This document shows, one piece after another, positions 1 to 64,000 of a DNA stretch of 64,000 nt. The notes beneath the pieces are model-generated. The model saw only the letters and a program-made list of their open reading frames with translations, was not told the origin of the DNA and ran no database searches. Position 1 is the stretch's first letter. Each line of letters begins with the position of its first letter. This DNA comes from Alloalcanivorax dieselolei B5 (GTDB taxonomy: Bacteria > Pseudomonadota > Gammaproteobacteria > Pseudomonadales > Alcanivoracaceae). A program made the position numbers and the translations under genes. Location of the stretch: the NCBI RefSeq assembly GCF_000300005.1, contig NC_018691.1:1736001-1800000 (forward strand). Reading direction: 5' to 3'.

Positions 1-650
1 TGTACACTGAAATGAACCGCGTGCTGGCCGCTTTGCACAGTGTGGATCCGGCGGCGGTGGGGCTGGCCGATTACGGCAAGCCCGGCAATTATTTCGAGCG
101 CCAGCTGGGCCGCTGGGGTAAGCAGTACCGGGCTTCCGAAACCCGTCGCATCGAAGCGATGGAGGAACTGATGACCTGGCTGGAAGCGAATCAGCCCGCC
201 GATGACGGTCAGGTCTCGCTGGTGCACGGCGACTATCGTCTGGACAACATGATGTGGGCTCCCAAGGAAAGCCGCGTCATCGCGGTACTTGACTGGGAGC
301 TGTCCACCCTGGGACACCCGCTGGCGGATCTGGCCTATCAGTGCATGCAGCTGCGCATGCCGCCGAAGAGCGGCAACCTGTCCGGCCTGCAGGGCAAGGA
401 TCGGGCGGCCCTGGGTATTCCCTCGGAAAAAGAGTATGTGGCGGCGTATTGCGAACGGCGCGGTATCGACGGCATCGACCATTGGGAATTCTATCTGGCG
501 TTCAGTTTCTTCCGCCTGGCGGCGATTGCCCAGGGCGTGGCCAAGCGCGCTCTGGACGGTAACGCTTCCAGCAAAACCGCCGGGTGGGCCGCCCAAGTGG
601 TGGAGCCGCTATCACAGATGGCCATGCAGGTGGTCCGCGAGGGCGCCTGA
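1..650 (+). CDS. Phosphotransferase family protein (APH/ACAD10-like kinase), 5' end outside window
   Basis: C-terminal part of an aminoglycoside-phosphotransferase-fold kinase. The reading frame is open to the left edge (codons Y-T-E precede the first Met at 12), and it aligns with residues from about 139 onward of the full-length paralogue at 32311, so roughly 140 residues lie upstream of the window. The catalytic loop HGDYRLDN and the metal-binding DWE of VLDWELSTLGHPLADLAY are both present. Relatives fused to or encoded beside acyl-CoA dehydrogenases (ACAD10/11, LvaA) phosphorylate 4-hydroxyacyl-CoA; that role here is inferred from family and context. It is first in a same-strand run with three SDRs and a lactonase; the next gene starts 49 bp downstream. 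Confidence 0.85.
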   Translation, partial: YTEMNRVLAALHSVDPAAVGLADYGKPGNYFERQLGRWGKQYRASETRRIEAMEELMTWLEANQPADDGQVSLVHGDYRLDNMMWAPKESRVIAVLDWELSTLGHPLADLAYQCMQLRMPPKSGNLSGLQGKDRAALGIPSEKEYVAAYCERRGIDGIDHWEFYLAFSFFRLAAIAQGVAKRALDGNASSKTAGWAAQVVEPLSQMAMQVVREGA

Positions 651-699
651 GATAGCAAAGGATTAAGGTCCTTCCAAGAATTTTTTACGGAGAGCATGA

Positions 700-1464
700 A
701 TGAGCACCAACCTGTTTGATCTGAATGGAAAAATCGCCCTGGTCACCGGCGCCAGCCGTGGCATCGGTGAAGAAATCGCCAAGCTGCTGGCGGAGCAGGG
801 CGCTCACGTGATCGTCTCCAGCCGCAAGATTGATGGCTGCCAGGCGGTGGCGGACGCTATCAACGGAGCTGGCGGCAGTGCCGAGGCTTTCGCTTGTCAT
901 ATCGGTGAAATGGGACAGATCGAAGCCATCTTCGGCTTCATCAAGGAAAAGCATGGCAAGCTGGACATCCTGATCAACAATGCCGCGGCCAACCCGTACT
1001 TCGGCCACATCCTCGATACCCCGGTCACCGCGTTCGACAAGACCGTGGACGTGAACCTGCGCGGCTATTTCTACATGTCCGTGGAAGGTGCCAAACTGAT
1101 GCGTGACCATGGCGGTGGCGCTATCGTTAACACCGCCTCCATCAACGGTCTGTCGCCGGGCAACATGCAGGGTATCTATTCCATCTCCAAGGCGGCGGTG
1201 ATCAGCATGACCAAATCCTTCGCCCAGGAATGCGCGCAGTTCAATGTGCGGGTCAATGCTCTGCTGCCGGGTCTGACCAAAACCAAGTTCGCCGGCGCGC
1301 TATTCGAGCAGGAAGAAATCTACAACAGCGCCATCGCTCAAATTCCCATGCACCGTCACGCCGAGCCGCGTGAAATGGCGGGCACGGTGCTGTACCTGGT
1401 GTCCGATGCTTCCAGTTATGTCACCGGTGAATGCGTGGTGGTGGACGGTGGTTTCACCATCTGA
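700..1464 (+). CDS. SDR family oxidoreductase
   Basis: Classical short-chain dehydrogenase of 254 residues. The cofactor motif TGASRGIG is at about 16-23, NNAA at 93-96, and the catalytic Ser147, Tyr160 and Lys164 are all present. The second strand ends VSSRK, with basic residues rather than an acidic one, which favours NADP(H). The start at 700 follows ACGGAGAG at 687-694; an ATG at 696 is out of frame. It closely resembles the SDR at 31343 in its first 45 residues, and both sit next to an APH-like kinase gene. Likely a hydroxyacyl- or ketoacyl-CoA/alcohol dehydrogenase; the substrate cannot be read from the sequence. Confidence 0.9.
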   Translation: MSTNLFDLNGKIALVTGASRGIGEEIAKLLAEQGAHVIVSSRKIDGCQAVADAINGAGGSAEAFACHIGEMGQIEAIFGFIKEKHGKLDILINNAAANPYFGHILDTPVTAFDKTVDVNLRGYFYMSVEGAKLMRDHGGGAIVNTASINGLSPGNMQGIYSISKAAVISMTKSFAQECAQFNVRVNALLPGLTKTKFAGALFEQEEIYNSAIAQIPMHRHAEPREMAGTVLYLVSDASSYVTGECVVVDGGFTI

Positions 1465-1513
1465 CTCTGACCGGTGAGTTATTGAGGCTGGTGAGTAATT
1501 GAGGAGAACAACC

Positions 1514-2296
1514 ATGGATCCGATGCTGGACTTCACCGGCAAGGTAGGACTGATCACCGGCGCCGCCAGTGGCTTCGGCAAGATGCTGGCCGAGGAACTG
1601 GGGCACCGTGGCGCCTCCCTGGTGATCGGGGATATCAATGAAACCGCCTTGCGGCAGGTGGCGGAGGAACTGGCCGGGCAGGATATTCCGGTGCGCGCAC
1701 TGCGTTGTGACGTGTCACGGGAAGCGGACTGCAAGGCCATGGTGGACACCGCCGTGAAGGAGTTCGGCCGCCTGGACATGGCGGTGAATAACGCCGGCAT
1801 CGCCCATGACTTCGTCGCCATGCACGACATCGACGAAGCGCTGCTGGACCGGCAGATCAACGTCAATGTCAAAGGCGTGATCTTCGGCATGAAATACCAG
1901 CTGCCGGCGTTGATCGAAGCCGGTGGCGGCGCCGTGGTCAACACCGCCTCCATGGCTGGTATCGGCGGCGCGCCCAAGCTGGCGCCCTATGCCGCCGCCA
2001 AACACGCGGTGATCGGTGTCACCCGCACCGCGGCGGTGGACTACGGCCGGCGCAATATTCGCGTCAACGCCGTGTGCCCCTATTACACGCTGACGCCGAT
2101 GCTGGAAGGCAGCGACGGCATCGCCTCCGGCGGTGACGCCGAGAAAACACTGTCGATGATGGCCTCCGGCACGCCCATGAAACGGCTGGGCCGCCCCGAG
2201 GAAATCGTTGCCGTGATGATGATGCTGTTGTCGCCGGCCAATACCTATATGAATGGTCAGGCGTTGGCGGTGGACGGCGGAGTTTCGGCGTTTTGA
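1514..2296 (+). CDS. SDR family oxidoreductase
   Basis: Classical SDR of 260 residues. TGAASGFG is at about 15-22, NNAG at 92-95, and catalytic Ser146, Tyr159 and Lys163 are present. Asp40 at the end of the second strand (VIGD) suggests NAD(H). I chose the ATG at 1514 because GAGGAGAA lies at 1501-1508; an upstream in-frame TTG at 1499 would translate the ribosome-binding site. It is the third gene of the 1-4106 operon, 49 bp after the previous SDR. An alcohol or 3-hydroxyacyl-CoA dehydrogenase role is likely but the substrate is unknown. Confidence 0.9.
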   Translation: MDPMLDFTGKVGLITGAASGFGKMLAEELGHRGASLVIGDINETALRQVAEELAGQDIPVRALRCDVSREADCKAMVDTAVKEFGRLDMAVNNAGIAHDFVAMHDIDEALLDRQINVNVKGVIFGMKYQLPALIEAGGGAVVNTASMAGIGGAPKLAPYAAAKHAVIGVTRTAAVDYGRRNIRVNAVCPYYTLTPMLEGSDGIASGGDAEKTLSMMASGTPMKRLGRPEEIVAVMMMLLSPANTYMNGQALAVDGGVSAF

Positions 2297-2304
2297 TTAG
2301 AGGC

Positions 2305-2332
2305 CGCTTGCACGCTTGCAAGCGTGCAAGCG
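2305..2332. repeat. Perfect 28-bp palindrome between two SDR genes
   Basis: The left arm CGCTTGCACGCTTG is followed with no spacer by its exact reverse complement CAAGCGTGCAAGCG. It lies 9 bp after the stop of the SDR at 1514 and 12 bp before the ribosome-binding site of the next SDR. The GCACGC/GCGTGC units are shared with the longer repeat elements at 32179, 47198 and 52192, so it may be a short member of that family. In RNA it would form a strong hairpin inside the operon transcript. Confidence 0.85.
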
Positions 2333-2351
2333 AAATAACAGGAGAACAATC

Positions 2352-3152
2352 ATGAGCAATCGTTTGGCGGATAAGATCACCATCATTACCGGCGCCACCA
2401 GTGGTATTGGTGAAGCCACCGCGCACCGCTTCATCGAGCAGGGCGCCACCGTGGTGCTGGCCGGCCGCTCCAAGGAGAAAGGTCAGGAACTGGCGAAGGA
2501 ACTGGGCGAGCGCGCGGTGTTCAAACGCACCGACGTCATGAAGGAAGACGATATCGCCGCCCTGGTGGATTTCACCGTGGACAAGTTCGGCCGTCTGGAC
2601 TGCCTGTTCAACAATGCCGGTGCCGGCGACCGCACTTCCTGCGAATCCTTCGACGAAGTGGAATTCGCTCATATCATGCGGCTGCTGGTGGGCGCGCCGG
2701 CATTCGGCATCAAGCACGCCGCGCGGGTGATGAAGGACAGCGGCGGCGGTGCCATCATCAACAACGCCTCCATCGCCGGACACCGCCGCAACCAGGGCGG
2801 CTATCTGTATTCCGCCGCGAAGGCGGCGGTGGCGCACATGACCCGTCTGGCCGGTGCTGATCTCGGTCCCTATGGCATTCGCGTCAATGCGATCTCGCCG
2901 GGCGCCGTGGCCACGCCGATCTTCTGGGGCGGTTCCCAGCGCGCTCAAAACCTCAGCGATGAGGAAAACGAAAAGAAAATGGCCAAGTTGCAGGCCAATC
3001 TGGCCAAGGCCACGCCGATGCCCCGTTCCGGTTTCGCCGATGATATCGCCTATGCGGCGGTGTTCCTGGCCAGCGATGAAGGTTCCTTCATCAACAGCCA
3101 TGATCTGGTGGTGGACGGCGGCCGTATCGCCATGTTCAACGAGAATCCCTGA
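2352..3152 (+). CDS. SDR family oxidoreductase
   Basis: Classical SDR of 266 residues with TGATSGIG near residues 13-20, NNAG at 87-90 and catalytic Ser140, Tyr153 and Lys157. The start at 2352 follows AGGAGAA at 2340-2346; an in-frame upstream Met at 2316 lies inside the palindrome and is not credible. The segment after the active site (residues about 180-215) is longer than in its two neighbours and is rich in charged residues (DEENEKKMAK), which would form a different substrate lid. It is the fourth gene of the operon, 36 bp before the SMP-30 gene. Substrate unknown. Confidence 0.9.
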   Translation: MSNRLADKITIITGATSGIGEATAHRFIEQGATVVLAGRSKEKGQELAKELGERAVFKRTDVMKEDDIAALVDFTVDKFGRLDCLFNNAGAGDRTSCESFDEVEFAHIMRLLVGAPAFGIKHAARVMKDSGGGAIINNASIAGHRRNQGGYLYSAAKAAVAHMTRLAGADLGPYGIRVNAISPGAVATPIFWGGSQRAQNLSDEENEKKMAKLQANLAKATPMPRSGFADDIAYAAVFLASDEGSFINSHDLVVDGGRIAMFNENP

Positions 3153-3188
3153 GGCTCCCATCGATTCCATAACAAAAGGACGGGCCGT

Positions 3189-4106
3189 ATGTCTGAGATG
3201 AGCGTGATCGCCGAGGGTCTGAAGTTTCCTGAAGGCCCCATCGCCATGCCCGACGGCAGTGTGATTCTGGTGGAAATCGCCGCCGGCTGCTTGACCCGGG
3301 TATTCCCTGATGGCCGCAAGGAAGTGGTGGCCGAGCCCGGTGGTGGACCCAATGGCGCCGCCATCGGCCCCGATGGCGCCTGCTATGTGTGCAACAACGG
3401 TGGCATGCGCTTCCACGAAAAAAACGGCTTGCTGTTTCCCGGCGATATGCCGAAGGATTACAGCGGCGGCCGCATCGAGCGCATTGACCTGAATACCGGC
3501 AAGGTCGAAGTGCTGTACACCGAGGTGGACGGCGAACCGCTCAAGGGCCCCAACGATATCGTTTTCGATAAGGCCGGTGGTTTCTGGTTCACCGATTTGG
3601 GCAAGGGGCGTGGCCGTACCCAGGACCGGGGCGGTTTGTACTACGCCCGGGCCGATGGCTCCATGGTCAAGGAAGTGGTGTTCCCCATCGTCAGCCCCAA
3701 TGGCGTCGGGCTGTCACCGGATGAGAAAACCGTGTTCGTGGCGGACACCATTCCCGGTCGCCTGTGGGCCTTCGAGATCGCCGGGGAAGGGGAGATCAAA
3801 CGGGCGCCGGGGCCCTTTCCCGGGCGCTTCGTCGGCTCCCCCGCAGGGCTGAACTTCTTTGACTCCCTGGCGGTGGATGGGGACGGCAATGTTTGCGTGG
3901 CGACCATCTTCAATCCGGGCATCACCATTTTCGCTCCCGACGGCTCCAGCATCCGTCATTTCCCCACCGACGACGCCATCACCACCAACATCTGCTTCGG
4001 CGGCGAGGATCTGCGCACCGCTTATATCACCCTGTCCAGCTCCGGAAGGCTGGTGGCGGTGCCGTGGGAAAGGCCCGGTCTGGCACTGAATTTCCTTAAT
4101 AAATAA
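3189..4106 (+). CDS. SMP-30/gluconolactonase/LRE family protein
   Basis: A 305-residue six-bladed beta-propeller of the SMP-30/gluconolactonase family. Typical features are EGPIAMPDGSV at the N-terminus (metal-binding Glu), GPNGAAIGPDG, GPNDIVFDKAGGFWFTDLG (metal Asn and Asp) and the late repeat DSLAVDGDGNVCVA. Family members are cytoplasmic metal-dependent lactonases; no signal peptide is visible. As the last gene of the operon with three dehydrogenases and a kinase-like protein, it may hydrolyse a lactone formed from a hydroxy acid, which is an inference. The start follows AAAGGAC at 3175-3181. The repeat pair at 4112-4196 follows the gene. Confidence 0.88.
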   Translation: MSEMSVIAEGLKFPEGPIAMPDGSVILVEIAAGCLTRVFPDGRKEVVAEPGGGPNGAAIGPDGACYVCNNGGMRFHEKNGLLFPGDMPKDYSGGRIERIDLNTGKVEVLYTEVDGEPLKGPNDIVFDKAGGFWFTDLGKGRGRTQDRGGLYYARADGSMVKEVVFPIVSPNGVGLSPDEKTVFVADTIPGRLWAFEIAGEGEIKRAPGPFPGRFVGSPAGLNFFDSLAVDGDGNVCVATIFNPGITIFAPDGSSIRHFPTDDAITTNICFGGEDLRTAYITLSSSGRLVAVPWERPGLALNFLNK

Positions 4107-4111
4107 GGGCC

Positions 4112-4196
4112 ATTCGCCTGCAGGCGGAGGGCCGCCCCGACAGGCTCCTCAGAGGTCTCTACGGAGCCCCTGTAGGAGCCTGCCCTGCAGGCGAAT
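4112..4196. repeat. REP-like pair in inverted orientation (REPIN-like)
   Basis: Two copies of the TGTAGGAGC-type repeat face each other: an inverted, degenerate copy starting ATTCGCCTGCAGGCG at 4112 and a direct copy TGTAGGAGCCTGCCCTGC at 4171 ending GGCGAAT at 4196. Each copy contains an internal imperfect hairpin. Similar pairs occur at 22952, 53218, 55505 and 60643. The region 4107-4393 holds no gene. Confidence 0.8.
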
Positions 4197-4295
4197 CCAA
4201 TAAGTCAAAATAAACTTATTAAGTAGAAAACGACTCTTTTCCAGCGCACGTACCGTTTCGACAAGACGGCGCCTTCAACCCCCTCTCACGCTCCC

Positions 4296-4323
4296 GAAAT
4301 CAAACCAAAGGCGGTTCGATTCC
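4296..4323. promoter_or_regulatory. Imperfect inverted repeat upstream of nitrilase
   Basis: GAAATCAAACC at 4296-4306 and GGTTCGATTCC at 4313-4323 match as inverted arms at 9 of 11 positions with a 6-bp spacer. It lies about 70 bp before the nitrilase start. It is a possible operator; I see no sigma-54 type GG-N10-GC promoter in this interval. Confidence 0.35.
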
Positions 4324-4393
4324 GGTAATGAAGCCATCGCCCGCCGACCGCTAAGCTCGAATGATCCAACAATAAAGACGAGCGAGGTCGGTA

Positions 4394-5374
4394 ATGAAAC
4401 ACAAGATAGCCACGGTGATAGCGTCCCCGGTGATCTTTGATCTGGAGGCCACGGCGAAGAAGTGCTGTGACATTATCAACGAAGCGGCGGACAAGGGCGC
4501 TTCGCTGGTGGTGTTCCCGGAAACCTTTCTGCCCATGTATCCGTGGTGGATCTGGATGGCGGTGGATAACGTCAAGCGTCTCGAGCTGTACGAGCGCCTG
4601 GCCGGGGAATCGGTGGATGTGCACGGTGATGTGTTCAAATCGATCTGCTACCAGGCGCGCCGCCGTAATATTCACGTGGTCATCGGTATCAATGAAATCG
4701 GTGGCGATACCCTGTACAACAGCCAGGCGTTTATCGATAACCGCGGCGATCTGATCGGCCTGCGCCGCAAACTGGTGCCCACCGGCGAGGAACGAACGTT
4801 ATGGGGGCGAGGCGACGGTAGCGATCTGCTGGTGCTGGACACCGAAATAGGGCGGCTGGGCGGCCTGATTTGTTATGAGAACTCCATGGCACTGTCCCGT
4901 TACGCGCTCTATAGCCAGGGACTGCAGATCCATGTGGCGAACTGGCCCGGCTCCAATTTCAAGAGTCAGCCCCGCGACCGCACTCGCACCATCGATACCG
5001 TGTGCCGCTTCATCGCTTTCGAGGGCCAGACTTTCGTGGTGGCGTCGTCGTCCTGTATCGGCGAGGAGGAGGTGCGTTTCTATCACCAGCTGTGCCCGGA
5101 ACTGAAGGACACCTTTGCCGTGGGCGGTGGTATCGCGGCGGTGTACAACCCGTTCGGCGAGCCGGTCGGCACGCCGCTGACCGACCAGGAAGGCATCGTC
5201 TACGCGGACCTGGATCTGGGGGATATTCGCAAAGCCAAACACATGATCGACTGCGTCGGGCACTACGCCCGCCCGGACGTGGCGCGACTGGTCATCGATG
5301 ATAGCAGCAAGCGACCGGTGACGGGCTTCTCCAATCCCCGTCCCCAACCCGTCAGCTTCGAGTTCGATGACTGA
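4394..5374 (+). CDS. Nitrilase (carbon-nitrogen hydrolase superfamily)
   Basis: A 326-residue cytoplasmic nitrilase. The catalytic triad is visible: Glu43 in VVFPETFLP, Lys126 in LRRKLVPTGEE, and Cys160 in GGLICYEN. The length, the WW pair after the Glu motif and the ERTLWGRGDG segment fit nitrile-hydrolysing branch members rather than amidases, giving a carboxylic acid and ammonia from a nitrile. Substrate class (aliphatic, aryl or arylaceto) cannot be decided by eye. It has its own upstream region (inverted repeat at 4296) and GCGAGG before the ATG. It converges on the PAS/AAA+ regulator, with only 3 bp between the stop codons. Confidence 0.88.
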   Translation: MKHKIATVIASPVIFDLEATAKKCCDIINEAADKGASLVVFPETFLPMYPWWIWMAVDNVKRLELYERLAGESVDVHGDVFKSICYQARRRNIHVVIGINEIGGDTLYNSQAFIDNRGDLIGLRRKLVPTGEERTLWGRGDGSDLLVLDTEIGRLGGLICYENSMALSRYALYSQGLQIHVANWPGSNFKSQPRDRTRTIDTVCRFIAFEGQTFVVASSSCIGEEEVRFYHQLCPELKDTFAVGGGIAAVYNPFGEPVGTPLTDQEGIVYADLDLGDIRKAKHMIDCVGHYARPDVARLVIDDSSKRPVTGFSNPRPQPVSFEFDD

Positions 5375-5377
5375 CGT

Positions 5378-6769
5378 TCAGGCCACTCCTGGCCGGCCCG
5401 GCTGGCGCACCTTGATGGCGTACTTGCGCGCTTTTCTCACCGCGGAGGTCTGGCTGATGCCGAGCGCATTGGCCACTCCGTAGGTGGTCTCGTACCGTGA
5501 GTAGGCTTGCTGCAGGACCCGCCGCTCGGTGTCTTCCAGGATGCGTTTCAGCGACGCCTCTTCCGGCGTGCCCTCCGCGGCATGGGTGGCGCCTTCCGCC
5601 GGTGACAGGCCGCTGACAATGGTTTGGCCTTCGCTGTTCACATAAAGGCGCTCCATGGTATTGCGCAATTCGCGGATATTGCCATTCCAGGGCGCATCGC
5701 GAAGTTTCGCCAACAGCGCCGTGGAGATGCCGATTTTCTTGCCGTAGCGTTTCGCCAGCTGGTCGAGGAACTGACGGGCCAGCAGGGGAATGTCCTTGCG
5801 GCGCCGGCGCAGCGGCGGGATGTCGATACGGTACACATTGACTTGGTAATACAAGTCGTTGCGGATACCGCCATTGCGCCGTTGCTGGTCAAGATCGTCA
5901 GTGCTGGAGGACAACACCCTCAAATCCAGCTCAACCGGTTTGTCGCCGCCGTGGCGATAATGGACTCCGCAGGAGAAGGCATTGGCCAGCTTCATCTGGA
6001 TCGCCACGGGCAGGGCCGCGATATCCTCAAGATAAAGCGTGCCGCCCCGGGCCAGCTCCAGCAGCCCCGGTCGCACTCGAGCCGCGCCCTGGGTGTCGTC
6101 GATCTCCTCGCTGCCGAACAGTTCCCGCTCCAACCGCTCCTCGGGCAAGGCGCCGCAGCCGAGTTTGATGAACGGCTGGCGTCGTCGCTCACTGTGATCA
6201 TGAATCCAACGGGCCAGACGGTGCCGGCCGGAGCCGGGTTCGCCATGCAGTAACACCGGCGTTTCAAAGGCCGCGATACGTTCGGCCTGGCGCATCACGG
6301 ATTGCATGGTCTGGTCCTCGGCGATCAGCTTACCGTCTTCTTCGAGACGGGATTTCAGGCGGGCGATTTCGTTCTGGTAGGCCAGGTTGCGGGCCTCGGC
6401 CCGTTCCAGCTTTTCTTTCAGTGCGCTCAGTTCGGTAATGTCGCGCACGTTGGAAATGACTTTGTCGATGGTGCCGTCGGTGTTGAACACCGGTGTCGCG
6501 GTGACGATGGTCTCCACCCCGGTGCTGACATGTTGAAGGATGGTGACGACGTCCTGCTTCTCCAGCGCCAGCAGGGTGGCGCTGACGTCGAACATGCCCC
6601 GCTCGACCAGGGTGCGCATGTTCAGGCCGACCACGTTCTCCCGCTTAAGCCGGGTGATGCGGCAGATCGCTTCATTGATGAACAAGGTGGTGCCGATGGC
6701 ATCGGTGATCCAGATACCGTCGTAGGAGGATTCCACCGCTCTGGTGATATCGGACAGAGAGACGGTCAT
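5378..6769 (-). CDS. PAS-AAA+ transcriptional regulator, TyrR-like, without GAFTGA loop
   Basis: A 463-residue regulator. A PAS domain covers about 1-112 (SYDGIWITDA, NVRDITE), a coiled coil 113-150, an AAA+ domain 160-390 and a C-terminal helix-turn-helix about 415-455 (GVANALGISQTSAVRK). In sigma-54 activators ELFG is followed by a GAFTGA loop; here ELFG (216-219) is followed by SEEIDDTQGAA, so the loop is missing. Walker A is atypical (GEPGSGRH, Arg-His instead of Lys-Ser/Thr) and Walker B reads LYLEDI. This resembles TyrR/PhhR-type proteins that act on sigma-70 promoters; that is inference. Start at 6769 follows GGAGGCG. It may control the convergent nitrilase or the neighbouring aldehyde dehydrogenase. 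Confidence 0.85.
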   Translation of the reverse strand: MTVSLSDITRAVESSYDGIWITDAIGTTLFINEAICRITRLKRENVVGLNMRTLVERGMFDVSATLLALEKQDVVTILQHVSTGVETIVTATPVFNTDGTIDKVISNVRDITELSALKEKLERAEARNLAYQNEIARLKSRLEEDGKLIAEDQTMQSVMRQAERIAAFETPVLLHGEPGSGRHRLARWIHDHSERRRQPFIKLGCGALPEERLERELFGSEEIDDTQGAARVRPGLLELARGGTLYLEDIAALPVAIQMKLANAFSCGVHYRHGGDKPVELDLRVLSSSTDDLDQQRRNGGIRNDLYYQVNVYRIDIPPLRRRRKDIPLLARQFLDQLAKRYGKKIGISTALLAKLRDAPWNGNIRELRNTMERLYVNSEGQTIVSGLSPAEGATHAAEGTPEEASLKRILEDTERRVLQQAYSRYETTYGVANALGISQTSAVRKARKYAIKVRQPGRPGVA

Positions 6770-6888
6770 GGGACGCCTCCGTTTCTCATTATTGTGGAAG
6801 GTGGGTGGGCGGGTCGGGGGGAGCAAGGATCGCGGTTCTCCCTATCTCTCCATCCGGGAAAGGACCGCGATCCAACCGCCCTGGAATG

Positions 6889-8313
6889 TTACAACATGAT
6901 GGATTTCACCTCGGTGAACTCCTCCAGGCCGCGGCTGCCCCACTCGCGACCGACGCCGGAGTGTTTGTAGCCGCCGAACGGCGCGTTGAGATCGAGCTGG
7001 GCGCCGTTCAGATGCACCATGCCGGTACGCAGACGACGGGCGATGGCGGCGGCCTCGTCCTTGTCCGCGGCGTAGACATAGCCGGACAGCCCGTAGTCGG
7101 AGTCGTTGGCGATGGCCACCGCTTCGTCGAGTGTGTTGTAGGGCAGCATGGTCAACACCGGACCAAAGATTTCCTCACGGGCGATGGTCATCTGATTGTT
7201 CACTTCGCTGAACACGGTGGGACGGGCGAAGTAGCCTTTCTCCAGACCTTCCGGTTTGCCCGGGCCGCCGCAAACCAGTTTGGCGCCTTCATCGATGCCG
7301 CGCTGGATCAGCGTTTGCACTCGCTCGAACTGGCGGGCGTTGGCGATGGGGCCCATCTGCGTGTCCTTCTCGGCGGAAGAGCCCACCTTGATGGAGGCGC
7401 ATACCTTGGCGGCGATCTCCTCGGCCTGGGCCAGCTTGTCCGCCGGCACCAGCATGCGGGACGGTGCGTTACAGCTTTGCCCGGTGTTGGTCATCATCGA
7501 CATGACGCCGTGGGTCACGGCCTTCTCCAGATCGCAGTCCGTGGTCAGGATATTGGCGGACTTGCCACCCAGTTCCAGCGATACCTTCTTGAAGGTATCG
7601 GCGGCTTCACGGCTCACCGAAGAGCCGGCGCGGGTGGAACCGGTCAGGGACACCATGTCCACGCGTGGATCGGAGGAGAGCATCGGGCCGATCTCGGCGC
7701 CGTCACCGTAGATCATGTTGAAGACGCCGGCGGGCACTCCGGCTTCGTCCATGATTTCGGCGAATACGCAGGCTGACAGCGGTGCGAACTCGCTGGGCTT
7801 GAGAATCATGGTGCAGCCGGCGGCGATGGCCGGGCCGACCTTGCAGGTGACCTGGTTCATGGGCCAGTTCCAGGGCGTGATCATGGACACCACGCCGGCC
7901 GGTTCATGCCGGATCAGGGTTTTGCCGGTATTGGTTTCGAACTCGAAATTCCGTGCCACTTCCAGAGCGGTGGCCAGATGACCAAGACCGGTGGGGGCCT
8001 GCACTTTGGCGGCCAGGCCGTGACGCGGCGCGCCCATCTCCTTGCTGATGGCGTCGGCCATGTCGTCCAGGCGGCGTTTGTAGACGGCCAGGATTTTTTC
8101 CAGCAGCGCCAGACGCTCTTCCACCGGAGTGGCGGCGAAGCCGTCGAAAGCGTCGCGCGCGGCCTGGATGGCACGGTCGGTGTCGCTTTTGCCAGCCAGA
8201 TACAGAGTGCCCTCGGAGGCCTCGGTAGCGGGGTTGATGACGGGGTATTCCCGGGCGTCGTCGCCGGGTTTTACCCAGGCGCCATTAATATAAAACCGAG
8301 CCAGGTTCTCCAT
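6889..8313 (-). CDS. NAD(P)-dependent aldehyde dehydrogenase family protein
   Basis: A 474-residue aldehyde dehydrogenase, the usual length for the family. Cofactor-site ITPWNWPMNQ is at about 145-154, the catalytic base Glu247 in LELGGKS, and the nucleophile Cys281 in NTGQSCNAPSR. The C-terminal motif GGYKHSGVGREWG is present. It would oxidise a cytoplasmic aldehyde to the acid. The start at 8313 follows AAGGAG; a longer frame to 8397 lacks support. It is divergent from the SDR at 8627 across 313 bp and shares that regulatory region. Confidence 0.9.
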   Translation of the reverse strand: MENLARFYINGAWVKPGDDAREYPVINPATEASEGTLYLAGKSDTDRAIQAARDAFDGFAATPVEERLALLEKILAVYKRRLDDMADAISKEMGAPRHGLAAKVQAPTGLGHLATALEVARNFEFETNTGKTLIRHEPAGVVSMITPWNWPMNQVTCKVGPAIAAGCTMILKPSEFAPLSACVFAEIMDEAGVPAGVFNMIYGDGAEIGPMLSSDPRVDMVSLTGSTRAGSSVSREAADTFKKVSLELGGKSANILTTDCDLEKAVTHGVMSMMTNTGQSCNAPSRMLVPADKLAQAEEIAAKVCASIKVGSSAEKDTQMGPIANARQFERVQTLIQRGIDEGAKLVCGGPGKPEGLEKGYFARPTVFSEVNNQMTIAREEIFGPVLTMLPYNTLDEAVAIANDSDYGLSGYVYAADKDEAAAIARRLRTGMVHLNGAQLDLNAPFGGYKHSGVGREWGSRGLEEFTEVKSIML

Positions 8314-8626
8314 GAGAGTGCTCCTTGTTATTTGGTATACAGTTATTCGTGAGAGGACAGGGGCAATACAATGCTCCCGGGGCGGCCAGAGGGTCAAAAC
8401 AAATTAATGAAACACTATTCCAAAATGTTGACCGGCCGGCCCGCTCATGTCATCTTCCTGGAAAATGACAATCCAAGGAACCCCCTGAACGAACCGGTGG
8501 CCATTTTCGCCCGGCACCGCTCTTTCCCCGGACGCTCCCAATCCGAATCGTTCCGTCGGCCCGGTCTTGGCCGCGACGACGCGGTGTGGTTTTCAGCGGG
8601 TTCCGAATAATAAACGAGGAGAGTGT
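8314..8626. other. Divergent intergenic region, no gene
   Basis: This 313-bp gap between the aldehyde dehydrogenase and the SDR holds one rightward promoter candidate with the shared box (8413-8456). A 79-codon open frame at 8371-8610 has no recognisable domain, begins inside the promoter and is not called. The leader of the SDR transcript would be about 170 nt. Confidence 0.6.
8413..8456 (+). promoter_or_regulatory. Candidate promoter with ATTCCGAAAT-like box (copy 1)
   Basis: CTATTCCAAAAT at 8415-8426 lies immediately before TTGACC at 8428-8433. A spacer of 17 bp leads to CATCTT at 8451-8456, preceded by TGT. The arrangement matches the promoters at 31105, 34311, 36335 and 41385. The box has one mismatch (A for G) to ATTCCGAAA. 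It would drive the SDR at 8627. Confidence 0.5.
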
Positions 8627-9415
8627 ATGAACCGCTTCGATCAGAAGACCGTCTTGATCACCGGTGCCGCCAGCGGCATCGGCCGTGCCGCCGCCTTGCG
8701 TTTCGCCGAGGAAGGCGCGCGCCTGGTGCTGGTGGACCGCAACCTGGCGGGTCTCGAGGAAACCCGGGCAACGCTGCCCGCCGGGACCGAGGCCACGCTG
8801 CGTGAAGTGAATGTGGCCGACGAGCAGGCGGTGAAGACGTTGGTGGATGACATCGCCGCTTCCCACGGCGGCATCCAGGTTCTGATCAACAACGCCGGCA
8901 CCGCCGGTAACGACCACTCTCCGGTGACCGACAACAACACCGAGAACTGGAACACCATCCTTTCCGTGAATCTGCTCGGTCCCATGTTCTTTATCCGCGC
9001 GGTGGCGCCTTACATGAAAGAGCAGGGCGGCGGTGCCATCGTCAATACCGCCTCCGTGGCGGGCATTCGCTCCGGCGCTGGCGGTAACGCCTACAGCGCT
9101 TCCAAGGCTGGTGTGATCAGCCTGACCAAAACCACCGCCTGTGATCTGGGCGGCTATAACGTTCGCGTCAACGCGGTCTGCCCGGGATTGATCGAGACCG
9201 GCATGACCAAGCCGGTATTCGATTACGCCCGCGAAAACAACAAAGAGGAAAAGCTGGGCAGCCGTTGCGAACTGCGCCGCTATGGGCGCCCTTCCGAAAT
9301 CGCCGCCGCCATGGCGTTCCTGGCCAGCGACGACGCCAGTTACGTCACCGGTCAGGCGTTGGCGGTGGACGGTGGCAATACCGCTTCGTTGAACCTGCCT
9401 GGTATGAAAGTCTGA
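8627..9415 (+). CDS. SDR family oxidoreductase
   Basis: Classical SDR of 262 residues with TGAASGIG near 12-19, NNAG at 88-91 and catalytic Ser143, Tyr156 and Lys160. Asp37 at the end of strand two (VLVDRN) points to NAD(H). The start at 8627 follows ACGAGGAGAG; the earlier in-frame ATG at 8567 has no ribosome-binding site and adds unrelated residues. It stands divergent from an aldehyde dehydrogenase and upstream of an IclR regulator, suggesting an alcohol/aldehyde or hydroxyacyl oxidation step. Its candidate promoter carries the shared box described for several beta-oxidation genes. Confidence 0.9.
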   Translation: MNRFDQKTVLITGAASGIGRAAALRFAEEGARLVLVDRNLAGLEETRATLPAGTEATLREVNVADEQAVKTLVDDIAASHGGIQVLINNAGTAGNDHSPVTDNNTENWNTILSVNLLGPMFFIRAVAPYMKEQGGGAIVNTASVAGIRSGAGGNAYSASKAGVISLTKTTACDLGGYNVRVNAVCPGLIETGMTKPVFDYARENNKEEKLGSRCELRRYGRPSEIAAAMAFLASDDASYVTGQALAVDGGNTASLNLPGMKV

Positions 9416-9544
9416 TTGGCGCGGGTACCGGGCTAGTCTGGTATATTTGGCGCTTTTATCGACAACTATAAAATTCATTTATAAAGAAAGAGCGGGATAA
9501 ACCCGCTCGCCATAATCCCGAAGCCTGACCGAGGAAAGAACACG

Positions 9545-10354
9545 ATGCGACGAGCCCCTATGGGTAAAGAGGCCCAGTCGGCGGAGAAAGACCGGAACTT
9601 CGTCACCGCCCTGGCGCGGGGACTGGAAATCCTGCGCTGTTTCGGTCCCTCCGACGATTACCTGGGTAACGCGGAACTGGCTAAACGCACCAATATTCCC
9701 CGTCCCACGGTATCGCGGATGACCGCCACCCTGACGCAACTGGGCTACCTGCGTTATGTGGAGCGGCTGGAGAAATACCGGCTCGGCCCTGGCGTGCTGG
9801 ATCTCGGCTACCGCTATTTGGCCGGCGAAGGCGTCCGCGATATCGCCCGCCCGTTCATGCAGGACCTGGCCGACGCCACCGATTGCATGGTGGCGATCGC
9901 CGCTCCCAACGGCCCGTGGATGAGCTACATCCAGGTGTGCCAGGGCAGCGGGCCGCTGGTACTGCGATTGACCGTGGGATCACGAGTGCCGATGGCGGGT
10001 TCGGCGGTGGGCCGGGCCTATCTGGCCGGTCTCTCCGAAGAGGATCGCGCCACTCATCACCGTTTGATCCGCGAGCACGATCCGGACGGCTGGCCGGAGT
10101 GGGAGAAGGGTCTGGAACGGGCTTATCGCGAATATGAAGAATACGGTTTCTGCACCTCCGACGGGGAATGGAACCGCGATATCAGCGCCGTGGGGGTTCC
10201 CCTGGTGCTGGATAACGACTCCACCGTGATTCCGTTCAATTGCGGCGGCTCCTCGCTGCGCTTGAGCCGGCGGATTCTGGTGGAAAATCTCGGCCCCCGG
10301 CTCAAGGAGCTGGTGGGACAGGTCAAGGAAATGTTGCAGGGCCGGGACGTGTGA
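9545..10354 (+). CDS. IclR family transcriptional regulator
   Basis: A 269-residue IclR-type regulator. The winged helix-turn-helix covers about 15-80 (LAKRTNIPRPTVSRMTATL then GYLRYVERLEKYRLG), followed by the effector-binding domain (about 95-265) with GSRVPMAGSAVGRAYLAG. The start follows GAGGAAAG; a second in-frame Met at 9560 is possible. It lies 129 bp after the SDR and 43 bp before the thioesterase, so it may be cotranscribed with the latter. Members sense small acids or aromatic compounds; the ligand is unknown. It is one of two IclR candidates that could read the shared ATTCCGAAAT box. Confidence 0.9.
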   Translation: MRRAPMGKEAQSAEKDRNFVTALARGLEILRCFGPSDDYLGNAELAKRTNIPRPTVSRMTATLTQLGYLRYVERLEKYRLGPGVLDLGYRYLAGEGVRDIARPFMQDLADATDCMVAIAAPNGPWMSYIQVCQGSGPLVLRLTVGSRVPMAGSAVGRAYLAGLSEEDRATHHRLIREHDPDGWPEWEKGLERAYREYEEYGFCTSDGEWNRDISAVGVPLVLDNDSTVIPFNCGGSSLRLSRRILVENLGPRLKELVGQVKEMLQGRDV

Positions 10355-10397
10355 TGGACGGTGATCCGACTCCGCGTCCGGCCCGGGAGAGTAGTGA

Positions 10398-10865
10398 GTG
10401 AGCAGTAGTATGACGCCGGACGCGGTGCCGGCCCTGAACCAGGCCGCAGACAAATTCAAACACGGGTTTTTGGGCACCATTGGCTTTCACTTTCTGGAAT
10501 GGGAAGAAGACCGGGTGGTGCTGGGGCTCAATGTGGTGGAGAAACACCTCAATCTGGGCAACGTGATTCACGGCGGTGTGCTGGCCACGTTGCTGGACGT
10601 TTCCGGAGCCTGTTCCGGCAGCTATTGCCCCTATCCGGGCAGGGTGCGCAAGGCGCTGACCCTGTCGTTGACCACCACCTTCACCGGTCAGGCCGGCCCG
10701 GGTCTGGTACGTGCCATCGGCGTGAAGCGGGCCGGCGGCAGCCGCATCTTCAACTCGTCCATGGAAGTGCTGGATGCCAACGACCGGTTGCTGGCATTCG
10801 GTGAAGGTACTTTCCGCTTGCGTGGCGGCTCCGAGGATCCCAAGGGCGTGCCGGTGGATTACTGA
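10398..10865 (+). CDS. PaaI family (hotdog) thioesterase
   Basis: A 155-residue single hotdog-fold protein. The motif GNVIHGGVLATLLDVSGACS (the HGG loop and following helix with the Asp) is typical of PaaI/YdiI-like acyl-CoA thioesterases. It would release CoA from an acyl- or aryl-CoA in the cytoplasm. I use the GTG at 10398, 8 bp after GGGAGA; an ATG at 10410 is an alternative. It follows the IclR gene closely, and fits a CoA-recycling role in the surrounding acyl-CoA metabolism. Confidence 0.82.
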   Translation: MSSSMTPDAVPALNQAADKFKHGFLGTIGFHFLEWEEDRVVLGLNVVEKHLNLGNVIHGGVLATLLDVSGACSGSYCPYPGRVRKALTLSLTTTFTGQAGPGLVRAIGVKRAGGSRIFNSSMEVLDANDRLLAFGEGTFRLRGGSEDPKGVPVDY

Positions 10866-11065
10866 GAGAAGCCAGTGACTCCCTCGCCGGCGCCCCTTTA
10901 ATCCCTAAGTCGCGTCTTTATAGTACTTTCGGCTAATTCCCTCATTTGATGGCGGGGCCCGTCAAAACCCTGTGCTATGCTCTTTGGTATAAGTGTCTCT
11001 GGCCAGCGGCGCCGCCGCGGGCAGGGACACCGACCTTGGACCGATTGAGGCAGGAGCGGAACCCC

Positions 11066-11767
11066 ATGTATCAGGTTCTGGTTGCCGACGATCATCCGCT
11101 GTTTCGTGAAGCCATCGCCCGCGTCATCGACGATGGTTTCCCCGGCACCACGTTGCTGGAAGCATCGGATCTGGATTCCACGCTGCGCCTGGTGGCCGAT
11201 AACGACGACCTGGACCTGGTGCTGCTGGATATCCACATGCCGGGTATGCAGGGGCTCAGCGGCCTGGTGCGGCTGCGCAACGAATTTCCCACGGTACCGG
11301 CGGTGATCGTCTCGGCGGAAGAAGAAAAAAGCGTTATTTTGCAATGCATCACTTATGGCGCGGTGGGCTTCATCACCAAATCCTCGCCCCGTAAACAGAT
11401 GATCCAGGCGTTGCGGCAGATTCTCGATGGCTCGGTGTATCTGCCTTCGCACATTATCCGCGCGGAAGGCGCCGGGGCGGCGACGGGGCGTTACGATCCC
11501 TCGTTCCTGCCGGCGTTGCTGGAAACACTGACCCGTAAACAGTTGCAGGTGTTCGAGCGCATGGCCCAGGGCGAATCCAACAAGGTCATCGCCTATAAGC
11601 TCAATATCGCCGAGAGCACCGTCAAGGCCCATGTTTCGGCGATACTGCGCAAGCTCGGCGCCACCAATCGCGTACAGGCGATCCTGTCCGCCAGCGATAT
11701 CGATTTTTCCGCCTATCTGAAAGCGCCCTCGGTAACGGCGCGGGATTCGGCGGTGAGTCCCCGTTAG
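11066..11767 (+). CDS. LuxR/NarL-family response regulator
   Basis: A 233-residue two-domain response regulator. The receiver domain (1-120) has the acidic pair Asp8-Asp9, phosphorylation site Asp55 in [10 protein letters not shown] and the Lys of FITKSS; the C-terminal LuxR helix-turn-helix is at about 160-220 ([34 protein letters not shown]). The start at 11066 follows AGGAGCGG. With the FIST protein and hybrid kinase just downstream, and the quinoprotein dehydrogenase cluster beyond, it matches the regulators that control ethanol oxidation in pseudomonads (ErbR/AgmR/ExaE type), assigned by family and context. Confidence 0.88.
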
Positions 11768-11840
11768 CCTCGGCCGCCGGGAACGCATGAACCGGGTAAC
11801 GAAAGCCGGGTAAATAACAACAAGTATCCGGGAGTAGACC

Positions 11841-13010
11841 ATGACCGCTGCCCCGCCACAGGCGGTGTTGACTGCCTACAGCGATGCCCGCGACGAACAG
11901 GTGGCGGCGCGCCAGATCGCTGAGAGTCTGATTCATCCCCATCTGGGGTTCGTGCTGTTTTTTTGTTCCATCGAGTACGACCTGGATCGTCTCGCCGGCG
12001 CCCTGAACGGCGAGTTCCAGAACCTGCCCCTATGTGGCTGTACCTCCGCCGGGGAAATCACCGCCCGTGGCTACGATCGCAATACACTGGTGGCGATCGG
12101 CTTCGATGCCCGCTTCTTCTCCGCTGGCCATCATTTGATCGAGCACATGGATGGCTTCGGCCTGCTCGACGCCCAGCAACTCACCGACGGTCTGCTGACA
12201 CAATGCCGGGAACGGGCCCGGAACCTGACGCCGAACGAGGACAATACCTTTGTATTGACGTTGCTCGATGGCCTGTCGGTGAACGAGGAAATCGTCATCG
12301 CCACGCTCAATGCGGCACTGGGGTCGATTCCCAGCTTCGGCGGCTCCGCCGGCGATGACTATCGTCTGGCGCAAACTTATGTCTATTGCGATGGCCGCTT
12401 CTACAGCGACGCCGCCATCGTCGTGATGATCAGTACGGTGCTGGATTTCGAGGTGTTCAGCACGCATCACCTGCACCCGTCGACGCCGAAACTGGTGGTC
12501 ACCGCCGCTGACGCCGAACGCCGGGTGGTGCACGAACTGGACGCGGAGCCGGCGGCACTGGCCTATGCCCGCCTGGTCGGGGTGCCGGTGGAACAGCTCG
12601 ATGACGTGGTATTCGCCCGCTACCCGCTGGCGGTACGCATCAACGATCACTACTACGCCCGCGCCATTCAAAAGGCCAATCGGGACATGAGCCTGTCGTT
12701 CTACTGCGCGGTGGAGAACGGCATCGTGCTGACCGCCATGCGCAACGCCTCGCTGCACGACAATCTCACCAGTACGCTGGATGACATCGAGTCGCGGCTC
12801 GGACCCCCTTGGGTGGTGATTGGCTGTGACTGCTGTCTGCGCCGGGCGGAGCTGGAAGCCGACGACGAGATTCCCCAGGCGTCGGCGCTGTTGCGCCAGC
12901 ACCGGGTGGTGGGGTTCTGCACCTATGGCGAGCAATATAACGGCATGCACATTAACCACACCCTGACCGGTGTGGTGATTGGCCGAAAGATGGGCGTCGA
13001 CGATGGGTGA
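11841..13010 (+). CDS. FIST N-/C-terminal domain sensor protein
   Basis: A 389-residue soluble protein with FIST-N (about 30-225; LCGCTSAGEITARGY, GGSAGDDYRL) and FIST-C (about 235-375; ending GFCTYGEQYNGMHINHT). FIST is a predicted small-ligand-binding sensory domain often coupled to signalling proteins. There is no signal peptide or membrane segment. It overlaps the hybrid kinase by 8 bp (ATGGGTGA), so the two are probably translationally coupled and function together, the FIST protein perhaps supplying the input domain that the kinase lacks. Confidence 0.88.
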   Translation: MTAAPPQAVLTAYSDARDEQVAARQIAESLIHPHLGFVLFFCSIEYDLDRLAGALNGEFQNLPLCGCTSAGEITARGYDRNTLVAIGFDARFFSAGHHLIEHMDGFGLLDAQQLTDGLLTQCRERARNLTPNEDNTFVLTLLDGLSVNEEIVIATLNAALGSIPSFGGSAGDDYRLAQTYVYCDGRFYSDAAIVVMISTVLDFEVFSTHHLHPSTPKLVVTAADAERRVVHELDAEPAALAYARLVGVPVEQLDDVVFARYPLAVRINDHYYARAIQKANRDMSLSFYCAVENGIVLTAMRNASLHDNLTSTLDDIESRLGPPWVVIGCDCCLRRAELEADDEIPQASALLRQHRVVGFCTYGEQYNGMHINHTLTGVVIGRKMGVDDG

Positions 13011-14409
13011 CGCCAAGAATGATTCCGACAACGCCCGTCAGTCCCCCTGGGATCTGCACGAAGCGCGTCTGATGGCGGAGAACGCCCGCCTCCGGCGGAT
13101 CTGTGATGCCCTGATCGAACGCGTGGAGGGCAGTGGCATGGCGCCCACCGCGCCCTACGCGGCGTTTCAGCACTCGGTGGTCCTGGCCCAGCAGGTACGT
13201 GAACGAACCCAGGCACTGCGTGAAACCAATCGCCAGCTGATGGCGGAGATCGAGGAGCGTCGCCGGGTGGAGCAGCGGCTGCGCGAGGCCACCGATAAAG
13301 CGGAGCAGGCCAATCTGTCGAAAACCAAATTCGTGGCGGCAGTCAGTCATGACCTGATGCAGCCGCTCAACGCCGCCCGTCTGTTCACCAGCGCCTTGCA
13401 GGAAGACTCCGACGAACGGGCGTCGCCGATGTTGAATCACATCGACACCGCGCTGCGCGATCTGGAATCACTGATCACCACCTTGTCCGACGCCTCGAAA
13501 CTGGATGCCGGGGTGGTCAGCGCGGAAACCATGGCGTTCCCTTTAAGCCAGTTGCTGGATGTGCTGGCGGAGGAATTCAGACAGATGGCGGCGCTGAAAG
13601 GGCTCCGTTTCCGCTACGTGCCCACCTCCCTGGTGGTGCGTTCGGATCCACAACTGCTCAGCCGTATCATGCGTAACCTGCTCTCCAATGCCATCCGCTA
13701 TACCGACAGGGGCACGGTGTTGCTGGGGTGCCGTCGCCGTGGTGCCGAAGTGGAAGTGTGGGTGGCGGACACCGGCATCGGGATTGGCGAGGATCAGATC
13801 GATTCCATCTTCCAGGAGTTCAAGCGCGGCAAGCGGGCGGTGGAATATCATGAGCGCGGTCTTGGCCTGGGGCTGTCCATCGTGGAAAAGATCAGCCGTA
13901 TTCTCGAGCACCCTCTGTCGGTGACGTCACGGGAAAACCAGGGCTCCCGGTTCCTGCTGCGACTGCCCGTGACTACCTTGAGTCAGGCCCGTCAGCAGGC
14001 CATGGCGCAGTCCTCGGAGGAGCCTTCCGCCTTGACCGGCTTGCGGGTCTGGGTGGTGGATAACGACAGAGCCATCTGCGCCGGTATGCGCACCTTGTTG
14101 GAACAGTGGGGATGCCAGGTGGTGGCGGCGGAATCCCTGCCGGAACTGCGCCAGCAGGTGGATGTCGGTGTGGCGGGCGCGCACGTGCTGATCATGGATT
14201 ACCATCTGGACCCGGACACCGACGACGGTTTGACCGTCGCCGGACGGATCAACGCCGCACGCAGCGAACCCTTACCGGTGATCATGCTCACCGCCGACCG
14301 TGAACAGGAACTGAAGCAGCGCTGTGCCACCCACGGCTATATGTTGCTGTATAAGCCGGTCAAACCGATGAAGCTGAAGCTGGCGCTGCAGCATGTGCTG
14401 GTCGGATGA
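13003..14409 (+). CDS. Hybrid sensor histidine kinase/response regulator (NahK/ErcS' type)
   Basis: A 468-residue soluble hybrid kinase. After an N-terminal coiled coil (about 20-105) come HisKA with His116 in AAVSHDLMQPLNAARLF, HATPase with N-box Asn225/Asn229, DTGIGIG and RGLGLGLSIVEK, and a C-terminal receiver (about 347-468) with phospho-acceptor Asp399 in LIMDYHLD and Lys451. There are no membrane segments and no recognised PAS domain. The architecture matches the NahK (PA1976)/ErcS' group near the quinoprotein ethanol oxidation genes of Pseudomonas. Start at 13003 overlaps the FIST gene; the earlier TTG at 12979 is less likely. It ends 3 bp from the convergent gene at 14413. Confidence 0.88.
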   Translation: MGDAKNDSDNARQSPWDLHEARLMAENARLRRICDALIERVEGSGMAPTAPYAAFQHSVVLAQQVRERTQALRETNRQLMAEIEERRRVEQRLREATDKAEQANLSKTKFVAAVSHDLMQPLNAARLFTSALQEDSDERASPMLNHIDTALRDLESLITTLSDASKLDAGVVSAETMAFPLSQLLDVLAEEFRQMAALKGLRFRYVPTSLVVRSDPQLLSRIMRNLLSNAIRYTDRGTVLLGCRRRGAEVEVWVADTGIGIGEDQIDSIFQEFKRGKRAVEYHERGLGLGLSIVEKISRILEHPLSVTSRENQGSRFLLRLPVTTLSQARQQAMAQSSEEPSALTGLRVWVVDNDRAICAGMRTLLEQWGCQVVAAESLPELRQQVDVGVAGAHVLIMDYHLDPDTDDGLTVAGRINAARSEPLPVIMLTADREQELKQRCATHGYMLLYKPVKPMKLKLALQHVLVG

Positions 14410-14412
14410 ACC

Positions 14413-14961
14413 TCATTGGGCCATTTCCGCAATAAACGGCTCCGGCCGCACCGCTTCCACCTTGCCGTCCGCTTCCCGCCAACCGTCCACGCCATTGCGA
14501 TACCAATACACGGCGGTATAGCCGTCGGCGGCGATACGTTTCGCCACATTCCAGGACAACCAGCAATCCGCGCGACAGAAAAACACCAGAGCGCGATCCT
14601 TGTCGTCTTCCGTGAGCCGTTTCAGATGCCGCCGCAGATAGTCCCGCCAGCGATTCTCCAGCGGTGTGCTGCCGGTGTTGGGTAACCAGATTGCTCCGGG
14701 CAGTGTCCAATGTGGCGTGTCCTGTAGAAAACCGCCGTTGGCGTAACCAACGTTATAGACGTCGATCAGAACCACGCCGGGTTCGGTCGACAGCATGGTT
14801 TTCAGTGCCTCGGTATTCAGTGTCACGGCACCTTCCACTGCCTCTGGAGTAGGGGAGCGGTAGGGCGGTAGACGATAACCTTCGGCGTCGAAGCCGTCGC
14901 CGCTGAATGCAGGCAGCGCGACGATGGCGACGAGCAAGGTGAGCAGAAGACGACCCATCAT
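14413..14961 (-). CDS. PQQ-dependent catabolism-associated Cys-motif (rhodanese-like) protein
   Basis: A 182-residue exported protein. The signal peptide is residues 1-20 or so (MMGRLLLTLLVAIVALPAFS). A rhodanese-like domain follows with VVLIDVYN and the active-site-like segment FFCRADCWLSWNVAKR, in which Cys129 and Cys133 precede Trp134. This is the signature of the family annotated as PQQ-dependent catabolism-associated CXXCW protein, found beside quinoprotein alcohol dehydrogenases; its biochemical role is not established. It begins one base after the stop of the pentapeptide gene, so the two are cotranscribed. Confidence 0.83.
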   Translation of the reverse strand: MMGRLLLTLLVAIVALPAFSGDGFDAEGYRLPPYRSPTPEAVEGAVTLNTEALKTMLSTEPGVVLIDVYNVGYANGGFLQDTPHWTLPGAIWLPNTGSTPLENRWRDYLRRHLKRLTEDDKDRALVFFCRADCWLSWNVAKRIAADGYTAVYWYRNGVDGWREADGKVEAVRPEPFIAEMAQ

Positions 14962-14962
14962 T

Positions 14963-15637
14963 TCACCAGTCCTGTGGGCAGCCGCTGCAGTTTTTCATGT
15001 AAGTGCCCTGAAAGTTGGTGAAGCGCAGCCGCGCGCCGGTGACATCGGCGCCTTCCAGAGTGGACAGGTTCAGTTTGGTTTCCTGCAAATTGGCGTCGCG
15101 CAGGTCCGCGTTTTGCAGTTTTGACTTGTTCATCCAGGCCATCTCCAGGTTGGCGGCGCGCAGTGTGGCGTGTTGCCAACTGGCCCGGGTGAGACGGCCG
15201 AACTGCAGGTCCGCGCCAGTGAGATCGGCGCCATCGAAGCGCGCGTTCTGGGCGAACAGATTCCAGCTTTGTACCGCCACCAGTTTGGCCTGGCTCAGAT
15301 CGGCGGAGCGCAGGTTGGTGCTGTACAGCGTGGCGCGGGTCAGATCGGCGCCGCTCAGGTCGGCGCGCTCCAGATTGGCACCGCGCAGATCGGTATGACG
15401 CAGGTCGGTGCCACGCAGATTGGCGTTGCTGAAATCGGCGCCGCGTAAATCCAGGTTGGCAAGATCGGCGCCGGAAAGGTCCGCGCCGGGACAATGAGTC
15501 TGGGCCTCAAGAACGCAACCATTGTGTTCCGGTGGCGCCCAGAGGTCGTCTTCGGCGGCGCGCGGGGATTTGCCCAGCGTCATTGCGCCGGCGACCACCA
15601 GAAGGCTGCTTAGCAGGAGTTTTGATCGCAGTGCCAT
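14963..15637 (-). CDS. Exported pentapeptide repeat protein
   Basis: A 224-residue protein with an N-terminal signal sequence (about 1-28) and then more than 25 pentapeptide units of the A(D/N)LXX type (GADLSGADLANLDLRGADF and so on), interrupted around SWNLFAQ. It should fold as a right-handed quadrilateral beta-helix in the periplasm. Four Cys residues lie at the ends (HNGC, THCPG, KNCSGC), suggesting disulfides. It lies between the quinoprotein dehydrogenase and the rhodanese-like gene on the same strand, 100 bp after the dehydrogenase. Function unknown. Confidence 0.85.
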   Translation of the reverse strand: MALRSKLLLSSLLVVAGAMTLGKSPRAAEDDLWAPPEHNGCVLEAQTHCPGADLSGADLANLDLRGADFSNANLRGTDLRHTDLRGANLERADLSGADLTRATLYSTNLRSADLSQAKLVAVQSWNLFAQNARFDGADLTGADLQFGRLTRASWQHATLRAANLEMAWMNKSKLQNADLRDANLQETKLNLSTLEGADVTGARLRFTNFQGTYMKNCSGCPQDW

Positions 15638-15650
15638 GACATGCTCCCAG

Positions 15651-15670
15651 GGCCCGGCTTACGCCGGGCC
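15651..15670 (-). terminator. Intercistronic hairpin after the quinoprotein dehydrogenase
   Basis: GGCCCGGC and GCCGGGCC pair around a 4-nt loop. There is no strong T run on the minus strand, so it may act as an mRNA-stabilising or attenuating hairpin between the highly expressed dehydrogenase and the two small downstream genes rather than a full terminator. Confidence 0.5.
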
Positions 15671-15737
15671 GGTATTGTTGTTGTGGTGAAGGCGCGGCAC
15701 CTCTGGGCACCGCTCCCTTTTGCGCTGATGGGCGTTG

Positions 15738-17633
15738 TTATTTCTTCGCCATGTCCTTGGCGAAGCTGGGCAGTTTGAATACCCAGAAGGAACCGCCCTG
15801 GGAAATCGGCCGGGTCAGTTCCGCCATGTCGCCGCCCCACAGTGGCACCGCGCCACCGTAGCCGGCGGTCACGCCGATGTACTGCTCGCCGTCCATTTCC
15901 CAGGTGATCGGCGGGGAGATGATCCCGGTGCCCACCTGGAACTTCCACAGCTCCTTGCCGGTTTTGGCGTCGAAGGCCTTGAAGTAGCCGTCGCCAGTAC
16001 CGGTGAACACCAGATTGCCCTTGGTGGCCAGGACGCCTGCCCACAACGGCATCTCTTCCTTATGCTGCCAGACCACCTTGCCGGTGGTCGGATCCATGGC
16101 GCGCAGGATGCCGACGTGATCGTCAAACAGGCGCTTGATACGGAAGCCCATGCCCAGGTACGCGGAGCCGGGGGTGTACTCCACTTCCTCGGTCCAATAA
16201 TCCTCTTTCCAGTGGTTGGCGGGCACATAGAACAAGCCGGTGTCCTGGCTGTAGGCCATCGGGTTCCAGTTCTTGCCGCCCAGGAACGGCGGTGACACTT
16301 CCACCGCTTCGGAGCGGGTTTCGCCTTTCTTCAGGCGCGCCGGCCGCTGGCCTTTGTTCTCGATCGGGCGGCCGGTTTTCAAGTCGATGCCCTTGGCCCA
16401 GGTGATGCCGTCGACGAACGGGAAGGCGTTCAACAGTTTGCCGCTGGTACGGTCGGTGACGTAGAAGAACCCGTTACGGTCGGCGTGAGCGCCGGCCTTG
16501 TGGAGCTTGCCTTTCTTGTCGACGTAATCGAACAGCACGATCTCGTTGTTGCCGGAGAAATCCCAGGTGTCGTTGGGGGTGTGCTGATAGAACCACTTGA
16601 TCTCGCCGGTGCTCGGATCCACGCCGACCTGCCCGGAGGTGTAGAGGCTGTCGTAGTCTTTGGGATCACCGTTGGGCGCGGTGCGGGCCCAACCGTTCCA
16701 GGGCGCCGGGTTGCCTGCGCCGATAACGATGGTGTTGGTGTTCGGATCGAAAGTGGCGCTCTGCCAGGGCGCGCCGCCGCCGTGGCTCCAGGCTTTGGCC
16801 TTGCCGGTTTCACTGTTGGGATCGTCCGGCCAGGACGGCGCGCGCGGATCACCGCTGGGCGTACTCTCCTCGCCGTTGAGGCGGCCCATGTGGCCTTCCA
16901 CGAACGGTCGCATCCAGATTTCTTCGCCGCTGTCCGGGTCGCGCGCGAACAGCCGGCCGACCACGCCGAATTCATCACCGGAGGAGCCGTGGATCAACAG
17001 AACCTTCCCGGTTTTCTGATCCTTCACGATGGTGGGGGCGCCGGTCATGGTGTAACCCACCTTGTGGTCGGCGAACTTCTTGCGCCAGACCACTTTGCCG
17101 GTGTCCTTGTTCAGCGCCACCATGCTGGCATCGAGGGTGCCGAAGAAAATCTTGTCACCGTAGATAGCGGCGCCACGGTTGACCACGTCACAACAAGGGC
17201 GGATGTCGTCCGGCAGGCGATGGGCATAGTCCCACAGCTTTTTGCCGGTACGGGCGTCGATGGCGAATACCCGGGAATAGGAGCCGGTGACGTAGATCAC
17301 GCCGTCGTGGAGCAGCGCCTGGGATTCCTGGCCCCGCTGTTTCTCATCGCCAAACGAGAACGACCAGGCTGGCGTCAACATGGACACATTGTCGGTGTTG
17401 ATGTTGTTCAAGGTGCTGTAACGCTGGGCCTGAATGCCCAGGCCGTACATCAGGACGTCGTCGGTGGTGGCGGCATCATTGGCGATGTCCTCCCAGCTCA
17501 CCTCCTTGCTGGTGGCATGCGCGGCGCCACTTACTCCGATCATACTGGCCCCGATCATGGTGGCCAGGGTAACCGCGCCGGCAAGGTGTTTGACCTTTCC
17601 GGAAAACGGTGCATTGCGGCTTGTTGTTTTCAT
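15738..17633 (-). CDS. PQQ-dependent alcohol dehydrogenase (quinoprotein, ExaA/MxaF family)
   Basis: A 631-residue periplasmic quinoprotein. Signal peptide about 1-40 ending GAAHA; eight-bladed propeller with W-motifs. The adjacent disulfide Cys147-Cys148 (DIRPCCDVV), and metal/PQQ-site residues Glu221 (GDEFGVVG), Asn308 (GAGNPAPWN) and Asp358 (NDTWDFSG) are visible. The residue two after Asp358 is Ser360; lanthanide-type enzymes carry Asp there, so a calcium enzyme is predicted. No C-terminal heme domain, so it needs a separate cytochrome, supplied by the divergent gene at 17923. Start at 17633 follows GAGGAACAGG; a longer frame to 17768 would displace the signal peptide. Confidence 0.93.
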
Positions 17634-17772
17634 ACCTGTTCCTCGGCTTGTTGGTATTTGTCGCGGAGTGTTACCGCCCCGCTGCGGCGTAAAGATCGTG
17701 AACAGGCTCTTAGAGTCTCCGAGGGCACGATTGGCCGCTACCGACACCAGGCCGAGAAATCTAGCCAATTGG

Positions 17773-17794
17773 GTCTACTACCAAGGATGTAGAC
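17773..17794. promoter_or_regulatory. Dyad containing TACCAAGG between quinoprotein dehydrogenase and cytochrome genes
   Basis: GTCTAC (17773-17778) and GTAGAC (17789-17794) flank a 10-bp centre containing TACCAAGG. The 9-mer CTACCAAGG (17778-17786) recurs as its reverse complement at 20148-20156, in front of the aldehyde dehydrogenase. The two occurrences sit exactly in the regulatory regions of the alcohol oxidation cluster, making this a candidate binding site for the LuxR-type regulator at 11066. The rest of 17634-17922 holds no gene. Confidence 0.45.
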
Positions 17795-17922
17795 AGGTTT
17801 GGTCCAAGGACGAGTAGGTCGATGGCGGACGGATCGTTAGATTGAAATGCGATGTGAAGCCCCTTGAGCCGGCTTCGCGCCTTACCGCCGTATTGCAATC
17901 CGCGATCTGAAGGACCCCGACA

Positions 17923-18366
17923 ATGACCAGAACAATGTTTATTCTCACCATCACCTCTCTGTTGTCCCTGGCCGGTCTGGCCTGGGGGCACGGTAATGTC
18001 ACGCCGCAGTCGGTCAACATCCGAGGCCTGGAAGAGCTGGGCGAGGAATGGCGCGATACCAACCCTTACCGGGAATCGCACCCACAACATGAACTGGCGG
18101 TGGATGTGGGCAAGTCCGCCTACAACCAGAACTGCGCTGCCTGCCATGGACTGGAAGCGAAGTCCGGCGGTATTGCTCCGGACCTGCGTGAGCTGGAAAA
18201 CGGCGATTACGGCGACGAGTGGTACAAGGAGCGCGTGATCAATGGCGCCAGCCGTAACGGTCGGGTATTGATGCCACCGATGGCCAACTACCTCAGCCAG
18301 GAAGCGCTGTGGGCGATCCGCACCTGGCTGGAAACCGTCAGCCTGGAAACCACCGGCGGCAATTAA
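17923..18366 (+). CDS. Cytochrome c-550, PedF-like, partner of the quinoprotein dehydrogenase
   Basis: A 147-residue exported class I cytochrome c. Signal peptide about 1-22 (ends LAWG), heme-binding CAACH at 71-75 and axial Met in VLMPPM (117 or 120). It would accept electrons from the PQQ dehydrogenase in the periplasm and pass them to the terminal oxidase. The N-terminal segment GNVTPQSVNIRGLEELGEEW is typical of the PedF-type group found next to SoxYZ-like and zinc hydrolase relay genes. It heads a run on the plus strand, divergent from the dehydrogenase. Confidence 0.88.
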   Translation: MTRTMFILTITSLLSLAGLAWGHGNVTPQSVNIRGLEELGEEWRDTNPYRESHPQHELAVDVGKSAYNQNCAACHGLEAKSGGIAPDLRELENGDYGDEWYKERVINGASRNGRVLMPPMANYLSQEALWAIRTWLETVSLETTGGN

Positions 18367-18395
18367 GCGGCCGCTGAGCAAAAGGAGGGGTGGCC

Positions 18396-19160
18396 ATGGC
18401 CGGTTACCTGAAACCGCTACTGGCGGTGCTGATACTGCTTGGCGCACCCTGGAGCGTGGCCGAGGAAGCACGGGAAGACCCGCTGGGGTCGTTCATGTGG
18501 GAACGCTATCGTGAGCGTTTTCTTGGCGATACACCGGTGCGTTTTGATTCGCGGGTCGGTATCCAGGCGCCGGCGTTCGCCGAGGATTCCGGGCAGGTTC
18601 CCATCGATGTGGACGCCTCGGACTTCAATGGCCGCTTTCAGCGCATGCTGTTGTGGGTGGAGCTGAACCCGATCCCGCTGGTGTTCGACTATCGGCCCTT
18701 GAGTGACGGCCTGGGCCGTCTTTCCATCAATGTGCGTCTGGAGCAGTCCTCGGCGGTGCGGGTGGCGGTGCTCAGTGATGGCGTCTGGCACGTCGGCAGT
18801 ACCCGTATCGAAGGCGAGGGCGGCGGCTGCACTACACCGGGTATCGCCAAGACCGAGGACAACTGGTCAAAGGACTTCGGCAGGATCAAGGCCCGGCGTT
18901 TCGGGCATGAGTCGGGCAGCCGGGTACGGGTAAAGCTCTCTCACCCCATGGACAGTGGTCTGATTCCGAGCACACGGCCGTTTTATGTGGAGCAGGTGGC
19001 GTTTGTTCACGGCGACGAGCCGGTGGCAAGCATGACATGGCAGGCTTCGGTCAGTGAGAACCCGGAACTGGCGCTGACCCTCAAGGGCGATGCCGGCACC
19101 GCCTATCGGTTCCAGGCCCGGGACAACAACGGTAATGAGTTTGATCATGTCATCCCCTGA
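18396..19160 (+). CDS. Quinoprotein dehydrogenase-associated SoxYZ-like carrier
   Basis: A 254-residue exported fusion resembling the thiosulfate-oxidation carrier subunits SoxY and SoxZ. Signal peptide about 1-22; SoxY-like domain about 30-146 ending in the carrier Cys145 within EGGGCTTPG, then a SoxZ-like domain about 160-254. In this family, found beside PQQ dehydrogenases, the carrier cysteine is thought to act in a relay with the zinc hydrolase encoded next; the cargo is not known. Start at 18396, 7 bp after GGAGG; a GTG at 18390 is the alternative. It overlaps the next gene by 14 bp. Confidence 0.85.
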   Translation: MAGYLKPLLAVLILLGAPWSVAEEAREDPLGSFMWERYRERFLGDTPVRFDSRVGIQAPAFAEDSGQVPIDVDASDFNGRFQRMLLWVELNPIPLVFDYRPLSDGLGRLSINVRLEQSSAVRVAVLSDGVWHVGSTRIEGEGGGCTTPGIAKTEDNWSKDFGRIKARRFGHESGSRVRVKLSHPMDSGLIPSTRPFYVEQVAFVHGDEPVASMTWQASVSENPELALTLKGDAGTAYRFQARDNNGNEFDHVIP

Positions 19161-20133
19161 CGGTGCAACGCGTTCGTGGTTGGTGAAGGCCGTGCTGTCC
19201 GTCGGCCTGGCGCTGTTCGCCGGCCCGGCGCCGGCCTTCGACTATCACCTCAAGCCAGTGGCCGTGGCGGAGCGCACCTGGATGGTGCAAGGACGGCGCG
19301 AGGAGCTCTCCGAGGACAACGGCGGTGATATCGCCAATGCCGCGTTCATCGCCACCGGTGACGGCGTCATCGTTATCGATACCGGCAGCACACTGAGTTA
19401 CGGCCGGGCGTTGCGGGCGGCCATCGCCACGGTCACCGACCAGCCGGTGCGCTGGGTCATCAACACCCATCATCACCCGGATCATGTGTTCGGCAATCAG
19501 GCCTTCGAGGGTGCGGAGATTTCCGCGTTGCCGGCCACCATAGCCGCGCTGAAACGGGACGCCGACAGCTTCCGCACCACACTCTATCAACGGCTGGGTG
19601 ACGCCGTGCGAGGTACGGAAACCGCCTTGCCGACCCGCGTCCTGGAGGCAGGGGAATCCCGTTTCGGTGACTACCCATTGCGACTGTTTGCCTTCAGCGG
19701 TCATTCCGGCGCCGACCTGGTGGTGCTTGATCCGGCCACCGGGGTGTTGTTCACCGGCGATCTGGTGTTTCACCACCGGGCGCCGACCACTCCTCATTCC
19801 CCCGGGATCGGAATCTGGCGGGAACAACTCCGGCAAGTGCGCGCGCTGCGGTTTGACGTCCTGGTGCCAGGCCATGGCCCGGCGGCCAAGGATGAGTCCC
19901 CGGTGGTCGAGACACTCGACTACCTGGATTGGCTGGATCGACGCCTCACCAATGGGGCGGCCCGCGGCGCCACCCGCAACGAGGTGATTCAGGCACCGTT
20001 ACCGGAACGCTTCGCCGGCATGGCGCTGGTGCGTTACGAACTGACCCGCAGTGTCAGCCATTTCTACGCCGACTATGAGGAAGCGCTGCTGTGGGCGGAT
20101 CCGGATACGACCAAACCGGATACGACCAAATAA
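19147..20133 (+). CDS. Quinoprotein relay system zinc metallohydrolase (MBL fold)
   Basis: A 328-residue exported metallo-beta-lactamase-fold protein. After a signal peptide (about 1-30, ending APAFA-like) comes the zinc motif HHHPDH at 108-113, then SGHSGADL and FTGDLVFHH with further ligands. It is related to SoxH and belongs to the group accompanying SoxYZ-like carriers next to PQQ dehydrogenases. It overlaps the carrier gene; a second possible start is the in-frame ATG at 19135. The C-terminus ends in a duplicated tract (DTTKPDTTK) encoded by a 15-bp tandem repeat. Confidence 0.82.
   Translation: MSSPDGATRSWLVKAVLSVGLALFAGPAPAFDYHLKPVAVAERTWMVQGRREELSEDNGGDIANAAFIATGDGVIVIDTGSTLSYGRALRAAIATVTDQPVRWVINTHHHPDHVFGNQAFEGAEISALPATIAALKRDADSFRTTLYQRLGDAVRGTETALPTRVLEAGESRFGDYPLRLFAFSGHSGADLVVLDPATGVLFTGDLVFHHRAPTTPHSPGIGIWREQLRQVRALRFDVLVPGHGPAAKDESPVVETLDYLDWLDRRLTNGAARGATRNEVIQAPLPERFAGMALVRYELTRSVSHFYADYEEALLWADPDTTKPDTTK
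20101..20130 (+). repeat. 15-bp tandem duplication at gene 3' end
   Basis: CCGGATACGACCAAA occurs twice in direct succession just before the stop codon of the zinc hydrolase. It lengthens the protein by five residues without breaking the frame, consistent with replication slippage. Confidence 0.85.
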
Positions 20134-20147
20134 GGGGCGAATTAGTA

Positions 20148-20156
20148 CCTTGGTAG
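20148..20156 (-). promoter_or_regulatory. Second TACCAAGG motif, upstream of aldehyde dehydrogenase
   Basis: CCTTGGTAG on the plus strand is the reverse complement of CTACCAAGG found in the divergent dehydrogenase/cytochrome promoter region at 17778. It lies 107 bp before the exaC-like start codon and 15 bp after the previous stop codon. Confidence 0.4.
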
Positions 20157-20262
20157 CATGCGGGCGTGGCCGGGGCGGCACTAATCTGAATATCCAGACA
20201 GTCCGCCCGAGAGCGTGGCGGAAAAACTCAGGATCAGCATAAAAAAGCGAGGAAGTACGGCT

Positions 20263-21783
20263 ATGATTTACGACAATCCCGGTAGTCAGGGCGCCCTGGT
20301 CTCCTTCAAGGAGCGCTACCACAACTACATTGGCGGTGAATGGGTGGCGCCTGTTAAGGGCCGGTACTTCGACAACATCAGTCCGGTCAATGGCAAGGTG
20401 TTTTGTCAGGTGCCCCGTTCCTCCGCCGAAGACATCGATCTGGCATTGGACGCCGCTCACCGCGCCGCTCCGGGCTGGGCGCGAACCTCGGTGGCCGAGC
20501 GTGCCAATCTGTTGCTGAAAATCGCCGACCGCATCGAGGGCAGCCTGGAGTCCCTGGCGGTGGCGGAAACCTGGGATAACGGCAAGGCGGTGCGCGAAAC
20601 CCTCAACGCCGATATCCCTCTGACGGTGGACCACTTCCGCTATTTCGCTGGCTGTATCCGCGCCCAGGAAGGTACGCTCGCGGATATTGACGCCAACACC
20701 GTGGCCTATCATTTTCACGAGCCGTTGGGTGTGGTCGGGCAGATCATCCCCTGGAATTTCCCGATCCTGATGGCCGCCTGGAAACTGGCGCCGGCGCTGG
20801 CGGCGGGCAACTGCGTGGTGCTGAAGCCGGCGGAACAAACTCCGGTGTCGATCCTCAAGGTGATGGAACTGATCGGTGATCTGCTGCCGGCGGGTGTGTT
20901 GAACGTGGTCAACGGTTTTGGCGACGAAGCCGGGCAGGCCCTGGCCACCAGCAAGCGCATCGCCAAGATCGCCTTCACCGGCTCCACGCCGGTGGGCTCA
21001 CACATCCTCAAGTGCGCGGCGGAGAACATCATTCCCTCCACCGTGGAACTGGGTGGCAAATCGCCCAATATTTACTTCGCCGACATCCTCAATGCCGAGC
21101 CGGAGTTCATCGACAAGGCGGTGGAAGGCCTGGTGCTGGCGTTCTTCAACCAGGGCGAGGTCTGCACCTGCCCGTCCCGGGCGCTGATCCAGGAAAGCAT
21201 GTACGACGACTTCATGGAACGGGTGGTGGCACGCATCGCCACGATCAAGCGTGGCAATCCGCTGGACACCGAAACCCAGGTCGGCGCTCAGGCCTCCCAG
21301 GAGCAGTTCGACAAGATCATGTCCTACATGGAAGTGGCCCGTAGCGAAGGTGCCGAGTTCCTGGCCGGTGGTGATCGCGAATCCCTGGCCGGTGAACACG
21401 GCGAAGGCTTCTATATCCAGCCGACCCTGCTCAAAGGCCATAACAAGATGCGGGTGTTCCAGGAGGAAATCTTCGGTCCGGTGGTGGCGGTGACCACCTT
21501 CAAGGACGAGGCGGAAGCGCTGGAGATCGCCAATGATACCGAGTTCGGTCTTGGTGCCGGGGTCTGGAGCCGCGACATCAATGTGGCCTTCCGCATGGGC
21601 CGCGGTATTCAGGCCGGCCGGGTCTGGACCAACTGCTATCATGCCTATCCGGCCCACGCCGCCTTTGGCGGTTACAAGAAATCCGGTATCGGCCGGGAAA
21701 CCCACAAGATGATCCTGGATCATTACCAACAGACCAAGAACCTTCTGGTCAGCTACGACGTGAACCCGCTGGGCTTCTTCTGA
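20263..21783 (+). CDS. exaC: Aldehyde dehydrogenase, ExaC/AcoD type
   Basis: A 506-residue aldehyde dehydrogenase, the same length as Pseudomonas ExaC, with the typical N-terminus [20 protein letters not shown]. Cofactor motif IIPWNFP, base Glu262 in ELGGKS and nucleophile Cys301 in [12 protein letters not shown] are present, along with [11 protein letters not shown] near the end. It would oxidise acetaldehyde and other short aldehydes from alcohol oxidation to acids with NAD+. Start at 20263 follows GAGGAAG; the TACCAAGG motif lies upstream. It closes the quinoprotein pathway. An inverted repeat GCCGGCGGA at 21797 and 21836 follows the stop. Confidence 0.92.
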
Positions 21784-21954
21784 AGCCAACGGATAAGCCG
21801 GCGGAAGCGGGAACGGGACGTGTTCTCCTGACCTCTCCGCCGGCCCCGGCCGCTGCTTTCTGTCCCTCCCCCTCCGTTGCTTGATTGCGATCAACGATCC
21901 CGCTTGCACTACACCGGATCATGGTGTGGTATTCCAACAACAACGGAGGTCCCC

Positions 21955-22938
21955 ATGCGAGCCATGATCTTGCGAAAGAATGGCGAACCACTCGCATTGA
22001 TCGATTGCCCGGCGGCTCGTCCCGGCCCGGGCCAGTTGCGCCTTCAGGTCGAGGCCTGCGGTGTCTGCCGCACCGATCTGCATGTGGTGGACGGCGAGTT
22101 GAACGGCGCCAAACTCCCTCTGATCCCGGGCCACGAAATCGTCGGGCGGGTGGTGGAGCTGGGGCCGGGTGCCAGCCGCTTTTCCATGGGCCAGCGCGTT
22201 GGTATCCCCTGGCTCGGACACAGCTGTGGACGATGCCGCTATTGTGAAGCGGGCCAGGAGAATCTTTGTGACACGCCCGGGTTCACCGGTTACACCCTTG
22301 ATGGAGGCTATGCCGAACATTGCGTGGCTTCACAGGATTATGCCTTTGCCCTGCCGGAAGAACCCGATCCTGTCAGTCTGGCGCCGTTGTTGTGCGCCGG
22401 TCTGATCGGCTACCGCTCCTATCGAATGGCCGGAGAGGCGCCGCGATTGGGGCTCTACGGCTTCGGCGCGGCGGCGCACATCCTGACCCAGCTTGCCTGC
22501 TGGCAGGGGCGTGAGATCTACGCGTTTACCCGCCCTGGAGACGCCGCCGCGCAGGCGTTCGCGCGGGAAACGGGGGCAATCTGGGCCGGCGGATCAGACC
22601 AGGCGCCGCCGGTGGAACTGGACGCGGCCATTCTTTTCGCTCCGGTGGGCGCTTTGCTGCCCGTGGCTCTGCGCGCGGTGCGCAAAGGCGGCGTGGTGGT
22701 CTGTGGCGGTATTCATATGAGCGATATCCCGGGTTTTCCCTACGCCGACTTGTGGGGTGAACGGGGGGTCCGCTCCGTCGCCAATCTGACTCGGGAAGAC
22801 GGCGAGCAGTTTCTGCGTCTCGCCTCGCAGGCGGGTATCGAGGTCGCGACGCGGAGCTATCGGTTGGATGAGGCAAACGAAGCGCTGGACGATCTTCGCA
22901 CCGGTCGTCTCACCGGCGCGGCGGTGTTGGTGCCTTGA
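21955..22938 (+). CDS. Zinc-dependent alcohol dehydrogenase (MDR family)
   Basis: A 327-residue medium-chain dehydrogenase. Catalytic zinc ligands Cys38 (CGVCRTDLH) and His60-Glu61 (PGHEIVGR) are present, and the structural zinc site has Cys91, Cys94, Cys97 and Cys105. The nucleotide fold begins near GLYGFGAAAH. The protein resembles the zinc-binding alcohol dehydrogenases that oxidise or reduce short-chain alcohols and aldehydes. The start follows GGAGGT with ideal spacing. It is 171 bp after the aldehyde dehydrogenase and is followed by a repeat pair, suggesting it ends the alcohol oxidation cluster. Confidence 0.88.
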   Translation: MRAMILRKNGEPLALIDCPAARPGPGQLRLQVEACGVCRTDLHVVDGELNGAKLPLIPGHEIVGRVVELGPGASRFSMGQRVGIPWLGHSCGRCRYCEAGQENLCDTPGFTGYTLDGGYAEHCVASQDYAFALPEEPDPVSLAPLLCAGLIGYRSYRMAGEAPRLGLYGFGAAAHILTQLACWQGREIYAFTRPGDAAAQAFARETGAIWAGGSDQAPPVELDAAILFAPVGALLPVALRAVRKGGVVVCGGIHMSDIPGFPYADLWGERGVRSVANLTREDGEQFLRLASQAGIEVATRSYRLDEANEALDDLRTGRLTGAAVLVP

Positions 22939-22951
22939 GCAGGAGGTTGCC

Positions 22952-23023
22952 GTAGGAGCCAGCCCTGCTGGCGAACTGGTTTCCTGGGATTGGAGGATTC
23001 GCTTGCCGGATAAGCTCTTACAG
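22952..23023. repeat. REP-like inverted pair
   Basis: A direct copy GTAGGAGCCAGCCCTGC starts at 22952 and ends GGCGAA near 22975; an inverted copy begins ATTCGCTTGCC near 22997 and ends CTCTTACAG at 23023. Same family and arrangement as the pairs at 4112, 53218, 55505 and 60643. Confidence 0.75.
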
Positions 23024-23035
23024 AGGCCTCTGAAT

Positions 23036-23063
23036 TCATAAAAAAGGCCGCCCAGGGGCGGCC
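23036..23063 (-). terminator. Rho-independent terminator of the porin gene
   Basis: On the minus strand GGCCGCC and GGCGGCC form a GC-rich stem with a short loop followed by a run of T (the plus strand shows the matching A run at 23040-23045). It lies 35 bp after the porin stop codon. Confidence 0.8.
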
Positions 23064-23097
23064 AAATGGCACAGTGGAATGGATCCGCTTGGCGGAT

Positions 23098-24255
23098 CTA
23101 CCAGGAGAGTGCGGCCCCCACTGCCAGGGTGTCGGTGGATTCAATCTCGCCAGCCTGCTTGTCATCGATTTCGAAGCGGCTGAAATTACCCAGCAGTTTC
23201 AGATTGTCATTGACCGCGTAACTGAGCAGCACGGCTTTGTTTTCGTAGTCGGCTTCGCCGCCAAGCAGATTGCCGTCGTCCTCGCTACGACCATAGGACA
23301 GAGCCAAACGGAATTTGTCGATCTGCTGGCCGACTTGCAGAAGATAACCGGAGCTGTCGATTTCCTTCAGGTTGGCCTGGCCCAGGTTGTTCGAGAACAG
23401 CGGGTGCATGCCTTCGGCATCGAAGCCCGAAGCGGTGAGGGAGGTGTCGCCAAGTTTGGCCTGAACCCCATAACCAATCCCCCGCGAAGTAATATCCTCA
23501 ACACTGCCGTCGGTGTTTTCCGAGGTCTGATAGGCGCCATTAACCCAGGCGTACAGTTCGGTGGCGCCGAGGTCGGTCTGGTAGCTTACTTCGGTTTCGA
23601 AACGCGGTGCCGATTGGTAGGCCTTGCCGGTGCCTCCCACTTCGTTGCTGTCATAGGGATCGAGAACACCCACGGCGACTTTCAGGGCATGTTGCTGTGG
23701 GCTGCGGTAAGTGATCTGCGCGCTGGGGAAAGGGTAGGGATAGCCGGTGCCGATGTTGCCAAAGGACACGCCGCTGCCGTCCATCAGGCCGAGGGTATCG
23801 CTGGCCTGGCCGAAACCCGACAACAGTTCGTCGCGCAGAATATTGGAGCGCGCGAACAAACCAAAGTCCTTACCGATCAACACCTGACCCCAGCCGCTGT
23901 CGATGGTGCCGTAAAACTGGCGCACGTCGATGCCGGTTTCGGTGCCGTTGGTTTCACTGTCGTTGATGGTGACCCAGAACGAGGAGCGAGCCCCGAGTTT
24001 CAGGTCGCCGGCCTGACGGGAAAAATTGAAGCCGATCCAGTTCGGCAGAAATCCCATCTTCACCCGGGACTGGCGCCGGTCGAACTGGTCGCCGGGGCGG
24101 TCCACCTCGTTGTGTACGTAGAAGGCGTTGATGTAGCCGTCGGTGGAGAAGGTGGTCTGATTATCGTCGTGGAGTTTGATTTCCGCCTGGGTGCCGGCAC
24201 TGGCAAGCGATGCCAGCAGAGCGCAGGTAAGGGGCAGTCTTTTGTTGTTGTGCAT
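23098..24255 (-). CDS. Outer membrane porin (16-stranded type)
   Basis: A 385-residue outer membrane protein. Signal peptide about 1-20 (ending SAGTQA), then alternating beta-strand pattern, a Gly/Asp-rich loop around residues 140-160, and a C-terminal strand ending in an aromatic residue (LAVGAALSW). It resembles DcaP-like and other general porins used by Gram-negative bacteria for small carboxylates and aromatic acids. Start at 24255 follows GGAGCG; an in-frame ATG at 24267 provides that ribosome-binding site sequence and is less likely. It stands alone between the alcohol oxidation cluster and the RND operon, with its own terminator. Confidence 0.83.
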   Translation of the reverse strand: MHNNKRLPLTCALLASLASAGTQAEIKLHDDNQTTFSTDGYINAFYVHNEVDRPGDQFDRRQSRVKMGFLPNWIGFNFSRQAGDLKLGARSSFWVTINDSETNGTETGIDVRQFYGTIDSGWGQVLIGKDFGLFARSNILRDELLSGFGQASDTLGLMDGSGVSFGNIGTGYPYPFPSAQITYRSPQQHALKVAVGVLDPYDSNEVGGTGKAYQSAPRFETEVSYQTDLGATELYAWVNGAYQTSENTDGSVEDITSRGIGYGVQAKLGDTSLTASGFDAEGMHPLFSNNLGQANLKEIDSSGYLLQVGQQIDKFRLALSYGRSEDDGNLLGGEADYENKAVLLSYAVNDNLKLLGNFSRFEIDDKQAGEIESTDTLAVGAALSW

Positions 24256-24442
24256 GGTTCGCTCCATGTTTTTTTGCGTCGTTCGGAGCGGGCAGTATGG
24301 AAAGGGACGGGCGGCGGCGAATCCCGCTTTGGTCGGGAAGGCGTCTTAAGACCGCAGCGACCAGTCGGGTGGCACGAAAGTCGTGCGCGGGGGTTGGTTC
24401 AGGAACTAGAACGAAGAGAGAGGGGGCTGGGAGAAAGGAGAA

Positions 24443-24464
24443 GCCCGGCGCATTCGCGCCGGGC
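24443..24464 (-). terminator. Terminator hairpin of the RND efflux operon
   Basis: GCCCGGCGC and GCGCCGGGC form a 9-bp perfect stem with a 4-nt loop, 9 bp past the stop of the outer membrane channel gene. The minus strand continues with a T/C-rich tract. Confidence 0.65.
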
Positions 24465-24472
24465 AATAGCAC

Positions 24473-25930
24473 TCAACCTTGCGTGCTGGAGGTGTCGCTG
24501 TCTTCCTGCTCAGGGGCGGTATTGATCACGGTGGCCTGATCTTCCAGCCAGCCGCCGCCCAGGGCCCGATACAGGGTGATCTGATTGGCGAGCTTGCTGA
24601 GCGTGATGGACACCAGTTCCTGACGGGCGGTAAGCAGACTGCGTTGCGCGTCCAGCACCGCGAGATAGTCGTCCGCACCCAGCTCGTAGCGCTGCTGGGA
24701 CAGTTCCAGTGAGCGGCGGGTGGCATCCACCAGAGCCTGCTGGGCGATTTCCTGTTCCAGCAGGGTTTCCCGGGACACCAGCGCATCCGAGACTTCCTGG
24801 AAGGCGGTCTGGATGGTTTGCTCGTAGGTGGCGACGCTCTGATCCCGGCGCACTGCCGCCACGTCCAGGCTGGCGCGGTTGCGCCCGCCGGTGAAGATCG
24901 GCAGGGAAATGCTCGGCGAGAACGACCAACTGCGTGAGCCGCTCTCGAACAACCCGTCCAGTTCGGCACTGCTGGTACCAAAGGTCCCGGTCAGGGAAAT
25001 GCTCGGGAAGAACGCGGCCCGGGCCGCGCCGATGTTGGCGTTGGCGGCCCGCAGCAAGTGTTCCGCACGGATGATGTCCGGACGTGCCAGCAGCACATTG
25101 GAAGACAACCCGGAAGGCACCTCCGACAGGTCCACCAACCCGGATTCCTCCAGGTTATCGCTGGGCAGAGGCGGCAGCGGCGCGCCGACCAGGGTGGCCA
25201 GGGCGTTACGGTCCTGGGCCACCAGACGGGCGAAGCGGGCACGATTGGCGCGGGCGGTTTCCAGCGCGGTCTGCGCCTGACGCAGTTCCAGCTCGGAGCC
25301 GACACCCAGGTCGAAGCGGCGCTGGGTCAGATCCAGGGAAGCCCGGTAGGCCTCCATGGTTTCCTCGCTGATGCGCAGGTTTTCGCGGTCGGCAACCAGC
25401 GACAGGTAAGCGTTGGCCACTTCCGACACCAGAGTAATGTGGGCGCTGCGCTGGGCTTCCTCGCTGGCCAGATAATTCTGCAGGGCGGCATCCTTGAGGC
25501 TGCGTACCCGGCCGAACAGATCCAGCTCGTAGGCGGAGATGCCCACGTTGGCGCCATACTGACTCTGCACCTGGCTCTCGCCGGTGTTGTTCAGGTCACC
25601 GGGCACCCGTTGCCGGGTGCCGGTGCCGTTGAGGCCGATATTGGGAAACAGGTCGGCACGCTGAATCCGATACTGGGCGCGCAACTCTTCCACATCCAGC
25701 ATGGCCAGACGCAGATCCCGGTTGTTGGCCAGGGCGGTCTGGATCAGCTGTTGCAGTTCCTGTTCGGTGAAGAAATCCCGCCAGCCGGGCAGGGTGACCT
25801 GCGTGGCGTCGGCGCCTTCACGGAACTGATCCGGCACAGGCGACGGGGGTTGTTCATAGCTGGGCGCCAGCGTACAGCCACTTAAGGCCAGAGCGAGGGC
25901 CAACGCCATGGAAGCGGGTTTCAATGTCAT
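24473..25930 (-). CDS. RND efflux outer membrane channel lipoprotein (OprM/NodT family)
   Basis: A 485-residue TolC-like outer membrane factor. The N-terminus carries a lipobox ([10 protein letters not shown], acylated Cys at about 19). Two OEP repeats, about 60-250 and 270-460, contain the expected motifs such as LNNRDLR-like and LRQAQTALE segments. It is the exit duct of the tripartite pump encoded with the next two genes; the ATG overlaps the pump stop codon by 4 bp (ATGA), and GGAGAC precedes it. The C-terminus ends in a short acidic tail. Confidence 0.92.
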
Positions 25931-28900
25931 CCGCGGGTCTCCTCGGACGGCTCGTTACGGTCACCTTTGCCGTTCAACGGCACGCCGGACAGTTTACGAA
26001 CCACCACGTAGAACAAAGGAATGAAGAAAATGGCCAGGGCGGTGGCGGTGAACATGCCGCCAAACACGCTGGTACCGATGGCGTTACGGGCGCCGGAGCC
26101 GGCACCGCTGCTTAGCATCAGCGGTGTCACCCCGAGCATGAACGCCATGGAGGTCATCAGGATCGGACGCAGCCGCATTCGCGTGGCTTCCAGCGTGGCT
26201 TTCCACAGCGAGTGCCCCTCATCCTCTAGGTCCTTGGCGAACTCGGCGATCAGAATCGCGTTCTTCGCCGCCAGCCCGATGGTGGTGAGCAGCCCGACCT
26301 GGAAGAAGACGTCATTTTCCAGCCCCCGGCCCAGCGAGAACAGGACCGCGCCGATCACGCCCAGCGGCACTACCAGCATCACCGCGAACGGAATCGACCA
26401 GCTCTCATACAGGGCGGCCAGGCACAGGAACACCACGATCAGCGACAGGGCGTACAATGCCGGCGCCTGGTTGCCGGACTGGCGTTCCTGGTAGGACAGG
26501 CCGGTCCATTCGTAACCGAAGCCCTCCGGCAGATCCGCCGCCAGACCTTCCAAAGTGATCATGGCGTCACCGGTACTGAAACCGGGGCTGGCGTTGCCCT
26601 GGATGTTCACCGAGGAGACGCCATTATAACGCTGCAGTTGTTGCGGACCGTACTGCCAGTCGCCGGTGGCGAAGCTGGAGAAGGGCACCATCTGGTTATT
26701 GCTGTTGCGCACGTACCAGGTGCCGATGTCCTCCGGCAGCATGCGGTCTTCCGCGTCGCCCTGGACGTAGACCCGTTTGATCCGGCCGCGATCGAGGAAG
26801 TCGTTGACATAGGTGGAACCCCAGGCCACCGACATGGTGTTGTTGATGTCGGCGATGGAGACGCCCATGGACTGTGCCTTCAAGTGATCCACGTCGACTT
26901 TGTACTGCGGCGCGTCGGGCAGCCCGTTGTAACGCACTTGCACCATCGACGGATCCTGGTTGGCCTGACCAAGCAGCTGGCCCATGGCCTGGTTGAGCGC
27001 GTCATGGCCCAGGCCACCACGGTCCTGGAGCTGGAAGTTGAAACCGCTGGCCACCCCGAGAGCGGGGATCGACGGCGGGTTCAAGGCAAAAATGATCGCC
27101 TCGCGAACACTGCCGAAGTAACCCATGGCGCGGCCGATGATCTGGTCGATGCCGTCGGTACTGAGATCACGATCCGACCAGTCCCGCAGACGGACGAAAG
27201 CGATCCCTGAGTTCTGGCCACGACCGGCGAAGCTGAAGCCGGCCACGGTGAAGATGGATTGCACCGCGTCCTTTTCTTCCTCCAGGAAGTAGTACTCCAT
27301 TTTCTTCAGTACTTCGATGGTCTGCTCCTGGGTGGAACCCACCGGCAGCTGTACCTGCGCCAGCATGATGCCCTGGTCCTCTTCCGGCAGGAAGGCGGTG
27401 GGCAGGCGGGTGAAGGTGAACGCCAGCACCGCTACCACGGCTACATAGATCAGCAGGTAGCGGCCACGGCGGCCGAGGATTTTTTCCACCCTGTTGTGAT
27501 AGCCATGGCTGGCACGATCGAAGTTGCGGTTGAACCAGCCGAAGAAGCCTTTCTTGTCCTCATGGGAGGCGTCCTGCTGCTTGAGCATGCTGGCGCACAA
27601 TGCTGGCGTCAGGATCAGGGCCACCAGTACCGACAACACCATGGCCGAAACGATGGTGATGGAGAACTGACGATAGATGGCGCCGGTGGAGCCGGGGAAG
27701 AACGCCATGGGTATGAACACCGCGGACAGCACCAGGGCGATACCGACCAGCGCGCCGGTGATCTGGCCCATGGATTTGCGCGTGGCTTCACGGGGGGGCA
27801 AACCCTCTTCCGCCATTACCCGTTCCACGTTTTCCACCACCACGATGGCGTCGTCCACCAAAAGCCCGATGGCCAGTACCATGCCGAACATGGTCAGGGT
27901 GTTGATCGAGAAGCCGAAGGCGAACAGCACCGCGAAGGTCCCCAGCAGCACCACCGGCACGGCGATGGTGGGGATCAGAGTGGCGCGGAAATTCTGCAGG
28001 AACAGGTACATCACCAGGAACACCAGCAGAATCCCTTCAAACAGGGTCTTCACCACTTCCATGATGGAGATTTCCACGAACGGCGTGGTGTCGTAGGGAA
28101 AATCCATTTGCATGTCTTCGGGGAAGAACTGGCTCAGATCGTTGAGCGTGGACTTGACCCGTTCGGCGGTATCCAGGGCGTTGGCGCCGGTGGCCAGATT
28201 GATCCCCAGGCCGGTGGCGGAGGTGCCGTTGTAACGCCCGGTGATATCGTAGCTTTCCTTGCCGAACTCGATGTTGGCGACGTCCTTGAGGCGCAGCTGG
28301 GAGCCGTCATCGTTGACGCGCAGCAGAATTTGCCCGAATTCCTCGGGGGTTTGCAGCAAGGTCTGCACGATGATGGAAGCGCTCAACTGCTGGCCTTCCA
28401 CCGCCGGGTTGCCGCCGATCTGGCCCCCGGTGATCTGGTTGTTCTGTACCGTGATCGCCTGGGTGACATCCGCCGCGGTCAGACCGAACTCGGTCATTTT
28501 CTGGGAGTCGAGCCAGACGCGCATGGCGTATTGGGTACCGAACAACTGGGTGGTACCGACGCCCTGCACCCGGCTGATCGGATCCTGGATGTTGGCCGCC
28601 ACGTAGTCGGCGAGGGCGGCGTTATCCAGTTCTCCGGATTTGGAGTTGAACGCCACCACCATCAGGAAGGTGTCGGAGGACTTGCTCACCTGCACCCCCT
28701 GCTGCTGCACCACCTGGGGCAGGCGCGGGGTGGCCAGCTGCAGTTTGTTCTGCACCTGGACCTGGGCGATATCCGGATCGGTGCCGGCGGCGAAGGTCAG
28801 GCTGATCTGCGCGTTACCGGAGGAATCACTGGTGGAGGACATATACAGCAGGTTATCGATACCGTTCATCTGCTGTTCGATAACCTGGGTCACCGAATCT

Positions 28901-29073
28901 TCCACGGCTTTCGCCGAGGCCCCGGGGTAGCTGGCCTCGATGGTGACTTCCGGCGGTGCCACGGTGGGGTACTGCTCCACCGGCAAAGTATTGATCGCCA
29001 GGGCGCCCGCCATCATCAGAACGATGGCGATCACCCAGGCGAAAATGGGTCGATCAATAAAGAAATTGGCCAT
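25927..29073 (-). CDS. RND multidrug efflux pump inner membrane transporter (AcrB/MexB family)
   Basis: A 1048-residue HAE1-type RND transporter. It starts [17 protein letters not shown], has the TM4 proton-relay Asp pair in [16 protein letters not shown], the KSMGQIT segment, and the second-half helices LGVIGAVL and [17 protein letters not shown] with the relay Lys. Twelve membrane helices and two large periplasmic domains fit the family length. It would export hydrophobic drugs, solvents or bile-like detergents by proton antiport. It starts 12 bp after the adaptor gene with GGGGAG before the ATG. Confidence 0.95.
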
Positions 29074-29085
29074 GTTGCTCCCCGA

Positions 29086-30285
29086 TTACTCGGCGTTGGC
29101 GTTGTTCGGGCCGTTGTCCTGGGCCTGGGTTTGCTGCGCTTGCTGCTTTTGCGCCTCGACGTCCACACCTTCCACCGGCATGCCGGGGCCGATCTTTTGC
29201 AGGCCGTCGACGATCAGTTTGTCGCCGGCGGCGAGGCCAGCGCCGATCAACCAGCGGTTGCCCACCGTGCGCACGGTTTCCACCTGACGTTTTTCCACCG
29301 TGTTGTTGTCGCCGATGACCATGGCACTGGCGGTGCCTTGCGGATCACGGGTGACCGCTTTCTGTGGCACCAGGATGGCGTTGTCGCGTTGTCCCTGGGG
29401 CAGCTTGGCGCGCACGAACAGACCGGGCAGCAGGTCGCCGTCGGGATTGGGGAACAGGGCGCGCAGGGTGATCGAGCCGGTGCTTTCATCCACCGCGTAC
29501 TCGGAGAATTGCAGGGTCCCGCTCTGGTCGTACTCGGTGCCGTCTTCCAACACCAGAGTGACGCGCGCCTTGTCTTCGCCGACCTGTTCCAACTGCCCGC
29601 TTTCCATGGCCACGCGCAGTTGACGCAACGCACGGGCGGACTGGGTGAGGTCCACATAGATCGGATCCAATTGACGAATGGTGGCCAGCGCCTCGCTCTG
29701 GTTGGCGGTGACCAGAGCACCGGCGGTGACGGTGGAACGGCCGATACGCCCGGAAATCGGCGCCTTGACACTGGCGTAGTCCAGGTTCAGGCGAGCGGTA
29801 TCCACCGCGGCCTGGGCGGCGGCGATCTGCGCTTTGTTGGTGCCCAGACTGGCGCGGGCATTGTCGTACTCCTGACGGCTTACCGCGTTCGCTTCCACCA
29901 GAGTCTTATAGCGGTCGGCCAGCAGCTGGTTGGACTCCAGTGTGGAACGGGCGCTGGCCAGATCCGCCTGGGCGCTGGCCAGTGCCGCCTTGAACTGGCG
30001 ATCGTCGATACGATAAAGCACCTGCCCGGCCTCAACTTCGGCGCCTTCATCGAACAGACGTTCCTTGATAATGCCGCTCACTTGAGGACGAATCTCCGCC
30101 ACCTCGTAGGGGCTGGTGCGGCCGGGCAGTTCGTTGACGACGGTATAGGGTTCCGGTTTAACCGTGATGAAACCCACCTGCGCCGCACCGCCGGCACCTT
30201 GCTGCTGAGGCGCGTCGTTTCCGCAGGCGGTCAGGGCGAGGGCAAAAAAGAAAAGGACAGAAACATGGACCGATCGTGCGCGCAT
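29086..30285 (-). CDS. RND efflux periplasmic adaptor lipoprotein (AcrA/MexA family)
   Basis: A 399-residue membrane fusion protein. The lipobox is ALTACGND (Cys at about 21), followed by the biotinyl-lipoyl-like halves (RTSPYEVAEIRPQVSGIIKERLFDEG and VKAPISGRIGRS), a helical hairpin between them and the beta-barrel domain. The C-terminal tail is rich in Gln, Ala and Asn. It is the first gene of the operon, transcribed leftward from the region carrying the AcrR-like palindrome. CGAGG precedes the start. Confidence 0.93.
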   Translation of the reverse strand: MRARSVHVSVLFFFALALTACGNDAPQQQGAGGAAQVGFITVKPEPYTVVNELPGRTSPYEVAEIRPQVSGIIKERLFDEGAEVEAGQVLYRIDDRQFKAALASAQADLASARSTLESNQLLADRYKTLVEANAVSRQEYDNARASLGTNKAQIAAAQAAVDTARLNLDYASVKAPISGRIGRSTVTAGALVTANQSEALATIRQLDPIYVDLTQSARALRQLRVAMESGQLEQVGEDKARVTLVLEDGTEYDQSGTLQFSEYAVDESTGSITLRALFPNPDGDLLPGLFVRAKLPQGQRDNAILVPQKAVTRDPQGTASAMVIGDNNTVEKRQVETVRTVGNRWLIGAGLAAGDKLIVDGLQKIGPGMPVEGVDVEAQKQQAQQTQAQDNGPNNANAE

Positions 30286-30382
30286 AGAAACCTCGGTTTC
30301 CTATGAAAATCAATGAATTTTGGTTGCTTCCGTTACGGCGAGAAAGCGCGGATACCCGATAATTACACAAAAGCGAAAAGAG

Positions 30383-30410
30383 TATACATACATTCGTAGA
30401 TGTATGTATA
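30383..30410. promoter_or_regulatory. AcrR-like operator palindrome
   Basis: TATACATACAT (30383-30393) and ATGTATGTATA (30400-30410) are perfect inverted arms around TCGTAG. The core TACATACATT...ATGTATGTA matches the operator read by Escherichia coli AcrR. It lies in the 159-bp gap between the efflux operon and its divergent TetR gene, so it can repress both. Confidence 0.8.
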
Positions 30411-30444
30411 GTTCCGCCATCAGCGTGATCACAGGAGTCCGGCC

Positions 30445-31092
30445 ATGAGGCGCACCAAGGCGGAAGCTCAGGAGACCCGTGAGCAGATACTCGACGCGGC
30501 GGAGCGCGTCTTTCATGAAAAAGGCGTATCGAGGACCTCCTTGAATGACATCGCCGGCGCGGCGGGGTTCACTCGTGGTGCCATTTATTGGCATTTCAAA
30601 AACAAACATGATGTTTTTGCCGCCATGTTGGAGCGAAAGCGTTTGCCGCTGGAGGCTTTGGCGCAGCGGGCGGAGCACCCTGAAGAGAAGGATCCGCTGG
30701 GGCGGTTGCGGGAATTCCTGATCTACGTGCTCTGTGAAACCGTCCGTGATCCGAGCCGTCGGCGGGTATTGGAGATCATATTCCAAAAATGTGAATTTAC
30801 TGTGGAAACCGATCCTCTGATGGCCCGCCAGAAGGAATCCTTTCTGGAAGCCTCCAAATCCATGCGAATCATCCTTGGCCGCGCCATCGAGCGCGGGCAA
30901 CTGCCTGAAAGTCTGAACATCGAGCGTGCCGTGACCTTGCTGCATGTGCAAGTGTGTGGCCTTCTTTATGTCTGGTTGCTGGTCCCGGAGACCTTTGATC
31001 TCGAACAGGAAGCGGCCCATCATGTGGACTGCTATCTCAACACGCTGGCGTCGTGCCCCTCCATTTCCGGGCGCCCGGATTCTCCTTCCTGA
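30445..31092 (+). CDS. TetR family repressor of the RND pump (AcrR/TtgR-like)
   Basis: A 215-residue TetR-type repressor. The N-terminal helix-turn-helix spans about 10-57 (ILDAAERVFHEKGVSRTSL, GFTRGAIYWHFKNKHDVF), almost identical in pattern to AcrR and TtgR; the C-terminal ligand domain follows (about 70-205). It is divergent from the efflux operon and 34 bp downstream of the AcrR-like palindrome, so local autoregulated repression relieved by hydrophobic effectors is likely. Start at 30445 follows an AGGAG at 30432-30436. Confidence 0.9.
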   Translation: MRRTKAEAQETREQILDAAERVFHEKGVSRTSLNDIAGAAGFTRGAIYWHFKNKHDVFAAMLERKRLPLEALAQRAEHPEEKDPLGRLREFLIYVLCETVRDPSRRRVLEIIFQKCEFTVETDPLMARQKESFLEASKSMRIILGRAIERGQLPESLNIERAVTLLHVQVCGLLYVWLLVPETFDLEQEAAHHVDCYLNTLASCPSISGRPDSPS

Positions 31093-31104
31093 TTTTGATT
31101 TCTG

Positions 31105-31158
31105 ATTTCGGAACGTGATTTTGAAATAATTGACGCCACCCAAGGGTCATGTCACATT
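31105..31158 (+). promoter_or_regulatory. Candidate promoter with ATTCCGAAAT-like box (copy 2)
   Basis: TTGACG at 31130-31135, a 17-bp spacer and CACATT at 31153-31158 preceded by TGT. TTTTGAAATAAT lies directly upstream of the -35 at the position of the box in other copies, and a clean inverted TTCCGAAAT occurs at 31105-31113. It would drive the SDR at 31343 with a leader of about 180 nt. Confidence 0.5.
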
Positions 31159-31342
31159 CTTTGCCCCCGCACGGACAGTGCCGTATGCCCTCCGGGCTGG
31201 CGGCGATCGCCTTGGTCCGCCCGGGCATCAACCGATAAATCAATGCCATGTCGGCAACGCAATACGCGCCCGGAACCAGGCTCGTTCGTTGGTTGCCGGT
31301 GCCGCCGTCGTGACCGGAAGAAACCGGAACAGGAGAATAACG

Positions 31343-32107
31343 ATGAGTAAGCTGTTTGATCTCACGGGAAAAGTCGCTCTGATCACCGGATCCACCCGGG
31401 GTATCGGTAAAGCCATCGCCGAGGAAATGGCCCGTGCTGGCGCCAAGGTGGTCATCTCCAGCCGCAAGCCGGAGCCTTGCCATGAAGTGTGCGAGGCGAT
31501 CAAGGCGGAAGGTCACGAGGCCATCGCCGTGCCCTGTAACGTGGGCAGCAAGGATGATTTGATGAACCTGGTAGATGAAACCCTGGCGGCCTTTGGCAAG
31601 ATCGATATTCTGGTCTGTAACGCCGCCACCAACCCGGTTTACGGCCCCACCGCGGAAGTCAGCGACGAGGCCTGGGACAAGATTCTCGACACCAACGTCA
31701 AGGGCACGTTCTGGCTGTGCAACCGGGTACTGCCGATCATGGCCGAGAACGGCGGTGGTAACGTGGTGATCATTTCCAGCATCGCCGGACTGCGCGGCAA
31801 CAGCGTGATTGGCACCTACGGCGTCTCCAAGGCGGCGGAAGCGGCGCTTGCCCGCAACCTGGCGGTGGAGTGGGGGCCGAAGAATATTCGTGTCAACGCC
31901 ATTGCTCCGGGGCTGGTGCGCACCGATTTCGCCAAGGCTCTGGTGGAAGACCCGGTTCGCCGTCAGCGCGCCGAGGAACGCACACCGGTGCGCCGTATCG
32001 GCGATCCGGTGGATATCGCCGGGGTGGCGTTGTTCCTGTCCAGCGCCGGCAGCGCTTACGTGACCGGTCAGACCATCGTGGCGGACGGCGGCGAAACCAT
32101 TTGTTGA
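31343..32107 (+). CDS. SDR family oxidoreductase
   Basis: Classical SDR of 254 residues with TGSTRGIG near 15-22, CNAA at 92-95 and catalytic Ser145/146, Tyr159 and Lys163. Strand two ends ISSRK, as in the SDR at 700, suggesting NADP(H). The start at 31343 follows AGGAGA; the frame is open far upstream to 31130 but that stretch covers the promoter. It is followed by an APH-like kinase gene, mirroring the kinase-SDR pair at the left end of the window. Its promoter candidate bears the shared box. Confidence 0.9.
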   Translation: MSKLFDLTGKVALITGSTRGIGKAIAEEMARAGAKVVISSRKPEPCHEVCEAIKAEGHEAIAVPCNVGSKDDLMNLVDETLAAFGKIDILVCNAATNPVYGPTAEVSDEAWDKILDTNVKGTFWLCNRVLPIMAENGGGNVVIISSIAGLRGNSVIGTYGVSKAAEAALARNLAVEWGPKNIRVNAIAPGLVRTDFAKALVEDPVRRQRAEERTPVRRIGDPVDIAGVALFLSSAGSAYVTGQTIVADGGETIC

Positions 32108-32178
32108 TGGCGCTCCCACAGCGGCTTCGTATCGCCTATTGTAGGAGCGGCTCGTGGACCAGTGTTGTCCCATGATTC

Positions 32179-32288
32179 GCTGGCACGCTTACACGCAACA
32201 CGCTAGCACGCTAAACCCAAGGCCGGTTTGTGAGCCCTTGGAGGCAAGGATCGCGCTCGTGAGCGTGCCGGCGTGTTGCGTGTAAGCG
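32179..32288. repeat. Inverted ACACGCA-type repeat element
   Basis: CGCTTACACGCAACACGC at 32186-32203 is repeated as its exact reverse complement at 32271-32288 across 67 bp. The left side begins TCGCTGGCACGC and continues with CTAGCACGCT. Similar elements lie at 47198-47344 and 52192-52324. A partial TGTAGGAGC repeat (32140-32156) sits beside it. The element fills most of the 203-bp gap between the SDR and kinase genes. Confidence 0.8.
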
Positions 32289-32310
32289 CCGATTTAATTT
32301 GAGGTTCCTT

Positions 32311-33369
32311 ATGGAAGGTCAACCGGAACTGGTGCCGGTCCTTGAGGCCCATCGTTTCGATGAAAACCGCCTGTCCCGATATCTGGATCAGGCCGGGCTG
32401 CTGGCCGGAGCGTTGCGGGTGCAACAGTTCCAGGGCGGACAATCCAACCCCACTTACTTGCTGGAAAGTGGCGAGCGCCGCTATGTACTGCGCAAGAAGC
32501 CGCCGGGCAAGGTGTTGCCCTCGGCGCATCAGGTGGACCGCGAATATCGGGTGATGAAGGCATTGGGCGAGCACAGCGACGTGCCGGTGCCGGCCATGCG
32601 TGCGCTCTGCGAGGACGATGACGTTATCGGCACCAGTTTTTACGTCATGGATTTCGTGCCCGGCCGGGTGTTTTCCGAGCCACTGCTGGAAAGTCTGCCC
32701 ACCGATCAACAGCGCCGCGCCGTCTATGAGGCCATGGTGGATACCCTGGCCAAACTGCACAGCGTTGACTACAAGGCCGCCGGCTTGGAGGATTTTGGAC
32801 GTCCTCAAGGGTATGTGGCGCGCCAGGTGAAACGCTGGCGGGCTCAGTACCAGGCCTCCAAGACCGATGACCTGCCGGCCATGGACAACCTGATCGACTG
32901 GCTCGAGGAGCACATTCCCGAGGACGACAGTGCCGCCATTGCTCACGGTGACTTCCGAATGGGCAATCTGCTGCTGGCACCGGACCAGCCCGGGGTGGTG
33001 GCGGTGCTGGACTGGGAACTGGCCACCATTGGCCATCCGCTGGCGGATCTGGCTTACTTCTGTCTGCCGTATCATCTCCCCCACGGTATTCAGGGGGTGC
33101 GCGGCCTGGACGGTCTGGATCTGAGCGGACGCGGCATTCCCGATGAGCATGCATTGCTGGAGCGTTACTGTCGCGGTTGTGGCCGCGATGGCATCAGCGA
33201 CTGGCCGGTATTTCTGGCCTTCGCGCTGTTCCGCACCGCGGCGATCCTGCAGGGGGTCTACGCCCGGGCCCTGCAGGGCAACGCCAGCAACCGTGATGCG
33301 TTGGAAGTCGGCAAACGGGCCGGACTGATGGCCGAGCGCGGCTGGCAAATCGCCCGTACTCACCAATAA
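32311..33369 (+). CDS. Phosphotransferase family protein (APH/ACAD10-like kinase)
   Basis: A 352-residue kinase-fold protein. The N-lobe has GGQSNPTYLL (about 42-51) and the Lys-containing VLRKKPPGK; the catalytic loop AHGDFRMGN gives Asp214 and Asn219, and DWE gives Asp234. It is homologous over its length to the truncated protein at the left end. Mammalian ACAD10/11 and bacterial LvaA relatives phosphorylate 4-hydroxyacyl-CoA to allow its conversion to 3-hydroxyacyl-CoA; a similar role is inferred. Start at 32311 is preceded by TTGAGG; an upstream TTG at 32299 is less likely. Confidence 0.88.
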   Translation: MEGQPELVPVLEAHRFDENRLSRYLDQAGLLAGALRVQQFQGGQSNPTYLLESGERRYVLRKKPPGKVLPSAHQVDREYRVMKALGEHSDVPVPAMRALCEDDDVIGTSFYVMDFVPGRVFSEPLLESLPTDQQRRAVYEAMVDTLAKLHSVDYKAAGLEDFGRPQGYVARQVKRWRAQYQASKTDDLPAMDNLIDWLEEHIPEDDSAAIAHGDFRMGNLLLAPDQPGVVAVLDWELATIGHPLADLAYFCLPYHLPHGIQGVRGLDGLDLSGRGIPDEHALLERYCRGCGRDGISDWPVFLAFALFRTAAILQGVYARALQGNASNRDALEVGKRAGLMAERGWQIARTHQ

Positions 33370-33472
33370 ACAGCTAATGACAGCCCCTCGGGCGTCATCA
33401 TCGCTTCATTCCGACCGTGCAGCATAGGCGGCGCGGTCGGTAGACAAGAATTCGGACAATACAGGAGCCACC

Positions 33473-34243
33473 ATGAAGCCCTTCCAACGTATCCTTCTTA
33501 CCAACGACGATGGCATCGACGCCCCCGGTCTGAAAGTGGCCGAGGTGATCGCCGCGGAACTGGCCGAGGAGGTCTGGGTGGTGGCGCCGGAGCATGATCA
33601 AAGCGGGGTGGGGCAAAGTATTTCGCTGCACAGCCCGTTGCGGGTATATCACCACGGCGAGCGCCGCTACGCCGTTTCCGGTACGCCGGCGGATTGCGTC
33701 CTTTTCGCCATGACGGAGTGGCTGGAGGAAACACCGCCGGATCTGGTGCTGTCCGGGGTTAACTGTGGCGCCAATCTGAGTGACTCGGTGATGTACTCCG
33801 GTACCGTTGGCGCGGTGCTGGCGGCGGCCCATCTGGGGTTGCCTGGCGTGGCGCTGAGCCAGGCGTTTCTGGATCGGGATGCCATCAATTACGCACCAGT
33901 GAGCGAGCTGGCGGCGGGACTGATCCGGCAATTATGGGAGCGTCACACCGAGCATTGCTGCTGGAACCTCAACTTCCCCGATCTGCCGCTGGCGCGGATC
34001 AAGGGTAACCGCATCACCCGCCAGGTGCCCGGCAGCATCCGCCGCGCCCGGTTGGTGGCCGGACGTGACGGTCGCAATCTGTCCTACCATTGGCTGACCT
34101 TCGAGCGCGATCCGGATTCCATCGATCACCCGCAGTCCGACGTGGTGGCTCTGCGTGATGGCCGTGTGTCGGTGATGCCGCTGAGACCTTCCCGTTGTGA
34201 TGACGATCTGGCCGACGCCTTGTGGCAGAAAGGCGAGTGGTAA
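33473..34243 (+). CDS. surE: 5'/3'-nucleotidase SurE
   Basis: A 256-residue SurE protein. The metal-binding ILLTNDDGIDAPGL at the N-terminus (Asp12-Asp13), the Ser in the DQSGVGQSIS loop and Asn in LSGVNCGANL are diagnostic, as is SGTPADCV. It is a cytoplasmic metal-dependent phosphatase acting on nucleoside monophosphates and other phosphates. In most gammaproteobacteria surE sits with pcm, nlpD and rpoS; here it stands inside a catabolic region after a kinase-like gene. Start follows AGGAGCC. Confidence 0.93.
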   Translation: MKPFQRILLTNDDGIDAPGLKVAEVIAAELAEEVWVVAPEHDQSGVGQSISLHSPLRVYHHGERRYAVSGTPADCVLFAMTEWLEETPPDLVLSGVNCGANLSDSVMYSGTVGAVLAAAHLGLPGVALSQAFLDRDAINYAPVSELAAGLIRQLWERHTEHCCWNLNFPDLPLARIKGNRITRQVPGSIRRARLVAGRDGRNLSYHWLTFERDPDSIDHPQSDVVALRDGRVSVMPLRPSRCDDDLADALWQKGEW

Positions 34244-34593
34244 AAAAGGGGCGTGGTGAGTGACCCGGCGGGATTGGCACGCCCATCAGATCATTCACCG
34301 CCGAAAATATGAAACCATATTCCGAAATAGTATTGACGCCCCGCGGGGCGCGTGTCAGATTCTCCGGCTATTCCATTTGGCGGGCCGCGGAGTTCGAAAG
34401 GGTCTCGGTCGCCGAAGGTTAACGACGTTTTCCGAAGCATTTCCGCCCAGGCGGAAGTGGCGGTTTCGTCGTATCACCTGTTGCCTATGCAGCACCATAT
34501 GCAGCAACAACAAGCGGGTACCAGCCTCCACAACGCGGGCCCCAAGAAAAAAGTGGCCTTTGTCGCCACAGTCGAATCGTAGGGAGAGTTAGC
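34244..34593. other. Intergenic region upstream of acyl-CoA synthetase
   Basis: A 350-bp gap with a promoter candidate at 34311-34361 and a leader of about 230 nt. A GTG-initiated frame at 34352-34582 (76 codons, Gln- and Ser-rich) has no recognisable domain and starts at the -10 region; I do not call it as a gene. GGGAGAG precedes the acyl-CoA synthetase start. Confidence 0.55.
34311..34361 (+). promoter_or_regulatory. Candidate promoter with ATTCCGAAAT box (copy 3)
   Basis: ATATTCCGAAATA at 34318-34330 precedes TTGACG at 34333-34338; a 17-bp spacer leads to CAGATT at 34356-34361, preceded by TGT. The 13-bp box is identical to the one at 41387. It would drive the acyl-CoA synthetase. Confidence 0.6.
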
Positions 34594-36270
34594 ATGTTTG
34601 ATCGGCATTTTGCCGTTTGGCCTGAAAACCTGCCGCATCACCTGACCATTCCGGAAACCAGCCTCTGCACCAATCTTGATGTCTCCGCGCTGCGCTACCC
34701 GGAAAAACCGGCCATCATTTATTACGACCATACCATCACCTACCGGGAACTGAAGCGCCAGGTCGACGCTCTGGCCGGCTACCTGCAAACATTGGGCGTG
34801 GACAAAGGTGACCGCGTCCTGCTGTACATGCAGAACGCTCCTCAATTCATCATCGGTTACTACGCCATTCTGCGGGCCAACGCCATCGTCGTGCCGATCA
34901 ACCCGATGAACCGCACGGCGGAACTGGAACACTACCTGGAGGATACCCAGGCAACGGTGACGCTGGCGGCGCAAGAAGTGTTCGCCAATATCGTGCCGCT
35001 GATCGGCACCCGGCAGCTGCGTCATGTCATCGTGGCGTCCTACAGCGACTATATCGACCCGCAAACCGATCTGGACCTTCCCGCGGAAGTGCGGGCGCCG
35101 GCGCAGCCTTTGCAAACCGAAGGTGCGATCGCCTGGCGCGACGCCATCGATGCCGGCAAGACGCCCGGGGAATTGCTGGTGGGGCCGGACGATCTGGCGG
35201 TGTTCCCCTACAGCTCCGGGACCACCGGCGCTCCCAAAGGCTGCATGCATACCCACCGGTCGGTGATGGCCACCTGTGTGCATGGCGTGGCCTGGCGCTC
35301 TGGCGGCGGCAGTGAGGGGATCATCCTCTCCACCCTGCCGTACTTCCATGTCACCGGCATGCAGGGCGCCATGAACGCGCCCATCTACACCGGTGCCTGC
35401 ATCGTGCTGATGACCCGCTGGGACCGCCGTACCGCGGCCACCCTGATTCAGCGTTATCAGGTCACCAGTTGGACCAACATCGTCACCATGGCCATCGATC
35501 TGCTGTCCGATCCGGAGGTGGAATCCTTCGATCTGTCCAGCTTGCAGAACATCGGCGGTGGTGGCGCGGCCATGCCGGAAGCGGTCTCCGACAAGCTGTT
35601 CAAGCTCACCGGGCTGCGCTACATCGAAGGGTATGGCCTCTCCGAGACCATCGCCGCCACCCACATCAATCCCGCCGAGAAGCCAAAGAAACAGTGCCTT
35701 GGCATTCCGGTCTTCGACGTGGATTCCCGCGTCATCGACCAGGAGACCGGCAAGGAACTGGGCGTCGGGGAAGTGGGGGAGATCATTTCCCACGGCCCGC
35801 AGATTTTCCAGGGTTACTGGAACCGTCCGGAGGAAACCGAGAAGGCCTTCATCGAACTGGACGGCAAGCCGTTCTTCCGTACCGGAGACATGGGGTACTA
35901 CGACGAAGAAGGCTATTTCTTCATCGTCGACCGGGTGAAACGGATGATCAATGCGTCCGGCTTCAAGGTCTGGCCCGCCGAAGTGGAAAGTCTGATGTAC
36001 CGCCATCCCGCCATTCAGGAGTGCTGCATCATCTCCGCGCCGCACGAGCGCCGTGGCGAAACGGTGAAAGCCTGTGTGGTTTTGAACGCCAAGGATAAAG
36101 ATAACGTCAGCGAGGACGATATCATTACCTGGTGCAAGAATGAGATGGCCGCCTACAAGGTGCCGCAGATCGTCGAATTCCGCGATGAGCTGCCTCGTTC
36201 GCCCACCGGCAAGGTGATGTGGCGGGCATTGCAAGAGCAGGAATGGGCGACGAACGAAAGCGCCTCCTGA
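34594..36270 (+). CDS. Long/medium-chain acyl-CoA synthetase (AMP-forming)
   Basis: A 558-residue ANL-superfamily ligase. The P-loop-like motif YSSGTTGAPKGCMHTH is at about 205-220, GYGLSETIA at about 345-353, the hinge region GDMGYYDEEGYFFIVDR with Asp, and the C-terminal catalytic Lys in SPTGKVMWR. It would activate a fatty or other carboxylic acid to its CoA ester with ATP. It resembles the long-chain-fatty-acid CoA ligases lacking membrane segments. It has its own box-bearing promoter and terminator, and is followed by the Liv-type transporter operon. GGGAGAG precedes the ATG. Confidence 0.9.
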   Translation: MFDRHFAVWPENLPHHLTIPETSLCTNLDVSALRYPEKPAIIYYDHTITYRELKRQVDALAGYLQTLGVDKGDRVLLYMQNAPQFIIGYYAILRANAIVVPINPMNRTAELEHYLEDTQATVTLAAQEVFANIVPLIGTRQLRHVIVASYSDYIDPQTDLDLPAEVRAPAQPLQTEGAIAWRDAIDAGKTPGELLVGPDDLAVFPYSSGTTGAPKGCMHTHRSVMATCVHGVAWRSGGGSEGIILSTLPYFHVTGMQGAMNAPIYTGACIVLMTRWDRRTAATLIQRYQVTSWTNIVTMAIDLLSDPEVESFDLSSLQNIGGGGAAMPEAVSDKLFKLTGLRYIEGYGLSETIAATHINPAEKPKKQCLGIPVFDVDSRVIDQETGKELGVGEVGEIISHGPQIFQGYWNRPEETEKAFIELDGKPFFRTGDMGYYDEEGYFFIVDRVKRMINASGFKVWPAEVESLMYRHPAIQECCIISAPHERRGETVKACVVLNAKDKDNVSEDDIITWCKNEMAAYKVPQIVEFRDELPRSPTGKVMWRALQEQEWATNESAS

Positions 36271-36278
36271 TCCTTTGA

Positions 36279-36318
36279 GCAACGGCAATTCCCATGGCGG
36301 ATTGCCGTTGTCTTTTTC
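36279..36318 (+). terminator. Rho-independent terminator after acyl-CoA synthetase
   Basis: GCAACGGCAAT and ATTGCCGTTG pair as a 10-bp stem around an 11-nt loop, followed by TCTTTTTC. It starts 8 bp after the stop codon. Confidence 0.8.
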
Positions 36319-36334
36319 GCACTGCGAAATACCA

Positions 36335-36376
36335 TTCCGAATATTGACGCTTCGGTGAGGTGCTGTTAGCGTCTTG
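36335..36376 (+). promoter_or_regulatory. Candidate promoter with ATTCCGAAAT-like box (copy 4)
   Basis: ACCATTCCGAATA is followed at once by TTGACG at 36344-36349, so the box overlaps the -35 region. A weak -10 lies near 36366-36372 (TTAGCG) within TGTTAGCGTCTT, which keeps the TGT and TCT flanks seen in other copies. It would drive the five-gene transporter operon. Confidence 0.5.
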
Positions 36377-36379
36377 GCC

Positions 36380-36401
36380 TTCATGCACCATCGTGCATGA
36401 A
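36380..36401. promoter_or_regulatory. Perfect inverted repeat in the leader of the transporter operon
   Basis: TTCATGCAC and GTGCATGAA are exact inverted arms around a 4-bp loop. It lies just downstream of the candidate -10, 150 bp before the first gene, and could be an operator or an RNA hairpin. Confidence 0.6.
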
Positions 36402-36550
36402 AGTATGCCGGCGAGAGCGTCCGTACCATAACAACCCAGAAAGTGAAGCGTGCCATTTGGCGGTAGAGAGTGGCAGTGGACAGTGGCGGTGGAGCGTCAC
36501 TGGCTAACGACACAAGGCGCGTTTCATTATTATTATAAGGAGTCGCAGTT

Positions 36551-37414
36551 TTGGACTTGTTTCTGCAGCAAGTGCTCAATGGCCTGACCCTGGGAAGCAT
36601 ATATGGCCTGATTGCCCTGGGCCTGACCCTGGTCTATGGCATTCTCCATGTTCCCAATTTCGCCCACGGTGCGCTGTATATGGTGGGGGCCTACGTGGCT
36701 TACTTCACCATGGTGGACCTGGGGCTGAACTACTGGCTGGCGATGATCGCCGCCGGTGCGGTAGTGGCCTTCCTTTCCGTTCTTTGTGAGCGTCTCGTCT
36801 TTCACCCGCTGCGTCATGCGCCGCCCATTCACGACAAGATCGCCGCCATCGGCATCCTGTTGTTCCTGGAGGCGGTGGTGCAGATGTACTGGGGCGCGGA
36901 TTTCCGCCGCATGCCCACGCCCTATAACGAGATCCTGCATTTCGGCGGTCTTACCATTCCGGCCCAGCGTCTGTTGATCATCGCGGGTGCCTTTGGCCTG
37001 ATGGGCGCCTTGCACCTGTATCTGAAAAAGACCATGACCGGCGCCACCATCATCGCCATGGCGCAAAACCGGGAAGGCGCCTTCCTGGTGGGTATCGACG
37101 CCAACCGCGTGGCGATGATGACGTTCGCCATCGCTGGCGTGTTGGCGGCGGTGGGCGCGACCCTGTTCGCACCGATCAACCTGGTCTACCCGGCCATGGG
37201 ACACCTGCTGATCATGAAAGCCTTCGTGATCATTATTCTCGGTGGTATGGGCAGCATTCCCGGCGCCATCGTCGGTGGCTTGATCATCGGCTTCGCCGAA
37301 GCCCTGGGCGGTTTCTATATCTCCAATGAATACAAGGACGTCATCGCCTTCGCGTTGCTGGTGGTGATTTTGTCGGTGAAACCCACCGGGCTGTTCACCA
37401 AGGGGGTGCGCTAA
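36551..37414 (+). CDS. livH: Liv-type ABC transporter permease (LivH family)
   Basis: A 287-residue inner membrane permease with about eight hydrophobic segments, starting MDLFLQQVLNGLTLGSIYGL as in LivH. The conserved IILGGMGSIPGAIVGG near residue 230 is the cytoplasmic coupling motif. The start is TTG at 36551, placed by AAGGAG at 36537-36542, an unusual but well-supported choice. It is the first gene of a five-gene unit and overlaps the next gene in TAATG. The substrate is not necessarily a branched-chain amino acid; nearby genes point to an acid that is later activated to CoA. Confidence 0.9.
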   Translation: MDLFLQQVLNGLTLGSIYGLIALGLTLVYGILHVPNFAHGALYMVGAYVAYFTMVDLGLNYWLAMIAAGAVVAFLSVLCERLVFHPLRHAPPIHDKIAAIGILLFLEAVVQMYWGADFRRMPTPYNEILHFGGLTIPAQRLLIIAGAFGLMGALHLYLKKTMTGATIIAMAQNREGAFLVGIDANRVAMMTFAIAGVLAAVGATLFAPINLVYPAMGHLLIMKAFVIIILGGMGSIPGAIVGGLIIGFAEALGGFYISNEYKDVIAFALLVVILSVKPTGLFTKGVR

Positions 37415-38457
37415 TGGATCGCCTGATGAACTTCTTTGTCAGCCCAGTGCTGAAATGGGCCTTGCTGGTGTTGGCGGTGGTGTTTCCGCTGATCTCCGAT
37501 AACGAGTACCACATCTACGTGATGGCCACGGCCTTTATCTGGGCCATCGCCGTCTACGGCATGAACATCATCACCGGTTACTGTGGTCAGCTGAATCTGG
37601 CGCATGGCGGCTTCTTCGCCATCGGCGCCTATGTGGTGGCGATCCTGACGGTGGATCATGAGTGGGCGTTCTGGCCGGCGTTCATCGCCGCCGGTCTGGC
37701 CGGCGCCATCTTTGGTTTCCTCGTTGGCGTGGTGTCCCTGCGTCTGAAGGAGCATTACTTCGCCATCTTCACCTTGTGCGTGGGCTTCATCATTTATCTG
37801 TTGCTGGAGAAATGGGAAGAACTCACGCACGGCTCCCTCGGCATTATCAACATCGCCCCGCCGGAAGGGTTCGGTTTGGTGGATTTCACCGAGACCGTGC
37901 CGTTCTATTACCTGGTGCTGGCGTTCCTGGTGTTGTCCGTGTGGCTGGTGAGCCGCCTTTCCCGTTCGCTGTTGGGCCGGACTTTCCTGGCCATCCGCAT
38001 CAGTGACGACCTGGCGCAATCACTGGGCATCAATCTGATGCGCAACAAGGTTCTGGCGTTCGTGCTGTCCACCGTTTACGCCGCCTCGGCCGGTGCTTTG
38101 TACGCCGGTGTGGTGCGTTTCATCGGCCCGGCGGAAGCGGATGTGGTGCATACCTTCGACATGATCACCTACCTGCTGGTGGGCGGTATTGGCACCTTGA
38201 TGGGGCCGCTGCTCGGCACCCTGGCGATCACCTGGCTGACGCAGATGCTGCAGTCCCTGGAAGAGTACCGCATGATCATCTTCGGCCCGATGCTGGTGAT
38301 TCTGGTGATCTTCTTCCCGCGCGGTATCGTCGGTGGTTTCCTGACCTGGCGCGGACGTCGCCTGGCCAATAAAGCGTCTCAACAGGGCCAGGGCGGGGAA
38401 TCTCCGACTCCCAGCACGCCCAACGCGGACAAACAGGAGGCCGGCAACAATGCTTAA
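37414..38457 (+). CDS. livM: Liv-type ABC transporter permease (LivM family)
   Basis: A 347-residue permease with about nine hydrophobic segments and the LivM-type motifs ITGYCGQLNLAHGGFFAIGAY (split across about 54-74) and LVGGIGTLMGPLLG. It pairs with the LivH-like protein to form the membrane channel. The C-terminal tail beyond about residue 310 is polar (QQGQGGESPTPST). It overlaps livH by one base and the ATPase gene by 8 bp, indicating translational coupling. Confidence 0.9.
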   Translation: MDRLMNFFVSPVLKWALLVLAVVFPLISDNEYHIYVMATAFIWAIAVYGMNIITGYCGQLNLAHGGFFAIGAYVVAILTVDHEWAFWPAFIAAGLAGAIFGFLVGVVSLRLKEHYFAIFTLCVGFIIYLLLEKWEELTHGSLGIINIAPPEGFGLVDFTETVPFYYLVLAFLVLSVWLVSRLSRSLLGRTFLAIRISDDLAQSLGINLMRNKVLAFVLSTVYAASAGALYAGVVRFIGPAEADVVHTFDMITYLLVGGIGTLMGPLLGTLAITWLTQMLQSLEEYRMIIFGPMLVILVIFFPRGIVGGFLTWRGRRLANKASQQGQGGESPTPSTPNADKQEAGNNA

Positions 38458-39217
38458 GATCAGTAATCTGACCAAGCGTTTCGGCGGCCTGGCGGCGGTC
38501 AATAACGTCAGCGTGGAATTCCCCGCCAATCAGGTGAACGCCATCATCGGCCCCAACGGGGCTGGTAAAAGTACTTTCTTCAATCTGGTAGCCGGAGCGA
38601 TGCCGCCCAGCGAAGGCAAGATCGAATATCAGGGCATGGACATCACCGGCATGGCGCCGGACCGGATTGCCCGTCTCGGCGTGGCGCGGACTTTCCAGAC
38701 CACCATGCTGTTCGATCAGTCCACCGTGCTGGACAACCTGATCGTCGGCCACCGGCTGCGCACCCAGTCGCGCCTGTGGGACGTGATCATCAACTCCAAG
38801 CGTCTGCGTGACGAGGAGAAGAAGTGCCGCTCCCGCGCCGCCGAGGTGCTGGACTTCGTCGGGCTGTCCCATATCGGCCATCGCTACATCGTCGATATCA
38901 GCCAGGAAGAGCGCAAGCGGGTGGCTTTCGCTTTGGCCATGGCCACCGATCCGGAACTGGTGCTGCTGGATGAACCGGCCGGTGGTATCAATCCCGAGGA
39001 GACGGAGAATCTGGCCGACCTGATTCGCAAGATGGTCAAGCACGGCATCACCGTCTGCCTGATCGAGCACAAGATGGACATGATCATGAGCCTGGCGGAC
39101 AAGATCATGGTGCTGGATCACGGAGAGAAGATCGCCGAGGGAACCCCGGAGCAGATCAAGAACGATCCGGTGGTCATCGAGGCTTACCTGGGGAGTGAAC
39201 AAGATGTTGAAGCTTGA
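38450..39217 (+). CDS. livG: Liv-type ABC transporter ATP-binding protein (LivG family)
   Basis: A 255-residue ABC ATPase. Walker [10 protein letters not shown] is at about 36-44, and Walker [11 protein letters not shown] near 165. The signature region reads [13 protein letters not shown] rather than the usual LSGGQQ/LSYGQQ, so the central glycine pair is replaced. The long insert typical of LivG ([10 protein letters not shown]) is present. It overlaps livM by 8 bp, and its own end overlaps the region just upstream of livF. Confidence 0.9.
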
Positions 39218-39911
39218 AAACGTCGACGCCAAGTACGATAGCTTCAAGGCCCTGGATAAGGTCTCCATGACCGTGGGGCAGGGCGAACTGGTGGTGCTGC
39301 TGGGGGCCAATGGCGCCGGCAAGACCACCTTGTTCAACACCATCAGCGGTCTGCTTAAGCCCTCCGCCGGCAGCATTACCCTGAACGGCGAGGACGTGAC
39401 CGGACGGCGGCCGTCCGCTCTGGTGCAAGCCGGCGTGGTGCAGTGTCCGGAAGGCCGCAAGCTGTTCCCGGAAATGTCGGTGATGAAGAACCTGGTGTTG
39501 GGCGCGTACGTGCACCGCCGTGACAAAGCCGGCATCAGGAAGACCCTGGACCAGGTGCTGGAGATGTTCCCGATCCTGGAAGAGAAGAAAAACCAGGCGG
39601 CGGGATCGCTCAGTGGTGGTCAGCAGCAGATGGTGGCGATCGGTCGTGCCCTGATGGGGCGCCCGAAACTGATGCTGCTGGATGAGCCGTCCCTGGGGTT
39701 GGCGCCGCTGGTGGTCAAGCAGATGTTCGAGACCATTCAGACCATCAATAACGCGGGCACCACGGTGCTGCTGGCGGAGCAGAACGCCTTTGCCGCGTTG
39801 AAGATCGCCACCCGCGCCTATGTGATCGAGAACGGTCGCCTGGTGATGGAAGGGGACCGCGACGCCATGCTCGGTAACGAGGCGGTGCGCAAGGCCTATA
39901 TCGGTGCCTGA
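39204..39911 (+). CDS. livF: Liv-type ABC transporter ATP-binding protein (LivF family)
   Basis: A 235-residue ABC ATPase with Walker [10 protein letters not shown] at about 36-44, signature LSGGQQQM and Walker [14 protein letters not shown], the standard LivF pattern. The start at 39204 is placed by GGGGAG at 39190-39195; it overlaps livG by 14 bp. It forms a heterodimer with LivG, whose signature motif is degenerate, so the canonical signature of this subunit may provide the main catalytic site. Confidence 0.92.
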
Positions 39912-40033
39912 TCACAATCCGATTAGCGGCCTCTGGTGGCCTCTGCTCGGTGCTTTATGATCGTCAACGTACGTTAGCGTGATGTACTACGTTTATAACA
40001 ATGGTGATCCCTACAAAAAATGGGAGTGAAGTA

Positions 40034-41197
40034 ATGAAACTGAAGAAAACGTTTGTTCGCCTGGCCACCGCCAGTGCGCTGGTTATGGGTATGGGGGCCG
40101 CCAACGCCGCCGAAGTCAACATCGGCTTTACCGGTCCGCTCAGCGGCGGCGCGGCGCTGTACGGTGAGAATACGCTGGAAGGCCTGCGCATGGCGGCCGA
40201 GGAAATCAACGCCGCCGGTGGCGTGAAAGTGGGTGGCGAAAGCTACGACGTCAACATCGTTTCCCTGGACGACAAGTATTCCCCGAGCCAGGCGGCGGTG
40301 AATGGCAAGCGTCTGGTGCAGCAGTACAAAACCCCGGCGGTGTTCACCCCGCACTCCGGCGGCACCTTCGCGCTGCAGGCCTTTAACCAGCGTGACGGCT
40401 TCATCGTCATGTCCTACACCTCGATCCCGTCCGTGACCGAGAAGGGCAACAAGCTGACCGTGAAGATTCCGCCGTCCTTCACCGACTACATCGAGCCGTT
40501 CTCCAAGATGGCCATGGAAACGTCCGGCAAGAAAGTGGCGGTGGCCAACGCCACCCACGACTACGCCAAGTACTGGACCAAGGCGTTCGTGCCGAAGTGG
40601 GAAGCCATGGGCGGTGAAGTGGTCGCCGACAACCCGATGGACTACAACAAGTCCGCGGACTTCTACACCGGTGTGAGCAAGGTGCTGGCGGCCAAGCCGG
40701 ACGTGCTGTTCATTGGTGGCGCTTCCGAGCCCACCGGTCTGGTGGTGCGTCAGGCCCGCGAACTGGGCTTCAAGGGCAGCTTCATCCTGATGGACCAGGC
40801 CAAGATCGATGAAGTGGCGAAAGTGGCCGGTGGTCTGCAGGCGGTGGAAGGCTCCGTGGGCGTAACGCCGCTGAGCAGCTCCGCAATCGAAGGGGCGCGC
40901 AAGTTCGTCGAAAAATACCAGCAGAACCACAAAAACGTGGCTACCTCCGAAACCGCTTACAACTATTTCGCCATGCATATGCTGGCACAAGCCATGCAGG
41001 AAGCGGGTTCCGTCGATGATCCGGCCAAGATCCGCGCCGCCATGCCGGCCGCGTTGAAAAAGATTCCGGCCGAGTACAACCCCTACGACGTGAACGGCAT
41101 TTCCGAAAACGGCGCTCTGGAGACCGATGTGCAACTGGCCCAGGTCATCGATGGCAAGGTGGTGCTGCGCCGCCTGTCTGATGTGCTCAGTCAGTAG
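40034..41197 (+). CDS. Liv-type ABC transporter substrate-binding protein
   Basis: A 387-residue periplasmic binding protein of the type 1 fold. Signal peptide about 1-26 (ending GAANAA), then VNIGFTGPLSGGAALYGENTLEG, the hallmark start of LivK/J-like proteins. It carries TPHSGGTFALQAF and VLFIGGASEPTGLVVRQ for ligand contacts. The ligand cannot be inferred exactly: related proteins bind branched-chain amino acids, aromatic acids or short carboxylates. A 122-bp gap separates it from livF, so it may have its own promoter and higher expression. GGGAGTGA precedes the ATG; a terminator follows. Confidence 0.9.
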   Translation: MKLKKTFVRLATASALVMGMGAANAAEVNIGFTGPLSGGAALYGENTLEGLRMAAEEINAAGGVKVGGESYDVNIVSLDDKYSPSQAAVNGKRLVQQYKTPAVFTPHSGGTFALQAFNQRDGFIVMSYTSIPSVTEKGNKLTVKIPPSFTDYIEPFSKMAMETSGKKVAVANATHDYAKYWTKAFVPKWEAMGGEVVADNPMDYNKSADFYTGVSKVLAAKPDVLFIGGASEPTGLVVRQARELGFKGSFILMDQAKIDEVAKVAGGLQAVEGSVGVTPLSSSAIEGARKFVEKYQQNHKNVATSETAYNYFAMHMLAQAMQEAGSVDDPAKIRAAMPAALKKIPAEYNPYDVNGISENGALETDVQLAQVIDGKVVLRRLSDVLSQ

Positions 41198-41218
41198 TTT
41201 TTCCTAGAACGTTTCCTC

Positions 41219-41247
41219 AAGGGCACCCGATGGGTGCCCTTGTCGTT
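41219..41247 (+). terminator. Terminator after the substrate-binding protein gene
   Basis: AAGGGCACCC and GGGTGCCCTT form a perfect 10-bp stem with a 3-nt loop, followed by GTCGTTT. It lies 22 bp after the stop codon. Confidence 0.75.
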
Positions 41248-41300
41248 TCCGGCCTATACCCATGGCGTGGTTGGCTCTGTGCCATGGCATGGGTTGGGGG

Positions 41301-41352
41301 TATGGTATTCAAACGGAATGGTATTGACTGGGACCGGTGACTCGGAATTATC
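41301..41352 (+). promoter_or_regulatory. Candidate promoter with inverted ATTCCGAAAT-like box (copy 5)
   Basis: GGTATTCAAACGGAATGG stands directly before TATTGACT (-35 at 41324-41329). Read in reverse complement it contains ATACCATTCCG, shared with copy 4. A weak -10 (ATTATC) lies at 41347. It may be an extra operator for the promoter at 41385. Confidence 0.4.
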
Positions 41353-41384
41353 CGCTTCCACGCCCCTGGCCAATTAAATGAAAT

Positions 41385-41427
41385 GATATTCCGAAATAAT
41401 TGATAATGGGCCGGGTTTTCTTATACT
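41385..41427 (+). promoter_or_regulatory. Candidate promoter with ATTCCGAAAT box (copy 6)
   Basis: ATATTCCGAAATA at 41387-41399 overlaps the start of TTGATA at 41400-41405; a 16-bp spacer leads to a strong -10 TATACT at 41422-41427. The box is identical over 13 bp to copy 3. It would drive the FadB-like gene and the two acyl-CoA dehydrogenases with a leader of about 90 nt. Confidence 0.65.
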
Positions 41428-41523
41428 GGGACCCCCCCGGGATCTATCCCGCGCCCGTATTCCCATGGTTTCCGTGACGCTCGTCGTTAATCACGGAGGC
41501 CAACCTTTAGGTAAGGAGGAACC

Positions 41524-43608
41524 ATGAGCGAGGTTGTCAGCTACCGCCGTGAAGGCGAAATCGGCGTTATCAGTGTTAACTACCCCCCGGTGAACGCCCT
41601 GGGACAAGGGGTGCGCGAGGGCCTGCAGAGCTGTCTGCGGGAAGGGCTGGCGGATGATCAGGCCAAAGCCCTGGTGGTGATTGGTGAAGGCCGTACCTTC
41701 CCCGCCGGCGCCGACATCCGTGAATTCGGCAAACCGCCGGCTGGCCCGGCGCTGCCCGATGTGATCAACGAATACGAAAGCAGCGAGAAGCTGGTGATCG
41801 CGGCCATCCACGGCACCGCTCTGGGCGGCGGTCTGGAAGTGGCTCTGGGCTGTGACTATCGTGTCGCTCTGGATTCCGCCAAGGTGGGTCTGCCGGAAGT
41901 GAAGCTGGGCCTGCTGCCCGGCGCCGGCGGCACCCAGCGTCTGCCGCGTCTGGTGGGCGCCAAGGCCGCCCTCGACATGATCGTTGGCGGCAACCCGGTC
42001 AAAGCCAAAAACGCCCTGCAAATGGGTATTGTTGATGACGTGGTCAGCGGTGACTTGCTGGAAGGCGCTCTGGCCTATGCCCGCAAACTGGTTGCCGACA
42101 AAGCGCCGCTGCGCCGCATTCGCGACCTGGACGTACAGACCGAGGAAGCCGATCTGTTCGCCAGCTACGAGAAATCCATCGCCCGCAAACAACGTGGTTT
42201 CAAAGCCCCGTTCCACTGCATCAAGGCGGTACAGGCGGCGGTGGAACTGCCGTTCGAAGAGGGCATGAAGCGTGAGCGCGAATTGTTCGGTGAGCTGCTG
42301 GTCAGCTCCGAATCCGCGGCGCAGCGCCATGTATTCTTCGCCGAGCGCGAAGTGGCCAAGGTGCCCGGCCTGCCCAAGGACACTCCCAAGCGTGAAGTCA
42401 ACAGCGTCGCCGTGATCGGTGCCGGCACCATGGGTGGTGGCATCGCCATGAACTTCGCCAACGCCGGCATCCCGGTGAAGATTCTGGAAGTGAAGGAAGA
42501 GGCCCTGGAGAAGGGCATCGCCATCATCCGCAAGAACTACGAAAACACCGCCAAGAAAGGCCGTCTGACCCAGGAACAGGTGGAGCAGCGCATGGCGCTG
42601 ATCCAGCCGACCCTGAGCTACGACGATCTCGGCGACGTGGACGTGGTGATTGAAGCCGTGTTCGAGAACATGAGCGTGAAGGAAGCGGTGTTCAATGAAC
42701 TGGATCGGGTCTGCAAACCCGGCGCCATCCTCGCCACCAACACCTCCACCCTGGACGTCAACCGCATCGCCAGCTTCACCAAACGTCCGCAGGACGTGAT
42801 CGGCATGCACTTCTTCAGCCCGGCCAACGTGATGAAGCTGCTGGAGAACGTGCGTGGCGAGAAAACCGCGGACGACGTCATCGCCACCGTGATGGACCTG
42901 AGCCGCCGCATCGGCAAGGTCGGCGTTCTGGTCGGTGTCTGCCACGGCTTCGTCGGCAACCGCATGCTGCACAAGCGTCAGGCGGAAGCGGTGCAGCTGG
43001 TCAACGAAGGTGCTAATCCGGCGCAAGTGGACAAGGTGCTGTTCGACCTGGGCTTCCCCATGGGCCCGTTCGCTATGTCCGACCTGGCCGGCATGGATGT
43101 GGGCTACCGCATCCGTGAAGAGCTGCGCAAGGAAAACCCGGAAAACGCGCCGGCGCGTAACTGGACCGACGAGCTGGTGGAAAACGGCCGTATGGGCCAG
43201 AAAACCCAGGCTGGTGTGTTTGATTATAAAGAAGGCGACCGCACCCCCGTGCCGTCCGCCGAGGTGGACAAGATCATCGCCAAGTTCCGTGAGGAAAATG
43301 GCATCGCCACCCGTGAGGTGACGGATCAGGAAATCCTCGAGCGCTGCATGTACGTGATGGTGAACGAAGGCGCCAAAATCCTGGAAGAAGGGATCGCCGC
43401 CCGTCCGCTGGACGTGGATGTGATCTGGATCTACGGCTATGGCTTCCCGGTTTACCGTGGCGGCGTGCTGTTCTGGGCGGATCAGGTGGGCCTGAAGGCG
43501 ATCTACGACAAAGTCAGCCAGTTCCACCAGGAAACCGGCGATGACGTTTGGAAACCCGCGCCGCTGCTGGAAAAACTGGCCAAAGAAGGCAAGGGCTTCT
43601 ACAGCTGA
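41524..43608 (+). CDS. 3-hydroxyacyl-CoA dehydrogenase/enoyl-CoA hydratase (FadB-like fusion)
   Basis: A 694-residue bifunctional beta-oxidation enzyme. The N-terminal crotonase domain (about 1-190) has the oxyanion motif HGTALGGGLEVALGCDYRVA and catalytic Glu residues in GLEVAL and GLPEVKLGLLPGAGGTQRL. The NAD-binding domain starts near 297 (VIGAGTMGGGIAM), with the catalytic His in IGMHFFSPANVMKLLE; two C-terminal 3HCDH domains follow, ending near YRGGVLFWAD. It would hydrate enoyl-CoA and oxidise the 3-hydroxyacyl-CoA. No thiolase partner is adjacent. It is shorter than FadB (about 715-730) and closer to the MFE-1/peroxisomal-type group. AAGGAGG precedes the ATG. Confidence 0.93.
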   Translation: MSEVVSYRREGEIGVISVNYPPVNALGQGVREGLQSCLREGLADDQAKALVVIGEGRTFPAGADIREFGKPPAGPALPDVINEYESSEKLVIAAIHGTALGGGLEVALGCDYRVALDSAKVGLPEVKLGLLPGAGGTQRLPRLVGAKAALDMIVGGNPVKAKNALQMGIVDDVVSGDLLEGALAYARKLVADKAPLRRIRDLDVQTEEADLFASYEKSIARKQRGFKAPFHCIKAVQAAVELPFEEGMKRERELFGELLVSSESAAQRHVFFAEREVAKVPGLPKDTPKREVNSVAVIGAGTMGGGIAMNFANAGIPVKILEVKEEALEKGIAIIRKNYENTAKKGRLTQEQVEQRMALIQPTLSYDDLGDVDVVIEAVFENMSVKEAVFNELDRVCKPGAILATNTSTLDVNRIASFTKRPQDVIGMHFFSPANVMKLLENVRGEKTADDVIATVMDLSRRIGKVGVLVGVCHGFVGNRMLHKRQAEAVQLVNEGANPAQVDKVLFDLGFPMGPFAMSDLAGMDVGYRIREELRKENPENAPARNWTDELVENGRMGQKTQAGVFDYKEGDRTPVPSAEVDKIIAKFREENGIATREVTDQEILERCMYVMVNEGAKILEEGIAARPLDVDVIWIYGYGFPVYRGGVLFWADQVGLKAIYDKVSQFHQETGDDVWKPAPLLEKLAKEGKGFYS

Positions 43609-43686
43609 AGCAGACAATGAAAATCGTGGCCCCTGGAACGTGGGGCCGCGATGTCAGTGTCGTTGCGAGAACAACGAGAGGACGTT

Positions 43687-44883
43687 ATGGATATTAACTT
43701 TACCGCTGAGGAAGCCGCTTTCCGCGACGAGGTCCGCGCCTTCCTGAAAGACAAGTTGCCCGAGGATATCTCCCGCAAGGTCAAGGAGCACAAACGCCTT
43801 GGCAAGGAAGACACCATCCGTTGGCAGAAGATTCTCAACGAACAGGGCTGGCTGGCCCTGCACTGGCCGAAAGAGCACGGCGGTACCGGCTGGAGCCCGA
43901 TCCAGAAGCACATCTTCGAGGAAGAATGTGCCGAGGCCGGCGCCCCCACCGTGCTGCCGTTCGGCGTCAACATGGTCGCTCCGGTGATCATCAAATTCGG
44001 TACCCAGGAGCAGAAGGACTACTACCTGCCGCGCATTCTCAAGAGCGAGGACTGGTGGTGTCAGGGTTACTCCGAGCCGGGTGCCGGTTCCGACCTGGCC
44101 AGCCTGAAAACCCGCGCCGTGCGCGAGGGCGATCACTACGTGGTCAATGGCCAGAAGACCTGGACCACCCTGGGCCAGCACGCCGACATGATCTTCTGTC
44201 TGGTGCGCACCGACCCGGACGCGAAGAAACAGGAAGGGATCTCCTTCCTGCTGATCGACATGAACACCCCTGGCATCACCGTGCGCCCGCTGATCACTCT
44301 GGACGGCGAGCACGAAGTGAACGAAGTGTTCTTTGACGACGTGAAAGTGCCGGTGGAAAATCTGGTCGGCGAGGAGAACAAGGGCTGGACCTGCGCCAAG
44401 TACCTGCTGACCTTCGAACGTACCGGCATCGCCGGCGTCGGCCAGTCCAAGGCGGCCCTGGCGCACCTCAAGCAAGTGGCCGCTCAGCAGATCAGCAACG
44501 GCCGCCCGTTGATCGAGGACCCGCATTTCCGCCGTCGCCTGGCCGATGTGGAAATGGAATTGATGTCCCTGGAAATGACCAACCTGCGTACCGTGGCCGC
44601 CGCCGAGGCCGGTGGCGTACCGGGGGCGGAAAGTTCCTTCCTGAAAATCATGGGCACCGAGCTGCGTCAGGAAATCACTCACCTGTTCCGCACCGCCGCC
44701 GGTCCGTACGCGCTGCCGTTCCTCAACGAAGCGCTGCACGATGATTTCGACGGCAACTATGTCGGCCCGGAGTTTGCCGCTTCGGTATCCGCCCGCTACT
44801 TCAACTTCCGTAAGCTCTCCATTTTCGGGGGCTCCAACGAAATTCAGAAGAACATCATCTCCAAGATGATTCTCGGTCTGTAA
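43687..44883 (+). CDS. Acyl-CoA dehydrogenase, catalytic subunit of a probable heteromer
   Basis: A 398-residue acyl-CoA dehydrogenase. FAD-binding WCQGYSEPGAGSDLASL is at about 124-140. The position that carries the C-terminal catalytic Glu in MCAD is Gly here (IFGGSNEIQKN), but Glu244 in LTFERTGIAG occupies the isovaleryl-CoA-dehydrogenase-type catalytic position. It is followed 10 bp later by a paralogue lacking both glutamates, which suggests an alpha2beta2 enzyme like those acting on steroid or other bulky side chains. Start at 43687 follows GAGAGGACG; the frame extends to 43651 without a ribosome-binding site. Confidence 0.9.
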   Translation: MDINFTAEEAAFRDEVRAFLKDKLPEDISRKVKEHKRLGKEDTIRWQKILNEQGWLALHWPKEHGGTGWSPIQKHIFEEECAEAGAPTVLPFGVNMVAPVIIKFGTQEQKDYYLPRILKSEDWWCQGYSEPGAGSDLASLKTRAVREGDHYVVNGQKTWTTLGQHADMIFCLVRTDPDAKKQEGISFLLIDMNTPGITVRPLITLDGEHEVNEVFFDDVKVPVENLVGEENKGWTCAKYLLTFERTGIAGVGQSKAALAHLKQVAAQQISNGRPLIEDPHFRRRLADVEMELMSLEMTNLRTVAAAEAGGVPGAESSFLKIMGTELRQEITHLFRTAAGPYALPFLNEALHDDFDGNYVGPEFAASVSARYFNFRKLSIFGGSNEIQKNIISKMILGL

Positions 44884-44893
44884 GGAGGCGATC

Positions 44894-46033
44894 ATGGATT
44901 TCAAACTTAGCGACGAGCAGCGCATGCTCGAAGAGACCGTCGGTCGCCTGGTACGTGATACCTATACCTTCGAGGTCCGTAACAAGAGCCTGGAATCCGA
45001 GCAGGGATTCAGCGCCGACGTATGGCAACAGTTCGCCGAACTGGGCCTGTTGGGCGTACCGTTCTCCGAGGAAGCCGGTGGCTTCAACGGCGGCGGCGCG
45101 GAACTGATGGTGGTGGCGGAGGGCTTCGGCCGTGGTCTGGTGGTGGAACCGTACCTGGCCACCGTGGTGCTGTGCGGCACTCTGGTGGACAAGCTCGGCA
45201 GCGACCAGCAGAAAGAAGCGCTGGTTCCGGCGATCATCGGCGGTGAAACCCGCCTGTCCCTGGCGCTGTATGAGCCGAATGGTCGCTACGAGCACAACCG
45301 CGTCACCACCAGCGCCAAGAAAGATGGCGAAGGCTATGTCCTGAACGGCGAGAAAGCCGTGGTCATTAACGGTGACAGCGCCGACCAGCTGGTGGTCATC
45401 GCCCGCACCTCTGGTGCCGAGGACGACCGCGCCGGCCTCAGCGCCTTCCTGGTGGATGGCAACGCCGCCGGCGTCAGCCGTCGCGGTTACCCGACCATCG
45501 ATGGCCTGCGTGCCGCCGAAGTTGTCCTCAAGGACGTGAAAGTCGGTGCCGACGCGCTGCTGGGCGCGGAAGGCCAGGCCATTGACGCCCTGGAAGATTC
45601 CCTGGCACTGGGTCTGGTGGCGCTGTGCGCGGAAGCGTCCGGCGCCATGGAAGTGGCCTGTGATCAGACCCTGGAATACATCAAGGAACGCCAGCAGTTC
45701 GGTGTGCCGATCGGTAAATTCCAGGCGCTGCAACACCGCATGGTGGAAATGCGCATGGAACTGGAAAAAGTGCGCTCCATCACCATGCTCGCCGCCTGCA
45801 GCCTGAACGAGTCACGTGAACTGCGTGACAAGCGTCTGGCCGCGGCCAAAGCGCAGGTCGGCAAATCCGGCCGTCGCGTGGCGGAGGAAGCGATCCAGCT
45901 GTTCGGCGGCATGGGCATGATGGAAGAAACCCCCATTTCCCACTACGCCAAGCGCATCGTGATGATCGATCATCACCTGGGCGACAGCGAATACCACTAC
46001 GGCCGGCTGGAAAGCCTGCTGGACGTGGAGTAA
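44894..46033 (+). CDS. Acyl-CoA dehydrogenase family protein, probable non-catalytic partner
   Basis: A 379-residue acyl-CoA dehydrogenase-fold protein. N-terminal FKLSDEQRMLEETVGRLVRD and C-terminal QFGVPIGKFQALQHRMVEM and QLFGGMGMMEETPISHYAKR are typical. Neither catalytic Glu position is filled: the helix reads LALGLVALCAEASG instead of the ER-containing motif, and the C-terminal loop has GGMGM. It probably forms a heteromer with the protein encoded 10 bp upstream. AAGGAGG precedes the start. A bidirectional terminator follows. Confidence 0.88.
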   Translation: MDFKLSDEQRMLEETVGRLVRDTYTFEVRNKSLESEQGFSADVWQQFAELGLLGVPFSEEAGGFNGGGAELMVVAEGFGRGLVVEPYLATVVLCGTLVDKLGSDQQKEALVPAIIGGETRLSLALYEPNGRYEHNRVTTSAKKDGEGYVLNGEKAVVINGDSADQLVVIARTSGAEDDRAGLSAFLVDGNAAGVSRRGYPTIDGLRAAEVVLKDVKVGADALLGAEGQAIDALEDSLALGLVALCAEASGAMEVACDQTLEYIKERQQFGVPIGKFQALQHRMVEMRMELEKVRSITMLAACSLNESRELRDKRLAAAKAQVGKSGRRVAEEAIQLFGGMGMMEETPISHYAKRIVMIDHHLGDSEYHYGRLESLLDVE

Positions 46034-46035
46034 CA

Positions 46036-46067
46036 AAAAAGGGCGGCCGAGAGGCCGCCTTTTTTAG
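46036..46067. terminator. Bidirectional terminator after the acyl-CoA dehydrogenase pair
   Basis: GGCGGCC and GGCCGCC form a stem around GAGA, flanked by a run of six A on the left and six T on the right. It lies 2 bp after the stop codon and could serve both strands. Confidence 0.88.
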
Positions 46068-46132
46068 TTGACAGTTGACAGCGAAAGACAAAAGCGAATG
46101 CCCCAACGTTACCTATCAACTATCAATTGATT
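46067..46132. repeat. Heptamer-type inverted repeat
   Basis: AGTTGACAGTTGACAG (two AGTTGAC heptamers) at about 46067-46082 is mirrored by CTATCAACTATCAATTG at about 46113-46129; the arms match as inverted repeats at most positions. It resembles the heptamer-rich inverted elements at 32179, 47198 and 52192 in layout but not in sequence. Confidence 0.55.
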
Positions 46133-46158
46133 AAATAATAAAATTCGGGAGAGTTTGT

Positions 46159-47187
46159 ATGACCGTGAATCGCCAGATCATTCTCGCCAAGCGTCCGGAA
46201 GGCATGCCGGACGAATCCAACCTGGTCTTGCAGGAAGGCGCCGTGCCGGAGTGTGGTGACGGCCAGGTACTGGTGCGCACCATTTATCTGTCCCTGGACC
46301 CGTACATGCGTGGCCGCATGAGCGCGGCCAAGTCCTATGCCGCCAGCGTCGAGGAAGGCGCGGTGATGGAAGGGGGCACCGTGGGGCAGGTGGTGGAATC
46401 CCGCCACCCGGATTTCAACCAGGGTGACTATGTGCTTGGCCGTGGCGGCTGGCAGGAGTATTCCCTGGAGCAGGGCAAGACGCTGCGCAAGCTGGATCCG
46501 GCGCAGGCGCCGATCAGCACCGCCGTGGGCGTGCTGGGTATGCCCGGTTTCACCGCCTACGCGGGTTTGGAAGAGATTGGCAAGCCGCAGAAAGGCGAAA
46601 CCGTGGTGGTGTCCGCCGCCGCCGGTGCGGTGGGCCAGGTGGTGGGCCAGATCGCCAAGATGAAAGGGTGCCGGGTGGTCGGCGTGGCCGGCGCTGAGGA
46701 CAAGTGCCGCCAGGTGGTGGAGGCTTACGGCTTCGACGCCTGCGTCAACTACAAGGACGATGACTTCGAGAAGCAACTGGCCGAAGCGTGCCCCAATGGC
46801 ATTGACGTTTATTTTGAAAACGTCGGTGGCAAGGTGTTCGACGCGGTGATGGGGCTGGTCAATGATTTCGCCCGGATCCCGGTTTGCGGCCGTATCGCCC
46901 ACTACAACGACACCGGCCTGCCGCCGGGACCGGATCGTCTGCCCGCGTTCATGGGCAAGATTCTGGTCAAGCGGCTGCTGCTCAAGGGCTTCATCCAGTT
47001 CGATTACATCCACCGTGCCGCCGACTTCCAGCGCGACATGAGCGCCTGGATTCGCGAAGGCAAGGTGAAGTATCAGGAAGATGTGGTCGAAGGTCTGGAA
47101 AACACGGTATCCGCGTTCCAGGGCCTGCTGCAGGGCAAGAACCGTGGCAAGCTGCTGATTCAGGTGGGTGAAGACCCGACTCGCTGA
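46159..47187 (+). CDS. NADP-dependent oxidoreductase (MDR, leukotriene-B4/CurA-like)
   Basis: A 342-residue zinc-free medium-chain reductase. The N-terminus ends YLSLDPYMRGRMS, a signature of the LTB4 12-hydroxydehydrogenase/alkenal reductase group; the Rossmann motif AAAGAVGQVVGQIAK lies near 153-167, and FENVGG near 218. It reduces alpha,beta-unsaturated ketones or aldehydes with NADPH. No catalytic zinc cysteines are present, as expected. Start follows CGGGAGAG. It is separated from the acyl-CoA dehydrogenase pair by a terminator and repeat, so it is its own unit. Confidence 0.9.
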   Translation: MTVNRQIILAKRPEGMPDESNLVLQEGAVPECGDGQVLVRTIYLSLDPYMRGRMSAAKSYAASVEEGAVMEGGTVGQVVESRHPDFNQGDYVLGRGGWQEYSLEQGKTLRKLDPAQAPISTAVGVLGMPGFTAYAGLEEIGKPQKGETVVVSAAAGAVGQVVGQIAKMKGCRVVGVAGAEDKCRQVVEAYGFDACVNYKDDDFEKQLAEACPNGIDVYFENVGGKVFDAVMGLVNDFARIPVCGRIAHYNDTGLPPGPDRLPAFMGKILVKRLLLKGFIQFDYIHRAADFQRDMSAWIREGKVKYQEDVVEGLENTVSAFQGLLQGKNRGKLLIQVGEDPTR

Positions 47188-47197
47188 TCGCGGAGTC

Positions 47198-47344
47198 GCT
47201 GGCACGCAAACACGCCTGCACGCCATACTTGCAGCGAAAGCGGGCTCGGAAACGTCTCACTGCTCGACAAGGTGGGGCGCCCACAAGCCTTTTCTGGAGC
47301 GCGCCTTTTCGCGTGTCAGCGTGTTGCGTGTCAGCGTGCTAGCG
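47198..47344. repeat. Inverted GCGTGT/ACACGC-type repeat element
   Basis: The left part (47198-47223) begins CGCTGGCACGCAAACACGCC, like the element at 32179; the right part (47311-47344) has four GCGTG(T/C) units spaced 7-8 bp. The parts face each other across about 90 bp. It occupies the whole gap between the MDR gene and the MFS gene, ending 5 bp before the MFS start codon. Confidence 0.75.
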
Positions 47345-47349
47345 GATTT

Positions 47350-48789
47350 ATGCCCACTATAGAACAGCTTTTCGAACGTCATGGCCCCCGCTACCGCTGG
47401 CTGGCCACCGCCACCGTCATGCTGGGCACTTTGTCCATGGTGCTGACCTCCACCATCATCAACGTGGCGGTGCCGGCGATCATGGGCGAGTTCCAACTCG
47501 GCCAGGATCAGGTGCATTGGCTGGCCACCGCCTTTCTTGCCGCCATGACCGTCGGTATGCTGGTGAACGCCTGGTGTCTGGCCCGTTTTGGTTCCCGCCG
47601 TACTTTCATCTGCGCCATGGTGATCTTCATCATGGCGTCGATGCTGGGTGGATTCAGCCAGAACTTCGCGGTGCTGGTGGCGGTACGGGCGGTGCAGGGC
47701 GTCATGGCTGGCCTGATTCAGCCCCATGCCCTGGTTACCATCTTTCAGGTATTCCCCTGGAACAAACGTGGACAGGCCATGGGTATCTACGGCATGGGCG
47801 TGGTGCTGGGGCCGGCGGTGGCGCCGGCGCTTGGCGGCATCCTGGTGGACACGCTGTCCTGGCGGGCGGTGTTCTTCGCGGTGCTACCCAGTTGTTTGCT
47901 GGCGTTGTTCATGGCCTCGCGCTTTTTGCCCGGCACCGCTCACGCCCGCGACCACCGCCTGGACTGGTTGGGCATCATCCTGCTCGGCGTCGGGCTGACC
48001 GCGTTGTTATGGGCGTTGGCGGGACTGGCCCGGCGCGGTCTGGATGATCCGGTGCTGCTCACCGCCCTGATCGGCGGTCCGTTGATCATGGGTGTATTCG
48101 CCGCCTGGCAGCTTCGCCATCCTTACCCGTTGTTCGACCCGCGTGTGTTTCGTTATCCCGGTTTCGCCGGCGGTTTTTTTGTCGCCATGGTCATGGGCGC
48201 CGGTGTGTTCGGCACCACTTACCTGATGCCGCTGTACTTTCAGCAGGTACAGGGCATGACGGCCACGGACGCGGGCTTTATATTGATTCCCGCCGGTATC
48301 GCCATGGCGATCATTTTCCCTTTGTCCGGTCATCTTTCCGACCGCCTGCCAGGAGCGGTGATGATCACCACCGGGCTGCTGTTGATGCCGGTGAGTCTGC
48401 TGTTTCTTCGGGCGGCGGATATCGGCACCAGCGTGGTCTGGCTGATGTTCTGGGTCGCCCTGGGACGGGTGGCGCTGGGTTTGATGATGCCGCCGGTGAA
48501 TACCGGATCGCTGGCATTATTGCCGCCGGAAATGATTCCGCAGGGATCCGGGGTGGTGAATTTCGCCCGCCAGATCGGCGGCGCTCTGGGCGTGAACCTG
48601 AGTGCCATCTGCGTACAGTTTTTCAGTGACCGTCACTGGCATGCTCATCCGGAAGCGGGCCATCCCCACGCTTTCGAAGTCGGTTTTGACGACGCTTTTT
48701 TAATTACGGCGTCGCTGTTCATTCTGGCGCTGTGGCCGCTCGCGTGGATGTCGCGCGGACAGCGCCTTAAACGCACGGAGACCTCATAA
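47350..48789 (+). CDS. MFS transporter, DHA2 (EmrB/QacA) family
   Basis: A 479-residue exporter with about 14 hydrophobic segments. DHA2 hallmarks are visible: TIINVAVPAIMGEF in the first helix, the loop motif LARFGSRRTF, and motif C GMGVVLGPAVAPALGG. It should export drugs or toxic organic compounds by proton antiport. I chose the ATG at 47350; an in-frame upstream start at 47272 would translate the intergenic repeat. No clear ribosome-binding site is visible because the repeat runs up to the start. It overlaps the next gene by one base (TAATG). Confidence 0.88.
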   Translation: MPTIEQLFERHGPRYRWLATATVMLGTLSMVLTSTIINVAVPAIMGEFQLGQDQVHWLATAFLAAMTVGMLVNAWCLARFGSRRTFICAMVIFIMASMLGGFSQNFAVLVAVRAVQGVMAGLIQPHALVTIFQVFPWNKRGQAMGIYGMGVVLGPAVAPALGGILVDTLSWRAVFFAVLPSCLLALFMASRFLPGTAHARDHRLDWLGIILLGVGLTALLWALAGLARRGLDDPVLLTALIGGPLIMGVFAAWQLRHPYPLFDPRVFRYPGFAGGFFVAMVMGAGVFGTTYLMPLYFQQVQGMTATDAGFILIPAGIAMAIIFPLSGHLSDRLPGAVMITTGLLLMPVSLLFLRAADIGTSVVWLMFWVALGRVALGLMMPPVNTGSLALLPPEMIPQGSGVVNFARQIGGALGVNLSAICVQFFSDRHWHAHPEAGHPHAFEVGFDDAFLITASLFILALWPLAWMSRGQRLKRTETS

Positions 48790-49721
48790 TGAGTCAACAA
48801 CCCCATGTTCTGATCATCGGTGCCGGTGCCATCGGCAGCTTTTACGGTGCCATTCTCAAGCGCGCCGGCTGTACCGTAAGCGCGGTGGTGCGTTCCGAGT
48901 ACGATGCCATCCGGGACGGTGGTTTTCAGTTCGAGAGCCCTCTCGGAGATATTTCCTGGCGGCCGGATCATCTGTATCGGGACGGTGACCAGGCCGACAG
49001 CAAACCGGACTATGTGATCCTTGCCACCAAGGTACTGCCGAACTCGGACCGCGCCGCGCTGATCCGCCCGTGGCTGGGAGAGAACACCGGTATCGTGCTG
49101 ATTCAGAACGGCCTGGATATCGAGCGGGAACTGGCCGATGCCTTCCCCGACAACCCGATCATCAGCTGTCTGGCGTTCATCGCGGTCAGCCGGGTGGCGC
49201 CGGGCCAGATCAAACACAACGCCTATGGCCGTCTGGTCATGGGACGTTTTCCGGAAGGCATCGACGAACACTGTTCGCGGCTGCGGGATCTGTTCGTGGA
49301 AGGCGGTATCGACATCAAGCTCACCGAACAGGTGGTGGGCGAACGCTGGCTCAAGTGTGTCTGGAACACACCCTTCAACCCGCTGTCGGTGCTCGCCAAC
49401 GGCGCCGACACCTACACCATTCTGGACACTCCGGGCGGCGAACAGCTGATCCGGGACCTGATGGCGGAGGTCATGGCGGTGGCCGAAGCCGATGGTCATC
49501 CGCTGCCAGCGCATCTGCCCGACAGCAATATCGCCGGTACCCGAAAAATGCCGGCCTATAAAAACAGCATGGCGCTGGATTATCTCAACGACCGCCCCAT
49601 CGAGTTGGACGCCATTCTGGGCAACGTGGTGGCGATCGCCCACCGCTTGAACGTGCCGGTACCGCGTCTGGAAACCGTACTGGTGACCCTGCGCATGCGT
49701 CAGGGCGGCGCCGCGGGCTGA
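48789..49721 (+). CDS. Ketopantoate reductase family protein (PanE/ApbA-like)
   Basis: A 310-residue NADPH-binding reductase. The nucleotide motif IIGAGAIGSFYGAILKRAG is at about 9-27, followed by ILATKVLPNSD and LIQNGLDIE; the catalytic Lys region WLKCVWNTPFNP and the C-terminal helix domain with KNSMALDYLNDRPIELD match 2-dehydropantoate 2-reductases. Because it is coupled to an exporter gene rather than pan genes, a role on another 2-keto acid is possible. Start overlaps the MFS stop codon. Confidence 0.85.
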   Translation: MSQQPHVLIIGAGAIGSFYGAILKRAGCTVSAVVRSEYDAIRDGGFQFESPLGDISWRPDHLYRDGDQADSKPDYVILATKVLPNSDRAALIRPWLGENTGIVLIQNGLDIERELADAFPDNPIISCLAFIAVSRVAPGQIKHNAYGRLVMGRFPEGIDEHCSRLRDLFVEGGIDIKLTEQVVGERWLKCVWNTPFNPLSVLANGADTYTILDTPGGEQLIRDLMAEVMAVAEADGHPLPAHLPDSNIAGTRKMPAYKNSMALDYLNDRPIELDAILGNVVAIAHRLNVPVPRLETVLVTLRMRQGGAAG

Positions 49722-49765
49722 ATCCCGACAAGGCTGTCGGGGGGAGGGGATTGACCAAACCGAAT

Positions 49766-49792
49766 TGTAACAGTTGGCGAAATGTAACAGTT
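49766..49792 (+). promoter_or_regulatory. Direct repeats upstream of malic enzyme gene
   Basis: TGTAACAGTT occurs at 49766-49775 and again at 49783-49792, starts 17 bp apart, about 100 bp before the maeB start. A tandem activator or repressor site is possible. Confidence 0.5.
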
Positions 49793-49893
49793 TGGTGGGC
49801 TCCTGGGGCTTTACTCCCTAGTGCGATACCAGTGGGGAGCAGTACACTGGTTCGCACAATCTTCCCAGGAAAGACCATTAAGGAGACCTGACC

Positions 49894-52188
49894 TTGGCCA
49901 CCGACAGCCGTCGTGCTGCACTCGATTATCACGAATTCCCCGTTCCCGGCAAAACCGCCGTCGTCGCCACCAAACCGCTGACCAACCAGAATGATCTGGC
50001 GCTGGCTTATTCGCCCGGCGTGGCCGCCGCTTGCGAAGAGATCGTCGACGATGCCAACAACGTGTTCCGCTACACCGGGCGCGGCAACCTGGTGGGGGTG
50101 ATCAGTAATGGCAGCGCGGTACTGGGGCTGGGCAACATTGGCGCCCTGGCGTCCAAGCCGGTGATGGAAGGCAAGGCGGTACTGTTCAAGAAGTTCGCCG
50201 GCCTGGATGTCTTCGATATCGAGATCAACGAAAGCGATCCGGACAAGCTGGTGGAGATCATCGCCGCTCTGGAACCGACCTTCGGTGGCATCAACCTGGA
50301 AGACATCAAGGCGCCGGAGTGCTTTATCGTCGAGCGCAAACTGCGTGAACGCATGAGCATTCCGGTATTCCACGATGATCAGCACGGCACCGCCATTACC
50401 GTCAGCGCCGCCTTCATCAACGGTCTCAAGGTGGTGGGCAAGCCCATTGATCAGGTCAAGGTGGTCACCTCCGGCGCTGGTGCCGCGGCGCTGGCGTGCC
50501 TGGATCTGATGGTGGACCTGGGCCTGCCACAGGAAAACATCTGGGTCACCGATATCGAAGGCGTGGTGTATCAGGGGCGCGAGGTGCTGATGGACCCGGA
50601 TAAGGCCCGCTACGCTCAGCCCACCGACGCCCGCGCCCTGGGCGAGGTGATCGACGGCGCTGACGTGTTCCTCGGTCTGTCCGCCGGCGGTGTGCTGAAG
50701 CCGGATATGGTACAGCGCATGGCGGCACGTCCGCTGATCCTGGCGCTGGCCAATCCGAGCCCGGAGATCCTGCCGGAAGACGCCAAGGCGGTGCGCGATG
50801 ATCTGGTCATGGCCACCGGCCGTTCCGATTACCCGAACCAGGTCAATAACGTTCTCTGCTTCCCCTATATTTTCCGGGGTGCGCTGGACGCCGGCGCCAC
50901 CACCATAACTCGCGAAATGGAAAAAGCGGCGGTGTACGCCATCGCCGGTCTCGCCCAGGAAGAACAGAACGAGGTGGTGGCCGCCGCCTACGGCACCTAT
51001 GACATCAGCTTTGGCCCGGAATATCTGATTCCGAAACCGTTCGACCCGCGCCTGATCGTGCGCATCGCACCGGCGGTGGCGAAAGCGGCCATGGCTGACG
51101 GCGTCGCCACCCGGCCGATCGCCGATCTGAACGCCTATGCCGAACAACTGGAGCGCTTCGTCTACCACTCCGGTGCCTTCATGAAACCGCTGTTCTCCGC
51201 CACCAAGGCGCTGGTGCGCGATGGCGGCAAGGCCCGCATCGTGTTCACCGAGGGCGAGGAAGAGCGAGTACTGCGCGCGGTGCAGGTGGTGGTGGATGAA
51301 GGGCTGGCGTTCCCGGTTCTGGTGGGCCGTCCGGAAGTGCTGGCCATGCGCATCGAGCGCTACGGGCTGCGCCTGCGTCTCGGCGAGGATGTGGAAGTCA
51401 CCAATCCGGAGCAGGACGAACGCTTCCACCGCTACTGGAACGAGTATTGGGAAAAACTCTGCCGCCAGGGTGTCACCAAGGAAGTGGCCCGTACCGAGAT
51501 GCGCCGCCGCATGACGCTGATCGGTGCCATGATGGTTCACCTGGGCGAGGCCGATGGCATGGTGTGCGGGACCGTGGGCCGGTTCGCCGAGCACCTGCGC
51601 TTTGTCGATCAGGTTATCGGCCTTAAGGAAAACGCCCGTACCTACGCGGCGATGAATGTGCTGTTACTGCCGGAGCGCACGGTGGCGGTGGTGGACACGC
51701 ACGTCAACGAGGATCCCTCCGCCGAACAGATCGCCGAGTTCACGGTGGCCGCCGCCGAGGAAATGCGGCGCCTGAATCTGGAGCCGAAGGCGGCGCTGTT
51801 GTCGCGCTCCAATTTTGGTTCCGAGCGTTGCGCCGCCAGCGAGAAGATGCGTCAGGCGCTGGCGCTGATCCGCGAAGCGGCTCCGGAACTGGAGGTGGAC
51901 GGGGAAATGCACGGCGACGCCGCGCTGGAGGAGTCGATTCGTCAGGGCATCCTGCCGGATTCCACTCTGAAGGGATCGGCCAATCTACTGGTTTGTCCCA
52001 ACGGCGATTCCGGCAACATCGCTTACAACCTGCTGAAAACCGCCGCCGGCAGCAATGTGGCGGTGGGACCGTTCCTGCTCGGCGCCAACGCGCCGGTGAC
52101 CATTCTGACTTCCAGCGCCACGGTACGGCGCATCGTCAACATGGCGGCACTCACCGTGCTGCGCGCGAATCTGGAAGGGAAGGGGTAG
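49894..52188 (+). CDS. maeB: NADP-dependent malic enzyme with phosphotransacetylase-like domain
   Basis: A 764-residue MaeB-type malic enzyme. The malic N-terminal domain (about 15-150; ALAYSPGVA), NAD-binding domain (about 160-400; [16 protein letters not shown]) and C-terminal PTA-like domain (about 430-760; [12 protein letters not shown]) are all present. It converts malate to pyruvate and CO2 with NADP+, supplying NADPH and gluconeogenic precursors during growth on fatty acids or acetate. The start codon is TTG at 49894, 8 bp after AGGAG. The PTA-like part is usually regulatory (acetyl-CoA sensing). Confidence 0.95.
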
Positions 52189-52191
52189 TAT

Positions 52192-52324
52192 CGCTTACAC
52201 GCAACACGCAACACGCAACACGCCAATCGTGGCTCACGAGCCGCGATCCCGCCTGAATAGATGTCGGCGTGACCGCGCAAGCAGGCCAAGGGTTTGCGTG
52301 CCAGCGTGTTGCGTGTAAGCGTGC
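52192..52324. repeat. Inverted ACACGCA heptamer repeat element
   Basis: The left part CGCTTACACGCAACACGC continues as four tandem AACACGC heptamers up to about 52223; the right part (about 52296-52324) holds GCGTGTTGCGTGTAAGCG, the exact inverse of the left end. It fills the gap between the convergent maeB and class II aldolase genes. Confidence 0.8.
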
Positions 52325-52335
52325 CTGCGATATCT

Positions 52336-53094
52336 TTAGCGCGCGTAGTCGCTGCCGGCGCGTTCCAGCTTGCGCAGCAGGGCCGGCCAGGTCAGCTTGC
52401 TGGCCATGCCCAGGCTCTTGGACTGGTCGGAGGTGGTGGCGATGGCTTCGGCGGAAGGCTGGTACGTCTCGCCCTGAGCCATGGCGCGCACCTGGATCTC
52501 GCAGCCCTTCATCAGGAAGTACATGTAGGTGAAGGCTTCACCGACATCCTTGCCCACACTCAGAGTGCCGTGGTTGCGCAGCAGCATCAGGTTCTTGTCG
52601 CCGAGATCCTTCACCAGACGCTCGCGCTCGTCCAGATTCAGGGCCACACCTTCAAAATCGTGATAGCTCAGATGGTCCAGACACAGCATGGAGGTCTGGC
52701 TCAACGGCAGCAGGCCGTTCTTGTGCGCGCTCACGGCGACACCGTCGGCGGCGTGCAGGTGCAACACCGCACCGGCTTCCTCGCGGGCCATGTGCACGGC
52801 GCTGTGGATGGTGAAACCGGCCGGGTTGACCCGGTTGGTGGCGCCGGGATCGACGATTTCGCCATCCTGGTCCACTTTCACCAGGGAGGAGGCGGTGATC
52901 TCATCGAACAACATACCGTACGGATTGATCAGGAAGTGATGCTCCGGTCCCGGTACACGGGCGGACAGGTGGGTGAACACCAGATCTTCCCAGCCGTAGA
53001 GCGAGACCAAACGATAAGCGGCGGCCAGGTCCTTGCGAACTTCCCACTCGGCTTCGGTCATTTGCGGCCGGGCGGTGGCGGTGGCTTGAGACAT
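52336..53094 (-). CDS. Class II aldolase/adducin family protein
   Basis: A 252-residue zinc-dependent aldolase-fold protein. VKVDQDGEIVDPG, the zinc histidines in HLHAADGVAVSAH and the late His in LMLRNHGTLSVGKDVGEAF are present. Family members act on sugar phosphates or hydroxy-keto acids, but many in catabolic gene regions have no known substrate. Start at 53094 follows GAGGTGCC. It is convergent with maeB across the repeat element. Confidence 0.85.
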   Translation of the reverse strand: MSQATATARPQMTEAEWEVRKDLAAAYRLVSLYGWEDLVFTHLSARVPGPEHHFLINPYGMLFDEITASSLVKVDQDGEIVDPGATNRVNPAGFTIHSAVHMAREEAGAVLHLHAADGVAVSAHKNGLLPLSQTSMLCLDHLSYHDFEGVALNLDERERLVKDLGDKNLMLLRNHGTLSVGKDVGEAFTYMYFLMKGCEIQVRAMAQGETYQPSAEAIATTSDQSKSLGMASKLTWPALLRKLERAGSDYAR

Positions 53095-53217
53095 TGCGGC
53101 ACCTCATTATTATGAAATTGCGTTTCGGGAATATAGCAGGGCCGGGCGGTGGCGGCCATACCATGGAGTAGGGAGTCGGCGGGGGTGTCCCAACTCGTTG
53201 CTACAAGGCCGCTGTCC

Positions 53218-53318
53218 GTAGGAGCCTGCCCTGCAGGCGTGGAGCCCATTCGCCAGCAAGGCTGGCTCCTACAGACCGAGCTACGAAGCCACTGTAGGAG
53301 CTTGCCTTGCAAGCGAAT
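53218..53318. repeat. Three REP-like copies
   Basis: Direct copy GTAGGAGCCTGCCCTGC at 53218, inverted copy ATTCGCCAGCAAGGCTGGC at 53248-53273, and direct copy TGTAGGAGCTTGCCTTGC at 53293-53318. Located between two leftward genes; nothing else is seen in 53095-53336. Confidence 0.8.
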
Positions 53319-53336
53319 GGCGTGCCGGCGAGTGCC

Positions 53337-54296
53337 CTACAACACCAATACCCGCTTGCCGCTGAAGCTGTCTTCCACCATATGCTGATGGGCGGCCAGA
53401 GCATCATCGAAGGCAAAGGTCTCCATCGGCAACGGACGCAGCCGTTCGGCGGCGAACAGCGGCGCCAGGCGGTCGTTGAACAGGCCGGCCATGGCGATGC
53501 GGCGGTCCAGGGTCTGGCTGCGCATGGTCATGGCGGTGATCTTCAGACGGCGCTGCAGGAACGGCCGCAGATCCATCATGGTCTGGGCACCGCCCAGCAC
53601 CCCCACCAGACTCAGCGTGCCTTCGGTGCGCAGGCCCTTGAGCACCTGGCTCCAGTCCGGGCCCACCATATCCATGATCACCGCCACGCCGTCGCCGGTG
53701 ATTTTCTTCAACTGCTCGGCCAGGGTGTCGTCCTCGGTGACCGTGGCCACCAGCCCCATGCCTTCGGCGGTGCGCAGATTAGCCGGGTTACGGCTGGAGC
53801 CGATCGGCCGTGCGCCCAGCGCCGCCGCCAGTTGGGTGCCGGCGAGGCCGACGCCGGCGCTGGCCGGGCGGATCAGACACCATTGCCCCGGTTGCAGGCC
53901 GCCGTCCAGGAACAGCGCCCGATAGGCGGTCAGGAAGGCTTCCGGAATGGTGGCGCCGGTGGCGAAGTCCAGATTGTCCGGCAGTGTCAAAGGTTCATCT
54001 TCATGCACCACCAGATATTCCGCGTAGGCACCGCTGGGAATCAGCCCCATGACCCGGTCGCCCACCTGACGATGGGTGACCTTGCTGCCCACGGCATCCA
54101 CCTCGCCGGCGTATTCCAGCCCGGGCACCCGCTGGTCGAAGCCCGGGGGTGCCGGATACATGCCTTTCACCTGCAGGATATCGGCGCGATTGATACCCAC
54201 CGCCCGCACTCGGATACGCACCTGATCCGGCGCCGGTTCCGGGGTATCAAAGGGGCCAAGGGCCATGGTGCCATCGTTGATCTGCCACGCTTGCAT
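53337..54296 (-). CDS. NADPH:quinone reductase-like zinc-independent MDR
   Basis: A 319-residue quinone oxidoreductase. It starts MQAWQINDGTMALGPFDTPEP, has VPGLEYAGEVDAVG, and a Rossmann motif in SAGVGLAGTQLAAALGARPIGSSRN (about 145-170). Zinc ligands are absent. It reduces quinones or alpha,beta-unsaturated carbonyls with NADPH. The start at 54296 is preceded by GGAGAG; it is divergent from the MBL gene at 54460 across 163 bp. Confidence 0.88.
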   Translation of the reverse strand: MQAWQINDGTMALGPFDTPEPAPDQVRIRVRAVGINRADILQVKGMYPAPPGFDQRVPGLEYAGEVDAVGSKVTHRQVGDRVMGLIPSGAYAEYLVVHEDEPLTLPDNLDFATGATIPEAFLTAYRALFLDGGLQPGQWCLIRPASAGVGLAGTQLAAALGARPIGSSRNPANLRTAEGMGLVATVTEDDTLAEQLKKITGDGVAVIMDMVGPDWSQVLKGLRTEGTLSLVGVLGGAQTMMDLRPFLQRRLKITAMTMRSQTLDRRIAMAGLFNDRLAPLFAAERLRPLPMETFAFDDALAAHQHMVEDSFSGKRVLVL

Positions 54297-54459
54297 GGAT
54301 AGCTCTCTCCGTTATGAGTGAATCCCCGTGCTTCCCTTGAACCCTGGAAGGGAAGAAAATGAGGGATTCTATAGGTATACTGGGTTCACCTTTCCATCTG
54401 ATTTCGTCCCTGAGGTTGGGTCAACACAATAACGACAAAGTGGTCTTCGGGAGAACCCC

Positions 54460-55482
54460 ATGTCCGAATTGCAGTATCCGTTTTCGCAACCGCCACAACC
54501 CGGCGAGCGTCTGGAAGTGGCGCCGGGGGTGTACTGGTTGTACTTCCCCATGCCGCTGGCACTGGACCACATTAACCTGTGGTTGCTGGAGGATGGGGAC
54601 GGCTGGACCCTGGTCGATACCGGATTCGGTACCCGCCACACCCAGAAAATCTGGGCCGAGGCGTTCGACAACGCCCTGGAAGGCCGGCCGATCCGCCGCA
54701 TCATCGTCACCCATTACCATCCGGACCATGTCGGCCAGGCCGGCTGGCTGGCGCAACGTTTCGGAGCGCCGGTGCGCATGACGCGCGGGGAGTGGGAACT
54801 GCTCAATCATTTGCATTCCGCCGAGGACGAGACCGTCCGCCAGGACGTGCGCCGCTTCATGGGGCTGCACGGTCTGCATGGGGAGCCGCTGGATGCGCTC
54901 AGCGGCCGTGGCAACGGTTTCCGAAAAGTGGTGCCGATCATGCCACCGACCCCGGAGTTCATCGCCGCCGGCGACGCTATTCAGGTTAATGGTGAAACCT
55001 GGCGGGTGTACATTGGCCGGGGGCATGCGCCGGAGCACGCCTGTCTGTTCCGCGAGCACGACCACGTGCTGATCAGCGGCGATCAGGTGCTGCCGCGTAT
55101 TTCCAGTAACCTTACCGTGCACGCGCGCGACCCGGATGATGACCCGGTCAGCGCTTTCGTCGATTCATTGACGGCGATTAAAAACGCACTGCCGGAAGAC
55201 AGTCTGGTATTGCCGGCCCACGGCCTGGCTTTCCATGGTCTGCACGCTCGCATTGATGCTTTGGTCAAGCACCATGACGAACAGTTGAGCGTGGCCGAGG
55301 AAGCCTGCGAGAAAGTGCCGATGACCGCTTACGATCTGCTGCCGCTGCTGTTTAACCGCAAGCTCGACAACAATCAGATGATGTTCGCCATGGGGGAGAG
55401 CATCGCGCACCTCAACTGCCTGCACGCCCACGGCCGCGCCACGCGCGCCGACCGCCAGGGGCGGCGTTACTACGCCGCCTGA
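54460..55482 (+). CDS. MBL-fold metallo-hydrolase
   Basis: A 340-residue metallo-beta-lactamase-fold hydrolase. The zinc motif THYHPDH at about 85-91, GRGHAPEHACLF (His) and ISGDQVLPRIS (Asp), and the late LPAHG (His) supply a dinuclear site. A C-terminal winged-helix-like region (about 265-335) occurs in glyoxalase II-like and acyl-ester hydrolase members. No signal peptide is visible, so cytoplasmic. GGGAGAACC precedes the start. Substrate unknown. Confidence 0.85.
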   Translation: MSELQYPFSQPPQPGERLEVAPGVYWLYFPMPLALDHINLWLLEDGDGWTLVDTGFGTRHTQKIWAEAFDNALEGRPIRRIIVTHYHPDHVGQAGWLAQRFGAPVRMTRGEWELLNHLHSAEDETVRQDVRRFMGLHGLHGEPLDALSGRGNGFRKVVPIMPPTPEFIAAGDAIQVNGETWRVYIGRGHAPEHACLFREHDHVLISGDQVLPRISSNLTVHARDPDDDPVSAFVDSLTAIKNALPEDSLVLPAHGLAFHGLHARIDALVKHHDEQLSVAEEACEKVPMTAYDLLPLLFNRKLDNNQMMFAMGESIAHLNCLHAHGRATRADRQGRRYYAA

Positions 55483-55504
55483 TGGGCTGGGCTGGCTACG
55501 CCAC

Positions 55505-55576
55505 TGTAGGAGCCAGCCCTGCTGGCGAATGGAGCTTCTCCGGCGAAGGAATTCGCTTGCAGGGCAAGCTCCTACA
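55505..55576. repeat. REP-like inverted pair
   Basis: Direct copy TGTAGGAGCCAGCCCTGC at 55505-55530 and inverted copy ATTCGCTTGCAGGGCAAGC at 55551-55576, separated by 20 bp, between the convergent MBL and toxin genes. Confidence 0.8.
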
Positions 55577-55619
55577 GCGGCTCCGTCGTCTTTTTGGGGG
55601 AAGCTTGCAGGGCAGTGAC

Positions 55620-56042
55620 CTAACCCGCCATCCACGGATTCAGTAAAGACACCCCCAAGGGTTCGAAATCCTTGATATTGCGCGTGGCCAGTACAGCGCC
55701 GTGCCGCTCGCAGATGGCGGCGATCTGAACGTCGGCCATGTGCACGGGCCGGCCGCGTTTTTCGCAGGCCGCCAGTTTTTCCGCGTAGTGGGCGGCGGCC
55801 GGGGCGTCGAAAGGCAGCACGCGGCCGGCGAACTCCTCGTTGAACAAATCTACGGACAGGTCCGTGAGCTGGCGCTTGCGTCGCCCGGCGGGCAAGCGGC
55901 GGACGCCATGCAGTATTTCCGCCACGGTGATGCTGGTAACCGCCACATCCCGGCCGGGCTGGCGGTCCAGCCACGCCACTACCCGGGGGTCGGGCGCCGG
56001 CCGCATCAAGTCCGACAGCACATTGGTGTCCAGGACAATCAT
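55620..56042 (-). CDS. PIN-domain toxin (FitB/VapC type)
   Basis: A 140-residue PIN endonuclease. The acidic active site is visible in VLDTNVLSDLMRP (Asp5), TVAEILHGV (Glu near 43) and MADVQIAAICE (Asp near 104), with a final ATRNIKDFE. As VapC-type toxins do, it probably cleaves RNA when released from its antitoxin. It overlaps the antitoxin gene by ATGA at 56039-56042. Confidence 0.93.
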   Translation of the reverse strand: MIVLDTNVLSDLMRPAPDPRVVAWLDRQPGRDVAVTSITVAEILHGVRRLPAGRRKRQLTDLSVDLFNEEFAGRVLPFDAPAAAHYAEKLAACEKRGRPVHMADVQIAAICERHGAVLATRNIKDFEPLGVSLLNPWMAG

Positions 56043-56281
56043 TGATCCAGACCAGGATCGCGGGGCGCGTCCCGGCGCCGTTCGAACTCCGGCGGTTCGG
56101 CATCATAGGCGGCAAAGCGCTCGCGGATGCGGGTGCCAAGACCGGTATCCGAACCCGGCTCCAGGGCACGATGCAGGATCTGCCTTACCTCTTCCTCCAT
56201 GGAATGGCCGTGTTCAGCGGCGCTCAAGCGCAGCCGGGCTTTCAATTCGTCATCGAGGTTGCGGATGGTAATGGAGGCCAT
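56039..56281 (-). CDS. FitA-like ribbon-helix-helix antitoxin
   Basis: An 80-residue protein with an N-terminal ribbon-helix-helix (MASITIRNLDDELKARLR and HSMEEEVRQILHRAL) and a C-terminal extension (LGTRIRERFAAYDAEPPEF) that would fill the active site of the PIN toxin. It is the first gene of the pair and probably represses the operon by binding the 28-bp palindrome at 56295-56322. Start at 56281 is preceded by GGAGAACC. Confidence 0.92.
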   Translation of the reverse strand: MASITIRNLDDELKARLRLSAAEHGHSMEEEVRQILHRALEPGSDTGLGTRIRERFAAYDAEPPEFERRRDAPRDPGLDQ

Positions 56282-56294
56282 GAGGGTTCTCCGG

Positions 56295-56322
56295 ATGCTT
56301 TCATTGATATCAATGAAAGCAT
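56295..56322. promoter_or_regulatory. Perfect 28-bp palindromic operator of the toxin-antitoxin pair
   Basis: ATGCTTTCATTGAT is followed directly by ATCAATGAAAGCAT, an exact inverted repeat with no spacer, 14 bp upstream of the antitoxin start codon. Its position fits autoregulation by the ribbon-helix-helix protein. Confidence 0.8.
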
Positions 56323-56390
56323 AACACGCCAGACGGTAATAACAATGGGTCCGACGTCCGGCTCAAACTTTCTATTCCATATCCTGAATG

Positions 56391-57227
56391 CTATTCATCG
56401 ATAGCATTTTCCCTAAGATTGCGGGGAAACAGCGAGCGTTCCAGGAAGTGGGCGGTGTCGCGGATGGCGTCGCCGGCCCGGGCCAGGCCGCGAGCGTCGT
56501 GCTGGGCGGTGATGCCGATGCCGGAGATGGCGAAACGTGGCTGATTGTGGTGATCGCTGAGAACGCTGGCCACCATGCTGATGCCGCGGTACAGACAGTT
56601 GTCGTCCAGCGCCCAGCCCCGTTCCTGTGCTTCCTTAACGCCGTGCTGATACTCCTCGAAGCTGGGCGGATTCTCCCAGCGCAGTCGGGCGAAGCGGCGC
56701 CGCAGCTCCGCGTCGGGCAGGTCGCGTACCCCGGCGATGGCGCGGCCGCAGGCGCCGATCAACTCCGGCAGGCGGCTGTCCAGCCGCACATCCACATGGG
56801 CCACATTGGGGATGCCGCGGGCGATGACGCTGACATGATTATCGTGGGTGATGCGCCACAGTACGATCAGGATATCCAGATTCAGGGCCAGCCGTTCCAG
56901 CTCCGGCTGGATCAGGTCGGCATAGCTTTGACCGATCAGATTAACGGTCAGCTCGGACAGGCCAATGCCCAGCTGATAGGTCTTGCTGCTTTCGTCGAAA
57001 CGCACGAAGCCCTCGTTATTGAGGGTGCGCAGAATGTTGAAGGCGCTGCTCGGGCTGACGCCGGTGGCGCGGGCGATGGCGGCCACGCCCTCCGGCGCCT
57101 GCTGGTGGGCGAGGTGGCGTAAAAGCTGGATCGCGTTCACCACGGCGCCCACGTCCTTGGTACTGCCATTTCGGCTGCCGCCGTTCCGGTTGCTGGAGTC
57201 GGTACGTTCGTCTTTTGGGGATGTCAT
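56391..57227 (-). CDS. IclR family transcriptional regulator
   Basis: A 278-residue IclR-type regulator. A polar N-terminal tail (about 1-25) precedes the winged helix (VAAIARATGVSPSSAFNILRTL, FVRFDESSKTYQLG) and the effector domain (about 100-260). The start at 57227 gives an N-terminus typical of the family; a longer frame to 57464 adds unrelated residues. There is only a weak ribosome-binding site. It is divergent from the acyl-CoA ligase gene across 386 bp and an inverted repeat at 57255-57270 lies in the rightward promoter, so it probably controls the 57614-64000 operon. Confidence 0.9.
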   Translation of the reverse strand: MTSPKDERTDSSNRNGGSRNGSTKDVGAVVNAIQLLRHLAHQQAPEGVAAIARATGVSPSSAFNILRTLNNEGFVRFDESSKTYQLGIGLSELTVNLIGQSYADLIQPELERLALNLDILIVLWRITHDNHVSVIARGIPNVAHVDVRLDSRLPELIGACGRAIAGVRDLPDAELRRRFARLRWENPPSFEEYQHGVKEAQERGWALDDNCLYRGISMVASVLSDHHNQPRFAISGIGITAQHDARGLARAGDAIRDTAHFLERSLFPRNLRENAIDE

Positions 57228-57613
57228 GGATTTGTATTCACAATAAGGATTGACATTCAGGATAGTGAATTTACCATAAACCGCAATTCCGGCCCGGGCA
57301 ATGACCCGGCGCCGTTCTCGAAACCACGGTACAGAACAACAAAAGTGGGAGAGCAGAGTGATGCGCATGCCCCCGGTGGCCCGTCCCGGCCACGTCGTCA
57401 CTATACCGTTTGTCCCGGCGCCGGTCCCGGCCCGGATAACCCGCTCTCGTACCGCTGTCGCCAAGATCGTTGTACTCCGTTTCCCATGCGCTCACCTGGG
57501 AAGATCCCCCCGCCCCGGCGGCGTTGTCGCCGGTGGCGACGGGGTGGGCGTCCCGAGTCAGCCCGTAAATAAGAACAGTCAGAAATAGCAGGATCAGAAA
57601 GGAGCTTGCGGTG
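57228..57613. other. Divergent intergenic region upstream of the second acyl-CoA operon
   Basis: A 386-bp gap. The left end carries a rightward promoter candidate (57250-57277) with an embedded inverted repeat. Several short frames (for example 57301-57588) show no domain and no ribosome-binding site. AAAGGAG precedes the acyl-CoA ligase start. Confidence 0.55.
57250..57277 (+). promoter_or_regulatory. Candidate promoter with ATTCA-N6-TGAAT operator
   Basis: TTGACA at 57250-57255 and TACCAT at 57272-57277 are 16 bp apart. ATTCA (57255-57259) and TGAAT (57266-57270) are inverted arms inside the spacer, a repressor position suited to the divergent IclR protein. Leader length would be about 330 nt. 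Confidence 0.5.
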
Positions 57614-59776
57614 ATGCAAGACGACACCCACGCGAACGGCACCACCAACGGCCGGTTCGCTTCGCTAACGCCACTGCTGCAGCCACGCTCCGTGGCGGTG
57701 GTGGGGGCATCCGCCGACGCCACCCGTATCGGTGGCCGGCCAGTAAGCTACATGCTGCGCGGTGAGTTCCAGGGCCGGGTGATGCCGGTGAACCCGAAAC
57801 GCAGCGAGATTCAGGGGCTGCCGGCCTACGCCAGCATCGATGATCTGCCGGAAGCACCGGACGCCTCGGTGGTGGCGGTGCCGGCCGCCCAGGTGGTGGA
57901 CACCGTGGATGCCCTGGGCCGCAGGGGCGGACGCAGCGCCATTATTTTCTCTTCCGGTTTCAGTGAAGTGGGCGCGCAGGGCGAAGCGCTACAGCAGCAA
58001 CTGCTGGTCACCGCGCGCCGCCACGGCATGCGCTTGCTCGGCCCCAATACCGCCGGCGCCTTCAACAGCACCATCGGCTTCTTTGGCAGTTTCATGTCCG
58101 GCCTGGAACGCGGTTTTCCGCTGCCGGGCCGCATCGGTATCGCCTCCCAGTCCGGCGCCTACGGCGCTCACCTGCTGGGGCTGGCACGGGCGCGCGGGCT
58201 GGGCACACCAATCTGCGCCGCCACCGGCAACGAATGTGATGTCACCTTGGGCGAAGCCATTGGCTGGATGGTGGAGAACCCGGACATCGACGTGGTGATG
58301 GCCTACGCCGAAGCGGTGCGCGACGTGGAGTCGTTCACCGCCGCGCTGGAAGCCGCGCACGCCGCGCGCAAGCCGGTGATTCTGCAGAAAGTGGGCCGCA
58401 GCGCCCTGGGCCAGAAAGCCGCCCTGTCCCACACCGCCGCCCTGGCCGGTGACGACCGGGTATTCGACGCGATGCTGGCGGACTACGCGGTAATCCGCGT
58501 GGAGAGCAGCGCCGAGCTGCTGGACGTGGCCTATACCGCCACCCGCCGCATTTACCCGGCCAACAATTCCCTCGGCATGCTCACCATCAGCGGTGGCGCC
58601 GGCATCATCGTCAGCGACCTGGCCGAGCAGCTGGACGTGCCGATGCCGCCCATGCCGGAACCGGCCCAGGCCGACCTGAAAACCGCGGTGCCGTTCTGTT
58701 CCCCGATCAATCCAGTGGACTGCACCGCCCAGGTGCTCAACGACCTGACCCTGGCCGGTACCTTCGGTGAGCGCATGGTGTCCGACGGCGGTTATGCCTC
58801 GGTGCTGGCGTTCTTCAGCCAGGCCGGCACGGTGCCATCGGTGGCGCCGAAACTGTGCGCGGAGTTGAAAAAAGTAAAGGACGCCCATCCGGATCGCCTG
58901 TTCGTGATGTCGCTGATCGGCGAGCCGGAGCAGAACCAGCCCTATGAAGAGGCCGGCTTCGTATTGATGGAAGACCCCACCGACGCGGTGAAAGTAATCA
59001 AGGCCATGGGACAGTTGGGCGACGCCTTCGCCCGGCCTTTGCCACAGCGGGAAGCGGTGCCACCGGTAACCTTGCCGGAAGCCACGCCCGGCGAAGCCGA
59101 AGCCAAACAATTGCTGGCCGCGCACGGTATTCCCGCGGTGCCGGAAAAAGTGCTCGGCAGCGCCGGGGAGGCCGCCGCCTACGCCGAACAAATCGGCTTC
59201 CCGGTGGTGATGAAAATCGCCTCCGCCGACATCGTGCACAAATCCGAAATCGGTGGCGTGCTGTTGAACGTTGCCGACGCGGACTCCGTGCGCGAAGGCT
59301 TCCAGACCCTGTTGGACAACGCCGAACGTCACGCCCCGGAGGCGAAACTGGACGGTGTGCTGGTGGCCCGGCAGATCGTCGGCGGCGTGGAATGCTTCAT
59401 GGGCATCCAGCGCGACCCGCAGTTCGGGCCGGTGGCGGTGTTCGGTCTCGGCGGCATCTTTGTCGAAGTGCTCAAGGACGTGGTGTTCCAGCGTTGTCCG
59501 TTTGACCGAGAGGAAGCTCGCCGTCTGATTCTGTCGATCAAGGGCGCGCCGCTGCTGCAAGGCGCTCGCGGCCGTGCGCCGGTGGATCTGGACGCGTTGT
59601 CGGCAATGCTCGCCAATTTGTCCCGCTTCGCCGTCGGCGCCGGTGAGCGCCTGGACTCCATCGATATCAATCCGGTTTTCGCCATGCCCGAAGGGCAGGG
59701 TGCCTTCGCCGCCGACGCGCTGATCCAGCTAAAAACAGACCAGCTAAAAACAGACCAATTGAACGAACAAAAGTGA
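57614..59776 (+). CDS. Acyl-CoA synthetase, ADP-forming (acetate-CoA ligase family)
   Basis: A 720-residue single-chain NDP-forming ligase. CoA-binding domain about 20-145 (SVAVVGASADATRIGGRP), succinyl-CoA-ligase-like domain about 155-290 (GIASQSGAYGAHLLG), the phosphohistidine region AALSHTAALAGDD near 275, and an ATP-grasp domain about 490-710 (VVMKIASADIVHKSEIGGV). It would make an acyl-CoA from a carboxylic acid, ATP and CoA. I use the ATG at 57614; GTG at 57611 is equally spaced from AAAGGAG. The C-terminus contains a tandem LKTDQ duplication. It heads the operon to 64000. Confidence 0.9.
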   Translation: MQDDTHANGTTNGRFASLTPLLQPRSVAVVGASADATRIGGRPVSYMLRGEFQGRVMPVNPKRSEIQGLPAYASIDDLPEAPDASVVAVPAAQVVDTVDALGRRGGRSAIIFSSGFSEVGAQGEALQQQLLVTARRHGMRLLGPNTAGAFNSTIGFFGSFMSGLERGFPLPGRIGIASQSGAYGAHLLGLARARGLGTPICAATGNECDVTLGEAIGWMVENPDIDVVMAYAEAVRDVESFTAALEAAHAARKPVILQKVGRSALGQKAALSHTAALAGDDRVFDAMLADYAVIRVESSAELLDVAYTATRRIYPANNSLGMLTISGGAGIIVSDLAEQLDVPMPPMPEPAQADLKTAVPFCSPINPVDCTAQVLNDLTLAGTFGERMVSDGGYASVLAFFSQAGTVPSVAPKLCAELKKVKDAHPDRLFVMSLIGEPEQNQPYEEAGFVLMEDPTDAVKVIKAMGQLGDAFARPLPQREAVPPVTLPEATPGEAEAKQLLAAHGIPAVPEKVLGSAGEAAAYAEQIGFPVVMKIASADIVHKSEIGGVLLNVADADSVREGFQTLLDNAERHAPEAKLDGVLVARQIVGGVECFMGIQRDPQFGPVAVFGLGGIFVEVLKDVVFQRCPFDREEARRLILSIKGAPLLQGARGRAPVDLDALSAMLANLSRFAVGAGERLDSIDINPVFAMPEGQGAFAADALIQLKTDQLKTDQLNEQK
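59730..59758 (+). repeat. 15-bp tandem duplication at gene 3' end
   Basis: CAGCTAAAAACAGAC occurs twice in succession, encoding LKTDQLKTDQ, just before the stop codon of the acyl-CoA ligase. The situation parallels the duplication at 20101-20130. Confidence 0.8.
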
Positions 59777-59783
59777 GAGCGGC

Positions 59784-60626
59784 ATGGCTATCGATCCGCA
59801 ACATTTGCTCAATTACCCCATTCCCCAGGTACGTCAAACACTGACCGAAAAGGACACCGCGTTTTATGCCCTGTCGGTGGGCCTCGGTATGGACTCCCTG
59901 GACGAAAAACAACTGCGCTTCGTCGATTCCGCCCGGGATTTCCGTGCGCTGCCCAGCATCGCGGTGGTGCTGGGACATCCCGGTTTCTGGGTGGCGCGTG
60001 ATGATACCGGCATCGATGCGGTGCGCGTGGTGCACGGTGAACAGCGCATTGAGTGGCACAAGCCGCTGCCGGTGGCGGGCGAAGTGGTGGGCGAAACCCG
60101 CGTCACCGGTGTGGTGGACAAGGGCAACAACGCGCTGATGTACAGCGAAAAGGAACTGCGCGACGGTAACGGCGAGTTGTTGGCTACCGCCGGCATGACC
60201 ACGGTGCTGCGCGGGCAGGGCGGGTTCGGTGGCGACAGCGAACCGTTGCACGCGGTACACACCCTGCCGGACAGCGAGCCGGACATCAGCGTGGATCTGC
60301 CCACCCGTGCCGAGCAGGCGCTGTACTACCGTCTCAACGGCGACGACAACCCGCTGCACTCCAATCCCGCCACCGCCGAGGCCGCCGGTTATCCGCGTCC
60401 GATCCTGCACGGCCTGTGCACCCTCGGTGTGGTCTTCCATGCGTTGTTCCGTGAGCTGGTGGATTACCAGGAAGACCGTTTGAAGGCCTTGTCGCTGCGT
60501 TTTTCCTCGCCGGTCTTTCCCGGCGAGACCATCCGTACCGAAATCTGGCGCGACGGTTCCTTCCGTGCCCGGGTGGTGGAGCGTGACGTGGTGGTGGTGA
60601 ACAACGGCAAGCTGGATTTTGTTTGA
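59784..60626 (+). CDS. MaoC-type (R)-specific enoyl-CoA hydratase
   Basis: A 280-residue double-hotdog protein. The N-terminal half (about 1-145) is a non-catalytic hotdog; the C-terminal half carries the hydratase 2 motif YRLNGDDNPLHSNPATA (about 175-191) with catalytic Asp and His, then HGLCTLGV. The length matches eukaryotic-type MFE-2 hydratases and mycobacterial side-chain hydratases. It would hydrate a 2-enoyl-CoA to the (3R)-hydroxyacyl-CoA, to be oxidised by an SDR such as that at 63892. It starts 7 bp after the ligase stop. Confidence 0.9.
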   Translation: MAIDPQHLLNYPIPQVRQTLTEKDTAFYALSVGLGMDSLDEKQLRFVDSARDFRALPSIAVVLGHPGFWVARDDTGIDAVRVVHGEQRIEWHKPLPVAGEVVGETRVTGVVDKGNNALMYSEKELRDGNGELLATAGMTTVLRGQGGFGGDSEPLHAVHTLPDSEPDISVDLPTRAEQALYYRLNGDDNPLHSNPATAEAAGYPRPILHGLCTLGVVFHALFRELVDYQEDRLKALSLRFSSPVFPGETIRTEIWRDGSFRARVVERDVVVVNNGKLDFV

Positions 60627-60642
60627 TGTCGCTACAAGGTCT

Positions 60643-60823
60643 CTGTAGGAGCCAGCCCTGCTGGCGAACCAGTGCCCTCCGCCGTTGGGGCATTCGCTTG
60701 CAGGGCAAGCTCCTACAGCAGCTTCGTAGCGCAATCTGTAGGAGCTAGCCTTGCTGGCGAATTTTTTGGCTTTGTGCCCTCTTCACCAGCAGGCGGAGGG
60801 CCGCTCCGGCTAGCTCCTACAGC
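60643..60823. repeat. Four REP-like copies in alternating orientation
   Basis: Direct copy TGTAGGAGCCAGCCCTGC at 60643, inverted ATTCGCTTGCAGGGCAAGC at 60692-60717, direct TGTAGGAGCTAGCCTTGC at 60737, and a degenerate inverted copy ending GCTAGCTCCTACAG at about 60823. It fills the 246-bp gap between the MaoC gene and the acyl-CoA dehydrogenase and breaks an otherwise tight operon. Confidence 0.82.
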
Positions 60824-60872
60824 AGCTTCGCAGGAAGCGGCTTTAGCCGCGAAATAAATTCGGGAGAGAACA

Positions 60873-61940
60873 ATGACCATCGAATGGACCCAAGAGGATC
60901 TCGAGGCGCGGGAAGAACAGGTGCGGATGATCCGCGACAGCGCGGTGACGCTGGTGTCCCGCCATGGCGCGCTGGAGCGGGCCCGTAAAACTCGCTACAG
61001 CGACCTTGGCCTGGCCCCCGCGATCTGGCGGGAATTCTGTGAAATGGGCTGGACCGGCCTGCGTGTGCCGGAAGAAAAAGGCGGTGCCGGCCTTGGCATG
61101 CTGGAATACGTGGCGCTGCTGGAGGAACTCGGCAAAGGGCTGGTGCCGGAGCCGTTGATCGAAGGCGCGCTCACCGCCGCGCTGTTGCCGCAAGCCGCCG
61201 CCACCGCGCATATCCAGGGCGAGCAGCTGATTCTGCCGGCGGGAATCGGGGGCGTCGATCAGCCGCCGGTGTGCCGTGACAACGCACTGGATGGCGAGGT
61301 GCGCCGGGTGTCCCTGGCCAGCGCCGCCGATGCCTTCCTGGTGGCCTGTGACCAGGGGCTGGCGCTGGTGGACAAGGACGCCGCCGGGCTGACCCTGGAA
61401 CGTCAGTTGCAGCAGGACGGCTCCCATGTCGCCACCTTGAAGTTCAATAACACGCCGGTGCGGGAATTGGTGAGCAACGCCGATGTGGACGCCGCGCTGG
61501 AAGACGCCACCCTGGGGTGTGCCGCCTACCTGTTGGGGGTGATGCAGGCGGCGTTCGATGAAACCCTGTCCTATCTGAAAATCCGCCGTCAGTTCGGTAA
61601 GGAAATCGGCGGTTTCCAGGCCCTGCAGCATCGCGCCGTGGACCTGAAAATCCAGATCGAACTGACTCGTGCCATGGTCACCAGCGCCGCCCGCGCCATC
61701 GACCAGGAATTTCCCATTGAGCGCATCCGCCGCGCCGTGTCCACCGCCCGGGTAAAAGCCTCCACCGCCGCCATGCTGGTAACCCGCGAAGCGGTGCAGT
61801 TTCACGGCGGCATCGGTTACACCGACGAAGCCGACATCGGTTTGTTCCCGCGCAAGGTGCTGGTGCTGCTCAACCGCTTCGGCGGTGTCGACGGCCACAA
61901 ACGCCGTTTCATGTCTCTGATCGATGAGGAGGACGCCTGA
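60873..61940 (+). CDS. Acyl-CoA dehydrogenase family protein, probable non-catalytic partner
   Basis: A 355-residue acyl-CoA dehydrogenase-fold protein, shorter than the usual 380. The C-terminal domain is recognisable (RRQFGKEIGGFQALQHRAVDLKIQ, QFHGGIGYTDEADIGLFPRK). Neither catalytic Glu position is filled, and the FAD/substrate WCQGYSEP-type motif is missing. With the full acyl-CoA dehydrogenase at 62707 it probably forms a heteromer. CGGGAGAG precedes the start. Its stop codon overlaps the next start by one base (TGATG). Confidence 0.87.
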   Translation: MTIEWTQEDLEAREEQVRMIRDSAVTLVSRHGALERARKTRYSDLGLAPAIWREFCEMGWTGLRVPEEKGGAGLGMLEYVALLEELGKGLVPEPLIEGALTAALLPQAAATAHIQGEQLILPAGIGGVDQPPVCRDNALDGEVRRVSLASAADAFLVACDQGLALVDKDAAGLTLERQLQQDGSHVATLKFNNTPVRELVSNADVDAALEDATLGCAAYLLGVMQAAFDETLSYLKIRRQFGKEIGGFQALQHRAVDLKIQIELTRAMVTSAARAIDQEFPIERIRRAVSTARVKASTAAMLVTREAVQFHGGIGYTDEADIGLFPRKVLVLLNRFGGVDGHKRRFMSLIDEEDA

Positions 61941-62704
61941 TGAACGGTCCCTTGCTGTCTCGCCGTGAAGGCAACTGCCAGGTGCTGACCTTCAATGCGC
62001 CGGCCCGTAAAAACGCGCTGTCCATGGAAATGCGCGCCGAGCTCTATGACGCCTTGCTGGCGGCGGAGCAGGACGCCGAGGTGCGTTGCGTGGTGATCAC
62101 CGGCGCCGAAGGCACTTTCTGCGCCGGCGGCGACATCGGCCAAATGAACGAAACCCAACTGGCCAGTGCCCGCACCCGCATGCGTCGCAATACCCGCCTG
62201 GTGCAGCAGATGCTGACCATGGGCAAGCCGCTGATCGCTGCCGTGGAAGGCTGGGCGGTGGGCGCCGGTTTCTCCCTGGCGATGGCCTGCGACACGGTAA
62301 TCGCCGCGGACAACGCCCGCTTTCAGTCGGGCTTCGGCAAAGTGGGCCTGGCCGCGGATCTGGGCTTGTTCCACACCCTGCCGTCGCGGGTCGGCATGGC
62401 CCGTGCCCGTCAGATCCTGATGTACAACCAGCGGCTGGAAGCCGCCGACGCCCTGAGCCTGGGTGTGGTGGACAGCGTGGTGGAAACCGGCCAGTCCCTG
62501 CAAGCCGCCTTGCACCAGGCCGAGGCCCTGAACGATCAGGCGCCGCTGGCGGTGGCCGCCACCAAGGCCATGCTCGCCGGCCAGTTGGAATGGGCCTTCA
62601 CCCGTGAGGTGGATTGGCAAAGCCAATTGCTGATCAGCGCCGACCACCAGGAAGGCAAAGCCGCCTTCGCCGAAAAACGCGCACCCCGCTTCGGAGGTAA
62701 CTGA
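61940..62704 (+). CDS. Enoyl-CoA hydratase/isomerase family protein
   Basis: A 254-residue crotonase-fold protein. FCAGGDIGQM and the oxyanion-hole motif AVEGWAVGAGFSLAMACDTV are present; the catalytic Glu positions differ from classical hydratases (QSGFGKVGLAADLGLFHTLP has Ala-Asp where ECH has Pro-Asp/Glu), so isomerase or other crotonase chemistry is possible. It is tightly coupled between two acyl-CoA dehydrogenase genes (1-bp overlap upstream, 2-bp gap downstream). Confidence 0.9.
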   Translation: MNGPLLSRREGNCQVLTFNAPARKNALSMEMRAELYDALLAAEQDAEVRCVVITGAEGTFCAGGDIGQMNETQLASARTRMRRNTRLVQQMLTMGKPLIAAVEGWAVGAGFSLAMACDTVIAADNARFQSGFGKVGLAADLGLFHTLPSRVGMARARQILMYNQRLEAADALSLGVVDSVVETGQSLQAALHQAEALNDQAPLAVAATKAMLAGQLEWAFTREVDWQSQLLISADHQEGKAAFAEKRAPRFGGN

Positions 62705-62706
62705 AC

Positions 62707-63864
62707 ATGGCTGAGCAAAACACCGACTACAACAGCATGAGCGACGAAGACTTCCGCGTCATGGTGCGCCGCTGGCTGCAACAAAACTATCCGGAGGAAA
62801 TCCGTAATCCGCCGTACCGGCTGGGCATCGGCCCCTGCCGTCCTTGGTACCAGAAGCTGTCGGAAAAAGGCTGGCTGGCACCGGGCTGGCCCACCGAGTA
62901 CGGCGGCATGGGGCTCAGCGCCGGCAAGCAGCTGGCGATGATGGAAGAGATGGAAAATTACGGCTGCGCTCGTCTGCCGGACTCCGGCATCACCATGCTC
63001 GGCCCGTTGCTGATCCGTTACGGCAGTGACGAACAGAAAGCGCACTTCCTGCCGAAGATCATCAACGGCGAGCACATCTGGTGCCAGGGCTACTCCGAGC
63101 CCAACGCCGGCTCCGACCTGGCCGGCCTGCGTACCGAAGCGCTGCCTGACGGTGATGAGTGGGTGATCAACGGCCAGAAAATCTGGACCACCATGGCCAC
63201 CGAGGCCAACTGGATTTTCGTGCTGGTGCGCACCAGCCGTGAAGGCAAACCACAGCAGGGTATCAGCTTCCTGCTGGTGCCGATGGACAGCCCCGGTATT
63301 GATGTGCGGCCGATTCCCAATCTGGAGCGCCAGACCGAATTCGCTGAAGTGTTCTTCACCGACGTGCGCGTGCCGAAGGCCAATCTGGTGGGCGAGGTCA
63401 ACAAGGGCTGGAGCATGGCCAAGGCGCTGCTCGGCTTCGAACGGATTTTCCTCGGCTCGCCGAAACAATCTTCCAACGCCCTGGTGCGCGTGGAGCGTCT
63501 GGCGCGCCGGCTCGGTGTCTGGAACGACCCGCTGTTCCAGGATCGTTACACCACGCTGGCGATGGACCTGGATTGCCACAAGGCGCTCTACCAGCACTAC
63601 GCGGATCAATTGAAACGCGGCGAGTCCCTGGGGCCGGACGTCTCCATGCTGAAAGTGCACCAGTCCGAGTTGTATCAACGCATCAGCGAACTGGCACTGC
63701 TCACCGCCGGCGAGGATGCCGGCACCCTGGAACCCTTGCCCGGTGACCCGGATCTGCATCCGGCGGGGATTTTCATCCAGTCCCGGCCCACCACCATCTA
63801 CGGTGGCAGTAACGAAATTCAACGCAACATTTTGGCCAAACACGTTCTCGGGCTGCCGTCCTGA
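62707..63864 (+). CDS. Acyl-CoA dehydrogenase, catalytic subunit of a probable heteromer
   Basis: A 385-residue acyl-CoA dehydrogenase. WCQGYSEPNAGSDLAGL at about 125-141 binds FAD and substrate; Glu245 in LLGFERIFLG fills the isovaleryl-type catalytic position, while the C-terminal loop reads YGGSNEIQRN without the MCAD-type Glu. It resembles the protein at 43687 in having the FER motif, and again has a Glu-less partner in the same operon (60873). GGAGGT precedes the ATG. Confidence 0.92.
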   Translation: MAEQNTDYNSMSDEDFRVMVRRWLQQNYPEEIRNPPYRLGIGPCRPWYQKLSEKGWLAPGWPTEYGGMGLSAGKQLAMMEEMENYGCARLPDSGITMLGPLLIRYGSDEQKAHFLPKIINGEHIWCQGYSEPNAGSDLAGLRTEALPDGDEWVINGQKIWTTMATEANWIFVLVRTSREGKPQQGISFLLVPMDSPGIDVRPIPNLERQTEFAEVFFTDVRVPKANLVGEVNKGWSMAKALLGFERIFLGSPKQSSNALVRVERLARRLGVWNDPLFQDRYTTLAMDLDCHKALYQHYADQLKRGESLGPDVSMLKVHQSELYQRISELALLTAGEDAGTLEPLPGDPDLHPAGIFIQSRPTTIYGGSNEIQRNILAKHVLGLPS

Positions 63865-63891
63865 GACAAGAGTATTAACGGGAGAGAAATC

Positions 63892-64000
63892 ATGGCACAA
63901 CAACCCATGCTGGAAGACAAAGTCGTCATCGTCACCGGTGGTGGTGGCGGCGTAGGCCGCGCCTATGTTCTGGCGGCGGCCGCCGCCGGCGCCAAAGTGG
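63892..64000 (+). CDS. SDR family oxidoreductase, 3' end outside window
   Basis: The first 36 residues of an SDR: LEDKVVIVTGGGGGVGRAY contains a cofactor motif with four consecutive glycines. GGGAGAG precedes the ATG at 63892. Position after the MaoC hydratase and acyl-CoA dehydrogenases suggests a (3R)-hydroxyacyl-CoA dehydrogenase, possibly of the multifunctional-enzyme type; the rest is not visible. Confidence 0.85.
   Translation, partial: MAQQPMLEDKVVIVTGGGGGVGRAYVLAAAAAGAKV

Follow-up and report, generated by a model that had tools for sequence, protein, structure and literature searches.

Predicted IclR-family operators at neighbouring acid-uptake and beta-oxidation transcription units of Alloalcanivorax dieselolei B5

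The window, a stretch of 64,000 nucleotides from the genome of Alloalcanivorax dieselolei B5, carries a group of catabolic transcription units whose promoters share a short sequence box. The leftmost unit pairs a short-chain dehydrogenase (SDR1) with an IclR-family regulator and is divergent from an aldehyde dehydrogenase (ALDH) gene:

6889..8397, minus strand: ORF of an aldehyde dehydrogenase, transcribed divergently from SDR1 and possibly a co-target
8392..8397, minus strand: possible -35 TTGACC of the ALDH gene, proposed by sequence inspection, 10 bp from the operator
8408..8422, plus strand: SDR1-IclR operator TGAAACACTATTCCA, possibly common to the ALDH gene
8428..8456, plus strand: SDR1-IclR promoter, with -35 TTGACC (8428-8433), N17 and extended -10 TGT-CATCTT (hexamer 8451-8456); similar in relatives
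8627..9415, plus strand: SDR1, short-chain dehydrogenase
9545..10354, plus strand: IclR-family regulator of 269 aa, directly after SDR1, with HTH_IclR and IclR_C domains; proposed cognate regulator

The remaining units at which the box was noticed lie downstream on the same strand:

31109..31123, plus strand: SDR2-APH-SurE operator CGGAACGTGATTTTG; a possible third half-site, TTTC, lies upstream at N7
31130..31158, plus strand: SDR2 promoter, TTGACG, N17, extended -10 TGT-CACATT
31343..32107, plus strand: SDR2, short-chain dehydrogenase
32299..33369, plus strand: kinase with an APH fold, ACAD10/11 (LvaA-like) type; it matches 8v3v, the ACAD11 kinase domain (E 1.4e-80), and 3dxp (E 4.4e-104)
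33473..34243, plus strand: SurE-type nucleotidase
34310..34324, plus strand: FadD operator TGAAACCATATTCCG
34333..34361, plus strand: FadD promoter, TTGACG, N17, extended -10 TGT-CAGATT; layout shared by relatives
34594..36270, plus strand: FadD-like acyl-CoA synthetase (PRK08314 subfamily, above cut-off)
36325..36339, plus strand: LivHMGFK operator CGAAATACCATTCCG, a possible three-box site counting the upstream TTTC-N7
36344..36372, plus strand: LivH promoter, TTGACG, N17, extended -10 TGT-TAGCGT
36551..41197, plus strand: ABC transporter of Liv type, made up of two permeases, two ATPases and a binding protein
41379..41393, plus strand: FadB operator TGAAATGATATTCCG
41400..41427, plus strand: FadB promoter, TTGATA, N16, TATACT; aligned in relatives
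41524..46033, plus strand: FadB-like gene with two acyl-CoA dehydrogenases; for the first, 4x28 and Tcur3483 are the best matches among solved structures

The binding protein at 40001 and SDR2 each have only generic solved-structure relatives.

By inspection, the five forward boxes (near 8415, 31119, 34318, 36331 and 41387) each precede a TTGAC or TTGAT -35 element, just where a sequence-only reading had placed them, and the -10-like TGTCAnnTT at 8451, 31153 and 34356 follows at exactly the 17 bp it gave. The fourth promoter, that of LivH, has a similar -10 (TGTTAGCGT, hexamer 36367), and the fifth, that of FadB, reads TTGATA-N16-TATACT; the -10 hexamers of the SDR1, SDR2, FadD and LivH promoters are weak, with an extended TGT. 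The short box turns out to cover just the right side of a palindrome; the left side, GRAAY, stands 3 bp upstream. The complete operator is TGRAAY-N3-RTTYC(A/G), and behind it runs an A-rich tail ending 0-4 bp ahead of TTGA(C/T). An "additional inverted TTCCGAAAT" reported at 31105 corresponds to GGAAC, the left half of the SDR2 operator, together with its flank. The 15-bp palindromes stop 4-8 bp short of the -35, with centres at about -47 to -51 if the -35 element is taken to start at -35, so that the core lies beside the -35 rather than on it, as had been proposed, and it is the A-rich tail that touches it. The offset from operator to -35 ranges from 10 to 14 between promoters and is constant among the orthologs of each promoter where the strict operator is kept, with the exception of LivH (10 or 11).

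The pattern TGRAAY-N3-RTTYC(A/G) holds in 43 distinct Alcanivoracaceae sites, which were gathered with the same pattern, and the sites conform to the palindrome of IclR group-2 operators (TGRAACA N1-2 TGTTYCA). A third box, TTYC, stands 7 bp before GRAA in 16 of 61 distinct contexts, against at most 5 for any other spacing from 2 to 14, and was seen only before FadD, LivH, SDR2 and FadB. GAAAT to the right of the operator was considered as a third half-site and set aside as A-rich flank, many sites having AAAAT.

How specific the signal is depends on which form is counted. The short 10-bp box, with up to one mismatch, has 7 matches in the window against 2.75 expected, a number reached by 3 of 100 shuffles; as a shared signal it was too weak alone, and the full operator, which is strong, was used instead. 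ATTCCGAAAT occurs exactly twice genome-wide, both times in these boxes, and the 4.93-Mb genome has five copies of the operator combined with a -35, all at these five sites, against none for the reversed control. Mismatch scans of the genome add little: with up to two mismatches the counts (61+48 against 41+58 for the control) are noise, and the excess of the full pattern with up to three (30+29 against 13+16) is partly inflated, palindromes being counted on both strands; these looser scans lie near noise. The three full-pattern hits with 0-1 mismatch are window sites, and among eight examined loci outside the window with two mismatches only one, at 1731418, precedes a beta-oxidation gene. The proposed test for genome-wide enrichment before other beta-oxidation genes suggests a local regulon, the strict operator plus -35 being confined to these sites.

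A weight matrix (PWM) predicted a target that the sequence-only reading had not listed, an aldolase gene, whose promoter lay outside the matrix:

53113..53127, minus strand: class II aldolase operator, separated by two bases from a preceding TATATT (53135-53130)
52336..53094, minus strand: class II aldolase/adducin-domain gene (PF00596, E 3.5e-46), predicted target

All 13 same-genus genomes have the aldolase operator, and none of three distant homologs does; among the orthologs it reads TGAAATACTATTTCA, a perfect palindrome, in 3 loci and TGAAACACTATTTCA, with a single mismatched pair, in 5, the remaining five forms being looser. This site is weaker but conserved, as are others just left of the window, at an enoyl-CoA hydratase gene and at an acyl-CoA dehydrogenase (ACAD) gene, the latter just before the Shine-Dalgarno sequence.

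Conservation was assessed with a matrix built from the five own sites, at a cut-off score of 14, on the gene strand upstream of far orthologs. Sites at or above this score precede FadD in 19 of 20 far genomes, FadB in 18 of 20, IclR in 11 of 11 and SDR1 in 5 of 10, and none was found in 115 control upstreams. The strict operator is kept, together with the -35, in 13 of 14 SDR1 upstreams, and the operator itself in 21 of 24 FadD upstreams and 4 of 14 SDR2 upstreams (own genome counted), with variant palindromes before SDR2 in G022 and G031. No operator scoring at least 14 was found before SDR2 in any of 10 far genomes or before LivH in 16 of 20; in eight of the 10 SDR2-negative genomes an ACAD11-type gene intervenes, and five of these eight have an operator before that gene. 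The inverted copy at 41301, dropped as a site, is kept only in the near-identical G018, altered in G028 and G029 (the latter having lost TTGAC) and missing in the other 14 aligned genomes. The long leaders are likewise not conserved, the SDR1 operator lying about 219 bp from its gene here, whereas eight same-genus genomes have it at 80-85 bp and one at 123 bp.

The regulator that best accompanies these sites is the IclR at 9545, a member of its family by an N-terminal HTH domain (PF09339, E 1.6e-17) and a C-terminal effector domain (PF01614, E 1.8e-13); its score against the PcaR/PcaU/PobR subfamily (TIGR02431), 127.3, falls below the curated cut-off of 284.75. Of the 46 family genomes, 25 have the operator with a -35 (reversed control 0/46), and precisely these also have an ortholog of this IclR, while the other 21 have neither; the strict pattern was written after the relatives' promoters had been viewed, so presence there is partly by construction and absence elsewhere is not. 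Every genome with a FadB ortholog also has the IclR ortholog, so that absence of the operator from the 21 genomes may reflect absent targets only. In the 25 genomes the operator also precedes the regulator's own unit, before SDR1-IclR in 14 upstreams (degenerate and without a -35 in G031) and before IclR itself in 11. In a second genus an ALDH gene and IclR itself are transcribed divergently, and the operator lies in between.

The linkage is also seen outside the family. Nine Salinisphaera-type loci, fetched by IclR only, have the regulator (59-65% identical) in the same cluster, among orthologs of SDR2, APH, SurE, FadD and FadB, with similar operators; in four Burkholderiaceae loci the regulator and LivHMGFK are divergent. 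In the 1.13 Mb of loci outside the family the operator pattern has 20 matches and its reversed form 2; ten Salinisphaera/Alkalilimnicola-type loci account for 19 of the 20. The IclR homolog of 15 Halomonas/Vreelandella/Saccharospirillum loci (52-58% identity) has no close relatives of these genes adjoining it. A search of literature listings found no paper linking the 9545 IclR to Alcanivorax or Salinisphaera.

From sequence comparison we consider it likely that the boxes are operators of the 9545 IclR, which would repress the uptake and beta-oxidation of acids. The single regulator and acid-uptake/beta-oxidation regulon of the sequence-only reading are well supported, and of the two IclRs it had named, this is the one that fits. 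An IclR dimer, or a tetramer on putative three-box sites, would bind the operators and, without effector, block RNA polymerase at the target promoters and at its own; an acid, its CoA ester or a metabolite would release it. Release would then induce the Liv-type importer, the acyl-CoA synthetase, the ACAD11-type kinase, both SDRs, the FadB-like protein, the two acyl-CoA dehydrogenases and the class II aldolase, and probably the aldehyde dehydrogenase too.

That the 9545 IclR binds these operators and is instead an activator or dual regulator of the PcaU/PobR kind is unlikely, though its best subfamily match, far below cut-off, points that way, and operator centres beside the -35 together with weak -10 hexamers and extended TGT would suit an activator. 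Against it stand the position of the aldolase operator directly after a putative -10, that of the ACAD operator just before the Shine-Dalgarno sequence, and the variation of up to 4 bp in the offset to the -35. Repression thus stays likely, the aldolase operator replacing overlap with the -35 as the reason for it; near-consensus -35 elements argue the same way. KdgR is a repressor, and E. coli IclR and AllR are repressors by name in the subfamily matches. These three have related motifs, as listed by Suvorova and Gelfand (PMC8222616), which also favours repression.

Control by a different protein is less probable still. Several IclR-type genes seem to be present in the genome (13 first-look candidates with the 9545 query, 15 with the 56391 query), so another IclR might bind the sites, but the one at 56391 has orthologs in only 4 of 46 genomes, and we regard this reading as improbable. 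The TetR-family gene at 30445-31092 (MAATS type) adjoins SDR2 here and has a homolog beside FadD in the second genus; it is a very improbable regulator nonetheless, since no homolog at 50% identity or more was found in a 15-kb stretch of G031 that has the FadD operator, none was found at the threshold used in 58 loci outside the family, its own upstreams are without the operator (0/18), the motif is of IclR type, and the gene transcribed divergently from it encodes an HlyD-type pump subunit, which would be a more usual target. Chance runs of A+T-rich sequence in front of sigma-70 promoters would agree with the mild enrichment of the 10-bp box, yet as an explanation of the boxes they are scarcely credible given cross-genus conservation against empty control upstreams, perfect co-occurrence with the regulator, and a further target, the aldolase, predicted and then found conserved.

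For the 9545 IclR as repressor, the least certain element is the substrate, which may be an acid closed to direct ordinary beta-oxidation, such as a 4-hydroxy or 4-oxo acid. Such blocked acids are suggested by the ACAD11-type kinase, paired in relatives' operon with an ACAD11-type dehydrogenase, which heads the SDR2 operon in 8 of the 14 family genomes with SDR2; in the own genome it lies outside that operon, the best copies being at 3932520 and 1734307. A bolder and rather doubtful extension is that the IclR is a dedicated sensor of 4-hydroxy/4-oxo (gamma-blocked) fatty acids or their CoA esters, its regulon being a complete ACAD11-based import-and-unblocking pathway that Alcanivorax, Alloalcanivorax and Salinisphaera inherited as a single module; if so, the module would let oil degraders use subterminally oxidised acids. 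The proposed assignment ties an uncharacterised catabolic module of marine hydrocarbon-associated bacteria to one regulator and an exact operator, so that its inducing substrate can be sought by a simple reporter. With a bacterial counterpart of the ACAD10/ACAD11 kinase in the regulon, the way in which bacteria sense the 4-hydroxy-acid route and open it also becomes accessible to genetics.

The shared sequence is very likely where one nearby protein of the well-known IclR family binds; the system is of a known kind, and what is newly named is its probable controller and further regulon members. Among the group-2 IclR operators, which include those of E. coli IclR (TGGAAATNATTTCCA), KdgR and AllR (Suvorova and Gelfand 2021, PMC8222616), we find the same protein family, the TGRAAC-N3-GTTYCA geometry, an operator position that suggests self-regulation, and catabolic targets; some promoters here, with TTYC-N7-GRAA-N5-TTYC, may also share the three-box arrangement described there. 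The present case differs from that account in its at least six predicted neighbouring transcription units, against one or two, in an RTTYC with A commoner than G, and in the A-rich tail kept beside the -35. The main text of that paper mentions neither Alcanivorax nor Salinisphaera. PcaR/PcaU/PobR, the nearest NCBIfam subfamily by score, shares acid catabolism, although its motifs as listed in PMC8222616 differ (e.g., GTTCGATWATCGMAC) and no beta-ketoadipate genes are among the targets found here. The gene content resembles the Pseudomonas putida Lva pathway and ACAD10-ACAD11, as described in PMC11342911, in its acyl-CoA synthetase, APH-type kinase and SDR, and in the ACAD11-type dehydrogenase that heads the same operon in relatives; unlike Lva as presented there, it adds a Liv-type importer, a FadB-like gene, SurE and IclR control.

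The five forward boxes and their -35 elements lie where the sequence-only reading had placed them, and its observation of a shared motif ahead of catabolic genes was largely right. The window covers positions 1736001-1800000 of a genome of 4,928,223 bases. Taken alone, the short box is a modest signal. The composite of box and -35 has 5 matches in the whole 4.93 Mb, all at the five known sites, against 0 for the reversed control; recovery of the five follows by construction from the fitting of the composite to them, but the absence of other matches does not. That reading had correctly seen the right half of the motif and missed a second half-site 3 bp leftward, which is conserved in the upstream regions of orthologs from 24 relatives. 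The full operator is TGRAAY-NNN-RTTYC(A/G). Across 43 distinct sites, gathered with this pattern and thus invariant at its fixed positions by construction, the middle three bases are nearly free, while AAT(A) directly 3' of the operator, outside the collecting pattern, is strongly kept.

A weight matrix built from the five own sites only was run on the gene strand of related genomes, leaving out G018, G028 and G029, which are nearly identical to the own one. At a score of at least 14, it recovered 19/20 FadD, 18/20 FadB, 11/11 IclR, 5/10 SDR1 and 4/20 LivH upstream regions, compared with 0/115 control upstreams from seven genes at the same loci; scores for randomised upstreams, 96 per gene and read on either strand, peaked at 17.3, with 95% points of 9.4-13.9. 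SDR2 scored 0/10 under the same conditions. An ACAD11-type gene sits directly upstream of SDR2 in eight of the ten far genomes and is preceded by the operator with TTGAC in five of these eight (G021, G023, G024, G025 and G027); G019, G020 and G026 have degenerate palindromes only, and G022 has a variant operator immediately upstream of SDR2.

The operator with its -35 occurs in 25/46 Alcanivoracaceae genomes, and the same 25 carry an ortholog of the IclR gene at 9545. Both are present in 11 of the 17 genomes of a second genus and neither in the other 6, and both in 1/7 of a fourth. The pattern was composed after inspection of the relatives' promoters, and FadB, found in 24/46 genomes, all with the IclR, is missing as a target wherever the IclR is missing; the co-occurrence therefore shows that a module is inherited jointly, and not that sites were lost once the regulator had gone. 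One regulator, either of two local IclRs or one encoded outside the window, had been proposed for an acid uptake and beta-oxidation regulon; that outline holds, with IclR 9545 now the specific likely candidate. The second IclR (56391-57464) is not supported, with orthologs in only 4 of the 46 genomes and none found in 42, and neither is the TetR at 30445, not found in the G031 stretch. The 56391 orthologs of G028 and G029 carry an internal TGA. The MAATS-type TetR is divergent from a probable efflux operon beside the regulon (24473-31092; an HlyD-type subunit was identified, the other genes being judged by size), and a TetR homolog immediately precedes FadD in the second genus. Records of Alloalcanivorax balearicus, A. 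xenomutans and Alcanivorax sp. 24 contain IclRs 99-100% identical to IclR 9545.

The top matrix match beyond the sites already listed (53108, minus strand, score 18.6) precedes a class II aldolase gene, whose promoters were not among the sequences used for the matrix. This operator is present in 13/13 same-genus genomes (own and three near-identical included; scores 18.3-23.6) and absent from three distant homologs in other genera. Two more operators lie just left of the window, counted over six same-genus stretches, four of them from the own and near-identical genomes:

1733264, minus strand: operator before an enoyl-CoA hydratase gene (6/6 stretches)
1731418, minus strand: operator before an acyl-CoA dehydrogenase gene (5/6 stretches)

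G003, G004, G016, G017 and G022 each have a further gene with operator and -35; Pfam assigns the G004 copy to the acyl-CoA dehydrogenases. The 8408 operator may also serve the ALDH gene that diverges from SDR1. A near-perfect TGAAATAGTGTTTCA palindrome at genome position 2723703 (L150, 1501-1520), ~170 bp upstream of a gene that, judging by its start, looks like a TAXI-type receptor, is possibly the operator of another IclR or belongs remotely to the regulon described here.

The sequence, conservation and linkage of the operators are direct observations, from which we infer both regulator binding and the sign of control. Activation by IclR 9545 is the less likely sign. Several features favour repression: the aldolase operator lies two bases downstream of a TATATT -10, the ACAD operator lies just upstream of the Shine-Dalgarno, the -35s come close to consensus, and promoters differ in the offset from operator to -35 (14 for FadD; 12 for FadB and SDR2; 11 for SDR1 and IclR; 10 or 11 for LivH).

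As to substrate, the kinase at 32299 aligns to the ACAD11 kinase domain over nearly its whole length. An ACAD11-type dehydrogenase (G025 copy versus ACAD11 8v3u, E 1e-147) comes first in the SDR2-kinase operon of 8/14 family genomes possessing SDR2, and occurs at 73-83% identity in 13 Salinisphaera/Alkalilimnicola/Stutzerimonas-group loci; it is absent from this operon in the own genome, three near relatives, G022 and G031. Both dehydrogenases downstream of FadB have nearest relatives other than ACAD11, the first being closest to 4x28 and Tcur3483. Since ACAD10/11 and LvaA/LvaC, as described in a passage of PMC11342911, make 4-hydroxyacyl-CoAs accessible to beta-oxidation, gamma-blocked acids are a reasonable guess at the substrate, not a result. 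The SDR2-APH unit also contains a SurE nucleotidase gene (33473-34243), retained there in Salinisphaera-type loci.

An IclR-alignment scan gave 80 loci, of which the 58 from outside Alcanivoracaceae were examined. The IclR shares one cluster with SDR2, APH, SurE, FadD and FadB in nine loci of Salinisphaera type (L190, L192-L197, L200 and L220; L192 and L220 are near duplicates), and Liv genes join this cluster in eight of the nine; parts of the cluster occur in Alkalilimnicola (L199) and Stutzerimonas azotifigens (L244), and four Burkholderiaceae loci (L216-L219) have LivHMGFK divergent from IclR. The strict operator pattern matches 20 times in these 1,128,423 bases versus 2 for its reversal; 19 of the 20 fall in ten Salinisphaera/Alkalilimnicola-group loci, seven loci have it with a -35, and none was found in L197, L198 or any Halomonas, Burkholderiaceae or Stutzerimonas locus examined. 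The homolog has other neighbours in 15 Halomonas/Vreelandella/Saccharospirillum loci, at least seven of which carry an operator-like site (score 18-20) ~3 kb upstream of the IclR gene. Among the matches listed, sites resembling GAAATGCAATTYTGC...GCGRAA or GTGGAA lie before ACAD or SDR genes beside the IclR in eight Rhodobacteraceae loci (L232, L233, L234, L239, L240, L242, L243 and L247), at positions near 4040-4145, 1889 or 8000.

The operator described here matches the group-2 IclR motif, TGRAACAN1-2TGTTYCA, of PMC8222616. TTYC stands 7 bp upstream of GRAA in 16 of 61 contexts, at some promoters only (other spacings, at most 5 each), and these TTYC-N7-GRAA promoters resemble the three-box form of IclR operators in that paper; the Rhodobacteraceae sites are a possible three-box relative of the present operator. 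The system is of an ordinary kind, and a new, well-delimited member of it.
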